A stretch of DNA of 62,290 nt. Source: Oscillospiraceae bacterium (GTDB lineage: Bacteria; Bacillota; Clostridia; Oscillospirales; Oscillospiraceae). Shown here piece after piece: positions 1-62,290 of this stretch. The notes under the pieces are model-generated. The model was not told the DNA's origin and did not search any database. It saw only the letters and a program-made list of their open reading frames with translations. The position numbers and the translations under genes were made by a program. The stretch spans positions 1 to 62,290 of the forward strand of contig JAFXAW010000048.1 of the NCBI GenBank assembly GCA_017522015.1, read 5' to 3'. How positions within the stretch are numbered: position 1 is the stretch's first letter; each line of letters begins with the position of its first letter.

Positions 1-600
1 ATGGGCGAATCCATTGTGAAGCCCAGCTTTCAATAACTCTACGATGTCCTGGCAATAGAGCCACCGCCATGACGATTGGTGAGATAATACTCATGACAAG
101 GAACCATAATTGGAATGCTACAATCAGTAAACAGAATGCGATTACTGGAACACCTGCGAATGTATTCACGACATAGTACATAACTGTAAATACAAGGCGC
201 TCTCCTACAGAAGAAATCACCATCATTTGATTTCCTTTTTTCACTTCTTTTTGTACCAAGTCATCACGATCTTTTCCTAGTGATTTCGATAACAACTCAT
301 CCACTCGTTGAGCACCTAATTTTTCTTTTGAATCCTCTCCATACTGTAGAAACAAATATGGTCGTTCAACTAACAAATCCCAAATCTGCTTTTTCACTGA
401 AAAGATTGCGTCTGCTTTGGAACGTCCTGGATCACCCGCAACCGTTCCTGTCGCTTTTGCTAACACTGTTACACTAATTTCAGAACTAATTGTATTCGCA
501 CTCTTTAAAATTGTACTTGCATTCCCAATGTACGTAACAATAAAAGCAATGACAAATACCGTTTTTACTAACTCACTTAAACCTTTTGAAGGCTGGCGCT
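1..600 (-). mobile_element. Fragment of an integrative conjugative element (VirB6-like gene segment)
   Basis: About 600 bases with clearly lower GC than the rest of the window. Read on the minus strand they give a polytopic membrane protein with a QYGEDSKEKLG...RVDELLS region followed by hydrophobic segments, matching my memory of the VirB6-like proteins of Tn916/ICEBs1-type elements (Orf15/ConG). Only an internal part is present. No integrase, att site or other transfer gene is visible. The junction lies near base 600 inside metF. Confidence 0.6.
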
Positions 601-1312
601 TAATAAAGTCGGGGCAGTGGATGCCGGCCACGTTGCGGTTCATGTACTTGACCATGCCCGCGTTCTTCGGGATGATAACGCCAAGCTGCACCGGAACACC
701 AAACTGCTTGGCCTTCTCCATGAAGGCGATGAACTTCTCGGGCTCAAAGACGGCCTGGGTCTGGAAATACTCCGCACCGGCCATGACCTTGCGCTCCATC
801 TTGGCAAGCTGCGCATCGAGGCTGTCGCTGCAGGGAGAGACAACAGCGCCCTTGGCGAACTTCGGGGGCTCGCCCACGAGCTCGTTGCCGCCGAGGTCAA
901 CGCCCTTCTCCAGCTGGCTGACAGCATGCAGCAGGGAGACGGAGTCGAGATCGAAAACGGGCTTGGCCTGGGGATGGTCACCCATCTTGGTGTGGTCGCC
1001 GGTCAGGCAGAGAATGTTGTCAATGCCGAACGCAGCGGCGCTGAGGATGTCAGACTGCAGCGCGATGCGGTTGCGGTCGCGGCAGGTGAGCTGGAAAATG
1101 GGGTTGAGACCCTCGTCCTTGAGCGCCTTGCAGGTGGCCAGAGAGCCCATACGCATGACGGAGGACTGGCTGTCGGTGACGTTAACGGCGGTAATGCCGC
1201 TGAGGTACTCTTTCGCTTCCTCGACAAGACCTTCGATGTGGCAACCCTTCGGAGGGCCTACTTCGGCGGAAACGACAAATTCACCACGGGAAAAAAGCTC
1301 GGTAATCTTCAT
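1..1312 (-). CDS. metF: MetF-type methylenetetrahydrofolate reductase, C-terminus replaced in frame by a conjugation-protein fragment (runs off left edge)
   Basis: Starts at ATG 1312 after AAGGAG. Residues 1 to about 237 are a MetF TIM barrel (5,10-methylene-THF to 5-methyl-THF, methyl branch of the Wood-Ljungdahl pathway), with an LTGDHTKMGDHPQ stretch and a late KYMNRNVAGIHCP segment typical of the family. Family members run to about 290-300 residues, so roughly 50-60 are missing. From about base 600 the same frame continues without a stop to base 2, but composition turns AT-rich and the product becomes a hydrophobic protein with VERPYLFLQYGED, QRVDELLS and PIVMAVALLPGHRR. I recognise this as resembling VirB6-like membrane proteins of Tn916/ICEBs1-type elements. 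It is the third gene after rnfC2 and metV (42-base gap). The metF part is secure; whether the fusion is biological or an assembly chimera is open. Confidence 0.75.
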   Translation of the reverse strand, partial: MKITELFSRGEFVVSAEVGPPKGCHIEGLVEEAKEYLSGITAVNVTDSQSSVMRMGSLATCKALKDEGLNPIFQLTCRDRNRIALQSDILSAAAFGIDNILCLTGDHTKMGDHPQAKPVFDLDSVSLLHAVSQLEKGVDLGGNELVGEPPKFAKGAVVSPCSDSLDAQLAKMERKVMAGAEYFQTQAVFEPEKFIAFMEKAKQFGVPVQLGVIIPKNAGMVKYMNRNVAGIHCPDFIKRQPSKGLSELVKTVFVIAFIVTYIGNASTILKSANTISSEISVTVLAKATGTVAGDPGRSKADAIFSVKKQIWDLLVERPYLFLQYGEDSKEKLGAQRVDELLSKSLGKDRDDLVQKEVKKGNQMMVISSVGERLVFTVMYYVVNTFAGVPVIAFCLLIVAFQLWFLVMSIISPIVMAVALLPGHRRVIESWASQWIRP

Positions 1313-1354
1313 TACGATTGCTCCTTATCTAATAAATCAAATTGGTGCGTCGTC

Positions 1355-1975
1355 TTATTCGGCGATCTGCACGTCGTTGGAATAGTCGCGGATCTGCACG
1401 GGGCACTTGAGCATATCCAGCCGGCCGACCTGCTTCAGGCGGTGGTAGATGCGCTCCCAGCCGCATTCCATATCCGGATCCACTTCGCACTTGCCGGCCT
1501 TGGCACCGCCGCACTGGCCGTTGACCAGGCTCTTGGAGCAAGCCGTGAGGGGGCAGATGCCGCCGGTGATGTTCAGGTAGCACTCACCGCACTGGGCGCA
1601 GTCGACCTCGAGCGGAGTAACGCCCTGGAAGCCGGGCAGCGGGATCGTGTCGCAAGCGACGAAGACCTTCTTCGGCGCCAGGAACTCGGAAACGGTCTGC
1701 ACACCGACGCCGCAGGAGAACACCAGAACTGCGTCCGCCGCAGCGATTTCCTTCTCATAGTAGGAAAGGCGCAGCTTCAGGTTGTCCGGATTGCAGATGT
1801 AGTCGGTGGTGAAGATGCCGGTGACCTTTCCGGCCTCCTGCAGCTCCTTCTGCAGCTCTTTCGCTTCGGCCTCGGGGAAGCTGACTTCCTTGCAGCCGTG
1901 GCAGTTGATGATAAACACCTTGCCTGCAGACAGAGACTCAATGGCCTCCTTGGATTTCAGTTGGGTGATAAGCAT
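1355..1975 (-). CDS. metV: MetV, zinc/Fe-S partner subunit of methylenetetrahydrofolate reductase
   Basis: 206 residues of the MTHFR C-terminal-domain family (MetV). This subunit partners MetF in acetogen-type reductases and carries an Fe-S cluster. Cysteine motifs are visible: NCHGCKE near the N-terminus, CAQCGECYLNITGGICP in the middle, then ACSKS, NGQCGGAK and GKCEV. The start ATG overlaps the rnfC2 stop by one base (TAATG), implying translational coupling. The middle cysteine region is closely similar to the N-terminal domain of the upstream RnfC2-like protein, so the complex holds two copies of this module. Likely cytoplasmic and expressed from the rnfC2 promoter. Confidence 0.9.
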   Translation of the reverse strand: MLITQLKSKEAIESLSAGKVFIINCHGCKEVSFPEAEAKELQKELQEAGKVTGIFTTDYICNPDNLKLRLSYYEKEIAAADAVLVFSCGVGVQTVSEFLAPKKVFVACDTIPLPGFQGVTPLEVDCAQCGECYLNITGGICPLTACSKSLVNGQCGGAKAGKCEVDPDMECGWERIYHRLKQVGRLDMLKCPVQIRDYSNDVQIAE

Positions 1976-3936
1976 TACTTCAACCCCCTTACTGCCGCCT
2001 TGCCGGCTTTGATCTTTTGGGTCAGCGGGATCTTGGAGGAGCAGATGTACTCACAGCTTCTGCACTCGATGCAGTCCATGATGTTCTTGTCCTTCATGCC
2101 CTGCCAATTCTCCTCATCGAAGAACTTGCTGAAATACAGCGGAGTGAGCTCCATCGGGCAGACGTCCACGCAGCGGCCGCACTTGATGCAGGAAACTTCC
2201 ACACTGTGCTCGGTGTCGTAGGCGATGATGCCGTTGGTGCCCTTGATGACCGCAACATCCAGATCCGGCAGCGGAATGCCCATCATGGGGCCGCCGGACT
2301 TGACGGTCACGTCCTCGGCAGTGATGCCGCCGCAGTATTCCACGAGCTCCTTGACGCTGGTGCCGACGGGAACAATGTAGTTGCCCGGGTTCTTGATGCG
2401 CTCGCCCGTGACGGTGGTCACGCGCTCGATGAGCGGCATACCAAGCTGGATCGCGTCGGAGATGGCCTTGACGGTGCTGATGTTGCAAACCACAGCGCCC
2501 ACATCGGCGGGCAGTCCGCCGGACGGGACAGAGCGGCCCAGAACGCGCTTGATGAGCATTTTCTCAGCGCCCTGCGGATACTTGGTGCGCGCGACGACGA
2601 CCTCGATGTTCTCGTAGGCCTCGCACTTGGCGGTCAGCAGCTCGATGGCGTCGGGCTTGTTGTCCTCGATGACGATGATGCCCTTGGGGGCGTCCACCGC
2701 TTTCATCGCGGCACGCAGACCGTAGATGATCTCGTCCGGATAGTGCAGCAGAACCTTGTGGTCCGCCGTGATCATCGGCTCGCACTCGCAGCCGTTGAGC
2801 AGAACGGCCTCGATCGGCTTGCCGGGGTTGAGCTTGACGTAGGTCGGGAAGCCCGCGCCGCCCATACCGACGATACCGGCTTCCTTGACGATGTTGACGA
2901 TCTCTTCCTTGGAAAGAGTCTCAATGTCGCCCTTCGGCACAACGCTCTCATGCAGCGTGTTCTTCTTGTCGTTGCGGATCACAACGGAGAGACCGCCGCG
3001 CGTTGCGGGATTGACGCGCTCCTCGATGGCGAGGACTTCGCCGCTGACGCTCGAATGCACGGGGGCGCTGATGAAGCCCGCCTGTTCGCCGATGAGCTGG
3101 CCGACCTTGACATGATCGCCAACCGCAACCGCAGGCGTTGCCGGTGCGCCGGAGTGCTGAGACAGCGGGATGACCACGGTATCAGGCTCGGGATAGCGCT
3201 CGAGCGGCATATGCTCACTCATTTCCTTGCGCTCGGAGGGATGTACACCGCCGTAGTAACCGTCGAAACGGCTCTCGCGGACAGCCTTGACGTATTCCTG
3301 AACGGCCTTGAAGTTCACCTTGGAATAGTCGCGGAGCTGAACGGGCTGCTGCATGAGCTCACCCAGGCGGCCCTGCATCTCCAGACGCTGCTGGATCTTC
3401 TCCCAGGCACATTCCTTATCGGGGCTGATTTCGCACTTGCCGTTCTTCGCGCCGCCACACTGGCCGTTGAGGAGGCTCTTGGAGCAGTCCACCACGGGGC
3501 AGATGCCGCCGGTGATGTTCAGATAGCACTGGGCGCAGGCCTCGCAGGCCTTGCGGGTGAGTGCCATGCCGTGTCTGCCGCGGTAATGGATGGAGTCTGC
3601 CGCTGCATAGACCGGCACGTCCACCATTCCGGCGACGGTCTGGATGCCCAGACCGCAGGATGCCACGAAGATGCTCTCCGTGCCTTCGGGGATCAGCTCA
3701 AAGAGCTTCTTCCCGGTCTGCGTCTGGTTGCAGAGGAAGTCCAGCTTCGCGCAGCCGGTGACGGTCTTCCCCTGCGCTTTGACGAGTTCGGCCAGCTCTT
3801 CGCAGTCGGTCTCGTCCACGCTCTCGAATTCTTTGAAGCACTTGTTACAAGCAATGACGAAGATGTTGTCCGTTCCGGCCAGGTACGGGGCGAGCTCTTC
3901 GGCCTCTTTCAGCTTGTACTTGGTATAGTTCTCCAA
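1975..3936 (-). CDS. rnfC2: RnfC2-type electron-transfer subunit of the MTHFR complex (MetV-like domain fused to RnfC)
   Basis: 653 residues from a TTG start preceded by GGAAGGTGGG; an upstream in-frame start would add 34 residues unlike the family. Residues ~1-205 are a MetV-like cysteine domain (CNKCF, CAQCYLNITGGICP, NGQCGGAK). The rest is RnfC-like: an N-terminal barrel-sandwich segment, the nucleotide/flavin-binding GMGGAGFPTYVKL region, an SLBB-type middle, and two 4Fe-4S motifs near the end (CIKCGRCVDVCP and CIECRSCEYICS). RnfC2 proteins in acetogens channel electrons from NAD(P)H to MetVF, and the order rnfC2-metV-metF here matches. No other Rnf gene is nearby, supporting a soluble MTHFR complex rather than the membrane Rnf pump. 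Confidence 0.88.
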   Translation of the reverse strand: MENYTKYKLKEAEELAPYLAGTDNIFVIACNKCFKEFESVDETDCEELAELVKAQGKTVTGCAKLDFLCNQTQTGKKLFELIPEGTESIFVASCGLGIQTVAGMVDVPVYAAADSIHYRGRHGMALTRKACEACAQCYLNITGGICPVVDCSKSLLNGQCGGAKNGKCEISPDKECAWEKIQQRLEMQGRLGELMQQPVQLRDYSKVNFKAVQEYVKAVRESRFDGYYGGVHPSERKEMSEHMPLERYPEPDTVVIPLSQHSGAPATPAVAVGDHVKVGQLIGEQAGFISAPVHSSVSGEVLAIEERVNPATRGGLSVVIRNDKKNTLHESVVPKGDIETLSKEEIVNIVKEAGIVGMGGAGFPTYVKLNPGKPIEAVLLNGCECEPMITADHKVLLHYPDEIIYGLRAAMKAVDAPKGIIVIEDNKPDAIELLTAKCEAYENIEVVVARTKYPQGAEKMLIKRVLGRSVPSGGLPADVGAVVCNISTVKAISDAIQLGMPLIERVTTVTGERIKNPGNYIVPVGTSVKELVEYCGGITAEDVTVKSGGPMMGIPLPDLDVAVIKGTNGIIAYDTEHSVEVSCIKCGRCVDVCPMELTPLYFSKFFDEENWQGMKDKNIMDCIECRSCEYICSSKIPLTQKIKAGKAAVRGLK

Positions 3937-4051
3937 TGTCCCACCTTCCTTGTTCTTGAATTGATCATTTTTTCGATTTGCGCCTTTCTGCCCTGCCCTT
4001 GGGCAGGGAGGGAAAACACAAATCCCATTTGTTCTCAATCCGATTCAACTT

Positions 4052-4080
4052 AGTATAGCATACGAAATATGACGAATCAA
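4052..4080 (-). promoter_or_regulatory. Sigma-A-type promoter of rnfC2-metV-metF
   Basis: On the minus strand TTGATT (4075-4080), a 17-base spacer and TATACT (4052-4057). The leader of about 110 bases contains a small CCCTGCCC/GGGCAGGG hairpin before the TTG start. The 342-base gap between the rnfC2 start and the next gene holds only this promoter, the leader and the terminator at 4236-4266. Confidence 0.75.
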
Positions 4081-4235
4081 GGACAATTTTTCACATTTTA
4101 TCCGATTGTATGCAGCGCACTTATGGCTACTGTGCAAGGTATAACCGTTTCGTTAAACAGCGTCTTGGTTTCGCCCGGAAAATGGCCGGAAAACGGAAGG
4201 AGAAGGTTATCGTGAAATTACCGGAAAGCAAAAAG

Positions 4236-4266
4236 ACGCCCGGCGTCAGATGAAGACACCGGGCGT
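4236..4266 (-). terminator. Terminator after the FAD oxidoreductase gene
   Basis: A 12-base stem with a 7-base loop (ACGCCCGG... / ...CCGGGCGT, with G-T pairs), extended by flanking AAGCAAAA/TTTTGCTT, lies just after the stop codon at 4279 on the minus strand. Confidence 0.75.
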
Positions 4267-4278
4267 GTTCCGTTTTGC

Positions 4279-5727
4279 TTATTCGGGGAGGATTGCGCCG
4301 CCCTCGAGCAGAAGCGCTTTCAACTCCGCGTAGGGGACATCCCGCAACTCAATCCCTTTCTTCAGCGCGATGGCTGCGGCTGCACCGGCCGCCTGTCCAA
4401 AGCACATGCAGTGGGGGATGAGGTTGAAGAATTCGCTGAACTCATGATCCGCCGAGAAGGCTCTGCAGCCGACCAGCAGTCCGTCCACATCCTTCGGCAC
4501 AAGAGAGCGGTAGGGCACGAAGGAACGCGGATGCACCAGCGAACGCGCGCCGCGGTCGTTGTCGGGGAAGATCGCGATGGTGTCCTCAAAAGGCTCGTCG
4601 CGCTCCATGTCGTCCTCAACGAGATAGTACTCGCCCACGATGCGCTTGCCGCCGCAGGTGCCGAGCTGGGGGGCGGAGAGCATGATGAAGCTCTCCTCAA
4701 AGCCGGGCATGTACTGCTTGAGCAGCTCCCAGCGCTTGACCGCCGCGTGGCGGCCCATGCTGTCGATGTAGCTCATTTCCTCCGGCTCCGTCTGGTGCAG
4801 AGAACCGATCAGGCGGTGGCTCCATACCACGCCCTTCTGATTGCTCAGAAGCCCGCGGAAGAAGCCGGGATTGCCGCCCTCGCTGCGGATCTTGTCGCAG
4901 ACCTGCTGATAAGCCTCCGGCTCGTTGGTGATAAACGCGTCGTATTTCTCCAGATCCACGCCGCACATCCAATAGACCCAGCCGAACTGCGCGATGCGGG
5001 AGCCGGGACGCAGATAGTCCACCGTCTCGGTGGGGAGCTCGCGAAGCAGGTCACCGTCGCCGCTGGCGTCGATGACGGCCTTGGCCAGCAGCGCCTGCCG
5101 TCCCGCCTTGTTCTCCACCAGCACACCGATGACGCGGTTGCCGTCCAGAATGGGCGCGACCACCCAAGTGTGGAGCAGAACCTCCGCGCCCGCTTCCTCG
5201 GCCATGATGGCCAGCTCATCCTTGCCGATCTCCGGATCGATAACGGCGCTGTAGAGGACGACCTGTTCGCCCTTGTCGTTGTCGCGGATGTAGAAATGGC
5301 GCATATTGGCCTTGGTGTATTTCTCAACCTCCGCGGCGTCCGGCTGTCCCCAGCTCTCGCGCGGCGGATAGTCCGCGCCGTTGCGCGCCTTGACGCGGTC
5401 AATGAATTCCTGGCAGAAGCCGCCGATGCCCTGATTGCCGTAGATGTCCGCAAGGTTCGGGATGATGTTCACAAGACCGCCGGTGGCCATGCCGCCGAGG
5501 TGACCGTAGCGCTCGAGCAGAACGGTTTTCGCACCGTTTCTGGCAGCGGTAACGGCCGCAGCGCAGCCGCCGGGGCCTCCGCCGACCACGACCACGTCCA
5601 CTTCGCGGATGACGGGGATTTCCCGCGGCTGCTCAGTGACGGTTTTGGATTCTTTTAGGCCGCGACGCACGATTTCTGCGTCGTGGGGCATGTCATAAGT
5701 GTTGTGTACATGAGGTCCGTATTCCAA
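4279..5727 (-). CDS. FAD-dependent oxidoreductase (FAD_oxidored family)
   Basis: 482 residues from a TTG start seven bases after GGAGGG. A Rossmann FAD-binding motif VVVGGGPGGCAAAV sits near residue 48, followed by LLERYGHLGGMATGG, typical of the PF12831-like family found in anaerobes. A late LLVGCRAFSADHEFSEFFNLIP segment and a GQAAGAAAAIAL segment fit the C-terminal part of the FAD domain. The substrate cannot be read from sequence. The gene follows the Rossmann/glycosidase fusion by only three bases, so the two are almost certainly one operon and probably act on the same compound, perhaps a glycoside or sugar-derived acid (inference). Cytoplasmic; no signal peptide. Confidence 0.85.
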   Translation of the reverse strand: MEYGPHVHNTYDMPHDAEIVRRGLKESKTVTEQPREIPVIREVDVVVVGGGPGGCAAAVTAARNGAKTVLLERYGHLGGMATGGLVNIIPNLADIYGNQGIGGFCQEFIDRVKARNGADYPPRESWGQPDAAEVEKYTKANMRHFYIRDNDKGEQVVLYSAVIDPEIGKDELAIMAEEAGAEVLLHTWVVAPILDGNRVIGVLVENKAGRQALLAKAVIDASGDGDLLRELPTETVDYLRPGSRIAQFGWVYWMCGVDLEKYDAFITNEPEAYQQVCDKIRSEGGNPGFFRGLLSNQKGVVWSHRLIGSLHQTEPEEMSYIDSMGRHAAVKRWELLKQYMPGFEESFIMLSAPQLGTCGGKRIVGEYYLVEDDMERDEPFEDTIAIFPDNDRGARSLVHPRSFVPYRSLVPKDVDGLLVGCRAFSADHEFSEFFNLIPHCMCFGQAAGAAAAIALKKGIELRDVPYAELKALLLEGGAILPE

Positions 5728-5730
5728 AAT

Positions 5731-8118
5731 TTAACCCTCCGAAATCATACGTGCAATAACAGTGAAGACCACGCGGCACCAGGTGCCCCAGAAACGGGAA
5801 CCGTCGCCGTACAGCGGGTCGATGAAGTGGCAGAAGCCGCCGTTCATAAGCCGGTTGGCATAGCGGTCGAAGATCATCTTGGCCTCGTCCTTCTTGCCTG
5901 CCTCCCAGAGACCGGTGAGGATGAAGAGCTGGCCCGGAGGCGAGATGGGGCCGCAGCCCATCTTCACGCCCGTGATCTCATAGATATCGCTGTCAATATA
6001 GTCGGAGGTGAGGCCGTAGTCGCTCAGCAGCTTGCCCTCGACGAGCAGATCCGCACACATCTTGTCCACGATCTCCGCCGGGAGACGGTTGCCGAGCATG
6101 ATGGGCAGGTAATGCAGATTGGAGCCGGTGAACACGGGCTCGTGCGTGTACTGCTTGAGTGCCACAAAGTGCTCGCCGTCCCACATCTTTTCGATCATCT
6201 TGTCGAGCAGGGTCTTGGCCTTGTTGTACCAGGCGTCGACTTCCTCCTGCGGCTTGCCCATGAGCTTGGCAAGATCGCCCTGCGCTTCAAAGTTCAGAAC
6301 CTGATAGGCGCAGAGGTCGGGCGTGGCCATGCTCACGGTGTCAAAATAAGTCGTGACCTCGTCGAAGCCGTTTTCATTGCCACCCTCGAAGCCGGGCAGA
6401 CCATCGCCGTCATCGTCACGGTACTCCATGAACCAGTCGGCCCACTTTCCGGCGCCCACGTAGAGACGCTCCAGATCCTCGCGGGACCACTCCTTGGTCA
6501 GGTCGTGATGCGCAAGGATGTTCTTCAGCGCCCAGCCGTAAACCGGGGGCTTGATGCTTCCGGTGGAGATGAAGGCCTCGTCATAGGCGTCCGCAAGCTG
6601 GCCGTCCTCGCCCTGGCGCTCCAGCGGAGCAAGGAGAAGGTCGCGCGCGAGCTCGATGTTGTCCTGCATCACAACGGCGTTCTGCACGAGCTGCCACTGC
6701 GTTGCCATCTCGGTGGGGAACATCATGATCATCCACTTCGGCGTTGCCTGCGTCGGCGCAACAAGGTGCGTCCACAGGACGTAAGCCGTGTCCTCACGCT
6801 TGGCAGCGTAGGGCTCGATGAATTTCGGGAATTTGGAGAGGTAATCGTCAAAGTCCGCCTGCATGGAGGCTTTGCCCTCGGCATAGGTCGGATAGCTGTC
6901 CCAGATCTTGCCGGGGTAGTCAAACTCCTCGCAGACCATGGTGAAGCGGCCGTCCGGGCCGGGCTCGGTGTATCCGTGGATCTCACCGTTGCTGAGCTTG
7001 TACCAGTCATAGGTGTCCTTAAAGCGGAAAGTGGAGCCCTCCAGACCCTTGAAGCAGAGGGGATTTGCAGCACGGACGGGAACCTCCCAACCGTTGTCCT
7101 TGCGGGGCTTCACGCACTCATAGGGGGTGCCGTCACGCGTCCAGAGCAGGCCCATGCCAACGTCGCCCTCGGCCATCAGCTTCTTCTGATCCGCCCAGGT
7201 GAAGCGCACATCGCCCCACAGGGTGTGCAGCGTCAGCTCGGAAGCGCACATCTGATGCACTGCAAAGGGAACGCGCTTGCCCTCATAGGTGGGATAGATG
7301 CGGAAAAGATCCACGCCGTCGGGCCGTCTGTGCGTGCGCATACCGCGGCTGGTGGAGAGCGTGAGCGCGCCCTTGCCGTAACGCGGATCGTCAATCTTCA
7401 GGCCAAGCCAGCAGCCCGCGCGGGAGAACATATAGCGCTCAATGTTGAAATACTGCTCCATATCCCGGAAATAGGGATCGCCGGAGACTGCGGTGAAGCG
7501 TTTGCCGGTGTGTGCGCCGGTCTCGGCTTCGTCCACGAGCGCGATGGCGGCATCGGCGTAGGAGATGTAGCTCTTGCCAACGCGGTTGAGGATCTTCACA
7601 TCGCCGCCGAGGGTATAGCTTCCGCTGCGCGCGCCCTTGGAATCAAAGGTGTACGCGGGGCTGAAGAAGCTCCAGTTGACGTTGCTCTCGCGGAAGAGCT
7701 CAAGCGCCTCCTTGGCTGCGCCGGGAACGCCGTTCTTCAGGAACTCGGGCATGCCGTCGAGAATCGTGGCGGTCTGGCTCTCGTCCGTGTAGAGGCTTCC
7801 GGCTCCGCCGATGAAGATGATGCGGGTCTTCGGCAGATCTTTGAAAACAGAGATGAGGTGCTTTGCCGCCAAAACGTGTTCCTTTACACGCTCGGGCTGA
7901 TCGAAAGGCGTGCCGAATGCGCTGACCACGGCCTCAAAGCCCTCCAGATCCGCTGCCGTGAGATCAAAAAGGCTCTTGGCCAGAATCTTTGCGCCGGCGG
8001 GGGCGCGATCCTCGCTGCCGGGACGGATGATTGCGGTGACTTCATGGCCACGGCTGATGGCTTCCGCGGTGATGAGGCGGCCGGCTTTTCCGGCTGCGCC
8101 GATGACTGCGAACTGCAT
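5731..8118 (-). CDS. Fusion of an NAD(P)H-binding atypical SDR domain and an (alpha/alpha)6 glycoside hydrolase-like domain
   Basis: 795 residues; ATG seven bases after AGGAGG. Residues ~1-215 form an atypical short-chain dehydrogenase/NAD(P)-binding domain beginning AVIGAAGKAGRL and containing IIFIGGAGSLY. Residues ~230-795 look like a GH63/trehalase-like (alpha/alpha)6 glycosidase: DDDGDGLPGFEGGNENGFDE resembles the catalytic-acid region of that clan, and GCGPISPPGQLF with FILTGLWEAGKKDEA resembles its late helices. No signal peptide, so probably cytoplasmic. The pairing of a redox domain with a glycosidase and a downstream FAD enzyme suggests redox-assisted cleavage of an unusual glycoside (inference). 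The SDR domain could instead be structural or regulatory. Both domain assignments are from motifs only. Confidence 0.75.
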   Translation of the reverse strand: MQFAVIGAAGKAGRLITAEAISRGHEVTAIIRPGSEDRAPAGAKILAKSLFDLTAADLEGFEAVVSAFGTPFDQPERVKEHVLAAKHLISVFKDLPKTRIIFIGGAGSLYTDESQTATILDGMPEFLKNGVPGAAKEALELFRESNVNWSFFSPAYTFDSKGARSGSYTLGGDVKILNRVGKSYISYADAAIALVDEAETGAHTGKRFTAVSGDPYFRDMEQYFNIERYMFSRAGCWLGLKIDDPRYGKGALTLSTSRGMRTHRRPDGVDLFRIYPTYEGKRVPFAVHQMCASELTLHTLWGDVRFTWADQKKLMAEGDVGMGLLWTRDGTPYECVKPRKDNGWEVPVRAANPLCFKGLEGSTFRFKDTYDWYKLSNGEIHGYTEPGPDGRFTMVCEEFDYPGKIWDSYPTYAEGKASMQADFDDYLSKFPKFIEPYAAKREDTAYVLWTHLVAPTQATPKWMIMMFPTEMATQWQLVQNAVVMQDNIELARDLLLAPLERQGEDGQLADAYDEAFISTGSIKPPVYGWALKNILAHHDLTKEWSREDLERLYVGAGKWADWFMEYRDDDGDGLPGFEGGNENGFDEVTTYFDTVSMATPDLCAYQVLNFEAQGDLAKLMGKPQEEVDAWYNKAKTLLDKMIEKMWDGEHFVALKQYTHEPVFTGSNLHYLPIMLGNRLPAEIVDKMCADLLVEGKLLSDYGLTSDYIDSDIYEITGVKMGCGPISPPGQLFILTGLWEAGKKDEAKMIFDRYANRLMNGGFCHFIDPLYGDGSRFWGTWCRVVFTVIARMISEG

Positions 8119-8182
8119 AAATGTACCTCCTGATTTTATTTCAGTTTACCTGCTCTCGTCAGCAGTGCGTATAGTTAGGATG

Positions 8183-8211
8183 ATTATACCAGCTTTTTCC
8201 CGCAAGCACAA
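8183..8211 (-). promoter_or_regulatory. Promoter of the SDR-glycosidase / FAD oxidoreductase operon
   Basis: On the minus strand TTGTGC (8206-8211), 17 bases, TATAAT (8183-8188), about 65 bases before the ATG at 8118. The rest of 8119-8413 shows nothing else apart from the terminator at 8375-8410. Confidence 0.65.
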
Positions 8212-8374
8212 GTCAATATCTTGCAATATATACGATTTGCTGCAAAAAGAGAAAAAACGAATACCCGGTATCGGCCGCACGTTTTTTGTCGGGCGTGCGG
8301 GAAAATTGCGCTTCCCGGAATGCAGAATGTGAAAAGATGTCCTTAGGACGAACAGAGTTCGTTTGAGGCTGTAT

Positions 8375-8410
8375 AAAAAAACGCCCCCTCGCCGGGGGAG
8401 AGGGCGTTTT
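8375..8410 (-). terminator. Terminator of the phosphate-transport pair
   Basis: GC-rich inverted repeat (AAAACGCCCcCTC / GAGAGGGCGTTTT) immediately after the DUF47 stop; on the minus strand it is followed by a run of T. Confidence 0.85.
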
Positions 8411-8413
8411 GGA

Positions 8414-9037
8414 TTATGTGTTTTTGATGATGATCTGCTCCATCACGTCTGCGGCGTGCTCGCAGAGGTCGCAGCATTTTTCCAGACGGTCAAAGATTTT
8501 GGTGTGGCCGATGAGCGTTTTGGCGTCCGCTTCACTTGTGAACAAAAGCCGTATGGCCTTGGAATACACCTCGTCCGCGGCAGACTCCATGTGGTTGATT
8601 TCCACGATCTGACTGCGGAGCTTTTCGGGCTTTTTGAAATTCTTCAGCTCCGAAACGGCGTCGTACAGAGCGCCGACGCATTTGGAAACAAGCTTGGAGA
8701 ATTCATCTGCGCCCTTGGGCAGCACTTTCACATTGTACATGTAAAAGTCAAGGGTTACTTCATCAATGGCATCGGTGACATCGTCGATGATCTGAACAAG
8801 TCTTAATATATCCTCCTGATCGATGGGCGTGATGAATTCGCTGGAAAGCTTCATCAAAATGTCGTGGTGTAAAACATCTCCGTTATGCTCAATCACGTGC
8901 ATCTGATCGTAAGCGTCGCTCTCTTTCGCGGCGTCAAAATTGCAGAGCGTGGTTTCCAGAAGAGCGGCAGCGTCGACACAAAACTGCGTTTGCTTTGTCA
9001 GCAATTCGAAATAATCGTTTTTCTTGTTCTTTCCCAT
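8414..9037 (-). CDS. DUF47/PhoU-like partner of the phosphate permease
   Basis: 207 residues, all-helical, of the DUF47 (PhoU-like) family that regulates or accompanies PiT transporters. ATG 9037 is preceded by AAAGGAG; an upstream in-frame start would add seven residues and skip this site. Seen motifs are IEHNGDVLHHDI near residue 50 and ITPIDQEDILRLVQIIDDVTD, the E/D-rich helices conserved in this family as metal-binding positions. It lies 13 bases after the PiT gene in the same direction, the usual arrangement. Expected to sit at the inner face of the membrane and modulate PiT activity. Confidence 0.88.
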   Translation of the reverse strand: MGKNKKNDYFELLTKQTQFCVDAAALLETTLCNFDAAKESDAYDQMHVIEHNGDVLHHDILMKLSSEFITPIDQEDILRLVQIIDDVTDAIDEVTLDFYMYNVKVLPKGADEFSKLVSKCVGALYDAVSELKNFKKPEKLRSQIVEINHMESAADEVYSKAIRLLFTSEADAKTLIGHTKIFDRLEKCCDLCEHAADVMEQIIIKNT

Positions 9038-9050
9038 TTCTGTCTCTCCT

Positions 9051-10100
9051 TTAAGCAAATATTACTAAAAACAGCTTCGCCACGATATAGCCCAGAAGTC
9101 CGCAGCCCGGGAACGTGAAAACCCAGGTGAGAACAAGATCCTTGACAACAGACCAGTTCACGTTGCTCATCCGCCTTGCAGCGCCGACGCCCATGATCGC
9201 CGTTGTTTTGGTATGCGTGGTGCTGACGGGGATGCCCGTGACGGACGAAAGCAGCAGGCAGAGGGAGGAGGACAGGTCCGCCGCGAAGCCCTGATAGGGC
9301 TTTAGCTTTACCATATCCATGCCCACCGATTTGATGATTTTATATCCGCCGATGGAGGTGCCAAGTCCCATGACCACCGAACAGAGGATCATCAGCCAGA
9401 TGGGAATGTTGAAGCTTTCGGCATTGGCTTGTCCACCGGAAAGCGCAGCACCGAGCAGGAAAATCGCCATAAACTTCTGACCGTCCTGCGCACCGTGCAT
9501 AAAGGCCATCATGGCGCCGCCCGCAATCTGACCGCCGGAGAAAAAACGCTCGGTTTTCATCCGGTTTTTGTTCCGGCAGATAAAAGCGGTGATTTTGGCC
9601 GTGACAAAGCCCATTGCAAAGCCCAGTATCGTGGAGAGGACAATTCCCCACAGGACCTTGACCCATTCCGCGCCGTTGATGCCCTTAAAGCTGTTTTGAA
9701 TTGCAATGGCGGCGCCGGAAATGCCCGCAATCAGCGCGTGGCTTTCGCTTGTCGGAATGCCGAAATACCAGGCTGCCGTTGCCCAGATCACAATCGCGGC
9801 CATGGCCGCACAGAGCGCAATCAGGGCGGTTTTCGGATCGTTGCCGAAATCGACCATGTTATATATGGTGTAAGCGACCTTGCTGTTGATGGCGGTCATG
9901 ACAAATACACCCAGGAAATTGAAAATGGTCGCCATCAAAATCGCCTGTCTGACGCCGATTGCTCTTGTGGAAACGCAGGTGGCAATCGCGTTTGGCGCAT
10001 CCGTCCAGCCGTTTACCAGAATCACGCCGAGAATCAGAACCGTAGATACGAAAAGCATGGGGTTTTGCACCATTTGCGTAAGAAAATCCGTTAAAGCCAT
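9051..10100 (-). CDS. pit: PiT-family inorganic phosphate permease
   Basis: 349 residues starting at ATG 10100 after a G-rich site; a start 12 codons upstream has no ribosome site. About ten hydrophobic segments. The two PiT signature repeats are visible: GWTDAPNAIAT near residue 35 and the late VSTTHTKTTAIMGVG; GIPTSESHALIAGISGAAIA lies between them. Catalyses proton- or sodium-coupled phosphate uptake, probably as a metal-phosphate complex, in the cytoplasmic membrane. Transcribed with the DUF47 gene downstream. The 174-base gap upstream holds a short hairpin (CGAAACCGC...) but no promoter I can call. Confidence 0.92.
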   Translation of the reverse strand: MALTDFLTQMVQNPMLFVSTVLILGVILVNGWTDAPNAIATCVSTRAIGVRQAILMATIFNFLGVFVMTAINSKVAYTIYNMVDFGNDPKTALIALCAAMAAIVIWATAAWYFGIPTSESHALIAGISGAAIAIQNSFKGINGAEWVKVLWGIVLSTILGFAMGFVTAKITAFICRNKNRMKTERFFSGGQIAGGAMMAFMHGAQDGQKFMAIFLLGAALSGGQANAESFNIPIWLMILCSVVMGLGTSIGGYKIIKSVGMDMVKLKPYQGFAADLSSSLCLLLSSVTGIPVSTTHTKTTAIMGVGAARRMSNVNWSVVKDLVLTWVFTFPGCGLLGYIVAKLFLVIFA

Positions 10101-10274
10101 ATGCCCCCGTTCCACTCCTTTCCGAGTTGTTGTCAAAATTCAACATTTGACTGCTGAATGTCTATCCTTAAAGTTGGCTGATAATAAATGGCCTCAGCTT
10201 GAGATGGCGGGCGATTTCGCCCTTGGAAAGTGTCTTTCGAAACCGCATAAATCGTGGTTTCGGCACCAGATGCC

Positions 10275-11612
10275 TTACTCGGCGGTTTCTGCGCTTTCCT
10301 TTGCCTTGAGGGTAACCGTTGCCGCTTCAATCTGATGCGCTTCGATTTTCAGAATCCGGACCCAAAGATTCTCCAGCTCCAGCGAGATCTCCTGCTCGCC
10401 GTCGCCGGGAACAGCGCCAAGCGCGTCAAACACCATGCCGGTGAAGGTGTCATATTCCTCGGTGGCCAGCTCCAGTCCGGTGGCGGCCTCCAGAAGCTCC
10501 AGCGCGATGTTGCCGTGAATTTCCCAGCTGCATTCGCCCGTCTTTTCGATATAGGGCTCGGGGTTGTCCAGGTCGGGGATGTCGTCATTCAAATCGCCTA
10601 CCAGCTCCTCCACCAGATCCTGCAGCGTCACGATGCCCACCATGCCGCCATACTCGTCAAGCACCACGGCCATGGAATTGCGGGACTTTTTCATATTGCG
10701 GAACAGCACGTCCGCCTTGACGGTCTCCGGCACAAAGAAGGCGGGATGCACGGCTGCCGCAAGGATATTTTTCCTGGTCTTTTCTTTCAGCGGGAAGTAG
10801 TCCTTGGCGTTGAGAATGCCGATTACATTGTCGGCAGAACCGTCGCAGACGGGATACAGCGTGTGCCGCGCCTCAAAGATGGTGTGCGCCCAGACGTCCA
10901 CGTCATCCTCCAGCCAGAGCAGCGCAACGTCGGTGCGGTGAATCGCAATTTCGCCGGCCGTGATGTCGTTAAACTCAAATACATTCTGGATGAACTCTTT
11001 TTCGTGCGTGTCAATGGTGCCTTTTTCACTGCCGGCGTCCACCATCATGCGGATTTCTTCCTCGCTGACCTGATCTTCGGCCTCGTTGGGGTCGATGCCC
11101 AGCAGCCGCAAAACCACATTCGTGGAAACGGACAGGAAGAAGACAATGGGGCGAAACAGCGTGGCGATGCCGGACACCAGTCCGGAAATGCCGAGGGCAA
11201 CTTTCTCGGACTTTTTCATAGCCAGGCGCTTGGGAACAAGCTCGCCAAAAACCAGCGTGAAATAGGAGAGGATCAGCGTAATGAGCACCACGGCGATGGT
11301 GTCCAGCGTCGCCCGGGGTATATTCACGCCCATATTTATAACCCATTCAACCAGCGGCTCGGAGAAGTTGTCCGCAGCAAAGGCGGAGCCCAGAAAACCG
11401 GAAAGGGTGATGGCGACCTGGATCGTGGCCAGGAATCTGGCGGGTTCGCGCGTCAGCCTGAACAGGCGCTTTGCCTTGCCGTTTCCGTCGTTTGCCATGC
11501 GCTCGAGTTTCGCTTCGCTGATGGACAGCACGGCGATCTCCGCGCTGGCGAAGATGGCGTTGAGCGCGATCAGAAATATTTGAAGCAGTAGTAAAAGCCA
11601 AATGGAATCCAT
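10275..11612 (-). CDS. CNNM/CorC-type (hemolysin-family) membrane protein with CBS pair
   Basis: 445 residues; ATG 11612 chosen over a TTG four codons upstream that abuts the GAGG site. Domains: four-segment CNNM membrane domain (~1-195, with FGELVPKRLAMKKSEKVAL), a tandem CBS pair (~205-340, with VLDEYGGMVGIVTLQDLVEE), and a CorC_HlyC domain (~355-440). Proteins of this type (MpfA, CorC, CNNM) are linked to magnesium efflux or resistance rather than hemolysis. It has its own strong promoter and a ~210-base leader carrying a 22-codon ORF rich in acidic and proline codons, suggesting translation-coupled control, plausibly by magnesium. Function in ion transport is by family. Confidence 0.88.
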   Translation of the reverse strand: MDSIWLLLLLQIFLIALNAIFASAEIAVLSISEAKLERMANDGNGKAKRLFRLTREPARFLATIQVAITLSGFLGSAFAADNFSEPLVEWVINMGVNIPRATLDTIAVVLITLILSYFTLVFGELVPKRLAMKKSEKVALGISGLVSGIATLFRPIVFFLSVSTNVVLRLLGIDPNEAEDQVSEEEIRMMVDAGSEKGTIDTHEKEFIQNVFEFNDITAGEIAIHRTDVALLWLEDDVDVWAHTIFEARHTLYPVCDGSADNVIGILNAKDYFPLKEKTRKNILAAAVHPAFFVPETVKADVLFRNMKKSRNSMAVVLDEYGGMVGIVTLQDLVEELVGDLNDDIPDLDNPEPYIEKTGECSWEIHGNIALELLEAATGLELATEEYDTFTGMVFDALGAVPGDGEQEISLELENLWVRILKIEAHQIEAATVTLKAKESAETAE

Positions 11613-11709
11613 AAAAGTAAGCAACCTCTTTAATCAAACAAGTGAATTTTCTTACAAATGCAGCAAAACAGGGCCTATATATCCCGTTTACAGGACAAAT
11701 AGACCGCGC

Positions 11710-11778
11710 TTATTCCAGATAATAGAAAAAATTCACATTGTTTCGGGCAGGGTCAGGGCTGCTGTCGCCAGCGTCCAT
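11710..11778 (-). CDS. Putative 22-residue leader peptide upstream of the CNNM/CorC gene
   Basis: A short ORF with ATG 11778 and stop at 11710, preceded by AAGGAGG at a somewhat long spacing (13 bases). The product begins MDAGDSSPDPARNN and ends in aromatic residues. Its acidic/proline N-terminus resembles the E. coli MgtL leader (MDPDPTPLP...), whose translation is destabilised at low magnesium. It lies in the leader between a near-perfect promoter and the CNNM/CorC gene. A chance ORF is possible. Confidence 0.45.
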   Translation of the reverse strand: MDAGDSSPDPARNNVNFFYYLE

Positions 11779-11824
11779 AGTGCGATTTCTTCCTCCTTGT
11801 TCAAGTTGAATATTATGCGTAATT

Positions 11825-11853
11825 ATTATATTTGTGCGATGAGAAATTGTCAA
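11825..11853 (-). promoter_or_regulatory. Strong promoter of the CNNM/CorC gene and its leader
   Basis: Consensus TTGACA (11848-11853), 17-base spacer, consensus TATAAT (11825-11830) on the minus strand. It implies a leader of about 205 bases before ATG 11612. Confidence 0.88.
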
Positions 11854-11965
11854 TATTGGCATTCCTGCGGAGATGTTCCATGCAGACAAGGGAGGGGGGA
11901 GCGCCTGAATCCGCGCAGGCTTTGGTTTGAACAGGATCACAGAATTTCCGCATATGCAAAAATAG

Positions 11966-12001
11966 AACTGGCCGCAGGCTTGAGAAATTCTGCGGCCGGT
12001 T
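11966..12001 (-). terminator. Terminator of the capA-like gene
   Basis: 12-base stem (AACTGGCCGCAG / CTGCGGCCGGTT) followed on the minus strand by TTCTATTTTTGC, 29 bases after the stop codon. Confidence 0.8.
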
Positions 12002-12029
12002 TATGTATTGTCAGATCCTGTTGTACGGC

Positions 12030-13382
12030 TTACTCCGCGCCGCTGTCCGCCGGCGGATCGGCAGGTGCGGGGTCAGAAGGCGGATCTGCCGGGGTGGGGT
12101 CGGTGGGAGGATCCACCGGCGCGGGGTCGGAAGGCTCGGGCTGCGGATCAGGGTCGGGGCCGGGCTCTGTGGAGGAGTCGCCGTCCTCCGGCGGTGTGGG
12201 TGTTTCCTCTTCTTCGGGTTCTTCTTTTTCATGATATGCGCTGTAATCCACGACCAGATCCGGGCCGGTGAAACTGCCGTCCAGCTTGCTGAGCGTGCGC
12301 TGATACTCGGCGCTGCCCTCATCGTAGGGATGAGGTTTGTAGTCGTTGCGCCCCGGCGTGGAGGAAAGCTCGCAGGGGATGAGCTCGGTGTCGCTGATGG
12401 AAAGCGTGCCGTCCAGATCGCGCATGACGGTGACCTGAATGATGGCGGTGTCGCGGTCGCGCGGGTTGGTGTTGCCGCCGAAGGACCAGTTGCCGAGGGA
12501 GTACATGATGTAGCCGCCGTTGTAATTTTCCGTTTTTTGCAGAACGTGCGGATGGCTGCCGTAGACGATCATGGCGCCCGCGTCAATCGCGGCATGCCCG
12601 ACGGCAATCTGATCGGCCGACGGACGGTATTTCCCCTCAAGGCCCCAGTGCAGCGCGCAAATGATGATGTCAACGCCCTGTTCCTTCAGCGTCGCAACGC
12701 CCGCCTGCACATTGGCTACATTCGGATACAGTGCGGCATAGACGCCGACGGTCGGGCCGTTGCCCGACTGATAGATGCAGGAGCCCTGATTCTCTGCCCA
12801 ATGGATGCCGTGGGCATCGAGCGCAGCTTTGGTATCGGCCAGGCCCTGCGCAAGATAGTCACCGCTATGGTTGTTGGCAAGCGTCACAAATTCAATGTTG
12901 CCCTCGCAGAGAATCTGCGCGTTTTCGGGATCCGATTTGAACATGAAGGTCGCGCCGCTGCCTGCGTTGCTGGTGGTGAAAGTGTTTTCCAGATTCGCAA
13001 GGCTCATGTAGTCGTCGGCAAAGTACTGTGCGGTTGCGGAAAACGGATAGGCAAAGTCGCCGCCCACGGTTCCGCCGAAGCCGTAGGGATAGCCTCTGCT
13101 GTACTGGCTGTCCGCCAGCGTGCAGTCGCCGACAAAGGAGAACGTGAAGTATTCCGGCACGGGTTCGGGCGTGGGCTCCGGCGTGGGTTCCGGAGTGGGC
13201 TCGGGCGTCGGTTCCGGGGTCGGCGTGGGTGTAGGTGCAGGCTCCGGCGTCTGCGTGGCGACCGGCGTCGGCTCCGGCGGCAAAGGCGGCGCCTTCGAGC
13301 AGGAGCAGAAGAGAACTGCGGCGCAGAGGATCGTCGAAATGAATATAAGAACGGAGATAAGCTTATTTTTCCACAAACGCAT
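12030..13382 (-). CDS. CapA/PgsA-type metallophosphatase-like lipoprotein
   Basis: 450 residues from ATG 13382 (AAGGAG six bases upstream). N-terminal hydrophobic segment ends in LFCSC, a likely lipobox (Cys26 or Cys28). A (TPEP)n spacer spans roughly residues 35-75. The CapA domain (~78-385) shows FVGDCTLAD, LANLENTF, TLANNHSGDYLAQGL, LHWGLEGKY and IVYGSHPHVLQ, the metal-binding blocks of the calcineurin-like PGA_cap family. The last ~60 residues are a Pro/Asp/Ala-rich tail that may span or bind the wall. The family is named after poly-gamma-glutamate synthesis, but standalone secreted members are of unknown substrate and no pgsBC genes are near. Confidence 0.88.
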   Translation of the reverse strand: MRLWKNKLISVLIFISTILCAAVLFCSCSKAPPLPPEPTPVATQTPEPAPTPTPTPEPTPEPTPEPTPEPTPEPVPEYFTFSFVGDCTLADSQYSRGYPYGFGGTVGGDFAYPFSATAQYFADDYMSLANLENTFTTSNAGSGATFMFKSDPENAQILCEGNIEFVTLANNHSGDYLAQGLADTKAALDAHGIHWAENQGSCIYQSGNGPTVGVYAALYPNVANVQAGVATLKEQGVDIIICALHWGLEGKYRPSADQIAVGHAAIDAGAMIVYGSHPHVLQKTENYNGGYIMYSLGNWSFGGNTNPRDRDTAIIQVTVMRDLDGTLSISDTELIPCELSSTPGRNDYKPHPYDEGSAEYQRTLSKLDGSFTGPDLVVDYSAYHEKEEPEEEETPTPPEDGDSSTEPGPDPDPQPEPSDPAPVDPPTDPTPADPPSDPAPADPPADSGAE

Positions 13383-13461
13383 GGCAAACTCCTTGAAAAC
13401 ACAGTCGAATTTTGGAATGAATGGACGGTTTGCGTCCGCTTTTGTCGGATAAACCAAGCAC

Positions 13462-13490
13462 AGGATACCACGTCGCTTTGAAAATTTCAA
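13462..13490 (-). promoter_or_regulatory. Promoter of the capA-like gene
   Basis: TTGAAA (13485-13490), 17-base spacer, TATCCT (13462-13467) on the minus strand, about 80 bases before the start codon. Confidence 0.55.
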
Positions 13491-13553
13491 CGGCTACGAA
13501 GAAAAGAAACGCTTGGTATGCGCACGGCAAACACATTTCCTGTGTATGAAGAA

Positions 13554-13584
13554 ACCGGCCTCCCCAGCAAGCGGGGAGGCCGGT
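13554..13584 (-). terminator. Terminator of the old-yellow-enzyme-type reductase gene
   Basis: A perfect 12-base GC-rich stem (ACCGGCCTCCCC / GGGGAGGCCGGT) 35 bases after the stop, with only a short T run on the minus strand. Confidence 0.7.
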
Positions 13585-13618
13585 CTGTAAAAGATATGTT
13601 TACGGGGAAGGTCTATGC

Positions 13619-15610
13619 TTACATGTATCCCGCGGCGTTGAGCGCGCCGTCGGTTGCGGACATGACGTTTTTGCCGACATAGAGGCAGTCACCGATCAGG
13701 AAGGAGCTGGTCTCCGGGCAGGCTCTGCGCAGCTCGTCGGCCTCGGCCCAACGGGACTTCATGCCGATGGCAAGCAGCACGGTGTCGGCCGGGATGCTCT
13801 GCTTTTCGCCGGTTTTCACGTCCTCGCAGATCACGCCGTCCTCTGTGACTTCCGCGAGCTTTTGGCCAAGGCGGACATCCAGCTTCAACTCGCCGATCAG
13901 GCTGATGAGCTCGGAAGCGACTGCGCGCGCGGACGAATACAGGCCTGCATAGCTGTCGAGCATTTCCAGAACCGTCACGTCCTTGCCGGCCCGCTTCAGA
14001 TCAATGGCGGCCTCCAGACCGACCGCGCCGCCGCCGACGATGACAACTTTCTGTCCGCAGGGCTTCTCGCCGGCGTCCACCTCGGGCGCCCAAAAGACGT
14101 TGGGACGGTCAATGCCCGGAACGTTCGGGAAGATGGGCTCTGCACCGATGGCGACGATGACGCCGTCATAATTTTCTTTCTCCAGCATCTCGCGGGTGGC
14201 TTCGGTGTTGAGCAGGATCTTCGCGCCGCACTTCTCCGCCTGCCGGTTGAGGTACTTGATGTAGTCAGCCAGATCCTGCTTAAAGCTGGGCAGGGAGCCG
14301 TAATAGAGCGCGCCGCCCAGACGTCCGGATTTCTCATAGAGCGTTACGTCATGGCCTCTGTCACAGAGAATCTGCGCGGCGGTGATTCCGCCGGGGCCTC
14401 CGCCGACGACGGCGTAACGCTTTTTCTCTTCGGCCTTGCGCACCTTGCCGAGCGGGAACTCACGCTCTTTGCCAAGGAAGGGGTTCACGGCGCAGGAGAT
14501 GCTGCGGTGCTCACCGGGCGCGCAGCACTGGCAGCGCAGGCAGGGACGGTGATCGTCCTCGCGGCCCTCGGCGTACTTCCGGGGCATATCCGGATCGGCC
14601 AAAAGGGGACGGCACATGGAAACGAAGTCCGCCTTGCCGCTGGCGATGATCTCCTCCGCACGGTCGAGGCTCATGATGGTGCCGACGGTGTTGATGAGCA
14701 GGTTGGGGAATTCTTTTTTGATGCTGGCGGCATAGTGGACGTTATACTCGCGGTCCATCATGTAATTCTGCCACCAGTACTTCATATACTCAAATTCACC
14801 GTGGATGCCGGCGGAAACGTGCAGAATGTCGATCTTATCCTGAATGAGCGCGATGTACTTGAGTGTCTCTTCATAGGGCATGCCGCCGGGCTTGATCTCG
14901 TCGGCGGAGATGCGCGCTTCGATGACGAAATCCTCGCCGCAGAGCTCGCGCACGCGGTCGAGCACTTCAATGGTGAAGCGGGCACGGTTTTCCAGACTGC
15001 CGCCGTATTCGTCGGTGCGGAAGTTATACAGGGGGCTGGAGAACTGGCTGATGAGATTGCCGTGGCCGCAGTGGATCATGGCCATGCGCATGCCGGCTTT
15101 CTTGGCGCGCAGCGTAGCCTGTGCGTATTTTTCCACGGTCTCATGGATCTTGTCGATGCTCATCTCAATGGTTTTCATCGGCTCGCGGCCGTCCCGCTTC
15201 GCGCTCATCAGCTCCCAGGAGGAGTAGTAGGATGAGGGGGCATAGGCGGGCCTGCCGGTGCGGTACACCTGGCTGTCCTTACCGCCGTGGTTGATTTCCA
15301 GCGATGCGTGAGCGCCGTAACCCTCGCACATCAGGGCAAATTTGCTCAGCGGGAGGATGCAGTCATCGCTGCTCATGTCGAGCTGCAGCTCTTCATTCAT
15401 GCACTCCGCGATGTCAATCATCACGTTGCCGACGGTGAGGATGGCAGCGCCGCCGTAAGCAAAGCTGCGGTTGCAGTCCACAAAAGCATCTGTTACAAGA
15501 TGGTCCGGGCTGCAGAGATTCAGAGAAGGCGGGGCCAATTCGATCCGGTTTTTGAAATCCACACCCCGGATGCGGATCGGCGAGAACACGTGCGAATACT
15601 TGGAACCCAT
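13619..15610 (-). CDS. NADH:flavin oxidoreductase / 2,4-dienoyl-CoA reductase-like enzyme (BaiCD/OYE family)
   Basis: 663 residues, ATG after AAGGAAAGGAAG. Residues ~1-345 are an old-yellow-enzyme FMN barrel (FKNRIELAPPS, LEINHGGKDSQ, DEYGGSLENRARF). A 4Fe-4S cysteine cluster follows (CLRCQCCAPG...SCAVNP). Residues ~385-660 form FAD/NAD(P) Rossmann domains (VVGGGPGGITAAQIL and VIVGGGAVGLEAAI). This is the layout of 2,4-dienoyl-CoA reductase and of the bile-acid enzymes BaiCD/BaiH. The reaction is probably reduction of an enoate, enone or dienoyl compound; the substrate is not predictable. Monocistronic, cytoplasmic, with its own promoter divergent from the ABC transporter operon. Confidence 0.88.
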   Translation of the reverse strand: MGSKYSHVFSPIRIRGVDFKNRIELAPPSLNLCSPDHLVTDAFVDCNRSFAYGGAAILTVGNVMIDIAECMNEELQLDMSSDDCILPLSKFALMCEGYGAHASLEINHGGKDSQVYRTGRPAYAPSSYYSSWELMSAKRDGREPMKTIEMSIDKIHETVEKYAQATLRAKKAGMRMAMIHCGHGNLISQFSSPLYNFRTDEYGGSLENRARFTIEVLDRVRELCGEDFVIEARISADEIKPGGMPYEETLKYIALIQDKIDILHVSAGIHGEFEYMKYWWQNYMMDREYNVHYAASIKKEFPNLLINTVGTIMSLDRAEEIIASGKADFVSMCRPLLADPDMPRKYAEGREDDHRPCLRCQCCAPGEHRSISCAVNPFLGKEREFPLGKVRKAEEKKRYAVVGGGPGGITAAQILCDRGHDVTLYEKSGRLGGALYYGSLPSFKQDLADYIKYLNRQAEKCGAKILLNTEATREMLEKENYDGVIVAIGAEPIFPNVPGIDRPNVFWAPEVDAGEKPCGQKVVIVGGGAVGLEAAIDLKRAGKDVTVLEMLDSYAGLYSSARAVASELISLIGELKLDVRLGQKLAEVTEDGVICEDVKTGEKQSIPADTVLLAIGMKSRWAEADELRRACPETSSFLIGDCLYVGKNVMSATDGALNAAGYM

Positions 15611-15693
15611 GGCGAACTTCCTTTCCTTTTCTCAATTCAGATGATTTTTTTTGACAGTCCGCCGGTATTCCGGCGGCGTCCGATAATGAATAA

Positions 15694-15722
15694 AGTATAG
15701 CATATGGAAAAGTGCTACGCAA
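15694..15722 (-). promoter_or_regulatory. Promoter of the OYE-type reductase gene
   Basis: TTGCGT (15717-15722), 17-base spacer, TATACT (15694-15699) on the minus strand, ~80 bases upstream of the ATG. Confidence 0.65.
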
Positions 15723-15783
15723 GCGGTGTCGGCGCAAATCCGGACAATATAAGATATTTGCACCGGTTTTTATGCGCATATGC

Positions 15784-15812
15784 TTTACTTTTGCAGATAC
15801 TGTTGCTATACT
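15784..15812 (+). promoter_or_regulatory. Promoter of the peptide-type ABC transporter operon
   Basis: TTTACT (15784-15789), 17-base spacer, TATACT (15807-15812), 60 bases before the TTG start of the first permease. It is divergent from the OYE promoter. Confidence 0.6.
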
Positions 15813-15872
15813 AGCCAAATAAAGATTTGCCTGTTTGCACCATTTATCCGCTCGAAGGGGGCAGTCATTACT

Positions 15873-16838
15873 TTGGCTAAATATCTTCTCAAGCGACTGT
15901 TGCTGCTGATCCCGACGCTGCTGCTCGTTATGCTGGTCGTGTTTCTGCTTGTGTATAATCTTACCGGCACGAACACCGGAGAAATCCGCGCATTTGGAGA
16001 CGGCGATGCGCTGGATCAGTTCTTTATCCGCATCAACGCGGGGGAGAACGCGATCACCAAATTTATCCGCTACATATATGATCTTGTCACAAAGGGCACG
16101 TTCGGATATTCCAGCGGCATCAATCTGGATGAGATGCTGTTTCCGCGCATGAAAACCACGCTGCTGCTGGCACTGTTCGGCTTCCTTGCCTCCTTTGTGA
16201 TCGGCATACCGGCGGGGATCTACTGCGCGTACCGGCATAACGGCACGGTCGACCGGATTCTTTCCTTTTTGACGCTTTTGCTCTCGTCAATTCCCTCGTT
16301 CTGTCTGGCGCTGCTGCTGTGTCTGCTTTTCTTTATGGAGCTGAAAATTCTGCCGGCCACCGGTCTGTCCAGCTGGAAGCACTACATCATGCCGACGCTT
16401 GTGCTCTGCGGCGGCGGTGTTGCCATCACAACGCGGATGACGCGCTCGGCCGTGCTGGAGATTCTGAACAAGCAGTATGTCACAACGCTGCGCGCCAAGG
16501 GACTCCGGGAGTGGAAGATTGTTTTTGTCCACGTGCTGAAAAATGCGCTGATCCCGATTACATCCGTGCTCAACAACGTGGCGATCAGTGTTCTGTGCAG
16601 CACGCTGATCGTGGAAAACTTCTTCACGATTCCCGGAATCGGTCGGCTTGTTATCCAGGCGGTTTCGAACCGCAACCCCAATATGCTGCTTGGCTGCGTG
16701 CTCTTTCTCGCTGCTGTTATCTGCCTGATTACCATTGTCACGGACTTCTGCTATATGGCGGTCAGTCCGCAGATACGGGCGCAGTATAAGCGCAAAGGCA
16801 GAGCAGGGAAATCCGCGAAAGGGGGACTCGCGCAGTGA
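15873..16838 (+). CDS. Dipeptide/oligopeptide-type ABC transporter permease (DppB-like)
   Basis: 321 residues. The TTG at 15873 follows GAAGGGGGC and gives a normal DppB N-terminus (MAKYLLKRLLLLIPTLLL); the upstream in-frame ATG at 15780 would add 31 unrelated residues and precede the promoter. Six membrane segments are visible, and the EAA-type loop reads LRAKGLREWKIVFVHVLKNALIP. Forms the membrane channel with the next gene product. The operon continues with a second permease and two ATPases, but no extracytoplasmic binding protein is encoded anywhere in this window, so the substrate is unknown. Confidence 0.9.
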   Translation: MAKYLLKRLLLLIPTLLLVMLVVFLLVYNLTGTNTGEIRAFGDGDALDQFFIRINAGENAITKFIRYIYDLVTKGTFGYSSGINLDEMLFPRMKTTLLLALFGFLASFVIGIPAGIYCAYRHNGTVDRILSFLTLLLSSIPSFCLALLLCLLFFMELKILPATGLSSWKHYIMPTLVLCGGGVAITTRMTRSAVLEILNKQYVTTLRAKGLREWKIVFVHVLKNALIPITSVLNNVAISVLCSTLIVENFFTIPGIGRLVIQAVSNRNPNMLLGCVLFLAAVICLITIVTDFCYMAVSPQIRAQYKRKGRAGKSAKGGLAQ

Positions 16839-17713
16839 AAACGAGCAGAGACGCCCTGATGGCGGCAAGCAAAAACCCGAGACACGATGCGTTTCGCAGG
16901 TTTATGAAGGACATTCCGGCGGTCGTGAGCGCGGTGGTGCTCATCAGCATCGTGCTTTGCTGCCTGATCATGCCCATTTTCTATACGCAAAGTCCGACGA
17001 AGATCCATGTGGATCTGGTCAAAAGCGGGCCGGTGCCCGGACACCCGATGGGCATGGATTCCATGGGAAGAGATTTTCTGGCCAGAATGCTTCACGGCGG
17101 TCGGGTGACGCTGCGCCTTGCGTTCAGCGCGGTGCTCTATGCCGCGGTGATCGGCACGGTTCTGGGCATACTTTCCGGCTATTTCGGCGGATTGTTTGAC
17201 ATGATTGTCATGCGCATCACCGATGCGCTTGCCGCGATCCCGACCATTTTGCTCATCACGGTGATCGAATGCGCCCTCGGCTGGGGACAGGGATACTTCC
17301 GATACGCGATGGCACTGTCCTTCCTCCCACCGTTTATCAAGGTGCTGCGCGCCTCCGTGATGGAAATTATGGGCAGCGAATACATTGAGGCCGCGCGCGC
17401 CCTCGGTGTGCGCAATTTCGGAATCATCCGGCGCCATGTGCTTCGCAATGTGCTGCCGCCGCTGATCGTGCAGCTTTCCAACACGGCGGCGGAATCCTTT
17501 ACACTCTGCACGATTGTCGGTTATCTCGGCATCGGCGTCAATCCGCCGACGCCGGAATGGGGCCGCCTCGTTCAGGGCAACTTCAATTTCTTCCGCAATG
17601 TTACATGGGCCTCGATTGCCCCCGGACTGACGATCATTGTGATGGTCCTGTGCCTGAACCTGATCGGCAACGGACTGCGTGATGCGCTTGACCCGAGCGC
17701 AAATCATCTGTGA
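16835..17713 (+). CDS. Dipeptide/oligopeptide-type ABC transporter permease (DppC-like)
   Basis: 292 residues; GTG start overlaps the previous stop by four bases (GTGA), with GGGGGA upstream. The N-terminal OppC segment precedes a first membrane helix near residue 28, and the DppC motif PMGMDSMGRDFLARMLHGGR follows near 70. The EAA loop reads ARALGVRNFGIIRRHVLRNVLPP. Five to six membrane segments. Partner of the DppB-like permease. Confidence 0.9.
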   Translation: MKTSRDALMAASKNPRHDAFRRFMKDIPAVVSAVVLISIVLCCLIMPIFYTQSPTKIHVDLVKSGPVPGHPMGMDSMGRDFLARMLHGGRVTLRLAFSAVLYAAVIGTVLGILSGYFGGLFDMIVMRITDALAAIPTILLITVIECALGWGQGYFRYAMALSFLPPFIKVLRASVMEIMGSEYIEAARALGVRNFGIIRRHVLRNVLPPLIVQLSNTAAESFTLCTIVGYLGIGVNPPTPEWGRLVQGNFNFFRNVTWASIAPGLTIIVMVLCLNLIGNGLRDALDPSANHL

Positions 17714-17727
17714 GAGGGGGTCTTCGG

Positions 17728-18717
17728 ATGCAGGACGATATTCTTCTTGACGTTCAGGACCTTTCTGTCGTTTTCCCGACGCAGCGCGGTGTGGTGCACG
17801 CGGTGAACCGCGTGAACTTTGATGTCCGCAAGGGCGAGGTGATGGGCGTTGTCGGCGAATCCGGCAGCGGTAAGAGTACGGTGGCGTATTCGGTGATGCG
17901 GCTTCTCAAGAAGCCCGGCAAGGTCGACGGCGGCCGCCTCGTCTTTGACGGAGCGGATATTATGGAGCTGCGCACCCGGGAGCTGGAGCGTTTCCGCGGC
18001 AGCCGGATCAGCATGATATTTCAGGATCCGATGCAGTGCCTCGATCCCGTGTTCACGATCGGGAAGCAGCTGATTGAGACCATCAAGGCGCATGAAAACG
18101 TGACGACGGCGCAGGCGCGCGCCGCCTCGGTTGAAATGCTCAAAAATGTCGGAATCCACGACGCGGAGAACATGATGAATCGCTATCCGTTTGAACTTTC
18201 GGGCGGAATGCGGCAGCGCGTGATGATCGCCATCGCGCTGCTTTGTCGGCCCGAACTTCTGATCGCGGACGAGCCGACGACTGCGCTGGATGTGACGATT
18301 CAGGATCAGATTTTGCAGCTTCTGAAGAAAATGAAAGACGATATGGGAATGAGCGTGCTGTTCATCACCCACAATTTCGGCATCGTCGCGGAGCTGTGCG
18401 ACCGTGTGACGGTGATGTACGGCGGCAGAGTGATGGAGCGCGGCACGGTTGACGATGTGTTCTATAACACCGCGCATCCCTACACGCTGGGGCTCATGCG
18501 CGCCATCCCGAAGGCGGACCTGCTCACAAACGAGCGGCTCACGGCGATTGAGGGCACGGCTGTGGATCCGATGAATCCGCCCACAGGCTGCGTCTTTCAT
18601 CCGCGCTGCCCTTACTGCACGGAGGCGTGCAAAGCCGCCGCTCCGCCGGAGACCGATCTTTCGGATGGGCATTTCGTAAGCTGCTGGCGGTTTTCGGAGG
18701 TGAGACGCCATGACTGA
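17728..18717 (+). CDS. ABC transporter ATP-binding protein (DppD-like)
   Basis: 329 residues from ATG 17728, preceded by GAGAGGGGG; a GTG six codons earlier overlaps the permease stop and is less likely. Walker A is GESGSGKST, the signature [16 protein letters not shown], Walker [13 protein letters not shown], and the switch His is in FITHNFG. The C-terminal oligopeptide-transporter extension has HPYTLGLM and a cysteine cluster ([15 protein letters not shown]) typical of DppD/OppD. Energises the two permeases together with the next ATPase. Confidence 0.9.
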
Positions 18718-19681
18718 ACGTGAACTGCTGCGGGTGGAAAACCTCAAAAAATATTTTACGGCCAGAACGGGCGGCGGAAAGAAGCTCGTCAAGGCTGTGG
18801 ATGATGTCAGCTTTTCCATCAACAGGGGAGAGACCCTTGGTCTGGTTGGGGAATCGGGCAGCGGAAAGACGACGCTTGGCCGCACGCTGCTGCGGCTTGT
18901 TGAGCCGGATTCCGGCAAGATCATTTATCGCGGTGAGGACATCACCCATGCGAATATGCGGCCCTACCGCCGGAAAATGCAGATCTCCTTTCAGAATCCC
19001 GCCGGTTCACTTGACCCGCGCCTGCGGGTTCGGGATGTGATCGGAGAGGGGCTGTATGCCGCCGGCGTGCGGGATAAGCATGAGGTGGACGAGGCTGTTG
19101 CCGCGCTTTTGCAAAAGGTGGGCCTGCAGGAGACGGATATGTACCGCTATCCGGGCGAATTTTCCGGCGGACAGCAGCAGCGCATCGGCATTGCGCGTGC
19201 GCTGGCCGTGAATCCGGAATTCATCGTCTGCGATGAGCCGGTGTCCGCGCTGGATGTGTCCTATCAGTCGCAGATCATCAATCTGCTGGAAGATCTGCAG
19301 GAGCAGCTTGGGCTGACCTATCTGTTCATTTCTCACGACCTGTCCGTTGTGATGCACATTTCAGACCGCGTGGGCGTCATGTATCTCGGCAAGCTTGTGG
19401 AAATCGGCAGCCGGGAGGATATTGTCCTGCACCCGACGCATCCATATACCCGGTCGCTGCTCTCCGCAATCCCGCTGCCCGATCCGAAACGCAGCCGCGC
19501 GCGCGAGCGGGTGGCCATTGTCGGTGACGTTGGGGGCGCGGTGCCTGAAAACGGATGCCGCTTCTGTCCGCGCTGCCCGAATGCGCGGCCGGAATGCGCG
19601 CAGTTCGTGCCCGAACTCAAAGAACTTTCGCCCGGCCATCTCTGCGCCTGCCCCGTTGCCGCGCAGACGGCTGAGGCCTGA
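18710..19681 (+). CDS. ABC transporter ATP-binding protein (DppF-like)
   Basis: 323 residues; ATG overlaps the end of the previous gene by eight bases. Walker A GESGSGKTT, signature FSGGQQQRIGIARALA, Walker B FIVCDEPVSALD, switch FISHDLS. The C-terminal extension has HPYTRSLLSAIPLPD and GCRFCPRCPNARPEC, the usual OppF/DppF cysteine region. Last gene of the transporter operon, closed by a strong terminator 28 bases downstream. Confidence 0.9.
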   Translation: MTERELLRVENLKKYFTARTGGGKKLVKAVDDVSFSINRGETLGLVGESGSGKTTLGRTLLRLVEPDSGKIIYRGEDITHANMRPYRRKMQISFQNPAGSLDPRLRVRDVIGEGLYAAGVRDKHEVDEAVAALLQKVGLQETDMYRYPGEFSGGQQQRIGIARALAVNPEFIVCDEPVSALDVSYQSQIINLLEDLQEQLGLTYLFISHDLSVVMHISDRVGVMYLGKLVEIGSREDIVLHPTHPYTRSLLSAIPLPDPKRSRARERVAIVGDVGGAVPENGCRFCPRCPNARPECAQFVPELKELSPGHLCACPVAAQTAEA

Positions 19682-19709
19682 ATGCCGAAACATAAAGATT
19701 TCTGATTAC

Positions 19710-19751
19710 AAACAGGCACAGGCGCGGCTTTGGCCGCGCCTGTGCCTGTTT
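19710..19751 (+). terminator. Terminator of the ABC transporter operon
   Basis: A perfect 19-base stem with a 4-base loop, flanked by A and T runs (AAACAGGCACAGG... / ...CCTGTGCCTGTTT). Confidence 0.9.
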
Positions 19752-19854
19752 GATTGCGTATCCGCGTTGAATCCGCAGCGGCCTGCGTGCAGAATCCGTC
19801 CATGAAATGCTGTGAAAGGTGATTGAGGCCTGTGCCACGGAAGCCGGATCGCGA

Positions 19855-19883
19855 TTGCTTTTGCGGGAGAAAGAGGGTATAAT
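19855..19883 (+). promoter_or_regulatory. Promoter of the amidohydrolase gene
   Basis: TTGCTT (19855-19860), 17-base spacer, consensus TATAAT (19878-19883), 39 bases before the start codon. Confidence 0.75.
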
Positions 19884-19922
19884 ACAAATAGAAAAAATTT
19901 CCGTTCAAGGAAGTGCGGACTC

Positions 19923-20798
19923 ATGGATAAAGAAATGCAGTGCTTTGAATGCCACGGCCATCTGGTGATGGACGGGGTGGATTTTGCATCTTCGCGCGAC
20001 CGGCATGTGCAGCAGGTTGACCGCGGCGAGGTCGAGCGTGCGCTGTCGGCGCTGCAGCGCGCGGGCGTGTGCTATTACCGGGATGGCGGAGATGCGCAGG
20101 GCGTTTCGCTGCTCGCGCGGCAGCTTGCGCCGGACTATGGCATTGAGCTTGTGACGCCGGGTTTTGCCATTCATCGAAAAGGCTTCTACGGCGGGCTGGT
20201 TGGGCGCGCGTATGCCGACAAGGCGGAATATCTGCATCGGCTTTCCGAGCTTCGCGAGGTGCGGGGAGACTTCGTGAAGCTGATGGTCTCCGGCATGATT
20301 ACCTTCAAGGCGTACGGACAGCTCTCCTGCGATTGCCTGCCGGCAGAAGAGATTGCGGAAATCATCCGCATCGCGCACGAGGAAGGCTACGCCGTGATGC
20401 TTCACGTCAACGGAGATGCGGCAATCCGCGCCGTGCTGGATGCGGGCGGAGACAGCATTGAGCACGGATATTTTATGGAGGATGAGACGCTGCGGCGCCT
20501 GGCGGATTCGGACACGGTCTGGGTGCCGACGCTTGCCGCGGTGGACGCGTTTGTTGACCGGCCGGGCTTCAACGGCGCGATTGCACAGGAGACGGTGCTG
20601 CGTCAGATGGACGCGCTCAGCCGCGCTGCTGCGCGCGGCGCGAAGATCGCCTCCGGCTCGGATTCCGGCGCGGTCGGCGTCGCGCACGGTGCGGGCACGG
20701 TGGAGGAATACCGCCTGCTTGCCAAGGCGGGTGTTTCCGAAGAGAAGATTCGCGAGGCGAACGCGCTGCTGCGTGCGCGTTTCCGGCGGCAGGACTGA
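19923..20798 (+). CDS. Amidohydrolase-superfamily metal-dependent hydrolase
   Basis: 291 residues, ATG after AAGGAAG. Amidohydrolase ligands can be placed: HGHLVMDG (HxH), the bridging-lysine-like FVKLMVSG, LHVNGD, SIEHGYFM and the late Asp in ASGSDSGA. At 291 residues it is shorter than typical members because the N-terminal beta-sandwich is missing, so the barrel stands nearly alone. Substrate unknown; relatives act on cyclic amides, imides, dipeptides or deaminate bases. It follows the peptide-type transporter but has its own promoter. Confidence 0.82.
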   Translation: MDKEMQCFECHGHLVMDGVDFASSRDRHVQQVDRGEVERALSALQRAGVCYYRDGGDAQGVSLLARQLAPDYGIELVTPGFAIHRKGFYGGLVGRAYADKAEYLHRLSELREVRGDFVKLMVSGMITFKAYGQLSCDCLPAEEIAEIIRIAHEEGYAVMLHVNGDAAIRAVLDAGGDSIEHGYFMEDETLRRLADSDTVWVPTLAAVDAFVDRPGFNGAIAQETVLRQMDALSRAAARGAKIASGSDSGAVGVAHGAGTVEEYRLLAKAGVSEEKIREANALLRARFRRQD

Positions 20799-20894
20799 AA
20801 AAGAGGAAAGCATAAACTTAGCCGCGTCCGGCGTCTTTCGGGCGCGAATTGACAAGATACGCCGCGTTTATGCGGCGATTTGGGAGGAAAACAG

Positions 20895-21857
20895 ATGAGA
20901 CCATACCTTGCGATTGCAGATATGCGCAGCGGCGACGAGACGGAGGGCTTCTATGTGCTCAGCCGGGCAGAGGTCAAAAAGACCGCGGCCGGCAAGAATT
21001 ATCTGACCGCGCGGCTGACGGACTGTACGGGCGGCATCGCCGCCGTGATGTGGGATTTTCTCGGCTCGGTCAGGGAAGAGGACGTGGGGCAAATCGTCAA
21101 GGTGCGCGGCGCAGCGAATGTATATAACGGCGCTCTGCAGTTGACGGTCAGCGCCTTTCGCTTTGCCATGCCGCAGGATCAATATGAGCTCTCGCGCCTC
21201 GTGCCCACCGCGCCGATCGACGTGGAGGAGCGGATGGAGGAGATTCACGGGCTCGTGCGCTCCATCGCGGACGAGGATTACCGCGCCGTGTGCGAGGAGA
21301 TGCTCAAACGGCATGCGGAGTCCTTCCCGCAGATCCCGGCGGCCAAAAGCGTGCACCACGCTTTCCTGTCCGGACTGCTGATGCACAGCTCCAACATGCT
21401 GCGCACGGCGGACTTTCTTGCCAATCTGTACGAGGGCATTGTGGACCGCAGCCTGCTCTTGGCGGGCACGCTCCTGCACGATATGAACAAGGAGCGCGAG
21501 TTTGCCTTTTCCGCGCTCGGACTGGTGCGGGAATACACGGTTAAGGGTGATCTGCTTGGCCATCTTGTGATGGGCGCGCAGGAGATTGCACGCGTTGCGC
21601 AGGAGCTTGGCGTGCCGGAGGAAAAGTCTGTGCTGCTCCAGCATATGCTGCTTTCCCACCACGGGCAGCCGGAATTGGGCGCGGCCGTCGTGCCGCGCTG
21701 CGCGGAGAGCGAGCTGCTCTCCCTGATCGACATGATGGACGCGCGTATGGAAATCTATCGCGAAGTGCTGGAGACCACGCCGGCGGGCGCGTTCAGCGAA
21801 CGGATTTACGCGCTGGAAAAGCGGATCTACAATCATGGCAGACAGGCGGAAAGATAA
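20895..21857 (+). CDS. yhaM: YhaM-like 3'-5' exoribonuclease (OB-fold plus HD domain)
   Basis: 320 residues from ATG 20895 after GGGAGG. The N-terminal OB-fold (~10-100) contains the LTARLTDCTGGIAAVMWDF nucleic-acid-binding pattern. The HD domain (~145-305) shows HHAFLSGLLMHS, LLHDMNKE, LLSHHG and a later MDARME. Size and order match YhaM (~314 residues), a manganese-dependent 3'-5' exonuclease. The 96-base gap from the amidohydrolase stop suggests cotranscription. It ends at a bidirectional terminator. Confidence 0.85.
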   Translation: MRPYLAIADMRSGDETEGFYVLSRAEVKKTAAGKNYLTARLTDCTGGIAAVMWDFLGSVREEDVGQIVKVRGAANVYNGALQLTVSAFRFAMPQDQYELSRLVPTAPIDVEERMEEIHGLVRSIADEDYRAVCEEMLKRHAESFPQIPAAKSVHHAFLSGLLMHSSNMLRTADFLANLYEGIVDRSLLLAGTLLHDMNKEREFAFSALGLVREYTVKGDLLGHLVMGAQEIARVAQELGVPEEKSVLLQHMLLSHHGQPELGAAVVPRCAESELLSLIDMMDARMEIYREVLETTPAGAFSERIYALEKRIYNHGRQAER

Positions 21858-21872
21858 CAGGTATCAAAAAAT

Positions 21873-21908
21873 AAGCAGCAGGCGCGGCATCAGCCGCGCC
21901 TGCTGCTT
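21873..21908. terminator. Bidirectional terminator between convergent genes
   Basis: A perfect 16-base stem with ATCA loop (AAGCAGCAGGC... / ...GCCTGCTGCTT) between the plus-strand yhaM-like gene and the minus-strand aldo/keto reductase gene. Confidence 0.88.
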
Positions 21909-21933
21909 TGTATATGTTCTTTTATATTTTTTC

Positions 21934-23070
21934 TTATTCGCCGAAGTAGCTGCGTACCTCTTTGAGCAGCGCCGGAATGTCCAGATGCTGCGGGCAGGCC
22001 TTGACGCACTGGCCGCAATCCACGCAGTCCGCCAGATTCGTGCAGGTGCGGTTGAAGTTGCGCAGCTGCGACTGCGGATTGTGGAAACGCTTGCCCTCGT
22101 TGTAGAAGCGGAACGCGCTCGGGATCGCGATCTTCTGCGGGCAGCCGTCGCAGCAATAGCGGCAGCTTGTGCAGGGGATGGTGCCTTCCTGATTGAGAAT
22201 CTGCCGAATCTCATCAATGCAGGCTCTGGCCTCGTCGTCCATCATGCCGAGGTGGCAGCGATCGGTGATCTCGATGTTTTCCTTGAGCTGCTCCATTGTG
22301 CTCATGCCGCTGAGCACGGTGAGGAAGCCCGGCTGATCGAAGATGTAGCGCAGGGCGAGCTCGGCGTTCGACACGTCGGCCAGTCCGTGCTTCTGCTTGG
22401 CGGCCTCGACCTCCGGGAAGTCCGGCAGGATCAGGCTGCCGCCCTTGAGCGGCTCCATCACGACAAGGGGCACGCCCTTTTCGCGCGCGTAGGCAACGCC
22501 CGCGTCGCCCGCCTGAATCTCATTGTCGAGATAGTTATACTGGATCTGCGCAAACTCCCAGTCGAAATCGTCCATGATCTTCACAAAGCTCGGATACTCG
22601 TCGTGGAAGGAAAATCCGACGTGGCGGACGAGACCCTCTTCCTTGATTTTCCGCAGAAAATTCTGAATATCCCAATTGTCGCGCAGCGTATCCCAGCGCG
22701 CGCCCTGAAGGCCGTGCACGAGGTAGAAATCAATGTGATCGGCCTGCAGACGCGTGAGCTGCTCTTCCAGCATCTTCCGGGGATCGAAGCCCGGCTCGTC
22801 AATGGCCAGCGTGAAGAGCTTGGTGGCGACGTTGAACTTGCCGTGCAGATGGTTATTCGTCAGAATCTGCCCAAGCGTTTTCTCGGAGAAGCCGTTGTGG
22901 TAGGGATATGCGGTGTCAAAGTAGTTGATGCCGTTTTCGTAAGCATAGAGGACCATTTCCTCTGTCTTGTCATAGTCCACCTTGGACTGATCCTGGTCGA
23001 TGACCGGAAGGCGCATCAAACCAAAGCCGAGACGGGAGATCTGTTTGCCCTGAAATTCGCTGTACTGCAT
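21934..23070 (-). CDS. Aldo/keto reductase with C-terminal 4Fe-4S ferredoxin domain
   Basis: 378 residues, ATG after AGGAGGG. Residues ~1-270 form an aldo/keto reductase barrel: LGFGLMRLPV, NYFDTAYPYHNG (catalytic Asp and Tyr), DFYLVHGL and LVVMEPLKGG. Residues ~275-375 carry Fe-S cysteine sets (CTSCRYCCDGCPQKI and CVDCGQCVKACPQHLDIP). This COG1453-type fusion is common in anaerobes and thought to couple carbonyl reduction to ferredoxin-like electron carriers; substrate unknown. Its promoter (23106-23134) gives a short leader. Confidence 0.92.
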   Translation of the reverse strand: MQYSEFQGKQISRLGFGLMRLPVIDQDQSKVDYDKTEEMVLYAYENGINYFDTAYPYHNGFSEKTLGQILTNNHLHGKFNVATKLFTLAIDEPGFDPRKMLEEQLTRLQADHIDFYLVHGLQGARWDTLRDNWDIQNFLRKIKEEGLVRHVGFSFHDEYPSFVKIMDDFDWEFAQIQYNYLDNEIQAGDAGVAYAREKGVPLVVMEPLKGGSLILPDFPEVEAAKQKHGLADVSNAELALRYIFDQPGFLTVLSGMSTMEQLKENIEITDRCHLGMMDDEARACIDEIRQILNQEGTIPCTSCRYCCDGCPQKIAIPSAFRFYNEGKRFHNPQSQLRNFNRTCTNLADCVDCGQCVKACPQHLDIPALLKEVRSYFGE

Positions 23071-23105
23071 GGTAAACCCTCCTGTTGTGTTATTTTTATG
23101 GCGCT

Positions 23106-23134
23106 ATTGTACCTGTTTTTTCGGCACAAATCAA
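23106..23134 (-). promoter_or_regulatory. Promoter of the aldo/keto reductase gene
   Basis: TTGATT (23129-23134), 17-base spacer, TACAAT (23106-23111) on the minus strand, overlapping the end of the upstream small gene. Confidence 0.7.
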
Positions 23135-23388
23135 GAGGGGACATGGCGGCGCTCGACGAACCAGCGCGTTTCCTCCAGAAACAGATAGGTTTCGGTGCGG
23201 CCGATCCGCACCGTATAGCGCAGCCCGGCGCCTCCGGCTTTCAGGCTCGCCGCGGGACGCACGTCCAGCACGCGATCAATTTCGTAGCGGGTGTTGTCCT
23301 CCCAGATCACCGCAGTCGGCAAAAGCGCGCCGTCTGCGGTGAAGCATGCCTCCACGGCCACATAGGTTTTTATGTTGTTTGTTTCCAT
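23131..23388 (-). CDS. Small polymerase-associated protein (DUF6504-like)
   Basis: 85 residues, ATG after GAGGG, 12 bases downstream of the Y-family polymerase stop. The stretch YEIDRVLDVRPAASLKAGG followed by RYTVRIG and RWFVERR is, from memory, a conserved small family found directly after Y-family polymerase genes in Clostridia. The exact function is unknown; by position it is likely a partner of the polymerase. No catalytic motif is visible. Confidence 0.72.
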   Translation of the reverse strand: METNNIKTYVAVEACFTADGALLPTAVIWEDNTRYEIDRVLDVRPAASLKAGGAGLRYTVRIGRTETYLFLEETRWFVERRHVPS

Positions 23389-23400
23389 AGCTTTTTACCC

Positions 23401-24654
23401 TCAGACGGCTTTGAAAAAGCCAACAGGATGAATGACGTGTTCGCTTCGGGCGTCCAGATTGGTCAGCGTCGGGTCAAGCAGGGCAATCGCCCGGCTGACG
23501 GAAAAATGTCCGAAGCGCCGGCGGATGTCATCGACGGTGCGCTCAAGCGTTTCCTGCTGCACACGCTTCTCCTCGCTTTCAAACAGGGAGACCTGACGGG
23601 GCGTGCGGGCGGGCACAAGCTCGCATGCGCGCACGCCGATGCTCCGCAGCGGAAAGACCGCTGCGCCCTCGCTGCTGAGCAGCTCCATCGCAGTTTCGTG
23701 CAGCGCGGCGGCGGTACAGACCGGGGAGGGCGGCCGCTTCTGGCGCTCCGTCCAGCTGAGCTTGTCGCTGCGCAGCGAGATCTGCACCGTGCGGCCCAGA
23801 AAGCCGTTTTCCCGCAGACGCTCGGCAACACTCTCGCAGAGCATCCACAGCACGATGGAGGCATCCTGCACATTCTGCAGATCGCGCGGCATGGTCGTGG
23901 AATTGCCGATGCTTTTCATAAGACCCGTTTCCCCGGTGGCGGCCACGGGGGAATTGTCCAGCCCGCGCGCGAAGGAGGAGAGGATCAAGCCCCATTTTCC
24001 GAGCCAGCGCTGCAGATATTCCGGCGGCGTCTGCGCAAGCTGCCCAATGCTCCGGATGCCGTAGCGCAGCAGCTTTTTCTCCGTGGCCTTGCCCACATAC
24101 AGCAGATCGGAAGCGGGGAGCGGCCAGATCTTTTCCTCCATATCCTCACGGCCGAACACGGTCACGGCATCCGGCTTCTTATAATCGCTGCCGAGCTTGG
24201 CGAACACTTTGTTAAACGACACGCCGATGGAAACTGTGATGCCCAGCTCCGCCTTGACCCGGAGGCGGATTTCCTCCGCGACGCCTAACGCGCCGAGCGC
24301 TTTCAGCTTGGGCGTGCCCGTGATTTCCACCCACGCCTCGTCCAGTCCGAAGGGCTCGACTTGCGGGGAATATTCGCGGTAAATCCCGCTCATCAGGCGG
24401 GAAAAGCGCAGATACTGGTCGAAGTGCGGCGGCAGAATAATCAGCTCCGGGCACTTTTGCCGCGCCTGCCAGAGCGCCTCACCCACCTTCACGCCGCAGC
24501 GCTTTGCCGGCGGCATCACGGAGAGGATGATGCCGTGCCGCGCCTCCGTATCCCCGCCGACGGCGACCGCTTTGCCGTGCAGCTCCGGATGGTGCAGACA
24601 TTCCACACTTGCATAATAGGAATTCGCATCTATATGCAGAATTGCCCGATCCAC
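23401..24654 (-). CDS. dinB: Y-family translesion DNA polymerase (DinB/Pol IV-type)
   Basis: 417 residues from GTG 24654 (AAAAAGGAG upstream); a start nine codons earlier overlaps this site. Palm motifs are visible: ILHIDANSYYASVE (first catalytic Asp), the VGEALWQARQKCPEL fingers region and EPFGLDEAWVEITG (catalytic Asp-Glu). A helix-hairpin-helix-like YVGKATEKKLLRYGI and the little-finger domain follow. Error-prone lesion bypass. The divergent S24-type repressor 143 bases away probably controls it, making a compact damage-inducible module together with the 85-residue downstream protein. Confidence 0.92.
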   Translation of the reverse strand: MDRAILHIDANSYYASVECLHHPELHGKAVAVGGDTEARHGIILSVMPPAKRCGVKVGEALWQARQKCPELIILPPHFDQYLRFSRLMSGIYREYSPQVEPFGLDEAWVEITGTPKLKALGALGVAEEIRLRVKAELGITVSIGVSFNKVFAKLGSDYKKPDAVTVFGREDMEEKIWPLPASDLLYVGKATEKKLLRYGIRSIGQLAQTPPEYLQRWLGKWGLILSSFARGLDNSPVAATGETGLMKSIGNSTTMPRDLQNVQDASIVLWMLCESVAERLRENGFLGRTVQISLRSDKLSWTERQKRPPSPVCTAAALHETAMELLSSEGAAVFPLRSIGVRACELVPARTPRQVSLFESEEKRVQQETLERTVDDIRRRFGHFSVSRAIALLDPTLTNLDARSEHVIHPVGFFKAV

Positions 24655-24676
24655 TGTTATCAACTCCTTTTTCTCT

Positions 24677-24705
24677 ATCATATCACTCTAAAATGGAGAA
24701 ATCAA
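24677..24705 (-). promoter_or_regulatory. Promoter of the dinB operon
   Basis: TTGATT (24700-24705), 17-base spacer, TATGAT (24677-24682) on the minus strand. A CTC-N7-GAG element lies in the spacer and could be part of an operator (weak). Confidence 0.72.
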
Positions 24706-24748
24706 GATTATTTTATATCCAAAAAAGAGAAATATACAGAAGAAATGC

Positions 24749-24777
24749 TTGCAATCCGGTATCCGATATGCTATTCT
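24749..24777 (+). promoter_or_regulatory. Promoter of the S24-type repressor gene
   Basis: TTGCAA (24749-24754), 17-base spacer with a duplicated ATCCG motif, TATTCT (24772-24777), about 20 bases before the start, giving a very short leader. Confidence 0.65.
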
Positions 24778-24797
24778 TTTGTAAAGAGGTGATGGCT

Positions 24798-25481
24798 GTG
24801 GGGTGGAGCGATACCCTTCGCGAGCTGCGCATATCGCGCGGCTGGTCACAGATTGAGCTGGTGCGAAGACTTGCGCTTCTCGGCTGCAAGGTGTCGGAGA
24901 AGGCACCCTCAAAGTGGGAGCACGGTGTCTCCGAACCGAGCATAAAGCAGTTTCTTGCCCTGTGTGCTGTTTATGAAATCCGCGATGTGCTGGAGGCCTT
25001 CTGCGGGCAGGCGGGCGAGCTCGCCGCGCTCAATGAGGAGGGACGCCGCCGTGTGCGGGAATACATCCGTCTGCTGGGGCGGGATGAGAGCTTTGCCAGG
25101 GAGCAGGAAAAAGCGTCTCTGCGCAGGATGATCCCGCTGTACGATCTGCCGGTCTCTGCCGGAACGGGGCAGTTTCTGGACAGCTCGGAGTACACGCTGA
25201 TTGAAGTGGATGAGGCTGTGCCGCTGCACGCGACTTTTGCCGTGCGTGTGCGGGGGGACAGTATGGAACCCAAATTTACAGATGGTCAGATCGTATACGT
25301 CAAGCCGCAGCAGACGCTGGAACGCGGCGAGATCGGCATCTTCCTCGTCGACGGGGATGCGTATTGCAAGCAGTACGGCGGCGAGGCGGAGGATATGCTT
25401 TTCTCGCTCAATCCTGCCTACGCGCCCATCAGACTTGGGGAATACACGGCGTTTCGCATTCTGGGCAAAGTTGTCGGATAA
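24798..25481 (+). CDS. XRE-type repressor with self-cleaving S24 (LexA/cI-like) domain
   Basis: 227 residues from GTG 24798, eight bases after GAGG; the ATG at 24792 is only two bases from that site. Residues ~3-65 form an HTH_3 domain (LRELRISRGWSQIELVRRL). The C-terminal S24 domain has a candidate Ala121-Gly122 cleavage site in LPVSAGTG, the nucleophile Ser155 in RGDSMEPKF and Lys191 in GDAYCKQY. These are the parts of a RecA-stimulated self-cleaving repressor. Divergent from dinB, so it likely represses dinB and itself until DNA damage (inference from layout). Confidence 0.87.
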   Translation: MGWSDTLRELRISRGWSQIELVRRLALLGCKVSEKAPSKWEHGVSEPSIKQFLALCAVYEIRDVLEAFCGQAGELAALNEEGRRRVREYIRLLGRDESFAREQEKASLRRMIPLYDLPVSAGTGQFLDSSEYTLIEVDEAVPLHATFAVRVRGDSMEPKFTDGQIVYVKPQQTLERGEIGIFLVDGDAYCKQYGGEAEDMLFSLNPAYAPIRLGEYTAFRILGKVVG

Positions 25482-25555
25482 AGCCCGCGGCGCGGGTTAA
25501 GGGATAAATCAAAAAAGAAAGGACCGGCGAGGGCTGCTCGCCGGAGAGAAGAACT

Positions 25556-26332
25556 ATGTACGAGGAACTGTATGCCCCGCTGCCGGATCGGGCGGCATAT
25601 TTGGAGCGCATCGGCCTGCGGGATGAGCCGATGCCGTTGAACGCAGAGACGCTGCATAAGCTGATGTACGCACATCTGACGCACGTTCCGTTTGAAAACC
25701 TGGACGTGCTGGAAAAGCACATGACGCCGGATCTCGGCATTGAGGCGCTGTTTGACAAGATCGTTGTGCGCCGCCGCGGCGGATACTGCTTTGAGCAGAA
25801 CGGCCTGTTCGCCGCGCTGATGACCGCACTCGGCTATACGGTTTATCCCGTCGTTGCGCGTATCCTGCGCCCGGGCATGATCACCGCACCCGCGCACCGC
25901 GGCACGGTTGTTGTGCTGCCGGAGGGGGAATATTACGTTGACGTTGGCTTCGGTGGCCCGGCCTCGGCCTATCCCGTTCCGCTCAACGGGGAGAAGACGC
26001 CCGACGGATTTTATATCGTCCGCGAAGAGCCCAACTGTGTCATCTGCCACGAAGAGGCGGAAGGGGAGGATTCGCGCATCATCATGTTCGCCGGATACCC
26101 CGCGTTTCCCGTGGATTATATTCCGCTGAACTTCCACATTGCGCAGTGGGAGGGGTCCCGTTTCCGCACGGCGCGGGTGCTGAATATCCGCACGGAGGAT
26201 GGAAGCTGCGCTCTGACGGATGATGTGCTGCGCATCCATAAAAACGGAGAGGTCACGGAAATCAAGCTGGAAACGCGCGCGGAATTGCTCGAGGCGATGA
26301 AAACCTATTTCGGAGTTGTCCTCGATGCGTAA
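25556..26332 (+). CDS. nat: Arylamine N-acetyltransferase
   Basis: 258 residues, ATG after GGAGAG. The catalytic triad of NAT enzymes is complete: Cys78 in RRGGYCFEQN, His114 in APAHRGTV and Asp129 in YVDVGFGG; HVPFENLDV near residue 48 is also conserved. Transfers acetyl from acetyl-CoA to arylamines, hydrazines or related xenobiotics. It lies 74 bases after the repressor gene but is functionally unrelated, and ends before a terminator at 26435. The window 26333-26434 shows no gene. Confidence 0.93.
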   Translation: MYEELYAPLPDRAAYLERIGLRDEPMPLNAETLHKLMYAHLTHVPFENLDVLEKHMTPDLGIEALFDKIVVRRRGGYCFEQNGLFAALMTALGYTVYPVVARILRPGMITAPAHRGTVVVLPEGEYYVDVGFGGPASAYPVPLNGEKTPDGFYIVREEPNCVICHEEAEGEDSRIIMFAGYPAFPVDYIPLNFHIAQWEGSRFRTARVLNIRTEDGSCALTDDVLRIHKNGEVTEIKLETRAELLEAMKTYFGVVLDA

Positions 26333-26434
26333 AGGCACGCAGCACCGGATTGCAGCTTTGCGAAGATCTGCGGGCGAGTGCGAACGGCAACAGCGTGCCG
26401 CCGCCTGCAATACATAGCCCTCTATGGAGGGGTA

Positions 26435-26470
26435 AAAAGAACAGGGAGCCGTTTGGCTTCCTGTTCTTTT
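26435..26470 (+). terminator. Terminator after nat
   Basis: A 16-base stem with one mismatch (AAAAGAACAGG... / ...CCTGTTCTTTT) ending in a T run. Confidence 0.88.
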
Positions 26471-26580
26471 CGTATATTCAGTGCAGAATGCATTTGTAAG
26501 CGATAACCCCCTGTTTGGAGGCGAATGGAGCGCCATATCGGGAAGAATTATGCCGGGATGGAGCCGTTTGGTGTTATTTG

Positions 26581-26609
26581 TTGACGAGAAAAGGACGATG
26601 AATTATAAT
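26581..26609 (+). promoter_or_regulatory. Promoter of the gltS-like gene
   Basis: TTGACG (26581-26586), 17-base spacer, consensus TATAAT (26604-26609), 34 bases before the GTG start. Confidence 0.85.
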
Positions 26610-26643
26610 AACTGCATGTTTTTTTTAAGGAGTTGATCGGGTC

Positions 26644-28071
26644 GTGGATTGGGATTTTACTTTGGCGAATTACGGCGCTGTCTGGTCATTTATCGTGCAG
26701 CTTGGCCTTTTGCTGCTGTTCTTGATGTTGGGTAACTTACTTCGGCGCAGCATCCCGCTGTTCCGCAAATGCCTGATCCCCTCTGCGCTGCTGGGCGGTG
26801 CGCTCCTGCTGATCGCGGATGTGATCGCAAAACAGTTCGGTTTTACGCTTGTCGACAACCGCATGATGCAGGTCATCACTTACCATTGCCTGGCTGTCGG
26901 CTTTGCTTCCATGTCCCTGAAAACCGAGAAGAGCACGCACAAGACAAACAAGACGCAAGTGCTTGAGTTCGGCGCGCTGCAGGGCGGCGGATATATGCTG
27001 CAGGCCTTTGTCGGTTTGGGCATTACCTTGATTTTGTTCCTTCTGACCCGCTATGGCAATAAGGTCATTTCCTATATCTGCGGCCTGATCCTGCCCCTGG
27101 CTTTCGGTCAGGGCCCCGGCAACGCGCTGAGCTGGGATATTAACTTCACCAACACGCCTGCCGCGCAGTTCACCGGCAACGGAAGCTTCGGTCTGTCTCT
27201 GGCATCCATTGGCTTTGTTGTGGCGTCCGTGTTCGGCGTGCTCTATATCAACATTTATAAAAAGCGCAGCAATCTGCATGTGCGCAAATCCCGGCCTGCC
27301 GGCGAAGTGGTTGATCAGACCAATCCCGATGGTAATGAGATTCCGGACAGCGAATCCGTGGATAAGTTCACAATCCAGGCGGGCTTTGTTGCTCTGGCCT
27401 ATGCCATCTCCTTTGGCTTCATGTGCCTGCTGGGTATCCTTTCCAAATTCACGAACAGCATCGCCTGGGGCTTTAACTTCCTGTGGGCGTCTCTGGCCGC
27501 GATGTTGATCAAGGCGGTCGTCAAGCTTCTGCGCAAGCGCAATGTGATGCACCGGGATTACATCAACAACTATCAGATGGACCGCATCTCCGGCTTTTCC
27601 TTTGACCTGATGATCGTGGCCGGCGTGGCCGCCATCGAGATCAATGATATCCGCAACTACATCCTGCCCGTTGTGATTCTCAGCGTCGTCGGCGCCATTA
27701 TCACCTATGTTTACATCCGTAAGGTGAGCAAGGAATGCTTCAAGGGCTTTGAGCACGAAATGTTCCTGATGACGTTTGGTACCTTGACCGGCACCGCGTC
27801 CAACGGCATGATCCTCATGAAAGAGGTCGATCCGGGCCTGCGCACGCCCACTTCCAGCCTGTACATCCTTTCCAATTTCCCCGCCATGGTTATGATCGCG
27901 CCGCTGCTGTTCCTTTTGAGCTTTGCAGCGCAGTCGTTTACCAACGCGATTGTTGCCTGTGCAATCTTCTTCGTTCTGTGGCTTATCTACACCCTGTATT
28001 TGTTCCGCAGAAGAATTTTCAAGAAGCGCTATGCCAATAAGCCCGTGGTGACATGGGAAGAGGAAAACTAA
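26644..28071 (+). CDS. gltS: Sodium:glutamate symporter family protein (GltS-like)
   Basis: 475 residues from a GTG start after AAGGAG. Around ten to eleven hydrophobic segments. GltS features are IPSALLGGALLL near residue 45, the LPLAFGQGPGNALSWD loop near 150 and FGTLTGTASNGMILMKEVD near 378; the two GxG loops are the paired hairpins of this fold. Probably takes up glutamate or a related dicarboxylate with sodium. A charged cytoplasmic loop (~200-240) follows the first half. Monocistronic, with its own promoter and a perfect terminator. Confidence 0.88.
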   Translation: MDWDFTLANYGAVWSFIVQLGLLLLFLMLGNLLRRSIPLFRKCLIPSALLGGALLLIADVIAKQFGFTLVDNRMMQVITYHCLAVGFASMSLKTEKSTHKTNKTQVLEFGALQGGGYMLQAFVGLGITLILFLLTRYGNKVISYICGLILPLAFGQGPGNALSWDINFTNTPAAQFTGNGSFGLSLASIGFVVASVFGVLYINIYKKRSNLHVRKSRPAGEVVDQTNPDGNEIPDSESVDKFTIQAGFVALAYAISFGFMCLLGILSKFTNSIAWGFNFLWASLAAMLIKAVVKLLRKRNVMHRDYINNYQMDRISGFSFDLMIVAGVAAIEINDIRNYILPVVILSVVGAIITYVYIRKVSKECFKGFEHEMFLMTFGTLTGTASNGMILMKEVDPGLRTPTSSLYILSNFPAMVMIAPLLFLLSFAAQSFTNAIVACAIFFVLWLIYTLYLFRRRIFKKRYANKPVVTWEEEN

Positions 28072-28094
28072 GCGCAGAGCAAATAAGAACATAC

Positions 28095-28131
28095 AAAAGC
28101 CCGGAGGATTATAAAGTCCTCCGGGCTTTTT
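28095..28131 (+). terminator. Terminator after gltS
   Basis: AAAAGCCCGGAGGA / TCCTCCGGGCTTTT stem followed by T; lies 24 bases after the stop. It may also serve the convergent minus-strand gene ending at 28167. Confidence 0.9.
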
Positions 28132-28166
28132 GCGAAATCAGATTAAATCAATAAGCGGCTGCGCTG

Positions 28167-28400
28167 TTAAATAGAGAACGCAACCAGCACGACGTCCTTG
28201 CCGGTCTTCTTGCTCAGCAGCTGCTCAAGCTCCGAGATCTTAGCCAGCGCCTCGGCCTCACCGCTCAGCTCAGCGTACTTCACAGGGGAGTAAGCAACCA
28301 GGGAAACGTCCTTGCCGGTTTTTGCGGCCAGCTCTTTTTCCAGTGTGGTGATGGATTCCAGCAGATCTTCGCGGCCGTTGAGATTGGTGTAGTTGTTCAT
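28167..28400 (-). CDS. 77-residue protein with an internal repeat, in a riboswitch-controlled operon
   Basis: Starts at ATG 28400 in GGAGGCAAGCGCATG, 16 bases after the DUF4430 lipoprotein stop. No signal peptide. Two similar halves are visible: LEKELAAKTGKDVSLVAYS and LEQLLSKKTGKDVVLVAFS, each a predicted helix followed by a strand. I do not recognise the family. Co-transcribed with the DUF4430 gene under the minus-strand cobalamin element, so it may be cytoplasmic and linked to corrinoid use (inference). Confidence 0.7.
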   Translation of the reverse strand: MNNYTNLNGREDLLESITTLEKELAAKTGKDVSLVAYSPVKYAELSGEAEALAKISELEQLLSKKTGKDVVLVAFSI

Positions 28401-28416
28401 GCGCTTGCCTCCGGCC

Positions 28417-28767
28417 TTATTCGGGCTTGAACGTGTAGACAGCGCCGTCCTCCACGTTGGTGGCGTCAACGCCGGTCTGGGCGTATTCACCGTTGATGTA
28501 GAAGGCCCAGTATTTGCCGTCCTTCTCCCAGTCCAACGCAATGCCGTTGACTTCGTCCACGTACAGGCCGTACTCGGTGGTGTGGCCCTTGAGCAGACCT
28601 TCTTCGATCAGCGCTTCGCCGACGGTGGCGGCATCAGTCTTGATTTCGTGCGTGGTCTCTTTGCCGTCCAAATCGGTGGTCACAACGGTGAAGGAGGTCT
28701 TTGCGCTGCAGGCGGCCAGGGTGAACACCATGATCAGCGCAAGCAGCAGGGGAAGCAGTTTTTTCAT
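28417..28767 (-). CDS. DUF4430 lipoprotein (transcobalamin beta-domain-like), cobalamin-riboswitch controlled
   Basis: 116 residues, ATG after AGGAG. Lipobox LAAC with Cys20. The mature part is one DUF4430 domain: FTVVTTDLDGKE, VGEALIEEGLL, then GLYVDEVNG and YWAFYINGEYAQTGVDAT, and a closing DGAVYTFKPE. DUF4430 corresponds to the small C-terminal beta domain of animal transcobalamin and intrinsic factor, which closes over B12. The riboswitch-like leader 5' of it supports a corrinoid-binding surface role, though binding is not proven by sequence. Confidence 0.88.
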   Translation of the reverse strand: MKKLLPLLLALIMVFTLAACSAKTSFTVVTTDLDGKETTHEIKTDAATVGEALIEEGLLKGHTTEYGLYVDEVNGIALDWEKDGKYWAFYINGEYAQTGVDATNVEDGAVYTFKPE

Positions 28768-28825
28768 TTTGATTTCTCCTATAAGCAGTCTTCTTCATTA
28801 CCGGACGCGCAGCTTATAAAGAGAT

Positions 28826-28912
28826 GAGTTGCTCCGTGCAACCGACTGAGCGTTTTTTGACACATCACGGCGGCGGTCCCGCACAGGACTTGCACCTGTT
28901 TCCCACGGAAGC
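28826..28912 (-). promoter_or_regulatory. Cobalamin riboswitch (short form) upstream of the DUF4430 lipoprotein
   Basis: On the minus strand the RNA would begin just before CGTGGGAAACAGGTGCAAG, followed by TCCTGTGCGGGACCGCC and GCCGTGATG. This matches the cobalamin core (GGGAA..GGTG.AA.TCC....C.G..CC..C..CTGTGA). A downstream GTTGC-ACGGA-GCAAC hairpin could supply the loop for the kissing interaction. The long P7-P11 arms of larger forms are absent, so this is a compact class. About 60 bases separate it from the start codon, and no terminator is obvious, suggesting translational control. Confidence 0.75.
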
Positions 28913-28918
28913 AAAGTT

Positions 28919-28947
28919 ATTATAGCACCATCTTTTTTTCAGTTCAA
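28919..28947 (-). promoter_or_regulatory. Promoter of the riboswitch-DUF4430 transcript
   Basis: TTGAAC (28942-28947), 17-base spacer, consensus TATAAT (28919-28924) on the minus strand, positioned so that transcription starts at the 5' edge of the cobalamin core. Confidence 0.85.
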
Positions 28948-29063
28948 CCCGGAAAAAGCACAAAATAAATGCCGTCTTGAAACCCGCAGATCTGTGTGAT
29001 AACCTAATGCGGAAAGATCGGCTGTAAAAAATCAGGAGCAAAAATAAACGGAGAGTGATCGAA

Positions 29064-29609
29064 ATGACGGAGATGGAACTGCGCAGCTTGGCGGAGGAAG
29101 CGGGTTTTCGTGCGGCTGTGATTTCTGCGAAGGATATTCCGGTGGACGGAAATTTTCGGAAATTCTGCGAGGACAACCTTTGCGGCAAGTATAATGCCAA
29201 CTATTCCTGCCCGCCCGGCTGCGGCACGGTGGAGGAAGTCCACGGAAGGCTGCTTGCTGCGGATAAGGCGCTGGTGCTGCAGAAGGTCTATGACGTCGGC
29301 AGCTATGAGAACAAGGAAGCGATCCTGCGATCCCAAAAGAATCTGAACGCCGCAGTTTTGGAACTGGCGGAGAATCTTCGCCGGAACGGCATGGATTGCT
29401 TCTGCCTGGGCTACAACGGATGTCCCCTGTGCGAGCCCTGCAAACAGAAGCTGGGGGAGCCCTGCCCGTTTCCGGAGAAGCGGATCAGCTGCATATCCGC
29501 ATACTGCATTGATGTGAGTAAGCTTGCGGACAAGTGCGGCCTGGACTTTGCCTGGGTGCCGGAAAAGCTGTTTCTCTTTGGCATGATTGCATTTCGAAAG
29601 AACGTATAG
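29064..29609 (+). CDS. DUF2284 predicted metal-binding protein
   Basis: 181 residues; ATG 29064 after GGAGAG (a GTG three codons earlier overlaps that site). Cysteine motifs include FCEDNLCGKYNANYSCPPGCG near the N-terminus, then GYNGCPLCEPCKQK and GEPCPFPEKR, the pattern of DUF2284 proteins, which are predicted to bind Fe-S or other metals. No membrane segment. Divergent from the DUF4430 lipoprotein and upstream of the tandem riboswitches; a weak promoter (TTGAAA at 28977, TAACCT at 29000) fits. Function unknown, and a link to corrinoids is only positional. Confidence 0.85.
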   Translation: MTEMELRSLAEEAGFRAAVISAKDIPVDGNFRKFCEDNLCGKYNANYSCPPGCGTVEEVHGRLLAADKALVLQKVYDVGSYENKEAILRSQKNLNAAVLELAENLRRNGMDCFCLGYNGCPLCEPCKQKLGEPCPFPEKRISCISAYCIDVSKLADKCGLDFAWVPEKLFLFGMIAFRKNV

Positions 29610-29635
29610 CGTTTTCATATGTGCAAAATGCACTA

Positions 29636-29664
29636 TTGCAATTTGCCGGAGGGTGAATTATAAT
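29636..29664 (+). promoter_or_regulatory. Promoter of the tandem cobalamin riboswitch leader
   Basis: TTGCAA (29636-29641), 17-base spacer, consensus TATAAT (29659-29664), 30 bases after the DUF2284 stop. Confidence 0.8.
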
Positions 29665-29675
29665 ATACGCGAAAA

Positions 29676-29886
29676 TCGAACAGAGGCCCTTTGGCTGTAA
29701 AGACAGAAATGTCAGACCTTGGGGCTACATAAGGGAATGGGGTCAGGATTTTTTCCAAATCCCCGCATTGACCAATACCGTGGGCGTCGAGATGAGCATC
29801 CGTTGGCGAAAGCCAGTCATTGGGGCAACCTGAGAAGGCAGGATGTTTGATCGTTTGAGGCGCGAGTCGGGAGACCTGCTGGAATC
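29676..29886 (+). promoter_or_regulatory. Cobalamin riboswitch 1 (tandem, first copy; conserved loop expanded)
   Basis: Recognisable parts in order: AGGCCCTTTGG, AAGGGAATGGGGT, CCCCGCATTGACC, the GCATCCGTTGGCGAAAGCCAGTCATTGG region, TGAGAAGGCAGGATG and the closing GCGAGTCGGGAGACCTGC. The loop that normally reads GTGAAAATCC is replaced by GTCAGGATTTTTTCCAAATCC, about ten bases longer. Followed at once by a terminator, so an off-switch by termination is likely if it is still functional. Confidence 0.75.
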
Positions 29887-29907
29887 GATGGAATATTTGC
29901 CAAGAAT

Positions 29908-29961
29908 GGTTATGGTGATGTTCTGCCTGTTTAATGGGCATAACGGCCATAACCTTTTTTT
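29908..29961 (+). terminator. Terminator behind riboswitch 1
   Basis: GGTTATGG / CCATAACC stem with inner TGCC / GGGCA pairing, followed by seven to eight T. Confidence 0.75.
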
Positions 29962-29984
29962 GTTGTGGCGATATAAGTGAATAA

Positions 29985-30172
29985 ATTGTTCCCGTGGCCG
30001 GACATGCGGCATGCGTATGCCCGGCTGAACAAGAGAATGGGGTGAAAGTCCCCGCGCTGCCGGCGCTGTAAGTGTCGAGATGGCCTGCCGTTGACGAAAG
30101 TCAGTCATTGGATTCTTTTCCGAGAAGGCGGGCGGGTCATCGCTTGAGACACAAGTCAGAAGACCTACGGGA
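29985..30172 (+). promoter_or_regulatory. Cobalamin riboswitch 2 (tandem, second copy)
   Basis: GAGAATGGGGTGAAAGTCCCC, then GCGCTGCCGGCGCTGTAAG, GCCTGCCGTTGACGAAAGTC, AGTCATTGG, CGAGAAGGCGGGCGG and the end GAGACACAAGTCAGAAGACC give a canonical cobalamin aptamer. It lies on the same transcript as riboswitch 1 and is followed by its own terminator. Confidence 0.88.
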
Positions 30173-30233
30173 ATATGTACTGCTTCTTTGTACCCGTGCG
30201 ATGGGCAAAGGGGCTTTGCGGTCATGCAAAAAG

Positions 30234-30274
30234 CAACTGCGGCAGTAAGCTTTCGTTACTGCCGCAGTTTTTTG
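30234..30274 (+). terminator. Terminator behind riboswitch 2
   Basis: A perfect 14-base stem (AACTGCGGCAGTAA / TTACTGCCGCAGTT) followed by a T run, 19 bases before the next start codon. Confidence 0.88.
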
Positions 30275-30292
30275 TTATGAGAGGAAAAAGTG

Positions 30293-30700
30293 ATGGCATA
30301 CCCCGGGAGACAGAATATTTACGAAGCGACGATCCGAAGAATGGTTCAGGAATCCCTGGCGCAGCAGGAACAGGACTTTCGGCAGCAGCACGCAGCGGAT
30401 ACAGATGCGCAGCTTCTGAAATATCTTCGCGCTTGTGCAAACCGCCTGCACCACACGCCGTGGCCGGGCGAGATTGTCGGCGGAAGCTTTATTCAGGAGC
30501 GCATCGGCTCCTGGAACCGGGCGCTGGTCCTGGCAAGATTGCCCGCCCCCACAACGGCGAATCAAAGCAAATCCTTTGCAAGAGTTCAGAAGGAAACAGA
30601 AAAGCAAAAAGAAATTTACAGACAGCGAAAAGCCGCGAAAAAGGAACTGGCAAATCAGCGGCGGCTTCAACAGGAAGCCAAAAGGAATTCCTCCAAATAA
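30293..30700 (+). CDS. Small basic protein with a homing-endonuclease-associated (HNH) repeat
   Basis: 135 residues; ATG 30293 after GAGAGG. A single repeat near residues 40-85 reads LLKYLRACANRLHHTP, WPGEIVGGSFIQERIG and SWNRALVLARLP, resembling the HNH_repeat/HEAR DNA-binding module (PF18780-like). The C-terminal third is a lysine/arginine/glutamine-rich coiled-coil-like tail. No nuclease motif is seen, so this may be a DNA- or RNA-binding protein or an endonuclease remnant. It sits between riboswitch 2 with its terminator and riboswitch 3, so its expression should fall when cobalamin is plentiful. Role unknown. Confidence 0.65.
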   Translation: MAYPGRQNIYEATIRRMVQESLAQQEQDFRQQHAADTDAQLLKYLRACANRLHHTPWPGEIVGGSFIQERIGSWNRALVLARLPAPTTANQSKSFARVQKETEKQKEIYRQRKAAKKELANQRRLQQEAKRNSSK

Positions 30701-30748
30701 GCTTGTATTAATCGGTTTGTGGAATTGGCATTTCACAGGCCTTTAATA

Positions 30749-30781
30749 GGGCTGCCGGTTGTTCCTCCCCTCCGGCAGCCC
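30749..30781 (+). other. GC-rich hairpin between the HNH-repeat gene and riboswitch 3
   Basis: A perfect 10-base stem (GGGCTGCCGG / CCGGCAGCCC) with a pyrimidine-rich loop and no T tract after it. It could end or stabilise the upstream mRNA. No clear promoter is seen between it and riboswitch 3. Confidence 0.5.
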
Positions 30782-30894
30782 GATGCCCGGCAGTGTTCTC
30801 CAGGGAACGGCACCGGGCAAAATGAACCGCCTTTTATGGGTGGCTCAAAAAATCCGGCTTACTTTGTGGCAAATGCGCGACCCGGAGAGGGAAT

Positions 30895-31092
30895 CGACGG
30901 ACACGCATTCTTGTTCTGCTGAACAAGGGAACCCGGTGGGAATCCGGGACACGGCGGATCTGATCCGAGGTGCTGTATGCATGGAGCCATTACCTTTTCT
31001 GCGAAAGCAGGTCATTGGGAGCAATCCTGAGAAGGCGGGGTAAGGGCGCCGGGGAAACCCTGAACGTGCGAGTCAGAAGACCTACAAACTGC
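30895..31092 (+). promoter_or_regulatory. Cobalamin riboswitch 3 heading the dockerin/ECF operon
   Basis: GAACAAGGGAACCCGGTGG then GAATCCGGGACACGGCGG form the aptamer core. CTGCGAAAGCAGGTCATTGG, CCTGAGAAGGCGGGGTAAG and the terminal GTGCGAGTCAGAAGACC complete the cobalamin pattern. Downstream (31093-31307) is a structured leader with an imperfect CTGCATA... / ...TTATGCAG pairing and further short hairpins but no T-tract terminator, so control may be translational or via the CTGCATA element. The operon start codon is 216 bases after the aptamer. Confidence 0.85.
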
Positions 31093-31307
31093 ATAGCAAA
31101 TGCCCCCTTGCATAAAGGGCGGCCTTATGCAGCTTAAGCTGAGCATACCGTAACGGTATGAGCCGGTTTAACCAGCTTAGCGCCTTCGGGCGAGAAGATA
31201 ATACTGTTTTAATGAGGGGGTCTTTTATGCTGTAAAGATGTAAGTGCATGCCATTTCCGCCTTAGGGCGAAGATTATATTAATTACAATAAGGAGGTCTT
31301 TTTTGTA
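31093..31307 (+). other. Structured leader between riboswitch 3 and the first operon gene
   Basis: No gene. Contains TGCATAA/TTATGCA (31109-31130), a CATACCG/CGGTATG hairpin enclosed by AAGCTG/CAGCTT, and a GCGCC/GGGCG-type hairpin. A two-codon ORF (ATG CTG TAA) behind GAGGGGG lies at about 31230. The last 20 bases hold AAGGAGG, the ribosome site of the next gene. Confidence 0.5.
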
Positions 31308-34250
31308 ATGAAAAGACGATTGCTTTCCCTGCTCCTTGTGCTTGTCATGGCGCTGGGAATGCTGCCCACCATAGCTGTTGCCGCACCGGCCGAGAGCGAA
31401 GGTGTGTATCAAATCGGCACAGCGGAGGAGCTGCTGTGGTTTGCGCAGGAAGTCAAGGGTGGCAACACCGGTATCAGCGGTGTGCTAACGGCTGATATTG
31501 ACATGAGTAACTATGCAAGCTGGCCCGGCATCGGCACGAACCATCAACCGTTTTCCGGTTCGTTTGATGGCCAGGGTCATACGGTTACTTTCCGGAACGC
31601 CATGTGGGGCATGTTTGGTTTTGTTGCGGGTAAATCCGGTGCAATTGTTACCATTCAGAATGTAAAAACCGCCGGCAGTGTCCAGCGCAGTCCCATTGCC
31701 CATGATGTGACGTTTACGCACATTATCGGCTGTATCAATGGTGCAACCGTCACAAAGGCAAATGAGAACTATGTTGGCGGTATCGTAGGTTCTGTCCGGT
31801 ATACGCAGGATGGTACCACTTATACCAATGATGTGCTGATTCAAAATTGCGGCAATGTAGCCAGTATCACCGCCAATGACTATGTGGGCGGTATTATGGG
31901 TAGCGCCTGCTATGTCAACACCCGGATCGAGAACTGCTACAACACCGGCAATATCCATGGTAATACCTACGTAGGTGGTATTGTGGGTTGGCACCAGAAC
32001 TACAAGGGGAGTAACCACGTAAAAAATAGCTACAATACCGGCCGTGTGACCGGCAGTGAAGCTGTTGCGGGTATTGCAGGCCATCTGAATAACGGTGTTA
32101 CAGTTCAGAACTGCTATAACGCAGGTGCCAGCACCTACGCAATTATTGGTCGGCAGTACAATGCCACCAATGTGCTCTCCAACACCTATTTCCTGGGTGC
32201 TGCCTCTGCCAAGAGTGTTCCGGACTATACCACCTATGAAAGCCAGGAGCCTGTTTATCGGGCTGCGGCAAAAACCGCCGCGGATATGGCAAGTGCAGAC
32301 TTTGCCGCACTTATGGGTGGCGCTTACAAGGCAAGCTGTCCGTATCCCGTACTCAGCTGGCAGACTGCAACGGAACACACCGGTGCTGTCTGCGACAACT
32401 GTAAGCTGGGCAGCACGGAGAAGGAACTTTATGATGTTTCCTTCCAACAGCATGCGGGCTACACGCTGAACGGTGAATCCAAGGTAACCCAAGGCCAAGC
32501 CTATTCCTTCACCATTACCATCAGCGAAGGATATGAGAAAATCGCAGGCTTTGCTGTCAAAGTCAACGGCGAGGAAGTGACTCCCGCCAGCGATGGTAAG
32601 TACACGGTTGTAAATGTGCAGGAACCCCTGTCCGTTACGGTTCGCAATGTCCAGATCATTCCCGGCAACCATGTGATCAGCCTTCCCGGTGAGGGAAATG
32701 GTTATAAAATCACCGGCGAAAAGTCGGCAAAGCGCGATGAACCCTACACCTTTGAACTTTCTTTTGTGGATGGCTTCAAGGCAGGAACAGATTTCAAGGT
32801 GATTGCCCAGGAGATCGTTCCCCAGAGCGAACTGGACAATGGAACAGTTCCCTCCGAAATTACGCTGACCGGCAAGAATGGCCTCTACACCATTCCCACC
32901 GTGCAGAAGGACTACCGCATTCTGGTGTCCGGCGTGGTGGCAGTGCCTACTGTCGAGCCCGTAACGGTGAACTTTACTGTCACGGAAGGCTGGTATGAAT
33001 TCCACGAACCCAACGATTCCGGAGATGTGATCATTGACAAAACCCTTACTGTTCCTTACTTTGACCTGTCCCTCTACGGTCTTGAAAAATATTACTACAA
33101 TCCCTACTGCTATGTAGACGAGGCCGGTAATATCAAGACTCGCCAGGAAAAGGGCACCCCGGAAACCGCCTACAATCAGATCACGGTGATGCACGCATTC
33201 ATTGTGGCCACAGAGTTGTTCTATTTGGGTTACAGCCAGGATGAGGTGGGCACGGGCCGTTCCTATCGGGAAATGATCACAGTCACCAACTTTAAAGGTG
33301 AGCAGGTGACCGTCAGCAAATTTGCCAATGCTATTTCCTGGACTCAGGATGCCGGTTCCAGCTTCATGGATTTCTGGGATCATGGCACCAATCTGAATTA
33401 CTATGTCAACTACGCATATCCCCTGGCATACCCCGGTTGGGGTTCCACCGGCGATCAGGTTGTGATGAAGAACGGTGATGTGATCAGTGTTCACCTGATT
33501 ACCGGTGTGGGCAGCGGTTCCAACTTCGGTTTCTTCACCGTAAACGACACCAATAACAAGTACAACCCCGGTACCGATGTGGTCAACGAGATCACTGTGG
33601 ATCAGGGTCAAAAGGTGAAGCTGACCTATTTCTGGACTGCTACCTCCGGTAACTACGCTACTAGCTACAAGTTGCAGAAAAATAAGCAGCTGTACTGGAT
33701 CAATGTGGAAGAAGATGGTGTTCCCGGTTATATGGAACCGGATGAGATCCTGGACTACGATGAGGAGAACGGAAAACCCATTTATGGTTGGGATGATAAC
33801 GACAATCCCATCTATGTATCCTCCAAAGGCTGGAGAGATGAGCCTCTTGGTAAGAACACGGTTCTGAAAACCGACAAAAACGGTGTGATCACCATCGACA
33901 CCGCAGGTCTGGAACCCGGTACTTACTACATTGGCGGCATCGGTGGCTTTGAGGAAGGCGGCGGTGTCGACAACGCAGGCTTTGTTTCTGCTGGCTACGA
34001 AGCCGGTGCGTCCTTCTTCAAGCTCGTTGTGCAGGAGTACAACGGCAAGCTGGGCGATGTGAACAACGATACCTATATTACCGGTGCGGATGCCAATCTG
34101 ATCATTCAGCATGTTTTGGGACTGAATGAGGTTAATGACAGTATCGCCGACGTAAACGGTGACGGCTACGTCACCGGCGCGGATGCCAACTTGGTTACGC
34201 AGAAAGTTTTGGAACTGATCGATTCTTTCCCTGCTGAAAAAAATAAGTAA
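31308..34250 (+). CDS. Secreted GLUG-repeat protein with DUF4430-like module and C-terminal dockerin
   Basis: 980 residues with a Sec signal peptide (cleavage near AVAA, ~26). Residues ~150-290 have GLUG-type repeats (YVGGIVG, YVGGIMG, YVGGIVGWH). Beta-sandwich repeats follow to ~545. A module at ~549-770, with SSFMDFWDHGTNLNYYVN and VVMKNGDVISVHLITG, resembles DUF4430. A type-I-like dockerin ends the protein: LGDVNNDTYITGADANLI at ~915 and IADVNGDGYVTGADANLV at ~946, two calcium-loop/helix repeats. First gene behind riboswitch 3. Probably an adhesive or ligand-binding subunit docked onto the operon's cohesins. GLUG and dockerin assignments are firm; DUF4430 is tentative. Confidence 0.82.
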   Translation: MKRRLLSLLLVLVMALGMLPTIAVAAPAESEGVYQIGTAEELLWFAQEVKGGNTGISGVLTADIDMSNYASWPGIGTNHQPFSGSFDGQGHTVTFRNAMWGMFGFVAGKSGAIVTIQNVKTAGSVQRSPIAHDVTFTHIIGCINGATVTKANENYVGGIVGSVRYTQDGTTYTNDVLIQNCGNVASITANDYVGGIMGSACYVNTRIENCYNTGNIHGNTYVGGIVGWHQNYKGSNHVKNSYNTGRVTGSEAVAGIAGHLNNGVTVQNCYNAGASTYAIIGRQYNATNVLSNTYFLGAASAKSVPDYTTYESQEPVYRAAAKTAADMASADFAALMGGAYKASCPYPVLSWQTATEHTGAVCDNCKLGSTEKELYDVSFQQHAGYTLNGESKVTQGQAYSFTITISEGYEKIAGFAVKVNGEEVTPASDGKYTVVNVQEPLSVTVRNVQIIPGNHVISLPGEGNGYKITGEKSAKRDEPYTFELSFVDGFKAGTDFKVIAQEIVPQSELDNGTVPSEITLTGKNGLYTIPTVQKDYRILVSGVVAVPTVEPVTVNFTVTEGWYEFHEPNDSGDVIIDKTLTVPYFDLSLYGLEKYYYNPYCYVDEAGNIKTRQEKGTPETAYNQITVMHAFIVATELFYLGYSQDEVGTGRSYREMITVTNFKGEQVTVSKFANAISWTQDAGSSFMDFWDHGTNLNYYVNYAYPLAYPGWGSTGDQVVMKNGDVISVHLITGVGSGSNFGFFTVNDTNNKYNPGTDVVNEITVDQGQKVKLTYFWTATSGNYATSYKLQKNKQLYWINVEEDGVPGYMEPDEILDYDEENGKPIYGWDDNDNPIYVSSKGWRDEPLGKNTVLKTDKNGVITIDTAGLEPGTYYIGGIGGFEEGGGVDNAGFVSAGYEAGASFFKLVVQEYNGKLGDVNNDTYITGADANLIIQHVLGLNEVNDSIADVNGDGYVTGADANLVTQKVLELIDSFPAEKNK

Positions 34251-34264
34251 AAAGGAGTTTTTAC

Positions 34265-37243
34265 ATGAAAAAAGCATTGTCTGCGCTGCTGGTGATCGTC
34301 ATGGTGCTCAGTCTGATGCCCATGACTGTATTTGCAGCGAGTAATCCCACAATTTATTTTGAAACCGATTTTACCACGGAACTGGCAGCCGGTGATACCT
34401 TCACCGTCACGGCACATCTGAAAGACAATGTGCGCTTTGATGCCTTGACTCTGACCTTGAAGTGGAATGACAAGGCTGTTAAGTTTAACGGTTTTGCTAC
34501 CAATAACAGAGGCATTCCGACCTCTGAGGTGTTCAATGCCGGGGATGGCTACACGACTGCCGCTGTAAATCAGGAAACCGGTAAGATCATGGGCGTTGAT
34601 GCTACCGGCTATGGCTACGATAACAACGGCATGCTCTTTATTGCCAACTTCGAGATCGTGGGCGAAGGTGCTTTGGACATAGGTCTGAAGACGGATGATC
34701 CTACGGTGTTTGAGATGGTCGATAATAATGGTGTTGACCAAGCCCCGATTCTTGACACCTCTGCGCTGAATGGCCTGACTGTCGGCGGCAAGCCTGTTGG
34801 CCCCGAGATGCCTGAGAATGCCCCCTTCACTGCCATCACCACCGATGTGGGTCCCATCGTGGATGTTGAGGAGTGCGGCTTCCTGTCTGTTGATCCTTGG
34901 GGCACCGGTTTTGGTTCCCCTGTTGCCCACTACCACATTACCATTCCTGCGGATGCCACCGAAGCCTATGTCAGATTCCCTCTGTCTGTCGATAACTTTG
35001 TTTCTCAAAATTTCATGATTGGCGAAAACGAAATTGGCAGTGCATACGCCAGCGTTAACCATGATGATCTGGATGCAGACGCAGAAAGTGGCATGGCTGG
35101 TCTCCAGTACGGCGAGAACGGCGATGACTATACCGTTATGATCATCCCCATGGAGTTTGTGGTTGGTGACATGATGGGCAATGTGGGTACACTGCCCGCC
35201 GTCAAGGGTGAAGATGAGCTGTATTACGCAGTTGGCCCTCAGGATAATGGGGGTAATACTTATGCACTGTTCTCCTTCGAGTATGCTGGCGAGGAAGAGG
35301 AAATCTACTCCATCACCATCGACGAGGGCATCGTCGGCGGTACCGTTTGGGCAGAAAATGAGGATGGTGAAACGATCACCCAGGCTAAGCCCGGTGATGT
35401 GGTTGTGCTGCAGTATGAAGCAGAGGAAGGTTATGCGTTCGTTGGGTTCTCCTATGTGAACGATGATACCAACCAGGCGACCGAGTGTGCGAACGGTGCG
35501 TTTGATATGCCTTGGAGCAATGTCACGATTAAGGCTGTCTTTAGATCTACCCATACCTGCGAATTCAAAGAGGTTGTTGCTGACAAGTATCTGAAGGAAG
35601 CAGCCACCTGCGAGCATGCGGCTGAGTATTTCAAGTCCTGCGAATGCGGCAAGACCAGCACGGAGACGTTCTTCGATGGCGAGACCGTTGACCACAAGTA
35701 TGAGAACAGTCAGTGCATCTGGTGCCAGACCGCTGAAGTTATCGGCTACACTGTCACCATGGGCGCCGATGTTGAGGCGGTTGCCGGTGAGACCATCTCT
35801 ATCCCCGTAACGGTGGGCTATACCGACGATACCGTTAAAAACTACAATGCCTTCGACATGACCTTTACCTATGATTCCGCTGTTCTGACCTTGACCTCCA
35901 CAGCCATTGAAGGCATGACCGTCACCGACAATAGCGGCACTGTCCATGTACAGCGTTACGGCAGCGACCTGAGCGTTGGCGGCACTGCGCTGACCCTGAC
36001 CTTCAAGGCAACTGTTGCCGACACGACCAATGTCACGGTGACCGCTGCCAAGGTGGGTATTTCCGAGACTGCGCTGACGCAGGAAGCTGACGATGCAGCC
36101 ATCATTGATGATTGCACCAAGATCACAGTTACCGGCTACACGGTCAACCTGCCTGCCGAGTTCGAGGGCGAATCCACCGTGGCTCCCGGCGAAAATTACA
36201 CCTTCGAGGCCAAGGACAAGAATTATAACTACGATGTGACTGCCAAGATCGGCGACGATGAAATCGACGTTACCGACAACGGCGACGGCACCTTCACCAT
36301 CCCCGCCGCTCAGATCACCGGCAACATCGTCATCACCACCGAGAAGACCGGCAAGCTGTTCGATGTGACTCTGGGCGATGACATGACCGGCGAAACCTCT
36401 GCGCAGTACATGACTCCCTACACCGCAACCCTGACCAAGGAAGCCGGTTACGGTTATCAGATCACCGTCACCATCGGCGGCGAAGCTTACACCGGCTTCA
36501 CCTATGATGCGGCCACCGGCGTTGTTACCATCCCCGGCCAAGCCATTGTCGGTGCAATCGTCTTTGATTCCGGAAAGGAAGCTGGCGACTTCACCGTTGC
36601 TGTTGAAGGCAATCACGCAGGCGACGTCACCTACGAAGCAACCGCAGAAGGCGGCAAGCCCTACTCCTTCAAGCTGAATAAGGTGGACGGCTATACTTAC
36701 GAAATCACGGCTACCATGGGCGGCGAAAAAGTTGAACTGACCGAGGCTGAGGGTACTTACACCATCGCTAAGGTCACCGGCAACATCGTCATCACCGTCG
36801 AGGGCACCTCCGATCTGAAGGCGGAAGTCAAAGAGTACGTTACGCTCAACGGCAAAACCATGTTCCTGGTCACTGCTACCCAGACTCTGGCTGATGATGA
36901 GGCTTTGTCGTACGACGGCAATGTGATGTTCTGGTCCGAGCAGTATGCGGCGTGGGCCTATCTTGTTATCACCGATGGAGCTCTGACCGATGAAGATGCT
37001 GCCGCTAAGATCACCAGCGGTGAGGTGGAATTCACCGAGCTGAAGCAGACATACGACGTCAACGAGGCCGGCAAGGTTGACATCAACGACGCACAGCTGG
37101 TCTTTGATATGTACAACAACGAGTATCAGGACTTCACCAGTGCTACCATGCTGAAGTTCCTGAAGGCTGACGTTAACGGCGACAAGTCCATTAATGTTGA
37201 TGACGCCGCCGCGATCGTCGCTGAGATCGTGAGAACGAAGTAA
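34265..37243 (+). CDS. Secreted scaffold-like protein: two cohesin-like domains, repeats and dockerin
   Basis: 992 residues, ATG seven bases after AAGGAG and 14 bases after the previous stop. Signal peptide to ~24. Cohesin-like domains at ~28-170 (AAGDTFTVTAHLKD, ALTLTLKWNDKAVKF) and ~496-620 (VAGETISIPVTVGY, AFDMTFTYDSAVLTL). A cysteine-containing segment (CEFKEVV, CECGKT, CIWCQ) separates them. Three ~75-residue repeats follow (YTFEAKDKNYNYDV, YTATLTKEAGYGYQI, YSFKLNKVDGYTYEI). A conserved module (~880-925) precedes a dockerin (YDVNEAGKVDINDAQLVF at ~928 and ADVNGDKSINVDDAAAIV at ~967). With cohesin and dockerin on one chain it can act as an adaptor scaffoldin. The C-terminal half is paralogous to the next gene. 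Confidence 0.82.
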   Translation: MKKALSALLVIVMVLSLMPMTVFAASNPTIYFETDFTTELAAGDTFTVTAHLKDNVRFDALTLTLKWNDKAVKFNGFATNNRGIPTSEVFNAGDGYTTAAVNQETGKIMGVDATGYGYDNNGMLFIANFEIVGEGALDIGLKTDDPTVFEMVDNNGVDQAPILDTSALNGLTVGGKPVGPEMPENAPFTAITTDVGPIVDVEECGFLSVDPWGTGFGSPVAHYHITIPADATEAYVRFPLSVDNFVSQNFMIGENEIGSAYASVNHDDLDADAESGMAGLQYGENGDDYTVMIIPMEFVVGDMMGNVGTLPAVKGEDELYYAVGPQDNGGNTYALFSFEYAGEEEEIYSITIDEGIVGGTVWAENEDGETITQAKPGDVVVLQYEAEEGYAFVGFSYVNDDTNQATECANGAFDMPWSNVTIKAVFRSTHTCEFKEVVADKYLKEAATCEHAAEYFKSCECGKTSTETFFDGETVDHKYENSQCIWCQTAEVIGYTVTMGADVEAVAGETISIPVTVGYTDDTVKNYNAFDMTFTYDSAVLTLTSTAIEGMTVTDNSGTVHVQRYGSDLSVGGTALTLTFKATVADTTNVTVTAAKVGISETALTQEADDAAIIDDCTKITVTGYTVNLPAEFEGESTVAPGENYTFEAKDKNYNYDVTAKIGDDEIDVTDNGDGTFTIPAAQITGNIVITTEKTGKLFDVTLGDDMTGETSAQYMTPYTATLTKEAGYGYQITVTIGGEAYTGFTYDAATGVVTIPGQAIVGAIVFDSGKEAGDFTVAVEGNHAGDVTYEATAEGGKPYSFKLNKVDGYTYEITATMGGEKVELTEAEGTYTIAKVTGNIVITVEGTSDLKAEVKEYVTLNGKTMFLVTATQTLADDEALSYDGNVMFWSEQYAAWAYLVITDGALTDEDAAAKITSGEVEFTELKQTYDVNEAGKVDINDAQLVFDMYNNEYQDFTSATMLKFLKADVNGDKSINVDDAAAIVAEIVRTK

Positions 37244-37282
37244 AACGTAAAAAACCTACAGATCCAAAAGCAAAGTCCGGTT

Positions 37283-37306
37283 CCACCCCCGCTTTTGCGG
37301 GGGTGG
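37283..37306 (+). other. Intra-operon GC hairpin
   Basis: CCACCCCCGC-TTTT-GCGGGGGTGG, a perfect 10-base stem in the 183-base gap between two scaffold genes, without a T tract. Possibly an mRNA-stabilising or attenuating element. Confidence 0.55.
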
Positions 37307-37426
37307 ACATCGGCGTGTTTCGGGAACTGACAGGTGAGGCGCTGAAAACAGCGCGATAGCTGTCAATTTCTGAACCTTTTCCATCCGATCCGGATGTTAG
37401 CTATTTGTTACGGGAGGCAATCGCCT

Positions 37427-39781
37427 ATGAAAAAACTGCAACGTATGCTCAGTCTGCTGCTGGCGCTGACTATGGTGTTTGGCCTGTGGTCGCTTACATA
37501 CGCCGTTGAGGGGAGTGACGTGACCCTGTCCCTGTCCTTTTCTCAGCCCGGCGTGAAAGTGGGGGAATCCGTTGCGCTGAGCATGGTAGCGGACCGGGAT
37601 TTCAGCACCCGTGGCGTCGGAATGACCATCTGCTACGACGATACGGTGCTGGCGCCGGATTTGGAGGGGTCCTCCACAGCGGCACCGCTTCAGATCCATG
37701 CGGTGACGGTTGGCGGAAAGGCGGCGCTGCGCGTCAGCTTTATGCCAGGCTTGGAGCCTGTTACATTCTCTGCTTCGGAAGCCCTGGCGCAGATTAGATT
37801 CAAGGCCCTGGCTGTGGTGGAGCAGACTTCTGTTTCCGTGGACGCGGCGTATCTTTACGATGAACAGCTCTCTGAAATTCCCGTGCACAGCGCAGGGGAG
37901 GCTTGCCTGGCCGTTGAGCCCGCTGCGGAATATGTGCCGGTAACGGGTATTGCGCTGGATAAGACAGAGCTGACCCTGGAAGAGGGCGAAATGGAATCCC
38001 TGAAAGCGACTGTCGAACCCATCGGCGCATCCGATCCTGCAGTCGTATGGACGTCCTCCAATGAAAAAGCGGCAATCGTTTCTGACGGTGTTGTTAAGGC
38101 TGTGACAGAGGGGAGTGCAACCGTCACCGCAACGACGAAAGACGGCGGCTTTACCGCCTCCTGCATTGTGACGGTGACAGCGCCCGATGCGGGTTATACC
38201 GTGAAGATGCCTGCAGACACTGTTGCCACCATTGGCGGCAGCGTTCGGATTCCGGTGGTGATCAGCAATGAGGACGGACAGACTGGATATAACGCCTTTG
38301 ACATCAGCTTTGCCTATGATCCGGAGATTCTGGAGCTTAGCTCCACGACCCTGTCCGGTGTGACCGTTACTGCGCAGAGCGGCAAGGTCAACGTGCTGGG
38401 CTACGGCGAGGACAGAAGTGCCGGCTCCGTGCCCTTCACTCTGGAATTCAAGGTGCTGAAGATGCAAAGCTCTGAGGTTCAGATCACCACAGCCCGGGTG
38501 GACAACTCCGGCAACGCCGTGGTCAGGAATGCATCTTTGGCAAGCCTCATGGATGACCGGACAGCAATCGCCGTGACCGGCTATCCTGTGACATTGCCGG
38601 AGGGTTTCAACGGCTCCAACAACGCAACGCCCGGTGAGGATTACACCTTTACCGCACTGAACGACTACTACGATTACACGATTGCCGTTACTGTAGGTGG
38701 TCAGGAAATCACCGTAACGAAGAACGGTAACGGCAGCTACACGATTCCTGCAGAGCTTGTCACCGGAGAGATCGTTGTAAGCGCTACGAAGAACGGAAAG
38801 ATCTTCAAGGTTACGCTGGGCACAGACATGAGCGGCAAAACCTCCGCGCAATACGGCACCGATTATGTGGCAACCATCAACCGGGATGAAAGCTACCGTT
38901 ACACCGTGACGGTCACCATTGGCGGCATGGAATACACGGGTTACATGGCTTCCGGAAAGACGTATACAATCCCCGGTGAGGATATTACGGGTGAAATCGT
39001 ATTCAAGGTTGAAAAGACGCTGATCGTTCCCGTCAATCCTCCCGGACCGACGGATCCGTCTGATCCTGCCAATCCCACCGATCCTCCCAAGCCGGTTACT
39101 TATCACAGCGTTAGCTTTGCCGGTTCCGGAGCCGGTGCGGCACAGGGCAATGCGACGTCCGTTGCCCACGGCGGAACATATACGCTGAACCTGAAGAAGC
39201 AGGCGGGCTACAACTACACCGTAGTCTATAAGATGGGCGGCAAACCTGCCGTTGCGGTTTCTCCCAACGGAAATGGAACCTATACGATTGCAAATGTAAG
39301 CGCGCCGCTGGAGATCATCATTGAGAAGGCACTGAATATTGAGATCTCTGTATACGAGTATCTGACACTGGATAAAAAATCTGTATTTCTGATTGTGGCA
39401 GATGCTGCTTTGGGCAGCGGCAGCGTATTTACCTGCGATGGCGATGTGATGTATTACAGCGAAGCCTACGGTGCATGGGCTTATCTGCTCATCACGAACG
39501 AACATCTGGATTTGAGCGATGTCCAACCCCGCGTGAAGATCGCGGCTCTGAACGACCGGCTGCTTGTATATTCCGGATATGATGTCGACCGAAACGGACA
39601 GGTGGATTGGAACGACGTACAGCTTGCGCATGATCTGTACAACGCAAAATACGATACGTTTGACACCGTCAATATGTCAAAGTATCTGAGCGCGGATGTG
39701 AATGCCGACGGAAAGCTGGACGTTCGGGATGTGGTGCAGATCGCCTGGGCAATTTGGACGAGTGAGGAGGCGCGCACATGA
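37427..39781 (+). CDS. Secreted scaffold-like protein: two cohesin-like domains, Big_2 and dockerin
   Basis: 784 residues from ATG 37427 in GGGAGGCAATCGCCTATG. Signal peptide to ~25. Cohesin-like domain 1 ~25-165 (VKVGESVALSMVAD, GVGMTICYDDTVLA). Bacterial Ig-like Big_2 ~167-256 (VTGIALDKTELTLEEGE...VVWTSSNEKAA...). Cohesin-like domain 2 ~257-390 (IGGSVRIPVVISN, AFDISFAYDPEILEL). Repeats and a Pro/Asp/Thr linker (~540-565) follow, then the module VYEYLTLDKKSVFLIVAD and a dockerin (YDVDRNGQVDWNDVQLAH at ~717, ADVNADGKLDVRDVVQIA at ~754). Paralogue of the preceding protein from cohesin 2 onward. The last codons overlap the next start (ATGA). Confidence 0.85.
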   Translation: MKKLQRMLSLLLALTMVFGLWSLTYAVEGSDVTLSLSFSQPGVKVGESVALSMVADRDFSTRGVGMTICYDDTVLAPDLEGSSTAAPLQIHAVTVGGKAALRVSFMPGLEPVTFSASEALAQIRFKALAVVEQTSVSVDAAYLYDEQLSEIPVHSAGEACLAVEPAAEYVPVTGIALDKTELTLEEGEMESLKATVEPIGASDPAVVWTSSNEKAAIVSDGVVKAVTEGSATVTATTKDGGFTASCIVTVTAPDAGYTVKMPADTVATIGGSVRIPVVISNEDGQTGYNAFDISFAYDPEILELSSTTLSGVTVTAQSGKVNVLGYGEDRSAGSVPFTLEFKVLKMQSSEVQITTARVDNSGNAVVRNASLASLMDDRTAIAVTGYPVTLPEGFNGSNNATPGEDYTFTALNDYYDYTIAVTVGGQEITVTKNGNGSYTIPAELVTGEIVVSATKNGKIFKVTLGTDMSGKTSAQYGTDYVATINRDESYRYTVTVTIGGMEYTGYMASGKTYTIPGEDITGEIVFKVEKTLIVPVNPPGPTDPSDPANPTDPPKPVTYHSVSFAGSGAGAAQGNATSVAHGGTYTLNLKKQAGYNYTVVYKMGGKPAVAVSPNGNGTYTIANVSAPLEIIIEKALNIEISVYEYLTLDKKSVFLIVADAALGSGSVFTCDGDVMYYSEAYGAWAYLLITNEHLDLSDVQPRVKIAALNDRLLVYSGYDVDRNGQVDWNDVQLAHDLYNAKYDTFDTVNMSKYLSADVNADGKLDVRDVVQIAWAIWTSEEART

Positions 39782-40467
39782 AGAAAAGCATAGGGATTTT
39801 ACTGGTCGTGCTGCTTAGTCTCACCTTGACGCTGACCGTTATGGCGGTGGAGCTTACGAACTGTACGGTGACCGCAGAAACCGTTTCCGGTGCGCCGGGG
39901 GAAACGGTTACGGTGGAAATTCAGATTGCGGACAACCCCGGCTTTACCAACTTTGCCATCGCACTGGATTATGACCGGGAACATCTGACGCTAAAAAGCA
40001 TTGAAACCGAAGACGGCAATGCCCCTTACCTCTGCGGTTCCAATGTCAGCATCAACAAGACCTGGGATGAGGAAGAAAAGGAATACGGCTTTGTGGTGTC
40101 CGCCTCCGCAGATCCTGTAAAGGGGAATGGAACTCTGTTTGCCGTGACCTTTGAGATCGCAGCCGATTTCGTCGGCGAAGCGCAGGTCACACCCATGGTG
40201 CAGTACATCCGCAACAACGAAGCGCTGTTTTCCGTCTTTGAAGAGATCGATGCGGAGGCCACATCCGGCGCGGTCCTGTCCGCGCTGGAAGGCGACGTGA
40301 ACGGCGACGGTATCATCGAGTATGACGATGTGATGCTGGCCTACAAAGCGTTTTTGGGTGAAGCCGAATTGACGGCGGAGCAAATGGCTGCGGTGGATGC
40401 AAACGGAAACGGCACCGTGGAAGAAACGGAGTATCAGGCAATTTATCAGATATACATTGGAGGTTAA
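39778..40467 (+). CDS. Small secreted cohesin-dockerin protein
   Basis: 229 residues; start overlaps the preceding stop by four bases, so translation is probably coupled. Signal peptide to ~23. One cohesin-like domain (~27-165) with APGETVTVEIQIADNPGF, NFAIALDYDREHLTLKSI and GTLFAVTFEIAADFVGEA, a clear match to the cohesin pattern. C-terminal dockerin-like EF pair at ~171-229 (GDVNGDGIIEYDDVMLAY and VDANGNGTVEETEYQAIY). It is the minimal form of an adaptor scaffoldin. Followed three bases later by the membrane-anchored cohesin-like gene. Confidence 0.85.
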   Translation: MKKSIGILLVVLLSLTLTLTVMAVELTNCTVTAETVSGAPGETVTVEIQIADNPGFTNFAIALDYDREHLTLKSIETEDGNAPYLCGSNVSINKTWDEEEKEYGFVVSASADPVKGNGTLFAVTFEIAADFVGEAQVTPMVQYIRNNEALFSVFEEIDAEATSGAVLSALEGDVNGDGIIEYDDVMLAYKAFLGEAELTAEQMAAVDANGNGTVEETEYQAIYQIYIGG

Positions 40468-40470
40468 GAA

Positions 40471-41526
40471 ATGAAGAAAGTAATTTCTTTGATTCTGGCG
40501 GTGATGGTGCTGCTGTCCTGCGCGATAACATCCTATGCAACCGACAACTCCCGCGAGTTCTTCTTTGAACTGTCGGTAGATGGCAGTAATGAGAAAAAGG
40601 TGCAGCCCGGTGACATCATCACCGTTGTGTTCACCCTGTGCCGGACAGACAGCGAAGAAAACTATGATATGTATGCCATGCAGAACGAAATCCGCTATGA
40701 CAGCGAATTCTTCAAGCTGGTGGAAGACAGCGCGATGCTCAGCGATGGCATCTCCACAACTGAAATCGGTCTGCGGGATACCTTCCGGGAGTTCTATATG
40801 AACTTTGTATCGCTGTCCGGCGGCGAAAGCTGGAGTGCGAAGAAGCTGATCGGCTCTTTTCAACTGGAAGTTATCGGCAACTCCGGCGTGTCCAAAATTA
40901 CCAATCAGGATTACCTGGTTTCCACCGCTGACGGCAAGGACAGCTACGCTGCCACCTGCCAGGACGTGACGGTGATCCTGACCACCGACTGCACCGTTTC
41001 CTTTGAAACCAACGGAGGCTCCTCCATTCCCGATCAGATCGTTCAGTACGGGGAGACGGTTGCCCGTCCCGACAATCCTGTCCGCGAGGGCTATCGGCTG
41101 GTAGGCTGGTACACCGATATTGATTTGCAAAATCCCTGGGATTTTGATGCCGACACCGTCCGGGGCAATATGACCCTGTATGCCAAATGGGAGCAGGGCG
41201 TCCCCATTGAAGAGACACCGACCGATGACAATGACGGCGGTTTTGGCGGCTGGTGGTGGCTGTTGGGGCTGGGCCTGCTGGGCCTGCTGATTTTGATTCT
41301 GATCCTGCTGCTGAATAAGAAAACCGTCAGATTTGAGACGGGCTGCAGAGAGAAGATCAAGGAGCAGAAGGTCAAGAAGGGCGGCTATGCAGAGCGTCCC
41401 GCAGAACCTGCCAGCACGGGCAGGACCTTTGCCGGCTGGTACGCGGATGCGGAATACACGCAGCGCTGGGACTTCGAGAACGACAAAGTCAAGGATAATA
41501 TGACCCTGTACGCAAAGTGGATCTGA
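40471..41526 (+). CDS. Membrane-anchored cohesin-like protein with InlB-type repeats on both sides of a transmembrane helix
   Basis: 351 residues, ATG a few bases after GGAGG. Signal peptide to ~23. Cohesin-like domain ~28-165 (VQPGDIITVVFTLCR, AMQNEIRYDSEFFKLVED). First Flg_new/InlB-B repeat ~172-245 (VSFETNGGSSIPDQIV, LVGWYTDIDLQNPWDFD, NMTLYAKWE). Glycine-rich linker, then a strong hydrophobic helix (~258-283, LLGLGLLGLLILILILLL) ending in NKK. A second repeat of the same type (~285-351: TFAGWYADAEYTQRWDFEN, NMTLYAKWI) follows. With the signal peptide cleaved, the second repeat should be cytoplasmic, which is unusual. Likely the cell-surface anchor for dockerin partners. Confidence 0.8.
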   Translation: MKKVISLILAVMVLLSCAITSYATDNSREFFFELSVDGSNEKKVQPGDIITVVFTLCRTDSEENYDMYAMQNEIRYDSEFFKLVEDSAMLSDGISTTEIGLRDTFREFYMNFVSLSGGESWSAKKLIGSFQLEVIGNSGVSKITNQDYLVSTADGKDSYAATCQDVTVILTTDCTVSFETNGGSSIPDQIVQYGETVARPDNPVREGYRLVGWYTDIDLQNPWDFDADTVRGNMTLYAKWEQGVPIEETPTDDNDGGFGGWWWLLGLGLLGLLILILILLLNKKTVRFETGCREKIKEQKVKKGGYAERPAEPASTGRTFAGWYADAEYTQRWDFENDKVKDNMTLYAKWI

Positions 41527-41536
41527 AAATAACAAT

Positions 41537-41562
41537 CCCCACCCGGGAAATCCCGGGTGGGG
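41537..41562 (+). other. Intra-operon GC hairpin
   Basis: CCCCACCCGGGA-AA-TCCCGGGTGGGG, a 12-base perfect stem ten bases after the anchor gene stop; no T tract. Resembles the hairpin at 37283 and may set relative mRNA levels. Confidence 0.55.
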
Positions 41563-41648
41563 TGCAGCTGCCTTTGGCACTTGCGTATGTCCGCCGGATT
41601 TTGGTGGGTATACGCAAAGGTCAAAAGCAACAACAGAGGGATTAATTT

Positions 41649-44600
41649 ATGAATTGGAATGTATTGTTACATAAAAATGTTCTGCAAACCGGCTTGTGTA
41701 TTCTGCTTTGCGCAACGTTGTTGCTTGGCTTGCTTCTGCCGGCTCATGATATGACGCGTTCCCAGCCAAGCAATCCATTGGATCATGAGGCGATTCGGGA
41801 AATCACCATTCTGAAGGTCGGAGACGATGTGAGCGAACTGGATGATATCGTGGTTCCCAATGAAGACAGCGCTGCGCAGACAGAGCCGGAGGAGCCTCAG
41901 CCCGAGGAGACAGAGCCGGAGGAGCCTCAGCCCGAGGAAACACAGCCGGAGGAGCCTCAGCCCGAGGAAACGGATCCCACAAATCCCGATGACGGCGATG
42001 AGGATGAGGGCAACGATGACGGCGACGATGGGGAAGAAGGCGGAGACGAGCTGGAGCTGGATCTGGCGGCGGTAATGACCTGGTATAAGTACGGCACCGA
42101 CCCCAACACCATCGCCTGCGGACCCTCCGGCACGGTTGCCAAATCCGTCAACACGGCCCAGCTTGTAAATAATTCTCTGAAGTACGAATTCGCCCTCACC
42201 GGCACAGATGCCAAATATGTGGAGATCACAAACGTGTCCGTGGCAGCCGGTGACAGCGCATTCCGGGAAACGGGAAAGAGCGGCAGCATTCCGATTGAGC
42301 TTGCCGACGGAAACGGTGACCGGAATTATACCTTCCGTGTGACGGCGTTTATTGAGAAAGCCGGGAAAAACGATGGAGATGTCCGGCAGGAATTGGAATT
42401 CGCATTCGTGCTGAAATGTGAGTACAGTCTGGATCTGGACTTGGAATTGACCTGGCATCCAGAGGATAGCAACGTTCGGAAAATTGTTTGCGGCCCTGAC
42501 AAGACCGAGAGTTTCTCCGTTAAGAATTACGATTTGACAGAGCGGGTCTTTGGCTACTCTGTGCAGTTGATTGGATCTCTGGCAGAAGATGCGCAAATCA
42601 TCGGTGCCGACTACACCACGGCATCCGGACAAGAATCCGGAGAGCTGGCGCCGGACAGCGGCACGCTGATCCTGAATCCTGCACCCGGTGCGGACAAGGA
42701 GGTTTACAATCTCACCTTTACGGTTCGTACAGCGGAAAGAGAGGTGCTCTACCACTACAAGCTGACATATCAGGAAACCCTGGATGTGCAGCTGAAATTT
42801 CATTGGATGGAAAAGGGGATAACTCCGAGAACAAAAACCTGTGAAGCGGATGATACATCTGTCCTGCGCATCAAAAACAACCAGCTTTCCGCCGGCGCAA
42901 TTCCATATGAACTGGAGCTCACCGGTGCAGATGGGGAGAATGGCCGAATTCTGAGTGTGGCATACATCTCTGAAGCCGGCGGCAGCGGCAATCTGGAGGC
43001 CAGCGGATCTCTGCCTCTTTCCATGCCGGCCGGCGCGACGTCCAATGCCTATCATATTACAGTCAATACAATGGTCAGCGGCCAGCGGGTAGTCTTTGAA
43101 ATCGTCATTTACTACTCTGCGGATCTGTCTCTGCAAATGGAATACACCGTAAAGGAAGCCGGTGCGCCCGTTGCGCGGCAGGTCACCTGCGAGAACACAA
43201 GAAGCAAGACCGCCGAAGCGGTTTATGACGATCAGCTCACAGACGGAGCGCTTGACTACACCATGTCCCTTGTCGGCGCAGAGGATAATGTGTCCATCAC
43301 ATCTGTGACCTGCTATCAATCCGGCAGCGGAAGAACCGTCACTTTGGGAGCGGTGGGACAGATTAGCCTGCTTTTGAAGGATGGCAAGACCGGTGAAAAC
43401 ACCTTCGAGATCGAAGCGCAGGATGACAGCGGCAATGTCTATCATTTTACTGTCAATATTCCCTACAAGCACAGAGGCGAAAACAGCATCAAGATCAGCA
43501 CCAACTTGCTCGACGGGCAGGAGATTATCAACGAAACGAAAACCAATTTGACTGTCCGGGCGTGGAGCGAGGATGCAAACGGCAATGTCATCAGCTATAT
43601 CCCCGCGAACGGTACGGATACCAAGCTGATCGTCACGTTTGACGGTGAGGTTCTCAGCTATATCAGCTCCTCCGGTGCAGCTTCCGAATATGATCTGTAT
43701 CCGGCGAACCCCGAGGTGGGTGACACCAATATCCATACCCTGAACATCTATGCAGAGGATGCGCTGGGAAATTACGGCGAGCTGACGCTGACCCTGAACG
43801 GGCAGCGCAGAGAATCCGGCCAGCAGATCGGCACAGCGACCATCTATGTGGATATGACGGCCCTCGGTTTAGGTGTGGTGGCGAATTTGAGCTATAACGT
43901 GCTGGCGGACGAGCCTGTGTCCTATGTGATCGCCAAAGCCATTATGGGGCAGGATACCGGCGAACCTTTCGGGAAAGCCGAGCAGACGCTTGGCTGGGGC
44001 GGCCGCTATGCAGGTACGTTGGACACAGGCTTCTATCTGCAGAGTCTGACCACCGGCCATAACGCCAACGCCCTGGAAGGCGGCATGTGGCCCGGCGCTA
44101 CAGAGGAAGAAGTGCTCTCTGCCATTGATGCCCGTTTTGGCGCAGGAACCGGACTTGCAACCCTCTGGCGCTGCCTGTATCGAAACGGACTGAACAAAAG
44201 CACGGGCTCCGGCAACAGCTTCGGTGAAATGGATTATACCAGCGGTTCGGGCTGGATGTACAGCGTGGGAGGATCTACTTACTATCCCGGCCAGTCCATG
44301 TCCAGCGTCTATTTGCAACCCGGTGATGTGCTGATCGTCCGCTACACTTTGGCCTATGGCTGGGATGTGGGCGGCGGCTCTCCCGGCTACGGCAGCACCG
44401 TTGGCTACTGCGTGTCCGCCGTCAATGGCAGCATCCGGGTCAATCACAGGATGGAAACAGTCACCAATGCGGACGGCTCGGTTTCCAACGTCTGCCATTG
44501 CTGCGGCATTGTGGAGGACTGCGCCCATGCGAATGTGAGCTGCACGGATCTTGGCGATGGAACCCATATTCAGTATTGCAATGACTGCAGGAAGGAAATT

Positions 44601-45311
44601 GGAGACCCTGCGGAACACGGTTGGGTATATACCGGCGAGAATGCGGCAGACCATCACAACTGCGCGGAATGTAATGCGGCAGAAGCCCATAACTGGAAGG
44701 AAGTGGAGGGCAGCAATACCGCAACTTGCACGGAACCGGGCAGAAGAAGCGTCCAGTGCGCGATTTGCAATATGATCCGGGAAGAGGAAGCCGCCCCCAA
44801 GGGGCATGCGCTGGATAATAAATGGCAGGTAACTGCGGCAGAGCATTATGAAAAATGCTCCATTTGCGAAGAAATTGCCAACCGCGGACGCCATCAGTAT
44901 AAGCACGTTACTTATACCGAGAACGGTGTGCAGAAGGAAACCTATGAGTGTCAGATCTGCAGCGCATGGCATGTGGATGAATGCAGCGGCACATTGACAG
45001 AAATCCACGCCACATGTCAGAAAACCACTTATCATTGCAGCAGCTGCGGCTATGACATGGATAAGGAGGGCTTCTTCGCCGGACATCACCGCTATACAGG
45101 CGGTTACTGTGAATACTGCGGTGAAGCGGATCCCAACGGCGGAACGGCCGAAACTCCCGGAACGGAACCGCCGCAAACGGAACCGCCGGTGACAGAGCCT
45201 CCGACGACAGAGCCTCCCGAAACGGAGCCGCCCACAACAACTCCCCCGGAACCAGAGCCGGATCCCCAGCCGGAACAGCCTGAGGACGCCGGCGGGGCCG
45301 AAACAGTCTAA
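41649..45311 (+). CDS. Large surface protein: four tandem repeat domains, DUF4430-like domain and cysteine-rich C-terminus
   Basis: 1220 residues, ATG after AGAGGG. N-terminal hydrophobic segment (~13-32), an acidic Pro/Glu repeat (EEPQPEET, ~75-112) and a D/E-rich linker. Four homologous ~115-residue domains start near 133, 261, 377 and 491; each opens with alternating hydrophobics and an aromatic, has a Cys about 20 residues later, and continues LxYxxxLxG. A DUF4430-like domain (~735-910) has SGWMYSVGGSTYYPG and LQPGDVLIVRYTL, with an inserted helical part. Residues ~945-1157 hold many CxxC pairs (CHCCG, CNDCRKE, CAECNA, CAICN, CSICEE, CQICS, CSSCGYD, CEYCGE), a zinc-ribbon-like array. Pro/Glu/Thr tail. 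Probably a corrinoid- or metal-binding surface subunit (inference). Confidence 0.75.
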   Translation: MNWNVLLHKNVLQTGLCILLCATLLLGLLLPAHDMTRSQPSNPLDHEAIREITILKVGDDVSELDDIVVPNEDSAAQTEPEEPQPEETEPEEPQPEETQPEEPQPEETDPTNPDDGDEDEGNDDGDDGEEGGDELELDLAAVMTWYKYGTDPNTIACGPSGTVAKSVNTAQLVNNSLKYEFALTGTDAKYVEITNVSVAAGDSAFRETGKSGSIPIELADGNGDRNYTFRVTAFIEKAGKNDGDVRQELEFAFVLKCEYSLDLDLELTWHPEDSNVRKIVCGPDKTESFSVKNYDLTERVFGYSVQLIGSLAEDAQIIGADYTTASGQESGELAPDSGTLILNPAPGADKEVYNLTFTVRTAEREVLYHYKLTYQETLDVQLKFHWMEKGITPRTKTCEADDTSVLRIKNNQLSAGAIPYELELTGADGENGRILSVAYISEAGGSGNLEASGSLPLSMPAGATSNAYHITVNTMVSGQRVVFEIVIYYSADLSLQMEYTVKEAGAPVARQVTCENTRSKTAEAVYDDQLTDGALDYTMSLVGAEDNVSITSVTCYQSGSGRTVTLGAVGQISLLLKDGKTGENTFEIEAQDDSGNVYHFTVNIPYKHRGENSIKISTNLLDGQEIINETKTNLTVRAWSEDANGNVISYIPANGTDTKLIVTFDGEVLSYISSSGAASEYDLYPANPEVGDTNIHTLNIYAEDALGNYGELTLTLNGQRRESGQQIGTATIYVDMTALGLGVVANLSYNVLADEPVSYVIAKAIMGQDTGEPFGKAEQTLGWGGRYAGTLDTGFYLQSLTTGHNANALEGGMWPGATEEEVLSAIDARFGAGTGLATLWRCLYRNGLNKSTGSGNSFGEMDYTSGSGWMYSVGGSTYYPGQSMSSVYLQPGDVLIVRYTLAYGWDVGGGSPGYGSTVGYCVSAVNGSIRVNHRMETVTNADGSVSNVCHCCGIVEDCAHANVSCTDLGDGTHIQYCNDCRKEIGDPAEHGWVYTGENAADHHNCAECNAAEAHNWKEVEGSNTATCTEPGRRSVQCAICNMIREEEAAPKGHALDNKWQVTAAEHYEKCSICEEIANRGRHQYKHVTYTENGVQKETYECQICSAWHVDECSGTLTEIHATCQKTTYHCSSCGYDMDKEGFFAGHHRYTGGYCEYCGEADPNGGTAETPGTEPPQTEPPVTEPPTTEPPETEPPTTTPPEPEPDPQPEQPEDAGGAETV

Positions 45312-45354
45312 TGCTTTTCTTTCTATAAAAAGTAAAGATCATGGAGGAAGATAC

Positions 45355-46290
45355 ATGAATCCCAAACTGAACCAAATCCTGCAGGAGATCGAGAAAGTCG
45401 TTGTAGGTAAAAATGAAACTGTCGAGAAGATCATGATGGCGGTTTTGGCCGGCGGGCATGTCCTTATGGAGGATGTCCCCGGTACAGGCAAGACCACCAC
45501 CGCCATGGCGTTTGCCAAGGTGTTGGGGCTGGATACCCGCCGCGTCCAGTTCACTTCCGATACCGTGCCCTCGGACATCATCGGCTATTCCGTTTATGAA
45601 AAGCAGATCGGCGGCTTCGTGTTCAAGCCCGGCGCCATTATGACCAATTTGCTGCTGGCGGATGAGATCAACCGCACCTCCAGCAAGACCCAGTCCGCTC
45701 TGCTGGAGGCCATGGAAGAAATGCGGGTTACCGTGGACGGCCAGACCTATCCGCTTCCCAGTCCCTTTGTTGTGCTGGCAACCCAGAACCCTGTTGGCTC
45801 TGCCGGCACGCAGATGCTGCCCAGCGCCCAGATGGATCGCTTTATGATCAAGATCAGCATGGGTTATCCCGATTTTGAAAGCCAGATCAGCATTCTCCGC
45901 GACCGCCATCGTGAGAATCCGTTGGATAAGATTCAGGCGGTGGTCAATATCGACGAACTGCAGCAGCTTATCAGGGAGGCTGCTGCGGTGCAGGTCATGG
46001 ACAGCATCTATGAGTATGTAACCAAGTTGACACAGGCAACCCGTGAGCATCCCATGATCGCGCTGGGCGTCAGTCCCCGCGGTGCCCTGGCTGTTTGCCG
46101 TATGGCAAAAGCCTATGCATACCTCCACGGCCGGGATTACGTCATTCCGGAGGATGTTGTTGCGGTGTTTGTTGACACCTGCGCCCACCGCCTGGTGCTG
46201 GCCACCAAGGCGAGAATGATGGAGGAAAAGCCGGAGAGCCTTTTGCGATCTGTCATCGAAAACGTGAAGATGCCGGTGATTAAAAAATAA
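45355..46290 (+). CDS. MoxR-family AAA+ ATPase
   Basis: 311 residues, ATG after GGAGGAAG. Walker A DVPGTGKTTTA near residue 43, Walker B LLLADEINR near 105, sensor-1 VVLATQNPVG and arginine-finger QMDRFMIKI; the lid domain contains GVSPRGALAVCRMAKA. MoxR ATPases act as chaperones for maturation of envelope or metal-dependent protein complexes and are usually encoded with DUF58 and transglutaminase-like membrane proteins, as here. Cytoplasmic. In this operon it may assist assembly of the surface complex (inference). Confidence 0.93.
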   Translation: MNPKLNQILQEIEKVVVGKNETVEKIMMAVLAGGHVLMEDVPGTGKTTTAMAFAKVLGLDTRRVQFTSDTVPSDIIGYSVYEKQIGGFVFKPGAIMTNLLLADEINRTSSKTQSALLEAMEEMRVTVDGQTYPLPSPFVVLATQNPVGSAGTQMLPSAQMDRFMIKISMGYPDFESQISILRDRHRENPLDKIQAVVNIDELQQLIREAAAVQVMDSIYEYVTKLTQATREHPMIALGVSPRGALAVCRMAKAYAYLHGRDYVIPEDVVAVFVDTCAHRLVLATKARMMEEKPESLLRSVIENVKMPVIKK

Positions 46291-46308
46291 CGGGAGCAGG
46301 TATTGCTT

Positions 46309-47445
46309 ATGATTGCAATGAAAATAGGCTGGCTTGCGCTGGAAGTGCTGCTGCTGTGGTGCTTTGTCTGGTTCGGAAGCGGTGTGGCGCTGGCCCTTGC
46401 ATTGCTGCTGATTCTGCTGCCCCTTTGCAGCATTCCCATCTCGGCCTATCTGCGAAAAAAGCTCGAGATCAGCATAGAAGCTGCGGTCAGCCAGCGGAAG
46501 GGCGACGAAGGGAGCATCACCATCAAGCTGCAAAATCCCACCGTCTTTGCCGCACTTCGCGTGCGCTGCGATGTGGTGGTGCAAAACCAGCTGAACCGGG
46601 AAACGAAGAAACAGCGGCTTGTTACCTGGGCTGCGCCCAAAAAAGTGCAAAAATGCAGCTTGCGGGTTGGGAGTGAATATTGCGGGCGACTCCGTGTGTG
46701 GGTGCCGCAGGTTGTGCTCTATGACTGCTTCGGCATCTTTGGCATACGCTGCAAGTGCAATGCCGTTGCCCATACTGCCGTACAGCCGGAAACTTTTGAG
46801 CCGAATGTGGTTCTGGTGCCCAATCCCAGCGCCGCGGACGACAGTGAGAGCTATTCTCAGGAACGGCCCGGCTCGGATTTGACGGAAACTTTCCAGCTCC
46901 GGGAATATGTTCCGGGTGACAGCCCCAGGCAGATTCACTGGAAACTGACCAATAAATTCGATAAGCTCATCGTCCGGGATCCAGGCTTGCCCATTTCCAA
47001 AAATGTGCTGGTGTTTTGGGAGCGAACCGGTGAAACCCGGAATCCTGGCCTCATTGATGCCCAGGCGGAAGTGGTGATCTCCCTTTGCCGCAGCCTTGTG
47101 GACATGGGTATCCAGTTCACTGTGGGCTGGAATGATACGGACCGGAATCTGTGCATTACGCACCGCATTCGGGAAATGGACGAGTTTGTGGGCATTATCC
47201 CGAGACTGCTGCGAGCCACCGGTGCAGAGACGGGGGTGAGCGGCGCGGGCCTGCTGCTGCAGACCCGGCCGGATGCCCTGTGTGCGCATATGATTTACAT
47301 TGCCGAAACGCCACAGAGTGAAGTCGTGGATATGCAGCGCTATGGCCATGTGACCATGCTGCTGTGCGGTGAAACGGTTTTGGACGGCGCAGTGTGCTTC
47401 GGCGAGAATGACTATGTCAGTCAATTAACTGAAATTGAGATTTAA
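46309..47445 (+). CDS. DUF58-domain membrane protein
   Basis: 378 residues from ATG 46309 (AGGT seven bases upstream; a TTG two codons earlier is less likely). Two N-terminal membrane helices (~3-45), then a beta-rich segment and the DUF58 signature YVPGDSPRQIHWKLTNKFDK followed by LIVRDPG near 210. The rest is a degenerate von Willebrand A-like fold (NVLVFWERTGE). Standard partner of MoxR. Lies 18 bases after the MoxR gene and 14 before the transglutaminase-like gene. Confidence 0.88.
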   Translation: MIAMKIGWLALEVLLLWCFVWFGSGVALALALLLILLPLCSIPISAYLRKKLEISIEAAVSQRKGDEGSITIKLQNPTVFAALRVRCDVVVQNQLNRETKKQRLVTWAAPKKVQKCSLRVGSEYCGRLRVWVPQVVLYDCFGIFGIRCKCNAVAHTAVQPETFEPNVVLVPNPSAADDSESYSQERPGSDLTETFQLREYVPGDSPRQIHWKLTNKFDKLIVRDPGLPISKNVLVFWERTGETRNPGLIDAQAEVVISLCRSLVDMGIQFTVGWNDTDRNLCITHRIREMDEFVGIIPRLLRATGAETGVSGAGLLLQTRPDALCAHMIYIAETPQSEVVDMQRYGHVTMLLCGETVLDGAVCFGENDYVSQLTEIEI

Positions 47446-47459
47446 GGGAGGCGATTGCC

Positions 47460-49751
47460 TTGACCCAACGGAATAAAGCGGGGATACGGCTTCGCCAGAC
47501 CGTGAGTCCCAGAAAGAAAGATACCTTTTGGGTGCTGCAGACCCTGGTGGCATTGTTTGCCTCGGCGGTATTGGTGCTGACGGCAACGGGACTCACGGGC
47601 AACGCCTGGCCTGTGATGCTGGCAGTATCTGTATGGCTATGCCTCGTCTACGGCGTCCTGCTCAGGGCCGGACACGAAAACTGGTTATATATCGGCAGTT
47701 TGTTTGTTGCGCTGATGTTAACCGTGGTTTTCCGCAAGCAGCTGCTGGAGGGCTTTCGGGTCTTTTGGAATACGGCAAGTGATGCGATGCTTCAAGGCAC
47801 CGGTTGGGTGCTCCCGGAGTGGGAGCTGCAGCTGAGTAAGGAACAGAGCGGGTTCTGCGTTTCTCTGTTCTCGGGCGTGTGCGCCTGCGTGATCGCCTTG
47901 GTCTGCTGCTGGCTTGCTTCCCGTGCACCCGCTGTGCTGGCGGTTTTGCTGCCCGCTGCGCTGATTTTCGGCATGACAAGTTTTGGCACAGATGTGCGCT
48001 TTGTATGGCTGCTTCCGGTGCTGGCCGTTTCGGTGTTGATTCTTGTGTACAGCGGTTGGCGGAAGAAGGGCTCTGCTGCTCCCGTCGTGACAAGCTGGTT
48101 GATTTGCGGCGTGGCTGCTTTTCTGTTGATCGCCTTGTCAAGCTTGCCCGGCGTGCAGAGCAGGGCTGCCCGGATTCGGGAGAATGTACATCAGACAATC
48201 CACGAGAAAGAGTACGAAACCAAATACACAACTCTGCCGGAAGGTGACTTCTCCAATTATCAGAAGACGGATAAAACGGATAAAAAAGCGCAACAGGCGC
48301 TTGCGGTCACCATGGGAAAACCCCAGCAGATGTTTTTGCGGGGCTTCACCGGTGCGGTGTTTACGGGAAATGCCTGGACGCCGCTGGATACGGAAGCTTT
48401 GGTCAAGAACAAGCAGCTTCTGTATTGGCTCAACCTCAATGCTTTTGACCGGAATGCACAGTTTGATGCAGCGGCTGCTTATGCCGGAATGGAGCAGAGC
48501 ACCGTTACCATTCAGAATATCGGAGCTTGCAGCTACTACCGTTATGTACCCTTCAGCATTGGCAAGGGGGCATGGGCGGAGGCGGAAAACCTGAACACAG
48601 ACGGTGTTTACGGAAAAGGGGAGCGGAGCTATGTTTACTCCGTCACCGCCGGAAGCGCCGATGATATTCTGCAGGTGCTGACCCATCTGCAGACCTCCGA
48701 TGATCCTGCCGTGCTCCAGTACCGGAAAGCGGAAAGCGGTTACCGGCAGTTTGTGGGTCACTACTATCTGCAGATTCCCACGGATGTGAAAGCGCTTTTG
48801 CAGGAGCAGTGGGATGAGACCGCAGCGCAGTACGGAAGCGCCGACAACCTCACTTTGCAGCAGGCGCAGGAATGCACTTTAATCTTTCTGAGCAAATGCT
48901 TCCCGGAGGAAGGAACGCCTGAGGATATGGAGCTGCCGCTGAAAATGGCGGAGGGAACCTCTTTCCAATATGCCACCGTGGCGGCCATGACTCTGCGTTA
49001 TTTCGGAATCCCTGCGCGGTATGCGGAAGGCTATGTGATTTCTCCGGAGATGGCAGAGAAATATGAAAGCGGCGAAACCATGACGGTGGACAGCAACTGT
49101 GCCAAAGCCTGGGTGGAAGTCTATCAGGATGGCATCGGCTGGATCCCCATGGATCTGACACCCGGCATCGGGGAGATTTTGGAAGACCCCGAACGTAGCG
49201 AGCCTGACAAAAATGACTCCTCCAATAAGGATACCACGGAGAAAAAAGACAAAGAGGAAGAAGAGCCTCCCGAAGACGAGCAGCCGCAGCCGGTTGGAGG
49301 CAGCATGGTCATGATCGTTCTCAAGACGGTTCTTTGGGGACTGCTGATTGTTTTGGCGGCGCTCCTTGTTGTGGCTTTGGGCCTTTGGCTGAGAAGAAAG
49401 CTCCTGCTGCGACGGAAAGAAGAAAAATTCCGGAGCCAGAATGCCCGTGATGCAGTTGCCTGGATCTATGCGGATACTGCAGCGCTTCTGGAAAAGCTGG
49501 GCTTTAGTCGCGGAAACGGTTCCATGCGCGACCTTGCAAAACCTCTGGAAGAAAAATACGGCACAGAATTTGGCGCACAGTTTGAAGCTGTGACAAGCTT
49601 AAATGACCAGGCTATGTTCAGCGGTCAGACGATGGAGGAAGACCATCGGGTGGCTGCCGCTCAGTTTCACAGCCATGTGCTGGAAAAACTGAAATCGGAA
49701 GTGAAGTGGTACAAGCGTATGTGGCTCAAGTGGGCTGCCTGCCTGTACTGA
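47460..49751 (+). CDS. TgpA-like membrane transglutaminase-fold protein with substituted catalytic residues
   Basis: 763 residues from TTG in GGGAGGCGATTGCCTTG (same context as the 37427 gene). Six or seven N-terminal membrane helices, an extracytoplasmic part with the transglutaminase-like domain (~485-570), an acidic/lysine linker, another helix (~615-640) and a cytoplasmic DUF4129-like tail. The usual Cys in GxCxxFA reads GTSFQYA (Ser501), and the usual His in HAWVEV reads CAKAWVEVY (Lys549); only Asp565 of the triad remains, in PMDLTP. So the domain is probably a non-catalytic binding fold. GIPARYAEGY is intact, confirming the alignment. Third member of the MoxR/DUF58 set. Confidence 0.85.
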   Translation: MTQRNKAGIRLRQTVSPRKKDTFWVLQTLVALFASAVLVLTATGLTGNAWPVMLAVSVWLCLVYGVLLRAGHENWLYIGSLFVALMLTVVFRKQLLEGFRVFWNTASDAMLQGTGWVLPEWELQLSKEQSGFCVSLFSGVCACVIALVCCWLASRAPAVLAVLLPAALIFGMTSFGTDVRFVWLLPVLAVSVLILVYSGWRKKGSAAPVVTSWLICGVAAFLLIALSSLPGVQSRAARIRENVHQTIHEKEYETKYTTLPEGDFSNYQKTDKTDKKAQQALAVTMGKPQQMFLRGFTGAVFTGNAWTPLDTEALVKNKQLLYWLNLNAFDRNAQFDAAAAYAGMEQSTVTIQNIGACSYYRYVPFSIGKGAWAEAENLNTDGVYGKGERSYVYSVTAGSADDILQVLTHLQTSDDPAVLQYRKAESGYRQFVGHYYLQIPTDVKALLQEQWDETAAQYGSADNLTLQQAQECTLIFLSKCFPEEGTPEDMELPLKMAEGTSFQYATVAAMTLRYFGIPARYAEGYVISPEMAEKYESGETMTVDSNCAKAWVEVYQDGIGWIPMDLTPGIGEILEDPERSEPDKNDSSNKDTTEKKDKEEEEPPEDEQPQPVGGSMVMIVLKTVLWGLLIVLAALLVVALGLWLRRKLLLRRKEEKFRSQNARDAVAWIYADTAALLEKLGFSRGNGSMRDLAKPLEEKYGTEFGAQFEAVTSLNDQAMFSGQTMEEDHRVAAAQFHSHVLEKLKSEVKWYKRMWLKWAACLY

Positions 49752-49767
49752 GGAAGGAGTATGCCTC

Positions 49768-52700
49768 ATGAATACGAAGAAGGGATTACGGCTGGCGGGC
49801 GTGCTGTTGGCGCTGCTGCTGATCGTTGGCATTCTGCCTGTCGGTGCAGAGGCGGCCCAGCCGGCGGGAAAATTTGTGTTGGTTGCGGAGGCCGGCGGGA
49901 AGCTGGTGATCGCGCCGGAGTACATCACCTATGCCGAGGGGCAGACTCTGGGTGAGGCGCTGCAAAACAGCGGACACACCTTTACAGGGCTTGAACAGGG
50001 CCAGGTCACTGCCATTGACGGTGTTACCGGAAATTATACCCGCAGTGACCAGAATGGCGGCTATGACCTGTCTGCCCCGGCTTCCTCTGTGACGCATTTC
50101 TGCTTTAGTGAGCGGCCTTCTTCCGAAAGCAAGCCCAACGAGGGTCTGGTCATGCTGATGACTGCTATGGCGGACTATCAGGAAAAAGAAGCGGATGTTC
50201 AAAAGGCTGCTAAGTCCGAATATGACACCGCAAAGAAGAATTTTGTCGGTGCCACAAATGATGACGCAAGAATGCTGGCCTATGATCTGGATCAAGCGGT
50301 TCGGGAATATGAAGAAACCCTCAGCGGCACGCAGTATGCTGTCAGCTTTACCGATGGCAGCAAGCTGTATTCTGTAGAGAATTTCCCCGGCGTGACCATC
50401 GTGGCAGAAAATCCTTACGGAAAAGTGTGGACGGATGACGGCGACGGAAAAATGGCACTGCCTATGGGAAACTATGTCTTCCATGTTGCGCAAAACGGCT
50501 TGCGGGTGTCCGGTTCTGTGGCGGTTTCCGCCGATGTTTCCTTTACGGTGAATTTGCCGGAGCAGCTGTGGCTTAAGACAGATACGTTCCGCCTGTCCGG
50601 CAGTTATGGCGCGGCAAGTAATGAAGAACATAAATTTACGGATGCGGAATTCTCCCCGGGAGAGTGGACAGACCGGCAGATGACGGTTTTGGTGTCGGAT
50701 ATGTTCGTTGGTGCAGTCTATTCTTATGCAGAATATGATACTGCCCAGCTCAGCAAGGCTCCTGTGTTTACTGCAATCTACACCATGGCAAGCACGGGAA
50801 AGCAGATGGAAAAGAAGCTGGCTTTTGAATCCTGGAACAGCGGTGCTTATGAAGTGCTCAGCAAGGGGGCGGCTGGAAACACAATTGTATATCGGCTTAC
50901 CCACGAAGCGGACGACGGCTACACATATTCCCAGGATTATACGGTGACCTTTGACCGAATTCCCACCCTGACTTCCATTACGGTTGCGGATCAGGACGGT
51001 ACGGATCAGGCGGCAACGTATGCCTTTTCCGGCGATGTGAAGGAATACACCTATAAAGTGCTGGACACCACGACTTCCGTCTCGATCAGCGCCACAGGCT
51101 TGGGAGCGGATTACGTCATTGCGGTGAATGACCAGCCGCTGACGGAGCCGATTACTGTTCCGGTGAACGGGGTAACGGACGTTGAAATTGTGGTTTCGGC
51201 AGGCGGATATTCCAATGCCTATACCTTGACCATCCAGCCCGGTGAAGGCAAGACGCTGTCTTTCCTTTCGGATAAGGATGTAACCATTGAGGTGGTAAAC
51301 AGCAACGGAGTTGTGATGCCGTTTACTACCCACAGAGAGACAGAAACACAGAACCGGTATAAGTACACTCTGGTTCCCGGTGAAACCTATAGCTATATTG
51401 CCACGAAGGATACCTATTATCATATTGCCGATGATTTCAGGCTGGAGAATGTCGCCAACAGCACCATCACCGTGGATTTTGCGGATATGGGTAATTGGTT
51501 GTCGGAGTTGTCACTTGGTACCGACAGCGGCAATCGATACAAAGGGAATCTGCCATTGGACAAAGCTTTTGCACCGGAAAATCACAGTTATCAGGCAACC
51601 TATGTTGATACAGAACATATTGCATACCTTTGGATTACCGGCAGCGAAGCAAATGCGGAGATTCAGGCAATCTATACTCAGATTTTCTCGGACGACATCT
51701 ATCATGGGGAAGAATACACGATCGACATGGTCTCCGGAAAGAAGACCGGCGAAAAGCTAAATCGCTTTCTAATGGATGAAAACCCCATCGAAAACATCCT
51801 GACCATTCGCCTGACCAAGGAAGAAAACGGTGTTACTTACTATCAGGACTATCTGGTGGAATTCAAGCGGGAACTGACACTCAAGGATATCTCCGCAAAA
51901 TGTGACGGTGTGACAACTACCCTGGTTCGGCAGAACGGAACTCCCGGTTTCAAATCCGGCATCAGAACTTATGACATTACTGTTTCCATGGCAGCGCAGA
52001 CACTGGATCTGACGTTGAACCGCTATACGGATAACACCTGCTACGGTGAAGAAACCGTGGGCTATGAAATCCTGGTAGACGGTGTCGATGTAACTGAAAG
52101 CGGATTTGCGTCCATTGCATTGGACGGCACAATGAATACCCAGGTGGTAACCGTTACCGTAAAAAACGAAAAAGCACCGGATGGTACCGGCATCTATACG
52201 CTGAATGTTTTGAAATCGCCTCCTGTTGAGGCAACCTTCAGCATTACTCCCGACAATGCGCTACTGAATATCTATGAGGTGATGTCCGGTGAGCGCTTGT
52301 GGCCGGATCAGAAGGGTGCGTTCCAGCTGTGTGAAGGTTATTCCTATGTCTACACGGCAACCGAGTACGGCTATGTGGGCAAATCCGGCACCCTGGAAGT
52401 AACCCGTAACGATCAGAATGAACTGGTTGTGAAAGACGGGGATGTGAGCTATCAGGTAACGGAGTCAGGTGCTGGTGGTGCGGTGGCAATCTCCTGGGAA
52501 CTGCCCAAGGCCCCTGCGAATAGCAGCATCAATCCGGGGGTTTGGTCTCCCTGGCCAAACTTCCGCGGTTCCAATACCAATAATGCGGTAGCAGATTTCC
52601 GCGTTCCCACGGCAGCAGAGAATGGAACGCTGTATTGGGCGAACAAACTGGGTTCCGGTTATGATGCCGATGCAGTGGGTAGCCCCATCATGGTGGGCGG

Positions 52701-54324
52701 TGATTTGATCACCTATGCCGGAGATAATATTTTCCGGATCGACACGGTTACCGGTGAGATTCTGGCAACCGGAACGATGGACCACAAGTCCAGCTTTTCC
52801 ATTACACCGCCTACCTATGCAGAGGGTATGGTCTTTGTTGCGCTTTCCAACGGCTGTGTGCAGGCATTCAATGCCAGTACATTGGAATCCCTCTGGATCT
52901 ATAAAGATCCCCTGGGTGGCCAGCCCAACTGCCCGCTGACCGTGAAGAACGGCTATCTCTATACCGGCTTCTGGAACAGCGAAACCGGCGATGCCAACTT
53001 CGTCTGTATGACTATTACCGATGAAGACCCCACCCAAACCAAGGAAAGCAAGTGCGTTTCCTGGTATCAGACAGCAAAGGGCGGCTACTACTGGGCAGGC
53101 GCCTATGTTGGTGACGGTTATGTCCTGATCGGTACCGATGACGGCACAAACCTGTGCAATTCCAAGACTTCCAGCCTGCTCCTTCTGGATGCCAAGAGCG
53201 GCAGACTTCTGGACAGACGGGATAACCTTAATGGCGACATCCGTAGTACCATCGTCTATGACGCTGCAACAAATGCTTATTACTTTACGGCCAAGGGCGG
53301 CACATTCTACAGCGTGCAGGTGTCCGGTGGACAGATGCTGACAAACCTGTGGTCTGTGGCGTTGGTCAATGGTACCGGTGGTATTCCTATGAGTACCTCC
53401 TCTCCTGTCGTGTATAACGGCAGAGCGTATGTGGGTGTTTCCGGTTCGTCTCAGTTCGGTGCATATTCCGGTCATAACATTACCGTGCTGGATTTGAATT
53501 CCAGATCCATCGCTTACAGTGTGCCCACCCAAGGTTATCCTCAGACCAGCGGCCTGCTGACCACGGCCTATGAGAGTGAAAGCGGCTATGTCTATGTATA
53601 CTTTTTCGATAACATGACACCCGGTAAGCTTCGTGTCCTGAGAGATAAACCCGGCATGACGGCGGCGGACTATGTGACTACAGAAAAAGAATACACCGCG
53701 GCCTATGCTCTGTTTACTCCCACTGGGGACCATGCCCAGTATGCAATCTGCAGCCCCATTGTGGATGAATATGGCACCGTCTATTTCAAGAACGACTCTG
53801 CTCATCTGATGGCTTTCGGCAGCGCCATTGAGAAGATCGAGATCACAACAGCACCGAACAGGCTTTCTTACGTGACGGGGGAGAAGTTCGATCCCACCGG
53901 CATGGTGGTGACCGCTACCTATGCAAACGGCAAGACCCGTGACATTACCCGCTATGTGGCATGGAGCGGGGAAACGCTGACAGACCGGGATGCTACCTTT
54001 ACCATTTCTTTCCCGTATGTGATGTATCACAACCAGGAGGACGGAACGGAGATGATCACCGGTGTGGTCAGCAAAACACCTTCTGTTACGCTGGAACTGA
54101 CGATTATGGACGGGACACTGGGTGATGTAAATCTCGACGGAGCTGTTGATCTGGCGGATGCACAGATGATTTTGGATTATGAAGCAAAGACCGTGAATCG
54201 GGAACTGAGCATACCGGTTGCGGATGTCAGCGGTGACGGCAGCATTGACAGCAACGATGCCGTCCTGATCCGACAGTTCCTTGCCGGAAAGTTTGACAAG
54301 TTCCCGGCAGAGAAAGGCGAATGA
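49768..54324 (+). CDS. Giant secreted dockerin protein with beta-propeller and Ig-like domains
   Basis: 1518 residues; ATG 49768 after AGGAAGGAG. Signal peptide to ~29. A beta-grasp-like segment (~35-125: YITYAEGQTLGEALQNSGH) is reminiscent of DUF4430/SLBB-type domains. A helical stretch (~130-185) and several beta-sandwich repeats (cadherin-like/DUF-type) run to ~920. A PQQ-type beta-propeller spans ~928-1350 (WSPWPNFRGSNTNN, SPIMVGGDLITYAGDNIFRID, LLLLDAKSGRLLDR). Ig-like Big_3 ~1357-1445 (LSYVTGEKFDPTGMVVTATY). Dockerin at ~1451-1515 (GDVNLDGAVDLADAQMIL, ADVSGDGSIDSNDAVLIR). Likely a docked binding subunit; ligand unknown. Its position next to the lipoproteins and ECF genes suggests a role at the uptake end of the system. 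Confidence 0.82.
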   Translation: MNTKKGLRLAGVLLALLLIVGILPVGAEAAQPAGKFVLVAEAGGKLVIAPEYITYAEGQTLGEALQNSGHTFTGLEQGQVTAIDGVTGNYTRSDQNGGYDLSAPASSVTHFCFSERPSSESKPNEGLVMLMTAMADYQEKEADVQKAAKSEYDTAKKNFVGATNDDARMLAYDLDQAVREYEETLSGTQYAVSFTDGSKLYSVENFPGVTIVAENPYGKVWTDDGDGKMALPMGNYVFHVAQNGLRVSGSVAVSADVSFTVNLPEQLWLKTDTFRLSGSYGAASNEEHKFTDAEFSPGEWTDRQMTVLVSDMFVGAVYSYAEYDTAQLSKAPVFTAIYTMASTGKQMEKKLAFESWNSGAYEVLSKGAAGNTIVYRLTHEADDGYTYSQDYTVTFDRIPTLTSITVADQDGTDQAATYAFSGDVKEYTYKVLDTTTSVSISATGLGADYVIAVNDQPLTEPITVPVNGVTDVEIVVSAGGYSNAYTLTIQPGEGKTLSFLSDKDVTIEVVNSNGVVMPFTTHRETETQNRYKYTLVPGETYSYIATKDTYYHIADDFRLENVANSTITVDFADMGNWLSELSLGTDSGNRYKGNLPLDKAFAPENHSYQATYVDTEHIAYLWITGSEANAEIQAIYTQIFSDDIYHGEEYTIDMVSGKKTGEKLNRFLMDENPIENILTIRLTKEENGVTYYQDYLVEFKRELTLKDISAKCDGVTTTLVRQNGTPGFKSGIRTYDITVSMAAQTLDLTLNRYTDNTCYGEETVGYEILVDGVDVTESGFASIALDGTMNTQVVTVTVKNEKAPDGTGIYTLNVLKSPPVEATFSITPDNALLNIYEVMSGERLWPDQKGAFQLCEGYSYVYTATEYGYVGKSGTLEVTRNDQNELVVKDGDVSYQVTESGAGGAVAISWELPKAPANSSINPGVWSPWPNFRGSNTNNAVADFRVPTAAENGTLYWANKLGSGYDADAVGSPIMVGGDLITYAGDNIFRIDTVTGEILATGTMDHKSSFSITPPTYAEGMVFVALSNGCVQAFNASTLESLWIYKDPLGGQPNCPLTVKNGYLYTGFWNSETGDANFVCMTITDEDPTQTKESKCVSWYQTAKGGYYWAGAYVGDGYVLIGTDDGTNLCNSKTSSLLLLDAKSGRLLDRRDNLNGDIRSTIVYDAATNAYYFTAKGGTFYSVQVSGGQMLTNLWSVALVNGTGGIPMSTSSPVVYNGRAYVGVSGSSQFGAYSGHNITVLDLNSRSIAYSVPTQGYPQTSGLLTTAYESESGYVYVYFFDNMTPGKLRVLRDKPGMTAADYVTTEKEYTAAYALFTPTGDHAQYAICSPIVDEYGTVYFKNDSAHLMAFGSAIEKIEITTAPNRLSYVTGEKFDPTGMVVTATYANGKTRDITRYVAWSGETLTDRDATFTISFPYVMYHNQEDGTEMITGVVSKTPSVTLELTIMDGTLGDVNLDGAVDLADAQMILDYEAKTVNRELSIPVADVSGDGSIDSNDAVLIRQFLAGKFDKFPAEKGE

Positions 54325-54346
54325 GAAGTACCTGCGCATGAAGCAA

Positions 54347-54379
54347 AGCAGGCGCTTTCGGAAAAGGAAAGCGCCTGCT
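54347..54379 (+). other. Intra-operon hairpin
   Basis: A perfect 13-base stem (AGCAGGCGCTTTC / GAAAGCGCCTGCT) between the giant dockerin gene and the toroid lipoprotein. The following GCAAAAG is not a T tract, so at most partial termination. Confidence 0.6.
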
Positions 54380-54399
54380 GCAAAAGATAGGAGAAGTAT

Positions 54400-55383
54400 A
54401 TGAAAAAATTATTATCCTGGATTTTGATCCTGACCGCGTTGTTCTCTCTGGCTGCCTGCGGCAAAAAAGAGCCCGGGGCGGGGCAGGGCCAACTGGAAGT
54501 GCTGGCGGATATCATGACGGAAACCGGCGAATTCCTGCACAGCAGCGTGGAAAATCCCACTTTCGGCAGCGTCGGTGGGGAATGGCTGATTCTGGGTCTT
54601 GCAAGATCCGGTTTGGAGGTTTCGGGGGAATATTACGAAACCTACTTCCAGAACCTCTCGGCCTATACCGCGCAGCAGGGCGGCGTTCTGCACGAGAAAA
54701 AATACACCGAATACTCCCGCGTGATTTTGGCAGTGACGGCAATCGGGGAGGATCCCACGGATGTGGGCGGATTTAATATGCTGCAGCCGCTGGCGGATTT
54801 TGAACAGACAGTCTTTCAGGGTGTCAACGGCCCTGCCTTTGCGCTGTTGGCGCTGGACAGCGGCAACTATGAGATTCCTGAGAATATCGCGGACAGCACC
54901 CAGGCCACCCGGGATATGTATGTGGACTACATCATCAATGCCCAGCTTCCGGAGGGCGGCTGGTGTCTGATGGGCGACGAGGCGGAAATTGATGTGACGG
55001 CTATGGCGCTGCAGGCGCTGGCGAAATATCAGGAGCGCAAGGATGTGGCAGAGGCAATCGAAAAGGGCCTTGCGATTCTGTCTTCCCGTCAGAACGAAAC
55101 GGGCGGGTATCAATACAGTGACGCCGAGCAGGTGAGCAGCGAATCCGTTTCCCAGGTGATCGTTGCGTTGGCCGAACTGGGGATTTCGCTGAATGATGAC
55201 CGCTTCGTTAAAAACGGAAAATCCTTGCTGGACGGGCTGCTGCAGTTTCGGCAGGAGGATGGCGGATTTTCTCATCTGATCGACGGCGAAACCGATCTGC
55301 TGGCAACGGAGCAGGCCTTCTATGCGCTGGTTGCATCTGACCGCGTGGCGCGGGGAGAATCTGCTCTATACAGCATGAAGTGA
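54400..55383 (+). CDS. Lipoprotein with alpha/alpha toroid (transcobalamin alpha-domain / prenyltransferase-repeat fold)
   Basis: 327 residues, ATG after AGGAG. Lipobox SLAAC with Cys20. Mature part consists of helical repeats with Q-x3-GG-x turns: AQLPEGGWCL near 185, SRQNETGGYQY near 230, RQEDGGFSHL near 287, as in squalene-cyclase/prenyltransferase repeats. Animal transcobalamin and intrinsic factor use the same toroid as their B12-binding alpha domain. The next gene encodes a separate DUF4430 lipoprotein, equivalent to the transcobalamin beta domain. The pair, next to an ECF transporter and behind a cobalamin riboswitch, looks like a split bacterial transcobalamin (inference). No cyclase catalytic motif is seen. 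Confidence 0.82.
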   Translation: MKKLLSWILILTALFSLAACGKKEPGAGQGQLEVLADIMTETGEFLHSSVENPTFGSVGGEWLILGLARSGLEVSGEYYETYFQNLSAYTAQQGGVLHEKKYTEYSRVILAVTAIGEDPTDVGGFNMLQPLADFEQTVFQGVNGPAFALLALDSGNYEIPENIADSTQATRDMYVDYIINAQLPEGGWCLMGDEAEIDVTAMALQALAKYQERKDVAEAIEKGLAILSSRQNETGGYQYSDAEQVSSESVSQVIVALAELGISLNDDRFVKNGKSLLDGLLQFRQEDGGFSHLIDGETDLLATEQAFYALVASDRVARGESALYSMK

Positions 55384-55406
55384 AAAACGGACTCGGAGGT
55401 TTTACA

Positions 55407-55922
55407 ATGAAGCATGTCGTGAAAGTATTGATTTTCGTGCTTGTGCTGTCCCTTTTCTGCGGTTGCGGCAAAGCCGATACGGCCAAAGTTGCCGACAAAA
55501 ACGGCGACGGCAAACTGACCTGCACTTTAGAGGTTCGCTGTGATACGCTTCTTGACAGTCTGGACAAGCTGCCGGCGGAGAAAGTCGGACTCATACCGGA
55601 AAATGGCCTCATCCTGACTGCGACAGAAGTGGAATTCTCCGGCGGAGACTCCGTTTTCGATGTGTTCCGCAAGGTGCTTCGGGAAGAAAAGATCCACTTT
55701 GAGTATGTGGATGCTTCGGCTTACGACTCCGTATACATTGAGGGCATCGGCAACCTCTATGAGTTCGATTGCGGACCGCAGTCCGGCTGGATGTTCAGCG
55801 TCAATGACGTGTATCCGGGCTTGGGGTGTTCCACCTATACACTGGCGGACGGCGATGCGATCGTTTTCAGCTATACCTGTGATCTGGGCGCCGATTTGGG
55901 CGCGGAGAAAGTGGATGAATAA
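55407..55922 (+). CDS. DUF4430 lipoprotein (transcobalamin beta-domain-like)
   Basis: 171 residues from ATG 55407, seven bases after GGAGG; an in-frame start nine codons upstream overlaps the previous gene. Lipobox LFCGC with Cys20. DUF4430 core: TCTLEVRCDTLLDSL, DSVFDVFRKVLREEKIHFEY, IGNLYEFDCGPQSGWMFSV, and the ending DGDAIVFSYTCDLG. Homologous in layout to the small DUF4430 protein at 28417-28767, both riboswitch controlled. It overlaps the EcfT start by eight bases, indicating tight co-translation with the transporter. Confidence 0.9.
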   Translation: MKHVVKVLIFVLVLSLFCGCGKADTAKVADKNGDGKLTCTLEVRCDTLLDSLDKLPAEKVGLIPENGLILTATEVEFSGGDSVFDVFRKVLREEKIHFEYVDASAYDSVYIEGIGNLYEFDCGPQSGWMFSVNDVYPGLGCSTYTLADGDAIVFSYTCDLGADLGAEKVDE

Positions 55923-56799
55923 AGACGCCTTTTCGGGATTCCACCCGGCGGTGAATCTGGCTTTCTTTGTTGCAGCCTTAGGCATGACCATGTTTATCCA
56001 GCAACCGGTGTACCTGCTGATCTCCATGATCAGCGGGTGCGCCTACTTGCTTTATTTGCAGGGGAAAAAGGGTTTTCTCCGACAGGTGGGCTATTTGGCG
56101 CCCATCCTCATTTTGATGGCCATCATGAACCCCATGTTTAACCATGAGGGGGTAACGGTGCTGTGGTACCTGCACAACGACAACCCCGTTACGGTGGAGG
56201 CAATATGCTTTGGCCTTGCCTCTGCGGTGATGATGGGTGCGTCCATCGTGTGGTTCAACTGCTGCAATACGGTGTTTACCTCCGACAAGATCATTTATCT
56301 TTTCGGCAGGGTAATCCCCGCCCTGTCGCTGCTGATCTCCATGACGCTTCGATTCGTGCCGCAGTTTAAGAACTTCCTGCAAAGTGTCCTGCGAACACAA
56401 AAGGCGATGCATAAACCGGAGAATACGAAAGAAAAGCTGCAGCAGGCTCTGTCTGCCTTTTCCGCTACCGTCAGCTGGGCCATGGAACAGTCCATTATCT
56501 CCGCCGATTCCATGAAGAGCCGGGGCTACGGTGTCCAGGGCAGAACGGCTTTTTCTATTTATACCTTTGAGAAGCGGGATGGAATAGCGCTTGGCATACT
56601 TGCTTTGCTGTGCGCTGGCGCGGCATTCCCGCATTTGTTCGGACAGATGGGGTTTGCGTACTATCCCAGCCTGACCGGGGAGCTTTTGGGACCGGTACAG
56701 ATCCTGGCCTACCTGTGCTACGGTGGAATGTGCAATCTGCCGCTGATTATTGATGTAATGGAGGATCGGAAATGGAACGCTTTAAGATCCAAAATTTGA
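55915..56799 (+). CDS. ecfT: ECF transporter transmembrane component (EcfT-like)
   Basis: 294 residues; ATG 55915 overlaps the DUF4430 stop. Five to six membrane segments and the EcfT coupling region: ALSLLISMTLRFVPQFKNFL, then MEQSIISADSMKSRGYGVQGR, which carries the Ala-Arg-Gly-type motif (here SRGYG) that contacts the ATPases. Energy-coupling scaffold for vitamin uptake. It overlaps the ATPase gene by 28 bases. Confidence 0.9.
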   Translation: MNKDAFSGFHPAVNLAFFVAALGMTMFIQQPVYLLISMISGCAYLLYLQGKKGFLRQVGYLAPILILMAIMNPMFNHEGVTVLWYLHNDNPVTVEAICFGLASAVMMGASIVWFNCCNTVFTSDKIIYLFGRVIPALSLLISMTLRFVPQFKNFLQSVLRTQKAMHKPENTKEKLQQALSAFSATVSWAMEQSIISADSMKSRGYGVQGRTAFSIYTFEKRDGIALGILALLCAGAAFPHLFGQMGFAYYPSLTGELLGPVQILAYLCYGGMCNLPLIIDVMEDRKWNALRSKI

Positions 56800-59387
56800 C
56801 CTTTACATATCCGGAGCAGGAGATCCCGGTCCTGCGGAATGTATCTGCGGTGCTGCATCCCGGTGACTTTGCTGTTCTGGCGGGGCCTTCCGGCTGCGGC
56901 AAGTCCACCATGCTGCGGCAGCTGAAAACGGTTCTTGCGCCTCACGGTAAAAAAGAGGGCGAGATCCTCTTTAACGGAACGCCTCTGGATCAAGTGGACA
57001 ACCGCACACAGTCTGCGAGGATCGGATTCGTTCTGCAGGATCCCGATAGCCAGATCGTAACCGACAAGGTGTGGCATGAACTGGCTTTCGGCTTGGAAAG
57101 TCTGGGTGTGGATAGCACCACCATCCGGGGCAGAGTCGCGGAAATGGCCAGCTTTTTCGGCATCCAGACCTGGTTTCACATGGAGGTGACGCAGCTCTCC
57201 GGCGGACAGAAACAGTTGCTGAATCTGGCATCCATTATGGTGCTGCAGCCGGATGTGCTGATTCTGGACGAGCCTACCAGCCAGCTGGACCCCATTGCGG
57301 CAACCGACTTTTTGCAGACGCTTGGCCGCATCAACCGGGAGCTGGGCACCACGATTCTGATCTGTGAGCACCGGCTGGAAGACGTGATCCCCATGGCAAA
57401 CCGCCTGCTGATCCTGGACAAGGGCGTGCTGATTGCCGACGACACCCCGGTGGGGAGCTTTGAAATTCTGCGAAACCTGAATCACCCCATGCTCCATTCC
57501 ATGCCAACTCCCATGCAGATATGGAGCGTTTTGAACTGGGATACACCCTGTCCCATGACGGTCAGCGACGGAAGAAATCAGTTGACCGAATGGGCAGATG
57601 AGCATGCGTTAACGCAAATTCCGGAGCGGCCTGCAGAGGTACCTAAGGATGAGCCTCTCATTACCCTTGACGAGGTGTGGTTCCGCTATGAAAAGGACAC
57701 GCCGGACATTCTGAAGAGTGTGTCCATGAAGGCATACCCGGGCGAACTGCTGTGCATCCTCGGCGGCAACGGCACGGGCAAGAGCACAACGCTCTCCGTG
57801 CTTTCCGGCATCCGCAAGCCCTATCGCGGCAAGTTTAGCTGCAAAGCAAAACGGGTGACCGCGCTTCCCCAAAATCCCCAGATGCTGCTGGTGAAAAAGA
57901 ACGTGCGGGAAGATCTGCTTTCCGTGTTCCCCGGTAAGAAGCTGCATGAGGTGGCGGACAAAATCGGGGAAATGGTTGCCCTCTGCAGACTGGAGGGTCT
58001 GCTCGACCGGCATCCCTTTGATCTGTCCGGCGGAGAGCAGCAGCGGACGGCTCTGGCGAAAGTTCTGCTGCAGAACCCGGAGGTTCTGCTGCTGGACGAG
58101 CCGACAAAGGGCGTGGACAATGATTTTAAGATCACCTTTGCACAGATTCTCAAAGAACTGACGGATCGGGGCGTGTGCGTTATCATGGTCAGTCACGACG
58201 TGGAATTCTGTGCCCAGTATGCAGACCGCTGCGGGCTGTTCTTTGACGGAAGCATCGTCACGATGGATGCACCGCAACCGTTTTTTGCCGGCAAGAGCTT
58301 TTATACCACTGCGGCAAACCGGATGGCACGTCATCTGCTTCCCAATGCGGTGACATCGGAAGACGTGATCGTTGCCTGCGGTGGGGAAGTACCCAAAAGG
58401 GAACTGCCCGGATGCCCGGAAAAGGTTGATGTTGCGCCTCCCGAAGAGAGAAAGCCTCAAAAGCTGCCCTTGTGGCGGAAAATCCTGGGCGCTGTCAGCG
58501 GGGCGGTGTTCATTGGCCTTTTGCTCTACACATCCCTTGCGCTGGACCTGAGTGCCCTTTATCAGGAAGGTGACTTCATAGGACGGTATGGCTGGCTGTA
58601 TGCGGTCATGTTTCTTTCCTTTGGCGTCTTTGCCGCCTGTATCAGCCGAAAGCCGTCCAGACGGGAGCAGCGGCTGATGAGCGGAAAACTGAGCACGCGG
58701 ACTAAGCTCACGATTCTCCTTTCGCTGATGCTCATCCCGCTAACCCTCTGGGTTGGCCTCAAGTGGGGCGGCGGCAGGAAATATATGCTCATTTCCCTTG
58801 CGATTATTCTGGAAACCATGCTGCCGTTTTTCCTGATTTTTGAGGGACGCAAGCCGCAGGCGAGAGAACTTGTGATTTTGTCGGTGCTCAGCGCTTTGGC
58901 AATCGGCGGAAGAGCAGTGTTTTTTGCCATGCCCGGATTCAAGCCCGTGGCCGCCATGGTGATTCTGACCGGCGTTGCCTTTGGCGCAGAGGCTGGCTTT
59001 ATGGTTGGTTCGATGACGATGTTCTGCTCCAACGTGCTCTTCGGTCAGGGTCCCTGGACTCCGTGGCAGATGTTCGCTATGGGCATTATGGGCTTGCTTG
59101 CCGGCGTGCTGTTCCGTAAGGGCATTTTGCACCGGGAGCGCTTTTCTTTGAGTATTTTCGGCGCACTGGTGACATTTTTGATTTACGGTGGTATTATGAA
59201 TCCGGCGTCGGTTTTGATGTATCAGGCGAATCCCGACTGGCAGATGGTTCTGACTGCCTATATCACCGGCGTTCCGGCGGATGCCATTCATGCGCTGGCA
59301 ACGGGACTGTTTCTGTGGTTCCTCTCAGAGCCTATGCTTGAAAAGCTGGACCGCGTAAAGGTCAAATATGGACTGATTGAGAGATGA
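56772..59387 (+). CDS. Fused ECF transporter: two ATPase domains plus S-component-like membrane domain
   Basis: 871 residues. ATPase 1 (~1-235): Walker A AGPSGCGKST near 37, signature LSGGQKQLLNLAS, Walker B VLILDEPTSQLD. ATPase 2 (~293-520): LGGNGTGKSTT, LSGGEQQRTALAKVLL, VLLLDEPTKGVD. The C-terminal part (~565-871) has six or more membrane helices with a SALAIGGRAVFFAMPGFKPVAAM stretch, then GAEAGFMVGSMTMFCSNVLFGQGPWTPWQM, resembling ECF S components. EcfA1, EcfA2 and S are usually separate chains; all in one is unusual. Vitamin specificity cannot be read directly; cobalamin is inferred from riboswitch 3 and the neighbours. Confidence 0.88.
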   Translation: MERFKIQNLTFTYPEQEIPVLRNVSAVLHPGDFAVLAGPSGCGKSTMLRQLKTVLAPHGKKEGEILFNGTPLDQVDNRTQSARIGFVLQDPDSQIVTDKVWHELAFGLESLGVDSTTIRGRVAEMASFFGIQTWFHMEVTQLSGGQKQLLNLASIMVLQPDVLILDEPTSQLDPIAATDFLQTLGRINRELGTTILICEHRLEDVIPMANRLLILDKGVLIADDTPVGSFEILRNLNHPMLHSMPTPMQIWSVLNWDTPCPMTVSDGRNQLTEWADEHALTQIPERPAEVPKDEPLITLDEVWFRYEKDTPDILKSVSMKAYPGELLCILGGNGTGKSTTLSVLSGIRKPYRGKFSCKAKRVTALPQNPQMLLVKKNVREDLLSVFPGKKLHEVADKIGEMVALCRLEGLLDRHPFDLSGGEQQRTALAKVLLQNPEVLLLDEPTKGVDNDFKITFAQILKELTDRGVCVIMVSHDVEFCAQYADRCGLFFDGSIVTMDAPQPFFAGKSFYTTAANRMARHLLPNAVTSEDVIVACGGEVPKRELPGCPEKVDVAPPEERKPQKLPLWRKILGAVSGAVFIGLLLYTSLALDLSALYQEGDFIGRYGWLYAVMFLSFGVFAACISRKPSRREQRLMSGKLSTRTKLTILLSLMLIPLTLWVGLKWGGGRKYMLISLAIILETMLPFFLIFEGRKPQARELVILSVLSALAIGGRAVFFAMPGFKPVAAMVILTGVAFGAEAGFMVGSMTMFCSNVLFGQGPWTPWQMFAMGIMGLLAGVLFRKGILHRERFSLSIFGALVTFLIYGGIMNPASVLMYQANPDWQMVLTAYITGVPADAIHALATGLFLWFLSEPMLEKLDRVKVKYGLIER

Positions 59388-59397
59388 AGGGTAATTT

Positions 59398-60147
59398 ATG
59401 AAGAGAGAGAATATTTATCTTTCCACAATCGCATCCGATGCGGAGCAGGTGGCAAAGGAATACGGAGTGAATCTGGAGATTGCCGAGTTCTGCACTGCGT
59501 GGAACATGGACGAGAAATTTGACGAGGTGGACAAAGACGTTCAAAAGAAGATGGAGGGCATCTCCAAAAGTCTGCTCCATGCGCCGTACAACGAGCTGTT
59601 CCCCTGCGCCATCGACAAAAAAGCCCGGGCGCTGGCGGCGGAGCGTTACCGGCAGGCGATTGATTTGGCCAAGCGCTACGGCGCGTCTAAAGTCATTGTC
59701 CACGGCGGCTATAATCCCTGGATCTATTTTCCCGTTTGGTACACGGAGCAGTCCGTGCTGTTCTGGAAAGAATTTCTGCAGGAAGATCCGGGTGTGGAGA
59801 TCGTGCTGGAAAATGTGCTGGAAACGGAACCGGAGTGGCTTTTGGACATTGTGAAAGGTGTGGATGACCCTCGACTGAAGCTGTGCCTGGACATCGGCCA
59901 CGTGAATGCTTATTCCAAGATTCCCGTGATGGAGTGGCTGGAAAGCTGGGCGCCTTATATCAGCCATTTTCACATTCACAACAACGACTCGTCCTGGGAT
60001 ACCCACAACGCTTTGGATGACGGAAACATTCCGATGAAAGAGCTGCTGCTGCGCGCAGAAGAAATCTGTCCGAATGCAAGCTTTACGCTGGAGCTGATGG
60101 AGGATCAGTCCTCTATGGTCTGGCTGGAAGAAAACGGATTGATCTGA
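59398..60147 (+). CDS. Sugar phosphate isomerase/epimerase-like TIM-barrel protein
   Basis: 249 residues, ATG eleven bases after the ECF stop. Xylose-isomerase-like (AP endonuclease 2) barrel: SKVIVHGGYNPWIYFP, VEIVLENVLETEP, LKLCLDIGHVNAYS, YISHFHIHNNDSSWDTH and FTLELMED give the expected His/Glu/Asp metal ligands. Substrate unknown. It is the last gene of the apparent corrinoid operon, so it might process a corrinoid side chain or ribosyl part, but that is only positional. Its 3' end (59965-60183) is duplicated at 61580-61798. Confidence 0.85.
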   Translation: MKRENIYLSTIASDAEQVAKEYGVNLEIAEFCTAWNMDEKFDEVDKDVQKKMEGISKSLLHAPYNELFPCAIDKKARALAAERYRQAIDLAKRYGASKVIVHGGYNPWIYFPVWYTEQSVLFWKEFLQEDPGVEIVLENVLETEPEWLLDIVKGVDDPRLKLCLDIGHVNAYSKIPVMEWLESWAPYISHFHIHNNDSSWDTHNALDDGNIPMKELLLRAEEICPNASFTLELMEDQSSMVWLEENGLI

Positions 60148-60183
60148 GGCTGAATTGCCCGGTGGAACGGCGTTTTCCTTCGA
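59965..60183 (+). repeat. Direct repeat, copy A (3' end of the isomerase gene plus ~36 bases)
   Basis: Aligns with 61580-61798 at about 90% identity by eye, with no gaps except near the end. The similarity extends past the stop codon (GAGGCTG(A/G)ATTGCCCG), so it is a DNA duplication and not only protein similarity. Confidence 0.9.
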
Positions 60184-60384
60184 TGGTGACGGACGCGGAT
60201 AAACCGGTGGTTGCATACATGGAGCGGACAGGCCGGCAACACGAAAAACCGTTGCAGACAGCTGTGTTTTTAACGGCCGATTTGTCTATATCGTCATTTA
60301 GTCCGCATGGATTTGAAAAAGATGCAAGTTAGATGCAGGGCCATGCTGTGATATGGACAGACTCGCAGAGAGGGTGATGTGCGA

Positions 60385-61596
60385 ATGAAAAAATGGATAG
60401 CGCTCGGAATGGCGGTCCTGCTGTTGCTGCTGTCTGCTTGCGGCGGGGAAGCTGTAACGCCGCCGACACCATCGCAGACCACAGATCCCAGCACGGAGAA
60501 AAAGTTCAGCGCGGATGCACTTGCGGTGGCGATCATTGCCGACAGCGGACGCAACGCAGCTGCGCTGCAGTTTGTGAACGACAGCTATGATTCGGACGCG
60601 CTCATCACTTATGTGGAGCGCTATTACGGACTCGCTTCTGAGGCGTGGGGCGAGTGCTCCATTTATCGCCACGAGGCGGAGGCCTATGAGGTCAGCGTGT
60701 TCTGGCTGACGGAGCAGGCAGATCCGGAAAGTGTATATCAGAGCCTGGAGAGCTACCGCCACGCACGGCAGGGCGATTTCTTCGGCTATAATCCGGAGCA
60801 GGAGGCTGTTGTAGAGCAGGCAAGGGTGGCTGTAACGGACAACGGCTGGGCAGCGGTTCTGATCTGTCCGGATGCCGCGCGTGCCGAGGAATACCTGTGC
60901 GCGCTGCTCGACGGAACTGTATTGCTCGAGGAGCCGGAGGCGGATGTGCCATCTGTGCCGTCACTTGAGGACCTCCCTTCGTATTGGGAACCCTATGTTG
61001 ACCCGGAGATCGACGATATGTCGCTTTGGGATAACACAGCGATGGTCGCTGCCGTGAAGGCGGGGGACGATTCCGGCTTGTCGAAGAAAGACAAAAAACT
61101 GTACCGGAAAGTGACGCAGGTGCTTGAAACGGAAATCCGTGAGGACATGACAGCGCTCGAGAAAGAACTGGCAATTTACACGTGGCTCACTGCCAACGCA
61201 TCGTATGACCTTCGGCATTATGACATTCCCAACGCTGCTCCACGGGAGAGTTATGAGCCGCACGGTGCGATCCTGGGCGGCAAAGCGGTCTGTCTCGGCT
61301 TTGCCACGGCATTCCAACTGTTTATGGACGTGCTGGATATCGAGTGCATCACGGTTGTCGGCGCTGCGTTTAACTCGCGGGAGGATCATGCGTGGAATAT
61401 GGTACGGCTGGACGGCGAGTGGTATTGCACGGACGCCACCTGGGACGAAGGCGCATACGGTTTCGGATTTTTCAACAGGAGCAGTGATTATTTTGCCATG
61501 ACCGGACACCAGTGGGATTATGAGGCCTATCCGATTGCTGTGGCGGAGGAGGATGGAAAGCTGGGTACCCCGGATCGGCCAATTTCATATTCATAA
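60385..61596 (+). CDS. Lipoprotein with DUF4358-like and transglutaminase-like domains
   Basis: 403 residues from ATG 60385 (GAGAGGGTG upstream). Lipobox LLSAC with Cys19. Residues ~40-170 resemble DUF4358 (ALAVAIIADSGRNAAAL, EVSVFWLTEQAD). The transglutaminase-like domain (~235-385) has an intact triad: Cys303 in GGKAVCLGFA, His335 in REDHAWNMVRL and Asp350 in CTDATWDEG. Thus, unlike the TgpA-like protein at 47460, this one could be a peptidase or crosslinking enzyme at the surface. The last codons and the stop lie inside the duplicated isomerase remnant, so its original C-terminus may have been lost. No clear promoter is seen in the 237-base gap upstream. Confidence 0.85.
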   Translation: MKKWIALGMAVLLLLLSACGGEAVTPPTPSQTTDPSTEKKFSADALAVAIIADSGRNAAALQFVNDSYDSDALITYVERYYGLASEAWGECSIYRHEAEAYEVSVFWLTEQADPESVYQSLESYRHARQGDFFGYNPEQEAVVEQARVAVTDNGWAAVLICPDAARAEEYLCALLDGTVLLEEPEADVPSVPSLEDLPSYWEPYVDPEIDDMSLWDNTAMVAAVKAGDDSGLSKKDKKLYRKVTQVLETEIREDMTALEKELAIYTWLTANASYDLRHYDIPNAAPRESYEPHGAILGGKAVCLGFATAFQLFMDVLDIECITVVGAAFNSREDHAWNMVRLDGEWYCTDATWDEGAYGFGFFNRSSDYFAMTGHQWDYEAYPIAVAEEDGKLGTPDRPISYS

Positions 61597-61762
61597 CAAC
61601 GACTCGTCCTGGGATACCCACAACGCTTTGGATGACGGCAGCATTCCGATGAAGGAGCTGCTGCGGCGCGCAGAGGATCTCTGCCCGAATGCAAGCTTTA
61701 CGCTGGAGCTGATGGAGGATCGACCGTCAATGCTCTGGCTGGAAGAAAACGGATTGATCTGA
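61580..61762 (+). pseudogene. Remnant of a second isomerase/epimerase gene (C-terminal ~60 codons)
   Basis: Encodes FHIHNNDSSWDTHNALDDG and LMEDRPSMLWLEENGLI in frame, nearly identical to the C-terminus of the gene at 59398-60147, but without the first ~190 codons. It begins inside the 3' end of the transglutaminase lipoprotein gene in another frame. No start or ribosome site of its own. Confidence 0.88.
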
Positions 61763-61798
61763 GGCTGGATTGCCCGATGGAATGGCGTTTTCCTTTGG
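61580..61798 (+). repeat. Direct repeat, copy B
   Basis: Counterpart of 59965-60183, 1615 bases downstream. The lipoprotein gene lies between the two copies. Confidence 0.9.
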
Positions 61799-62033
61799 TG
61801 AACGTCACAAGACTCGAACTCGCGTCTGTTTGTTACGCATGGGGGGAGCGCGAGAGGGGAGAGGATGCGCCTCTTGCAAAAACCAAACTTCCGCAGCGCA
61901 GCCGCGCCACAAAAAAGAAAAGGACACATCTCTTGATGTGTCCTTTTCTTTTGCGAAAGAGCGACCAAACGGTGTATAAGTGGGGGCAAAAACGACCAAA
62001 AGTATGGCGTCTATCCGTTCGTCAAAATACAAT
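61799..62033. other. Intergenic stretch with a strong hairpin, no gene seen
   Basis: Beyond the hairpin at 61913-61952 I see no coding region, ribosome site or promoter that I can support. Short overlapping ORFs on both strands have no recognisable product. Confidence 0.6.
61913..61952. terminator. Bidirectional terminator hairpin
   Basis: A perfect 18-base stem with TCTT loop (AAAAGAAAAGGACACATC / GATGTGTCC...), A-rich before and T-rich after, between the plus-strand genes and the minus-strand methyltransferase. Confidence 0.85.
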
Positions 62034-62290
62034 TTACTTAACTGCTTTTATTGTATAGGTCGCTCCCCAATTCTTCAGCACCTCAACAGAAGAAAAGCCT
62101 GCTTCCAGAAGTGCTTCTGTTTCGTGTTTTACAGTAAGGGGAGTGTCGTAATGGTAAAACGCATCATCGGCAATTCCTTGCTCTGCTTTCAATGCAATCA
62201 AGTTTTGTCGGTGCATCTGTTCCTCCTCATCAGACAAAGAGAAGTAGTCCGTCAGCACAAAATATCCACCATCTTTCAATGCCCTATGTA
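62034..62290 (-). CDS. C-terminal part of a class I SAM-dependent methyltransferase (cut by right edge)
   Basis: The frame is open through the window edge; only the last ~84 residues are present. HRALKDGGYFVLTDYFSLSDEEE, then a helical part and LLEAGFSSVEVLKNWGATYTIKAVK, fit the post-motif III strands of a class I methyltransferase. Composition is more AT-rich than the rest of the window. The TTG inside the window is not the start, because the reading frame continues upstream. Substrate unknown. Confidence 0.72.
   Translation of the reverse strand, partial: HRALKDGGYFVLTDYFSLSDEEEQMHRQNLIALKAEQGIADDAFYHYDTPLTVKHETEALLEAGFSSVEVLKNWGATYTIKAVK

What the first reader, a model, noticed from the sequence alone, without database searches (positions are those of the whole stretch)
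28167..60147. Candidate cellulosome-like corrinoid capture and import locus under cobalamin riboswitch control
A 29-kb, 15-gene apparent operon behind a cobalamin riboswitch encodes dockerin proteins (31308, 34265, 37427, 39778, 49768), cohesin-like proteins (34265, 37427, 39778, 40471, one membrane-anchored), DUF4430-like proteins, an alpha/alpha-toroid lipoprotein, MoxR/DUF58/Tgase-fold proteins and a fused ECF transporter. Cohesin-dockerin assemblies are known from cellulose degradation. No carbohydrate-active enzyme accompanies them here, and regulation and transporter point to corrinoid. I do not know of a described system of this kind.
Basis: partly seen in the sequence, partly recalled or inferred. 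Interest (0 to 1): 0.95.

Follow-up and report, generated by a model that had tools for sequence, protein, structure and literature searches.

The report
Cellulosome-like vitamin B12 capture operon
A gut bacterium that appears unable to make vitamin B12 carries a set of genes, behind B12-sensing RNA switches, that seems to build a cellulosome-style protein mesh on the cell surface to catch B12 and pass it to an importer, a use of such a mesh that we did not find described.

Summary
Fifteen genes (31308-60147, +) lie behind three tandem cobalamin riboswitches, not one; a weaker candidate faces away and precedes a DUF4430 lipoprotein. The operon holds all dockerins (4) and cohesins (3) found in this genome, no recognised polysaccharide-degrading enzyme, a toroid lipoprotein, DUF4430 proteins and a fused ECF importer whose S domain is nearest to the proven B12 transporter CbrT. 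Relatives strengthen the B12 reading. A riboswitch lies upstream of the toroid gene, on its strand, in 52 of 80 fetched loci. In RGIG4265 a dockerin protein behind tandem riboswitches carries DUF4465, a domain shown to bind B12 and found in none of 245 sampled genomes of the order. The large protein 49768 ends in a dockerin in 7 of 15 loci and in S-layer repeats in 3; in one genome its neighbour is a cohesin with S-layer repeats. So cohesin-dockerin looks like an interchangeable anchor or scaffold for surface corrinoid capture. The core (riboswitch, toroid, DUF4430, ECF) is widespread in Bacillota; only 5 of the 80 loci show a dockerin. No paper found links the two.

The parts
28170..28409 (-). 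80-aa small protein after the divergent DUF4430 gene; no family over cut-off
28417..28767 (-). DUF4430 lipoprotein (116 aa) of the divergent unit
   Evidence: Pfam DUF4430 E 8.5e-9; lipobox LAAC; 70 of 140 aligned positions identical to a 2xDUF4430 protein in RGIG8797 that also follows cobalamin riboswitches
28790..28928 (-). divergent cobalamin riboswitch candidate (AdoCbl type)
   Evidence: RF01482 42.5 bits, gathering 50, E 8.6e-6; R1 E 1.4e-5
29636..29664 (+). promoter-like TTGCAA-17-TATAAT before the riboswitch array (3 such sites in the stretch, 2.2 expected in shuffles)
29696..29897 (+). cobalamin riboswitch 1, followed by a terminator-like hairpin and U run (29908-29961)
   Evidence: RF00174 34.3 bits; hairpin z -4.0; not among the sites of the consensus scan
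29975..30186 (+). cobalamin riboswitch 2, followed by a terminator-like hairpin 30235-30269
   Evidence: RF00174 61.1 bits; terminator scan, z -5.4
30290..30700 (+). small HNH_repeat ORF inside the leader, conserved in relatives
   Evidence: Pfam HNH_repeat E 6.8e-7; 54% identical copies in L135 and L133
30926..31083 (+). cobalamin riboswitch 3, nearest to the operon
   Evidence: RF00174 48.3 bits, model positions 45-169; R1 full length E 2.4e-24
31308..34250 (+). secreted dockerin protein, 980 aa (GLUG-like stretch, unnamed middle domain, dockerin 915-968)
   Evidence: Pfam Dockerin_1 E 2.3e-9; Glug below cut-off; middle domain shared with proteins of relatives, two of them with dockerins
34265..37243 (+). 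secreted cohesin-dockerin protein, 992 aa
   Evidence: cohesin 22.6 bits, just below cut-off; dockerin 21.4 bits alone, 30.5 with neighbours
37427..39781 (+). secreted protein with Big_2, cohesin and dockerin (open frame from 37394)
   Evidence: cohesin 30.2 bits; Big_2 7.7e-16, dockerin 0.017
39778..40467 (+). small cohesin-dockerin adaptor, 229 aa
   Evidence: Pfam cohesin 1.2e-9, dockerin 1.0e-7
40471..41526 (+). membrane-anchored cohesin-like protein with two Flg_new repeats
   Evidence: Flg_new 1e-38, cohesin 0.012; TM-like segment at 263
41649..45311 (+). 1220-aa protein with N-terminal hydrophobic segment and DUF4430 domain (854-900)
   Evidence: local DUF4430 profile 1e-11; no Pfam hit
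45355..46290 (+). MoxR-type AAA ATPase
   Evidence: Pfam AAA_3 1.5e-55
46303..47445 (+). DUF58-like protein
   Evidence: Pfam 2.9e-4, below cut-off; same neighbours in relatives
47460..49751 (+). TgpA-like transmembrane transglutaminase-fold protein
   Evidence: Pfam Transglut_core 3.6e-13; TgpA_N below cut-off
49768..54324 (+). 1518-aa surface protein: cadherin-like repeats, PQQ beta-propeller, Big_3-like stretch (below cut-off), C-terminal dockerin
   Evidence: Pfam PQQ_2 4.6e-12, cadherin-like 8.1e-9, dockerin 7.6e-8
54400..55383 (+). alpha/alpha-toroid lipoprotein (candidate corrinoid-binding half)
   Evidence: Pfam Prenyltrans 7.7e-7; lipobox LAAC
55407..55922 (+). DUF4430 lipoprotein (candidate corrinoid-binding half; open frame from 55380)
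   Evidence: Pfam 1.2e-16; unusual lipobox FCGC
55909..56799 (+). ECF transporter T component
   Evidence: Pfam CbiQ 2.1e-6
56772..59387 (+). fused ECF A-A'-S; S domain CbrT-like
   Evidence: Pfam ABC_tran, two stretches; S domain best PDB match 6fnp_A E 1e-8
59398..60147 (+). TIM-barrel protein (AP_endonuc_2), last gene of the operon
   Evidence: Pfam 3.7e-23; also beside the ECF genes in L055 and L160, and about 6 kb from them in L048

Best explanation
This is a corrinoid (vitamin B12) acquisition operon of a corrinoid-dependent Oscillospiraceae-type bacterium. When corrinoid is scarce, three tandem cobalamin riboswitches let the operon be expressed (inferred from the RNA class). Secreted dockerin proteins (31308, 49768) and cohesin-dockerin links (34265, 37427, 39778) assemble on the surface, with 40471 as a membrane-held cohesin end point (inferred from domains). 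The mesh holds corrinoid-binding or supporting domains near the membrane. Corrinoid is then taken by a split pair of lipoproteins, an alpha/alpha toroid (54400) and a DUF4430 domain (55407), the two fold types that make up human intrinsic factor and transcobalamin (recalled), and handed to an ECF importer with a CbrT-like S domain (55909, 56772). MoxR-DUF58-TgpA may help fold or assemble the surface proteins (guess). Shown here: gene content, riboswitch models, domain matches, conservation. Inferred: binding, assembly, hand-over, direction of regulation.
For: Three tandem RF00174 hits, two followed by terminator-like hairpins. S domain nearest to CbrT of the ECF-CbrT structure 6FNP, which imports cobalamin. 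No CbiD found in the own genome but two B12-binding-domain proteins over cut-off. Of 150 listed DUF4430 hits in the order, 37 have RF00174 within 12 kb upstream on the same strand, 2 downstream, 0 on the other strand; 52 lie in genomes with a listed riboswitch. A riboswitch lies upstream on the toroid's strand in 52 of 80 toroid loci, 34 of 42 with a full 10 kb upstream (six loci are model seeds or the same records). In those 80 loci 22 proteins have the toroid directly before DUF4430, 10 the reverse. RGIG4265: riboswitches, then one 3393-aa protein with DUF4465 (8.5e-36) and dockerin (1.5e-17), keeping the conserved HI-loop tyrosine; DUF4465 is a shown B12-binding family (PMC13398666) and was in 0 of 245 genomes of the order. 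G424, a different genus, 29% identical in 49768: riboswitch, 49768-dockerin, a 37427-like cohesin-dockerin protein (cohesin by local profile, dockerin below Pfam's cut-off), cohesin, DUF4430, toroid, MoxR, DUF58, TgpA. Anchor swap: 49768 homologues end in dockerin in 7 of 15 loci, SLH in 3, a membrane or sortase-like tail in 1; in G560 a cohesin-SLH protein is the neighbour. All 4 dockerins and all 3 cohesins found in the own genome lie here.
Against: No structure or binding result. No PDB chain of intrinsic factor or transcobalamin matches well: intrinsic factor E 0.03, toroid part only, behind squalene cyclases; DUF4430 profile no credible match. No recognised B12-binding domain in the window's dockerin proteins and no DUF4465 in its genome. 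Of the 80 toroid loci only 5 show a dockerin and none a cohesin by local profile within the fetched flanks, so these are not needed for the core function. Of the 15 loci of 49768 homologues, 3 show no recognised anchor and 1 is cut by a contig end, the gene in G355 is interrupted by a stop, and a riboswitch over Rfam's gathering score was seen upstream in only 6, several others ending at contig borders. RGIG3893 has riboswitches but its first protein shows only a sub-threshold cohesin and no dockerin. In 28 of the 80 toroid loci no upstream riboswitch was found.
Confidence: 0.68

Rival explanations
1. The importer and lipoproteins take up B12, but the cohesin-dockerin proteins are adhesins, for mucus, fibre or B12-producing neighbours, merely placed under the same riboswitches so that cells attach when B12 is short.
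For: Big_2, cadherin-like, Flg_new and GLUG-like stretches are common in adhesins (recalled). Cohesin-dockerin complexes have been read as adhesins in methane-oxidising consortia (PMC10553843, passages). The riboswitch-near proteins are the most variable part of the operon against SIG483.
Against: The B12-binding DUF4465 domain is fused to the dockerin in RGIG4265; toroid-dockerin in L125 and DUF4430-dockerin in L050.
Confidence: 0.2
2. The genes are a small cellulosome or amylosome for a polysaccharide or glycoprotein, and the riboswitches sit next to it by chance or control only the ECF genes.
For: Cohesin and dockerin modules are best known from such systems; dockerins were found in 149 of 245 genomes of this order.
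Against: No glycoside hydrolase or carbohydrate-binding family in the Pfam scans of the operon; no dockerin found elsewhere in the 91% complete genome; riboswitches precede the first dockerin gene here and in SIG483, RGIG8797, RGIG4265 (with a small HNH_repeat ORF between) and G424.
Confidence: 0.05
3. The system captures another corrinoid or a precursor (cobinamide, other lower ligands), or another ligand that stands in when B12 is short, rather than cobalamin itself.
For: CbrT also imports cobinamide (PMC5997447, passages). Riboswitch control alone does not name the ligand of the surface proteins.
Against: For non-corrinoid ligands: CbrT-like S domain and DUF4465 in a relative.
Confidence: 0.15

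Closest known systems
ECF-CbrT, vitamin B12 ECF transporter (6FNP; PMC5997447, passages)
   Same: S domain is the nearest solved S component by sequence (E 1e-8); T and two ATPases present
   Different: here A, A' and S are fused in one chain and T is in the operon, with lipoproteins and a surface mesh around it
Bacteroides surface B12 capture (BtuG, BtuH, BtuJ; PMC8941943 and PMC10404256 seen in a search listing only, PMC12751083 one passage, PMC13398666 partly read)
   Same: riboswitch-regulated extra surface proteins that catch B12 beside an importer; DUF4465 shared by one relative
   Different: ECF import and cohesin-dockerin, S-layer or lipoprotein anchors instead of outer-membrane lipoproteins and BtuB
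Human intrinsic factor and transcobalamin (recalled: alpha/alpha toroid plus DUF4430-type C-terminal domain, cobalamin between them)
   Same: the same two fold classes, fused in the same order in several relatives, split in the window
   Different: only weak sequence similarity to intrinsic factor in the toroid (E 0.03), none found for DUF4430 in the PDB; some relatives have the reverse order
Cellulosome
   Same: cohesins, dockerins, cohesin-dockerin adaptor, membrane-held cohesin; in one relative a cohesin-SLH anchor
   Different: no recognised carbohydrate-active enzymes; cobalamin riboswitches; neighbours are B12 import genes

Membership tests
Cobalamin riboswitch (RF00174) | matches the covariance model above the gathering score | tested here: met
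   three tandem hits, 34.3, 61.1 and 48.3 bits against 31.5
Cobalamin riboswitch (RF01482), minus strand | matches the covariance model above the gathering score | tested here: not met
   42.5 of 50 bits, E 8.6e-6; R1, built on RF00174-type cores, also finds it (E 1.4e-5), so a candidate only
Cobalamin riboswitch | B12 changes expression | not testable with these tools
   needs RNA-seq or in-line probing
ECF-CbrT transporter | T, two ATPases and a CbrT-like S component | tested here: met
   T far below the cobalt CbiQ equivalog cut-off (27.3 of 111.8 bits)
ECF-CbrT transporter | imports cobalamin | not testable with these tools
   uptake assay needed
Cellulosome | cohesin and dockerin modules | tested here: met
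Cellulosome | dockerin-bearing carbohydrate-active enzymes | tested here: not met
   none in the Pfam scans of the operon; no dockerin found elsewhere in a 91% complete genome
Intrinsic factor / transcobalamin | toroid plus DUF4430-type domain | tested here: met
   separate in the window, fused in relatives
Intrinsic factor / transcobalamin | clear sequence or fold match to solved members | tested here: inconclusive
   intrinsic factor E 0.03; no DUF4430 match; fold comparison not possible
DUF4465 B12-binding proteins | DUF4465 domain | tested here: not met
   not found in the window's genome; present in the relative RGIG4265

The most novel reading that the evidence does not exclude
A dedicated corrinoid-catching cohesin-dockerin complex: dockerin-borne B12-binding proteins assemble on anchored cohesins only when B12 is short, concentrate corrinoid at the surface, and pass it through a split intrinsic-factor-like pair of lipoproteins to ECF-CbrT. 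The same cargo protein is held by dockerin-cohesin, by S-layer repeats or by a membrane tail in different species, so the cellulosome joint works as a plug-in anchor for vitamin capture, and the two halves of intrinsic factor have free-standing bacterial counterparts.
Probability: 0.45. Interest if true: 0.9.

Novelty: new variant of a known kind. Interest (0 to 1): 0.82.

Why it matters
B12 is fought over in the gut, and surface capture is described in Bacteroides, but our searches found no such description for Bacillota. If right, this suggests how gut Bacillota catch corrinoid, gives DUF4430 and its toroid partner a testable function, suggests bacterial counterparts of intrinsic factor, and shows cohesin-dockerin joints serving cofactor capture instead of fibre breakdown.

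Tried and rejected
Structure prediction of the fused toroid-DUF4430 protein and of the window toroid: tool switched off; profile searches against the PDB were used instead, with weak or no results. G121, where a dockerin lies 9 kb from a cobalamin riboswitch, was rejected as a further case after reading the stretch: no DUF4430, toroid, ECF or cohesin match by local profile there. BtuG-like origin of the 49768 propeller: its PDB matches were repeat designs, BamB and one antibody chain, no BtuG. Chance: the link of DUF4430 and toroid genes to riboswitches is strongly strand- and side-specific. A cellulosome was rejected for lack of enzymes. Counts drawn use lists cut at 150 rows, and one search used stricter filters, so co-location counts are lower bounds. 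My ORF caller sometimes kept an antisense frame (6 of the 80 toroid loci show no toroid gene although all 80 matched by tblastn), so gene counts are lower bounds too.
Full report
What is there. Behind a leader of about 1.6 kb lie fifteen genes on the plus strand, 31308-60147, with gaps of -28 to 183 nt. The leader holds three tandem RF00174 riboswitches, at 29696-29897, 29975-30186 and 30926-31083. A promoter-like site lies just before the first (such sites are barely more frequent than in shuffles). Terminator-like hairpins follow the first and the second, with folding z-scores of -4.0 and -5.4. A small HNH_repeat ORF (30290-30700, E 6.8e-7) lies between the second and third. On the minus strand a weaker riboswitch candidate (28790-28928; RF01482 42.5 bits, below the cut-off of 50; R1 E 1.4e-5) precedes a DUF4430 lipoprotein (28417-28767, E 8.5e-9).

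Domains. Dockerins: 31308, 39778 and 49768 over Pfam's cut-off, 34265 at 21.4 bits alone and 30.5 with neighbours, 37427 weak in Pfam (E 0.017) but with paired calcium-loop motifs. Cohesins: 39778 and 37427 over cut-off, 34265 just below, 40471 weak (E 0.012). In the own genome 4 of 4 dockerins and 3 of 3 cohesins found lie in this operon (genome 91% complete). The scans of the operon show no glycoside hydrolase or carbohydrate-binding family. The rest: MoxR, a DUF58-like protein (sub-threshold), a TgpA-like protein, a toroid lipoprotein, a DUF4430 lipoprotein, ECF T and a fused ECF A-A'-S. The S domain has two PDB matches up to E 1: 6fnp_A (E 1e-8) and an unrelated-rank S component at 0.35. 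6FNP is ECF-CbrT, which takes up cobalamin and cobinamide (PMC5997447, passages). That chain A (182 aa) is CbrT I infer from its length.

Host. No CbiD was found in the genome; two proteins with a B12-binding domain are over cut-off. One further cobalamin riboswitch, on contig C27, precedes what looks from its sequence like a BtuF-type lipoprotein (name recalled, not searched). So the cell seems to depend on outside corrinoid, with the caveat of 91% completeness.

The core system is widespread. In 245 genomes of the order, 176 have DUF4430 and 155 RF00174. Of the 150 best DUF4430 hits, 37 have a listed RF00174 within 12 kb upstream on the same strand (29 genomes), 2 have one downstream, 0 on the other strand; 52 of the 150 lie in genomes with a listed riboswitch (both lists cut at 150). 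By local profiles 68 of the 80 show a toroid and a DUF4430 gene and 61 also an ECF gene; 5 show a dockerin, none a cohesin. A riboswitch model built from 26 sequences finds one upstream on the toroid's strand in 52 of 80 loci at E 0.01 (49 at 1e-4), in 34 of the 42 with a full 10 kb upstream; 3 loci have one downstream and 2 on the other strand; 28 have none upstream. Six of the 52 (L070, L091, L075 and L066, L077, L123, the last three the same records as seeds L016, L019, L025) contributed to the model. In the 80 loci 22 proteins have the toroid directly before DUF4430 in one chain and 10 have the reverse. These are the two fold classes of intrinsic factor and transcobalamin (recalled). By sequence the link is weak: intrinsic factor E 0.03, behind squalene cyclases at 8e-9, and no credible PDB match for DUF4430.

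The cohesin-dockerin form. SIG483 (SVLI01000004.1, same genus) has the same operon and three riboswitches, but it is about 95% identical in DNA over most of the region and so adds little. Independent cases: RGIG8797 (G263) has two riboswitches on the operon strand over Rfam's gathering score, three by R1, then a dockerin protein (2.2e-7), a cohesin protein (9.9e-11) and a protein sharing the middle domain of 31308, cut by the contig end; on the other strand, 4 kb away, lie two R1 hits (one over Rfam's gathering score) before a 2xDUF4430 protein 50% identical to the window's 28417 protein. RGIG4265 (G294) has two riboswitches over the gathering score and a third below it (24.1 bits; R1 E 6e-8), then a small HNH_repeat ORF and a single 3393-aa protein with DUF4465 (8.5e-36) and a dockerin (1.5e-17) (read as two stretches). 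Another contig, taken to be of the same genome because it equals the L092 record in length and genes, holds a cohesin-dockerin protein (7.6e-9 and 7.4e-19), a 41649 homologue, TgpA, 49768-dockerin and toroid. G424, another genus with 49768 29% identical, has a riboswitch on either strand (47.6 and 43.1 bits), then 49768-dockerin, a 37427-like protein (cohesin by local profile only, dockerin 19.9 of 22.9 bits), a cohesin/Flg_new protein (cohesin 1.6e-5), DUF4430, toroid, MoxR, DUF58, TgpA. RGIG3893 (G262) has three R1 hits on the operon strand and one divergent, but its first protein shows only a sub-threshold cohesin and no dockerin.

Why DUF4465 matters. Eight distantly related members of this family bind B12, and the family has a conserved HI loop and conserved binding tyrosines (PMC13398666; abstract, sections 15 and 16 and passages read). 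In the RGIG4265 domain the loop reads PGYF where 4jqr has ASYF and 4e9k PTYF, and a tyrosine also stands in the NNTCY stretch aligned with TNTVY of 9hmu; that this second one is the DE-loop tyrosine is my reading. DUF4465 was found in 0 of 245 genomes of the order, with the control ringing in Bacteroides. So a rare, proven B12-binding domain sits, of all places, in a dockerin protein behind tandem cobalamin riboswitches. This is the strongest single piece of evidence.

Anchors swap. The N-terminal part of 49768 has homologues in 14 of 300 genomes of the family, 15 loci, own genome and SIG483 included. Their C-termini: dockerin in 7 (G000, G001, G509, G560, G355, G359-C27, G424), SLH in 3 (G368, G461, G428), a membrane or sortase-like tail in 1 (G394), none recognised in 3 (G312, G359-C39, G465; no SLH search with Pfam was made there), cut by the contig end in 1 (G338). 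Dockerins were checked with Pfam in the window, G424 and G355 and by local profile in the others; the G355 frame is interrupted by one stop. In G560 the gene next to 49768-dockerin encodes a protein with both cohesin (1.8e-14) and SLH (6e-18). Of 30 toroid proteins, 20 carry SLH; the window's is a lipoprotein. A riboswitch over the gathering score was seen upstream in 6 of the 15 (G000, G001, G461, G359-C39, G424, G428); R1 adds weaker hits on the gene's strand far upstream in G465 (E 8.1e-6) and G312 (7.8e-4); several of the others end at a contig border. The own genome does have SLH matches elsewhere (9 over cut-off), so lack of SLH is not the reason for using dockerins. Two more fusions, by local profile, point the same way: toroid-dockerin in L125 and 2xDUF4430-dockerin in L050. 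L125 has a riboswitch only downstream of its toroid, and none was over the gathering score in L050.

Reading. The best account is a riboswitch-controlled corrinoid capture and import system in which cohesin-dockerin joints build or anchor the capturing layer. The importer's substrate is the best supported step. Capture by toroid and DUF4430 is inferred from linkage and fold class. Scaffolding is inferred from domains and anchor swapping. Binding by the window's own dockerin proteins is the weakest step, since none has a recognised B12-binding domain.

In print. Searches of the open-access library found nothing that joins these parts: DUF4430 with cobalamin 2 papers, dockerin with cohesin and cobalamin riboswitch 0, DUF4430 6 papers, dockerin with riboswitch and cobalamin 0, a broader six-term search asking for five terms 0; searches gave no such system in their listings (15 of 142 papers listed). 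Subscription journals and preprints are mostly not held, so this is not proof of absence.

Noticed in passing
window 30290-30700; L135:6095-6496; L133:10167-10496; L143:2204-2881: A small HNH_repeat protein sits inside or just after the riboswitch leader, conserved at 54% identity in RGIG3893 and RGIG8797 and present as a two-repeat form in RGIG4265; its role is unknown.
   Followed up: partly
window 29569-37033: Against SIG483 the region is 95% identical in DNA from 37034 on, but 81% at 29569-33625, 67% at 33859-34186 and without blastn alignment at 34187-37033: the riboswitch-near surface genes differ far more.
   Followed up: partly
G000:C27:73383-73561 (L001): The strongest RF00174 hit of the genome (87.6 bits) precedes a BtuF-like lipoprotein gene (name recalled).
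   Followed up: no
window 59398-60147; L055:15778-16593; L160:1-438; L048:15904-16662: A TIM-barrel protein (AP_endonuc_2) recurs next to or near the ECF genes.
   Followed up: no
L125:5587-7173 and L050:9672-11348: Toroid-dockerin and 2xDUF4430-dockerin fusions in other lineages, by local profiles.
   Followed up: partly
L039, L043, L044: A minimal layout: cobalamin riboswitch, short DUF4430 protein, then a stand-alone ECF S component.
   Followed up: no
window 60379-61596: A lipoprotein with DUF4358 and a transglutaminase core follows the operon after a 231-nt gap.
   Followed up: no
window 28170-28409 (-): An 80-aa protein with a repeated TGKDV motif follows the divergent DUF4430 gene; no family over cut-off.
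   Followed up: no
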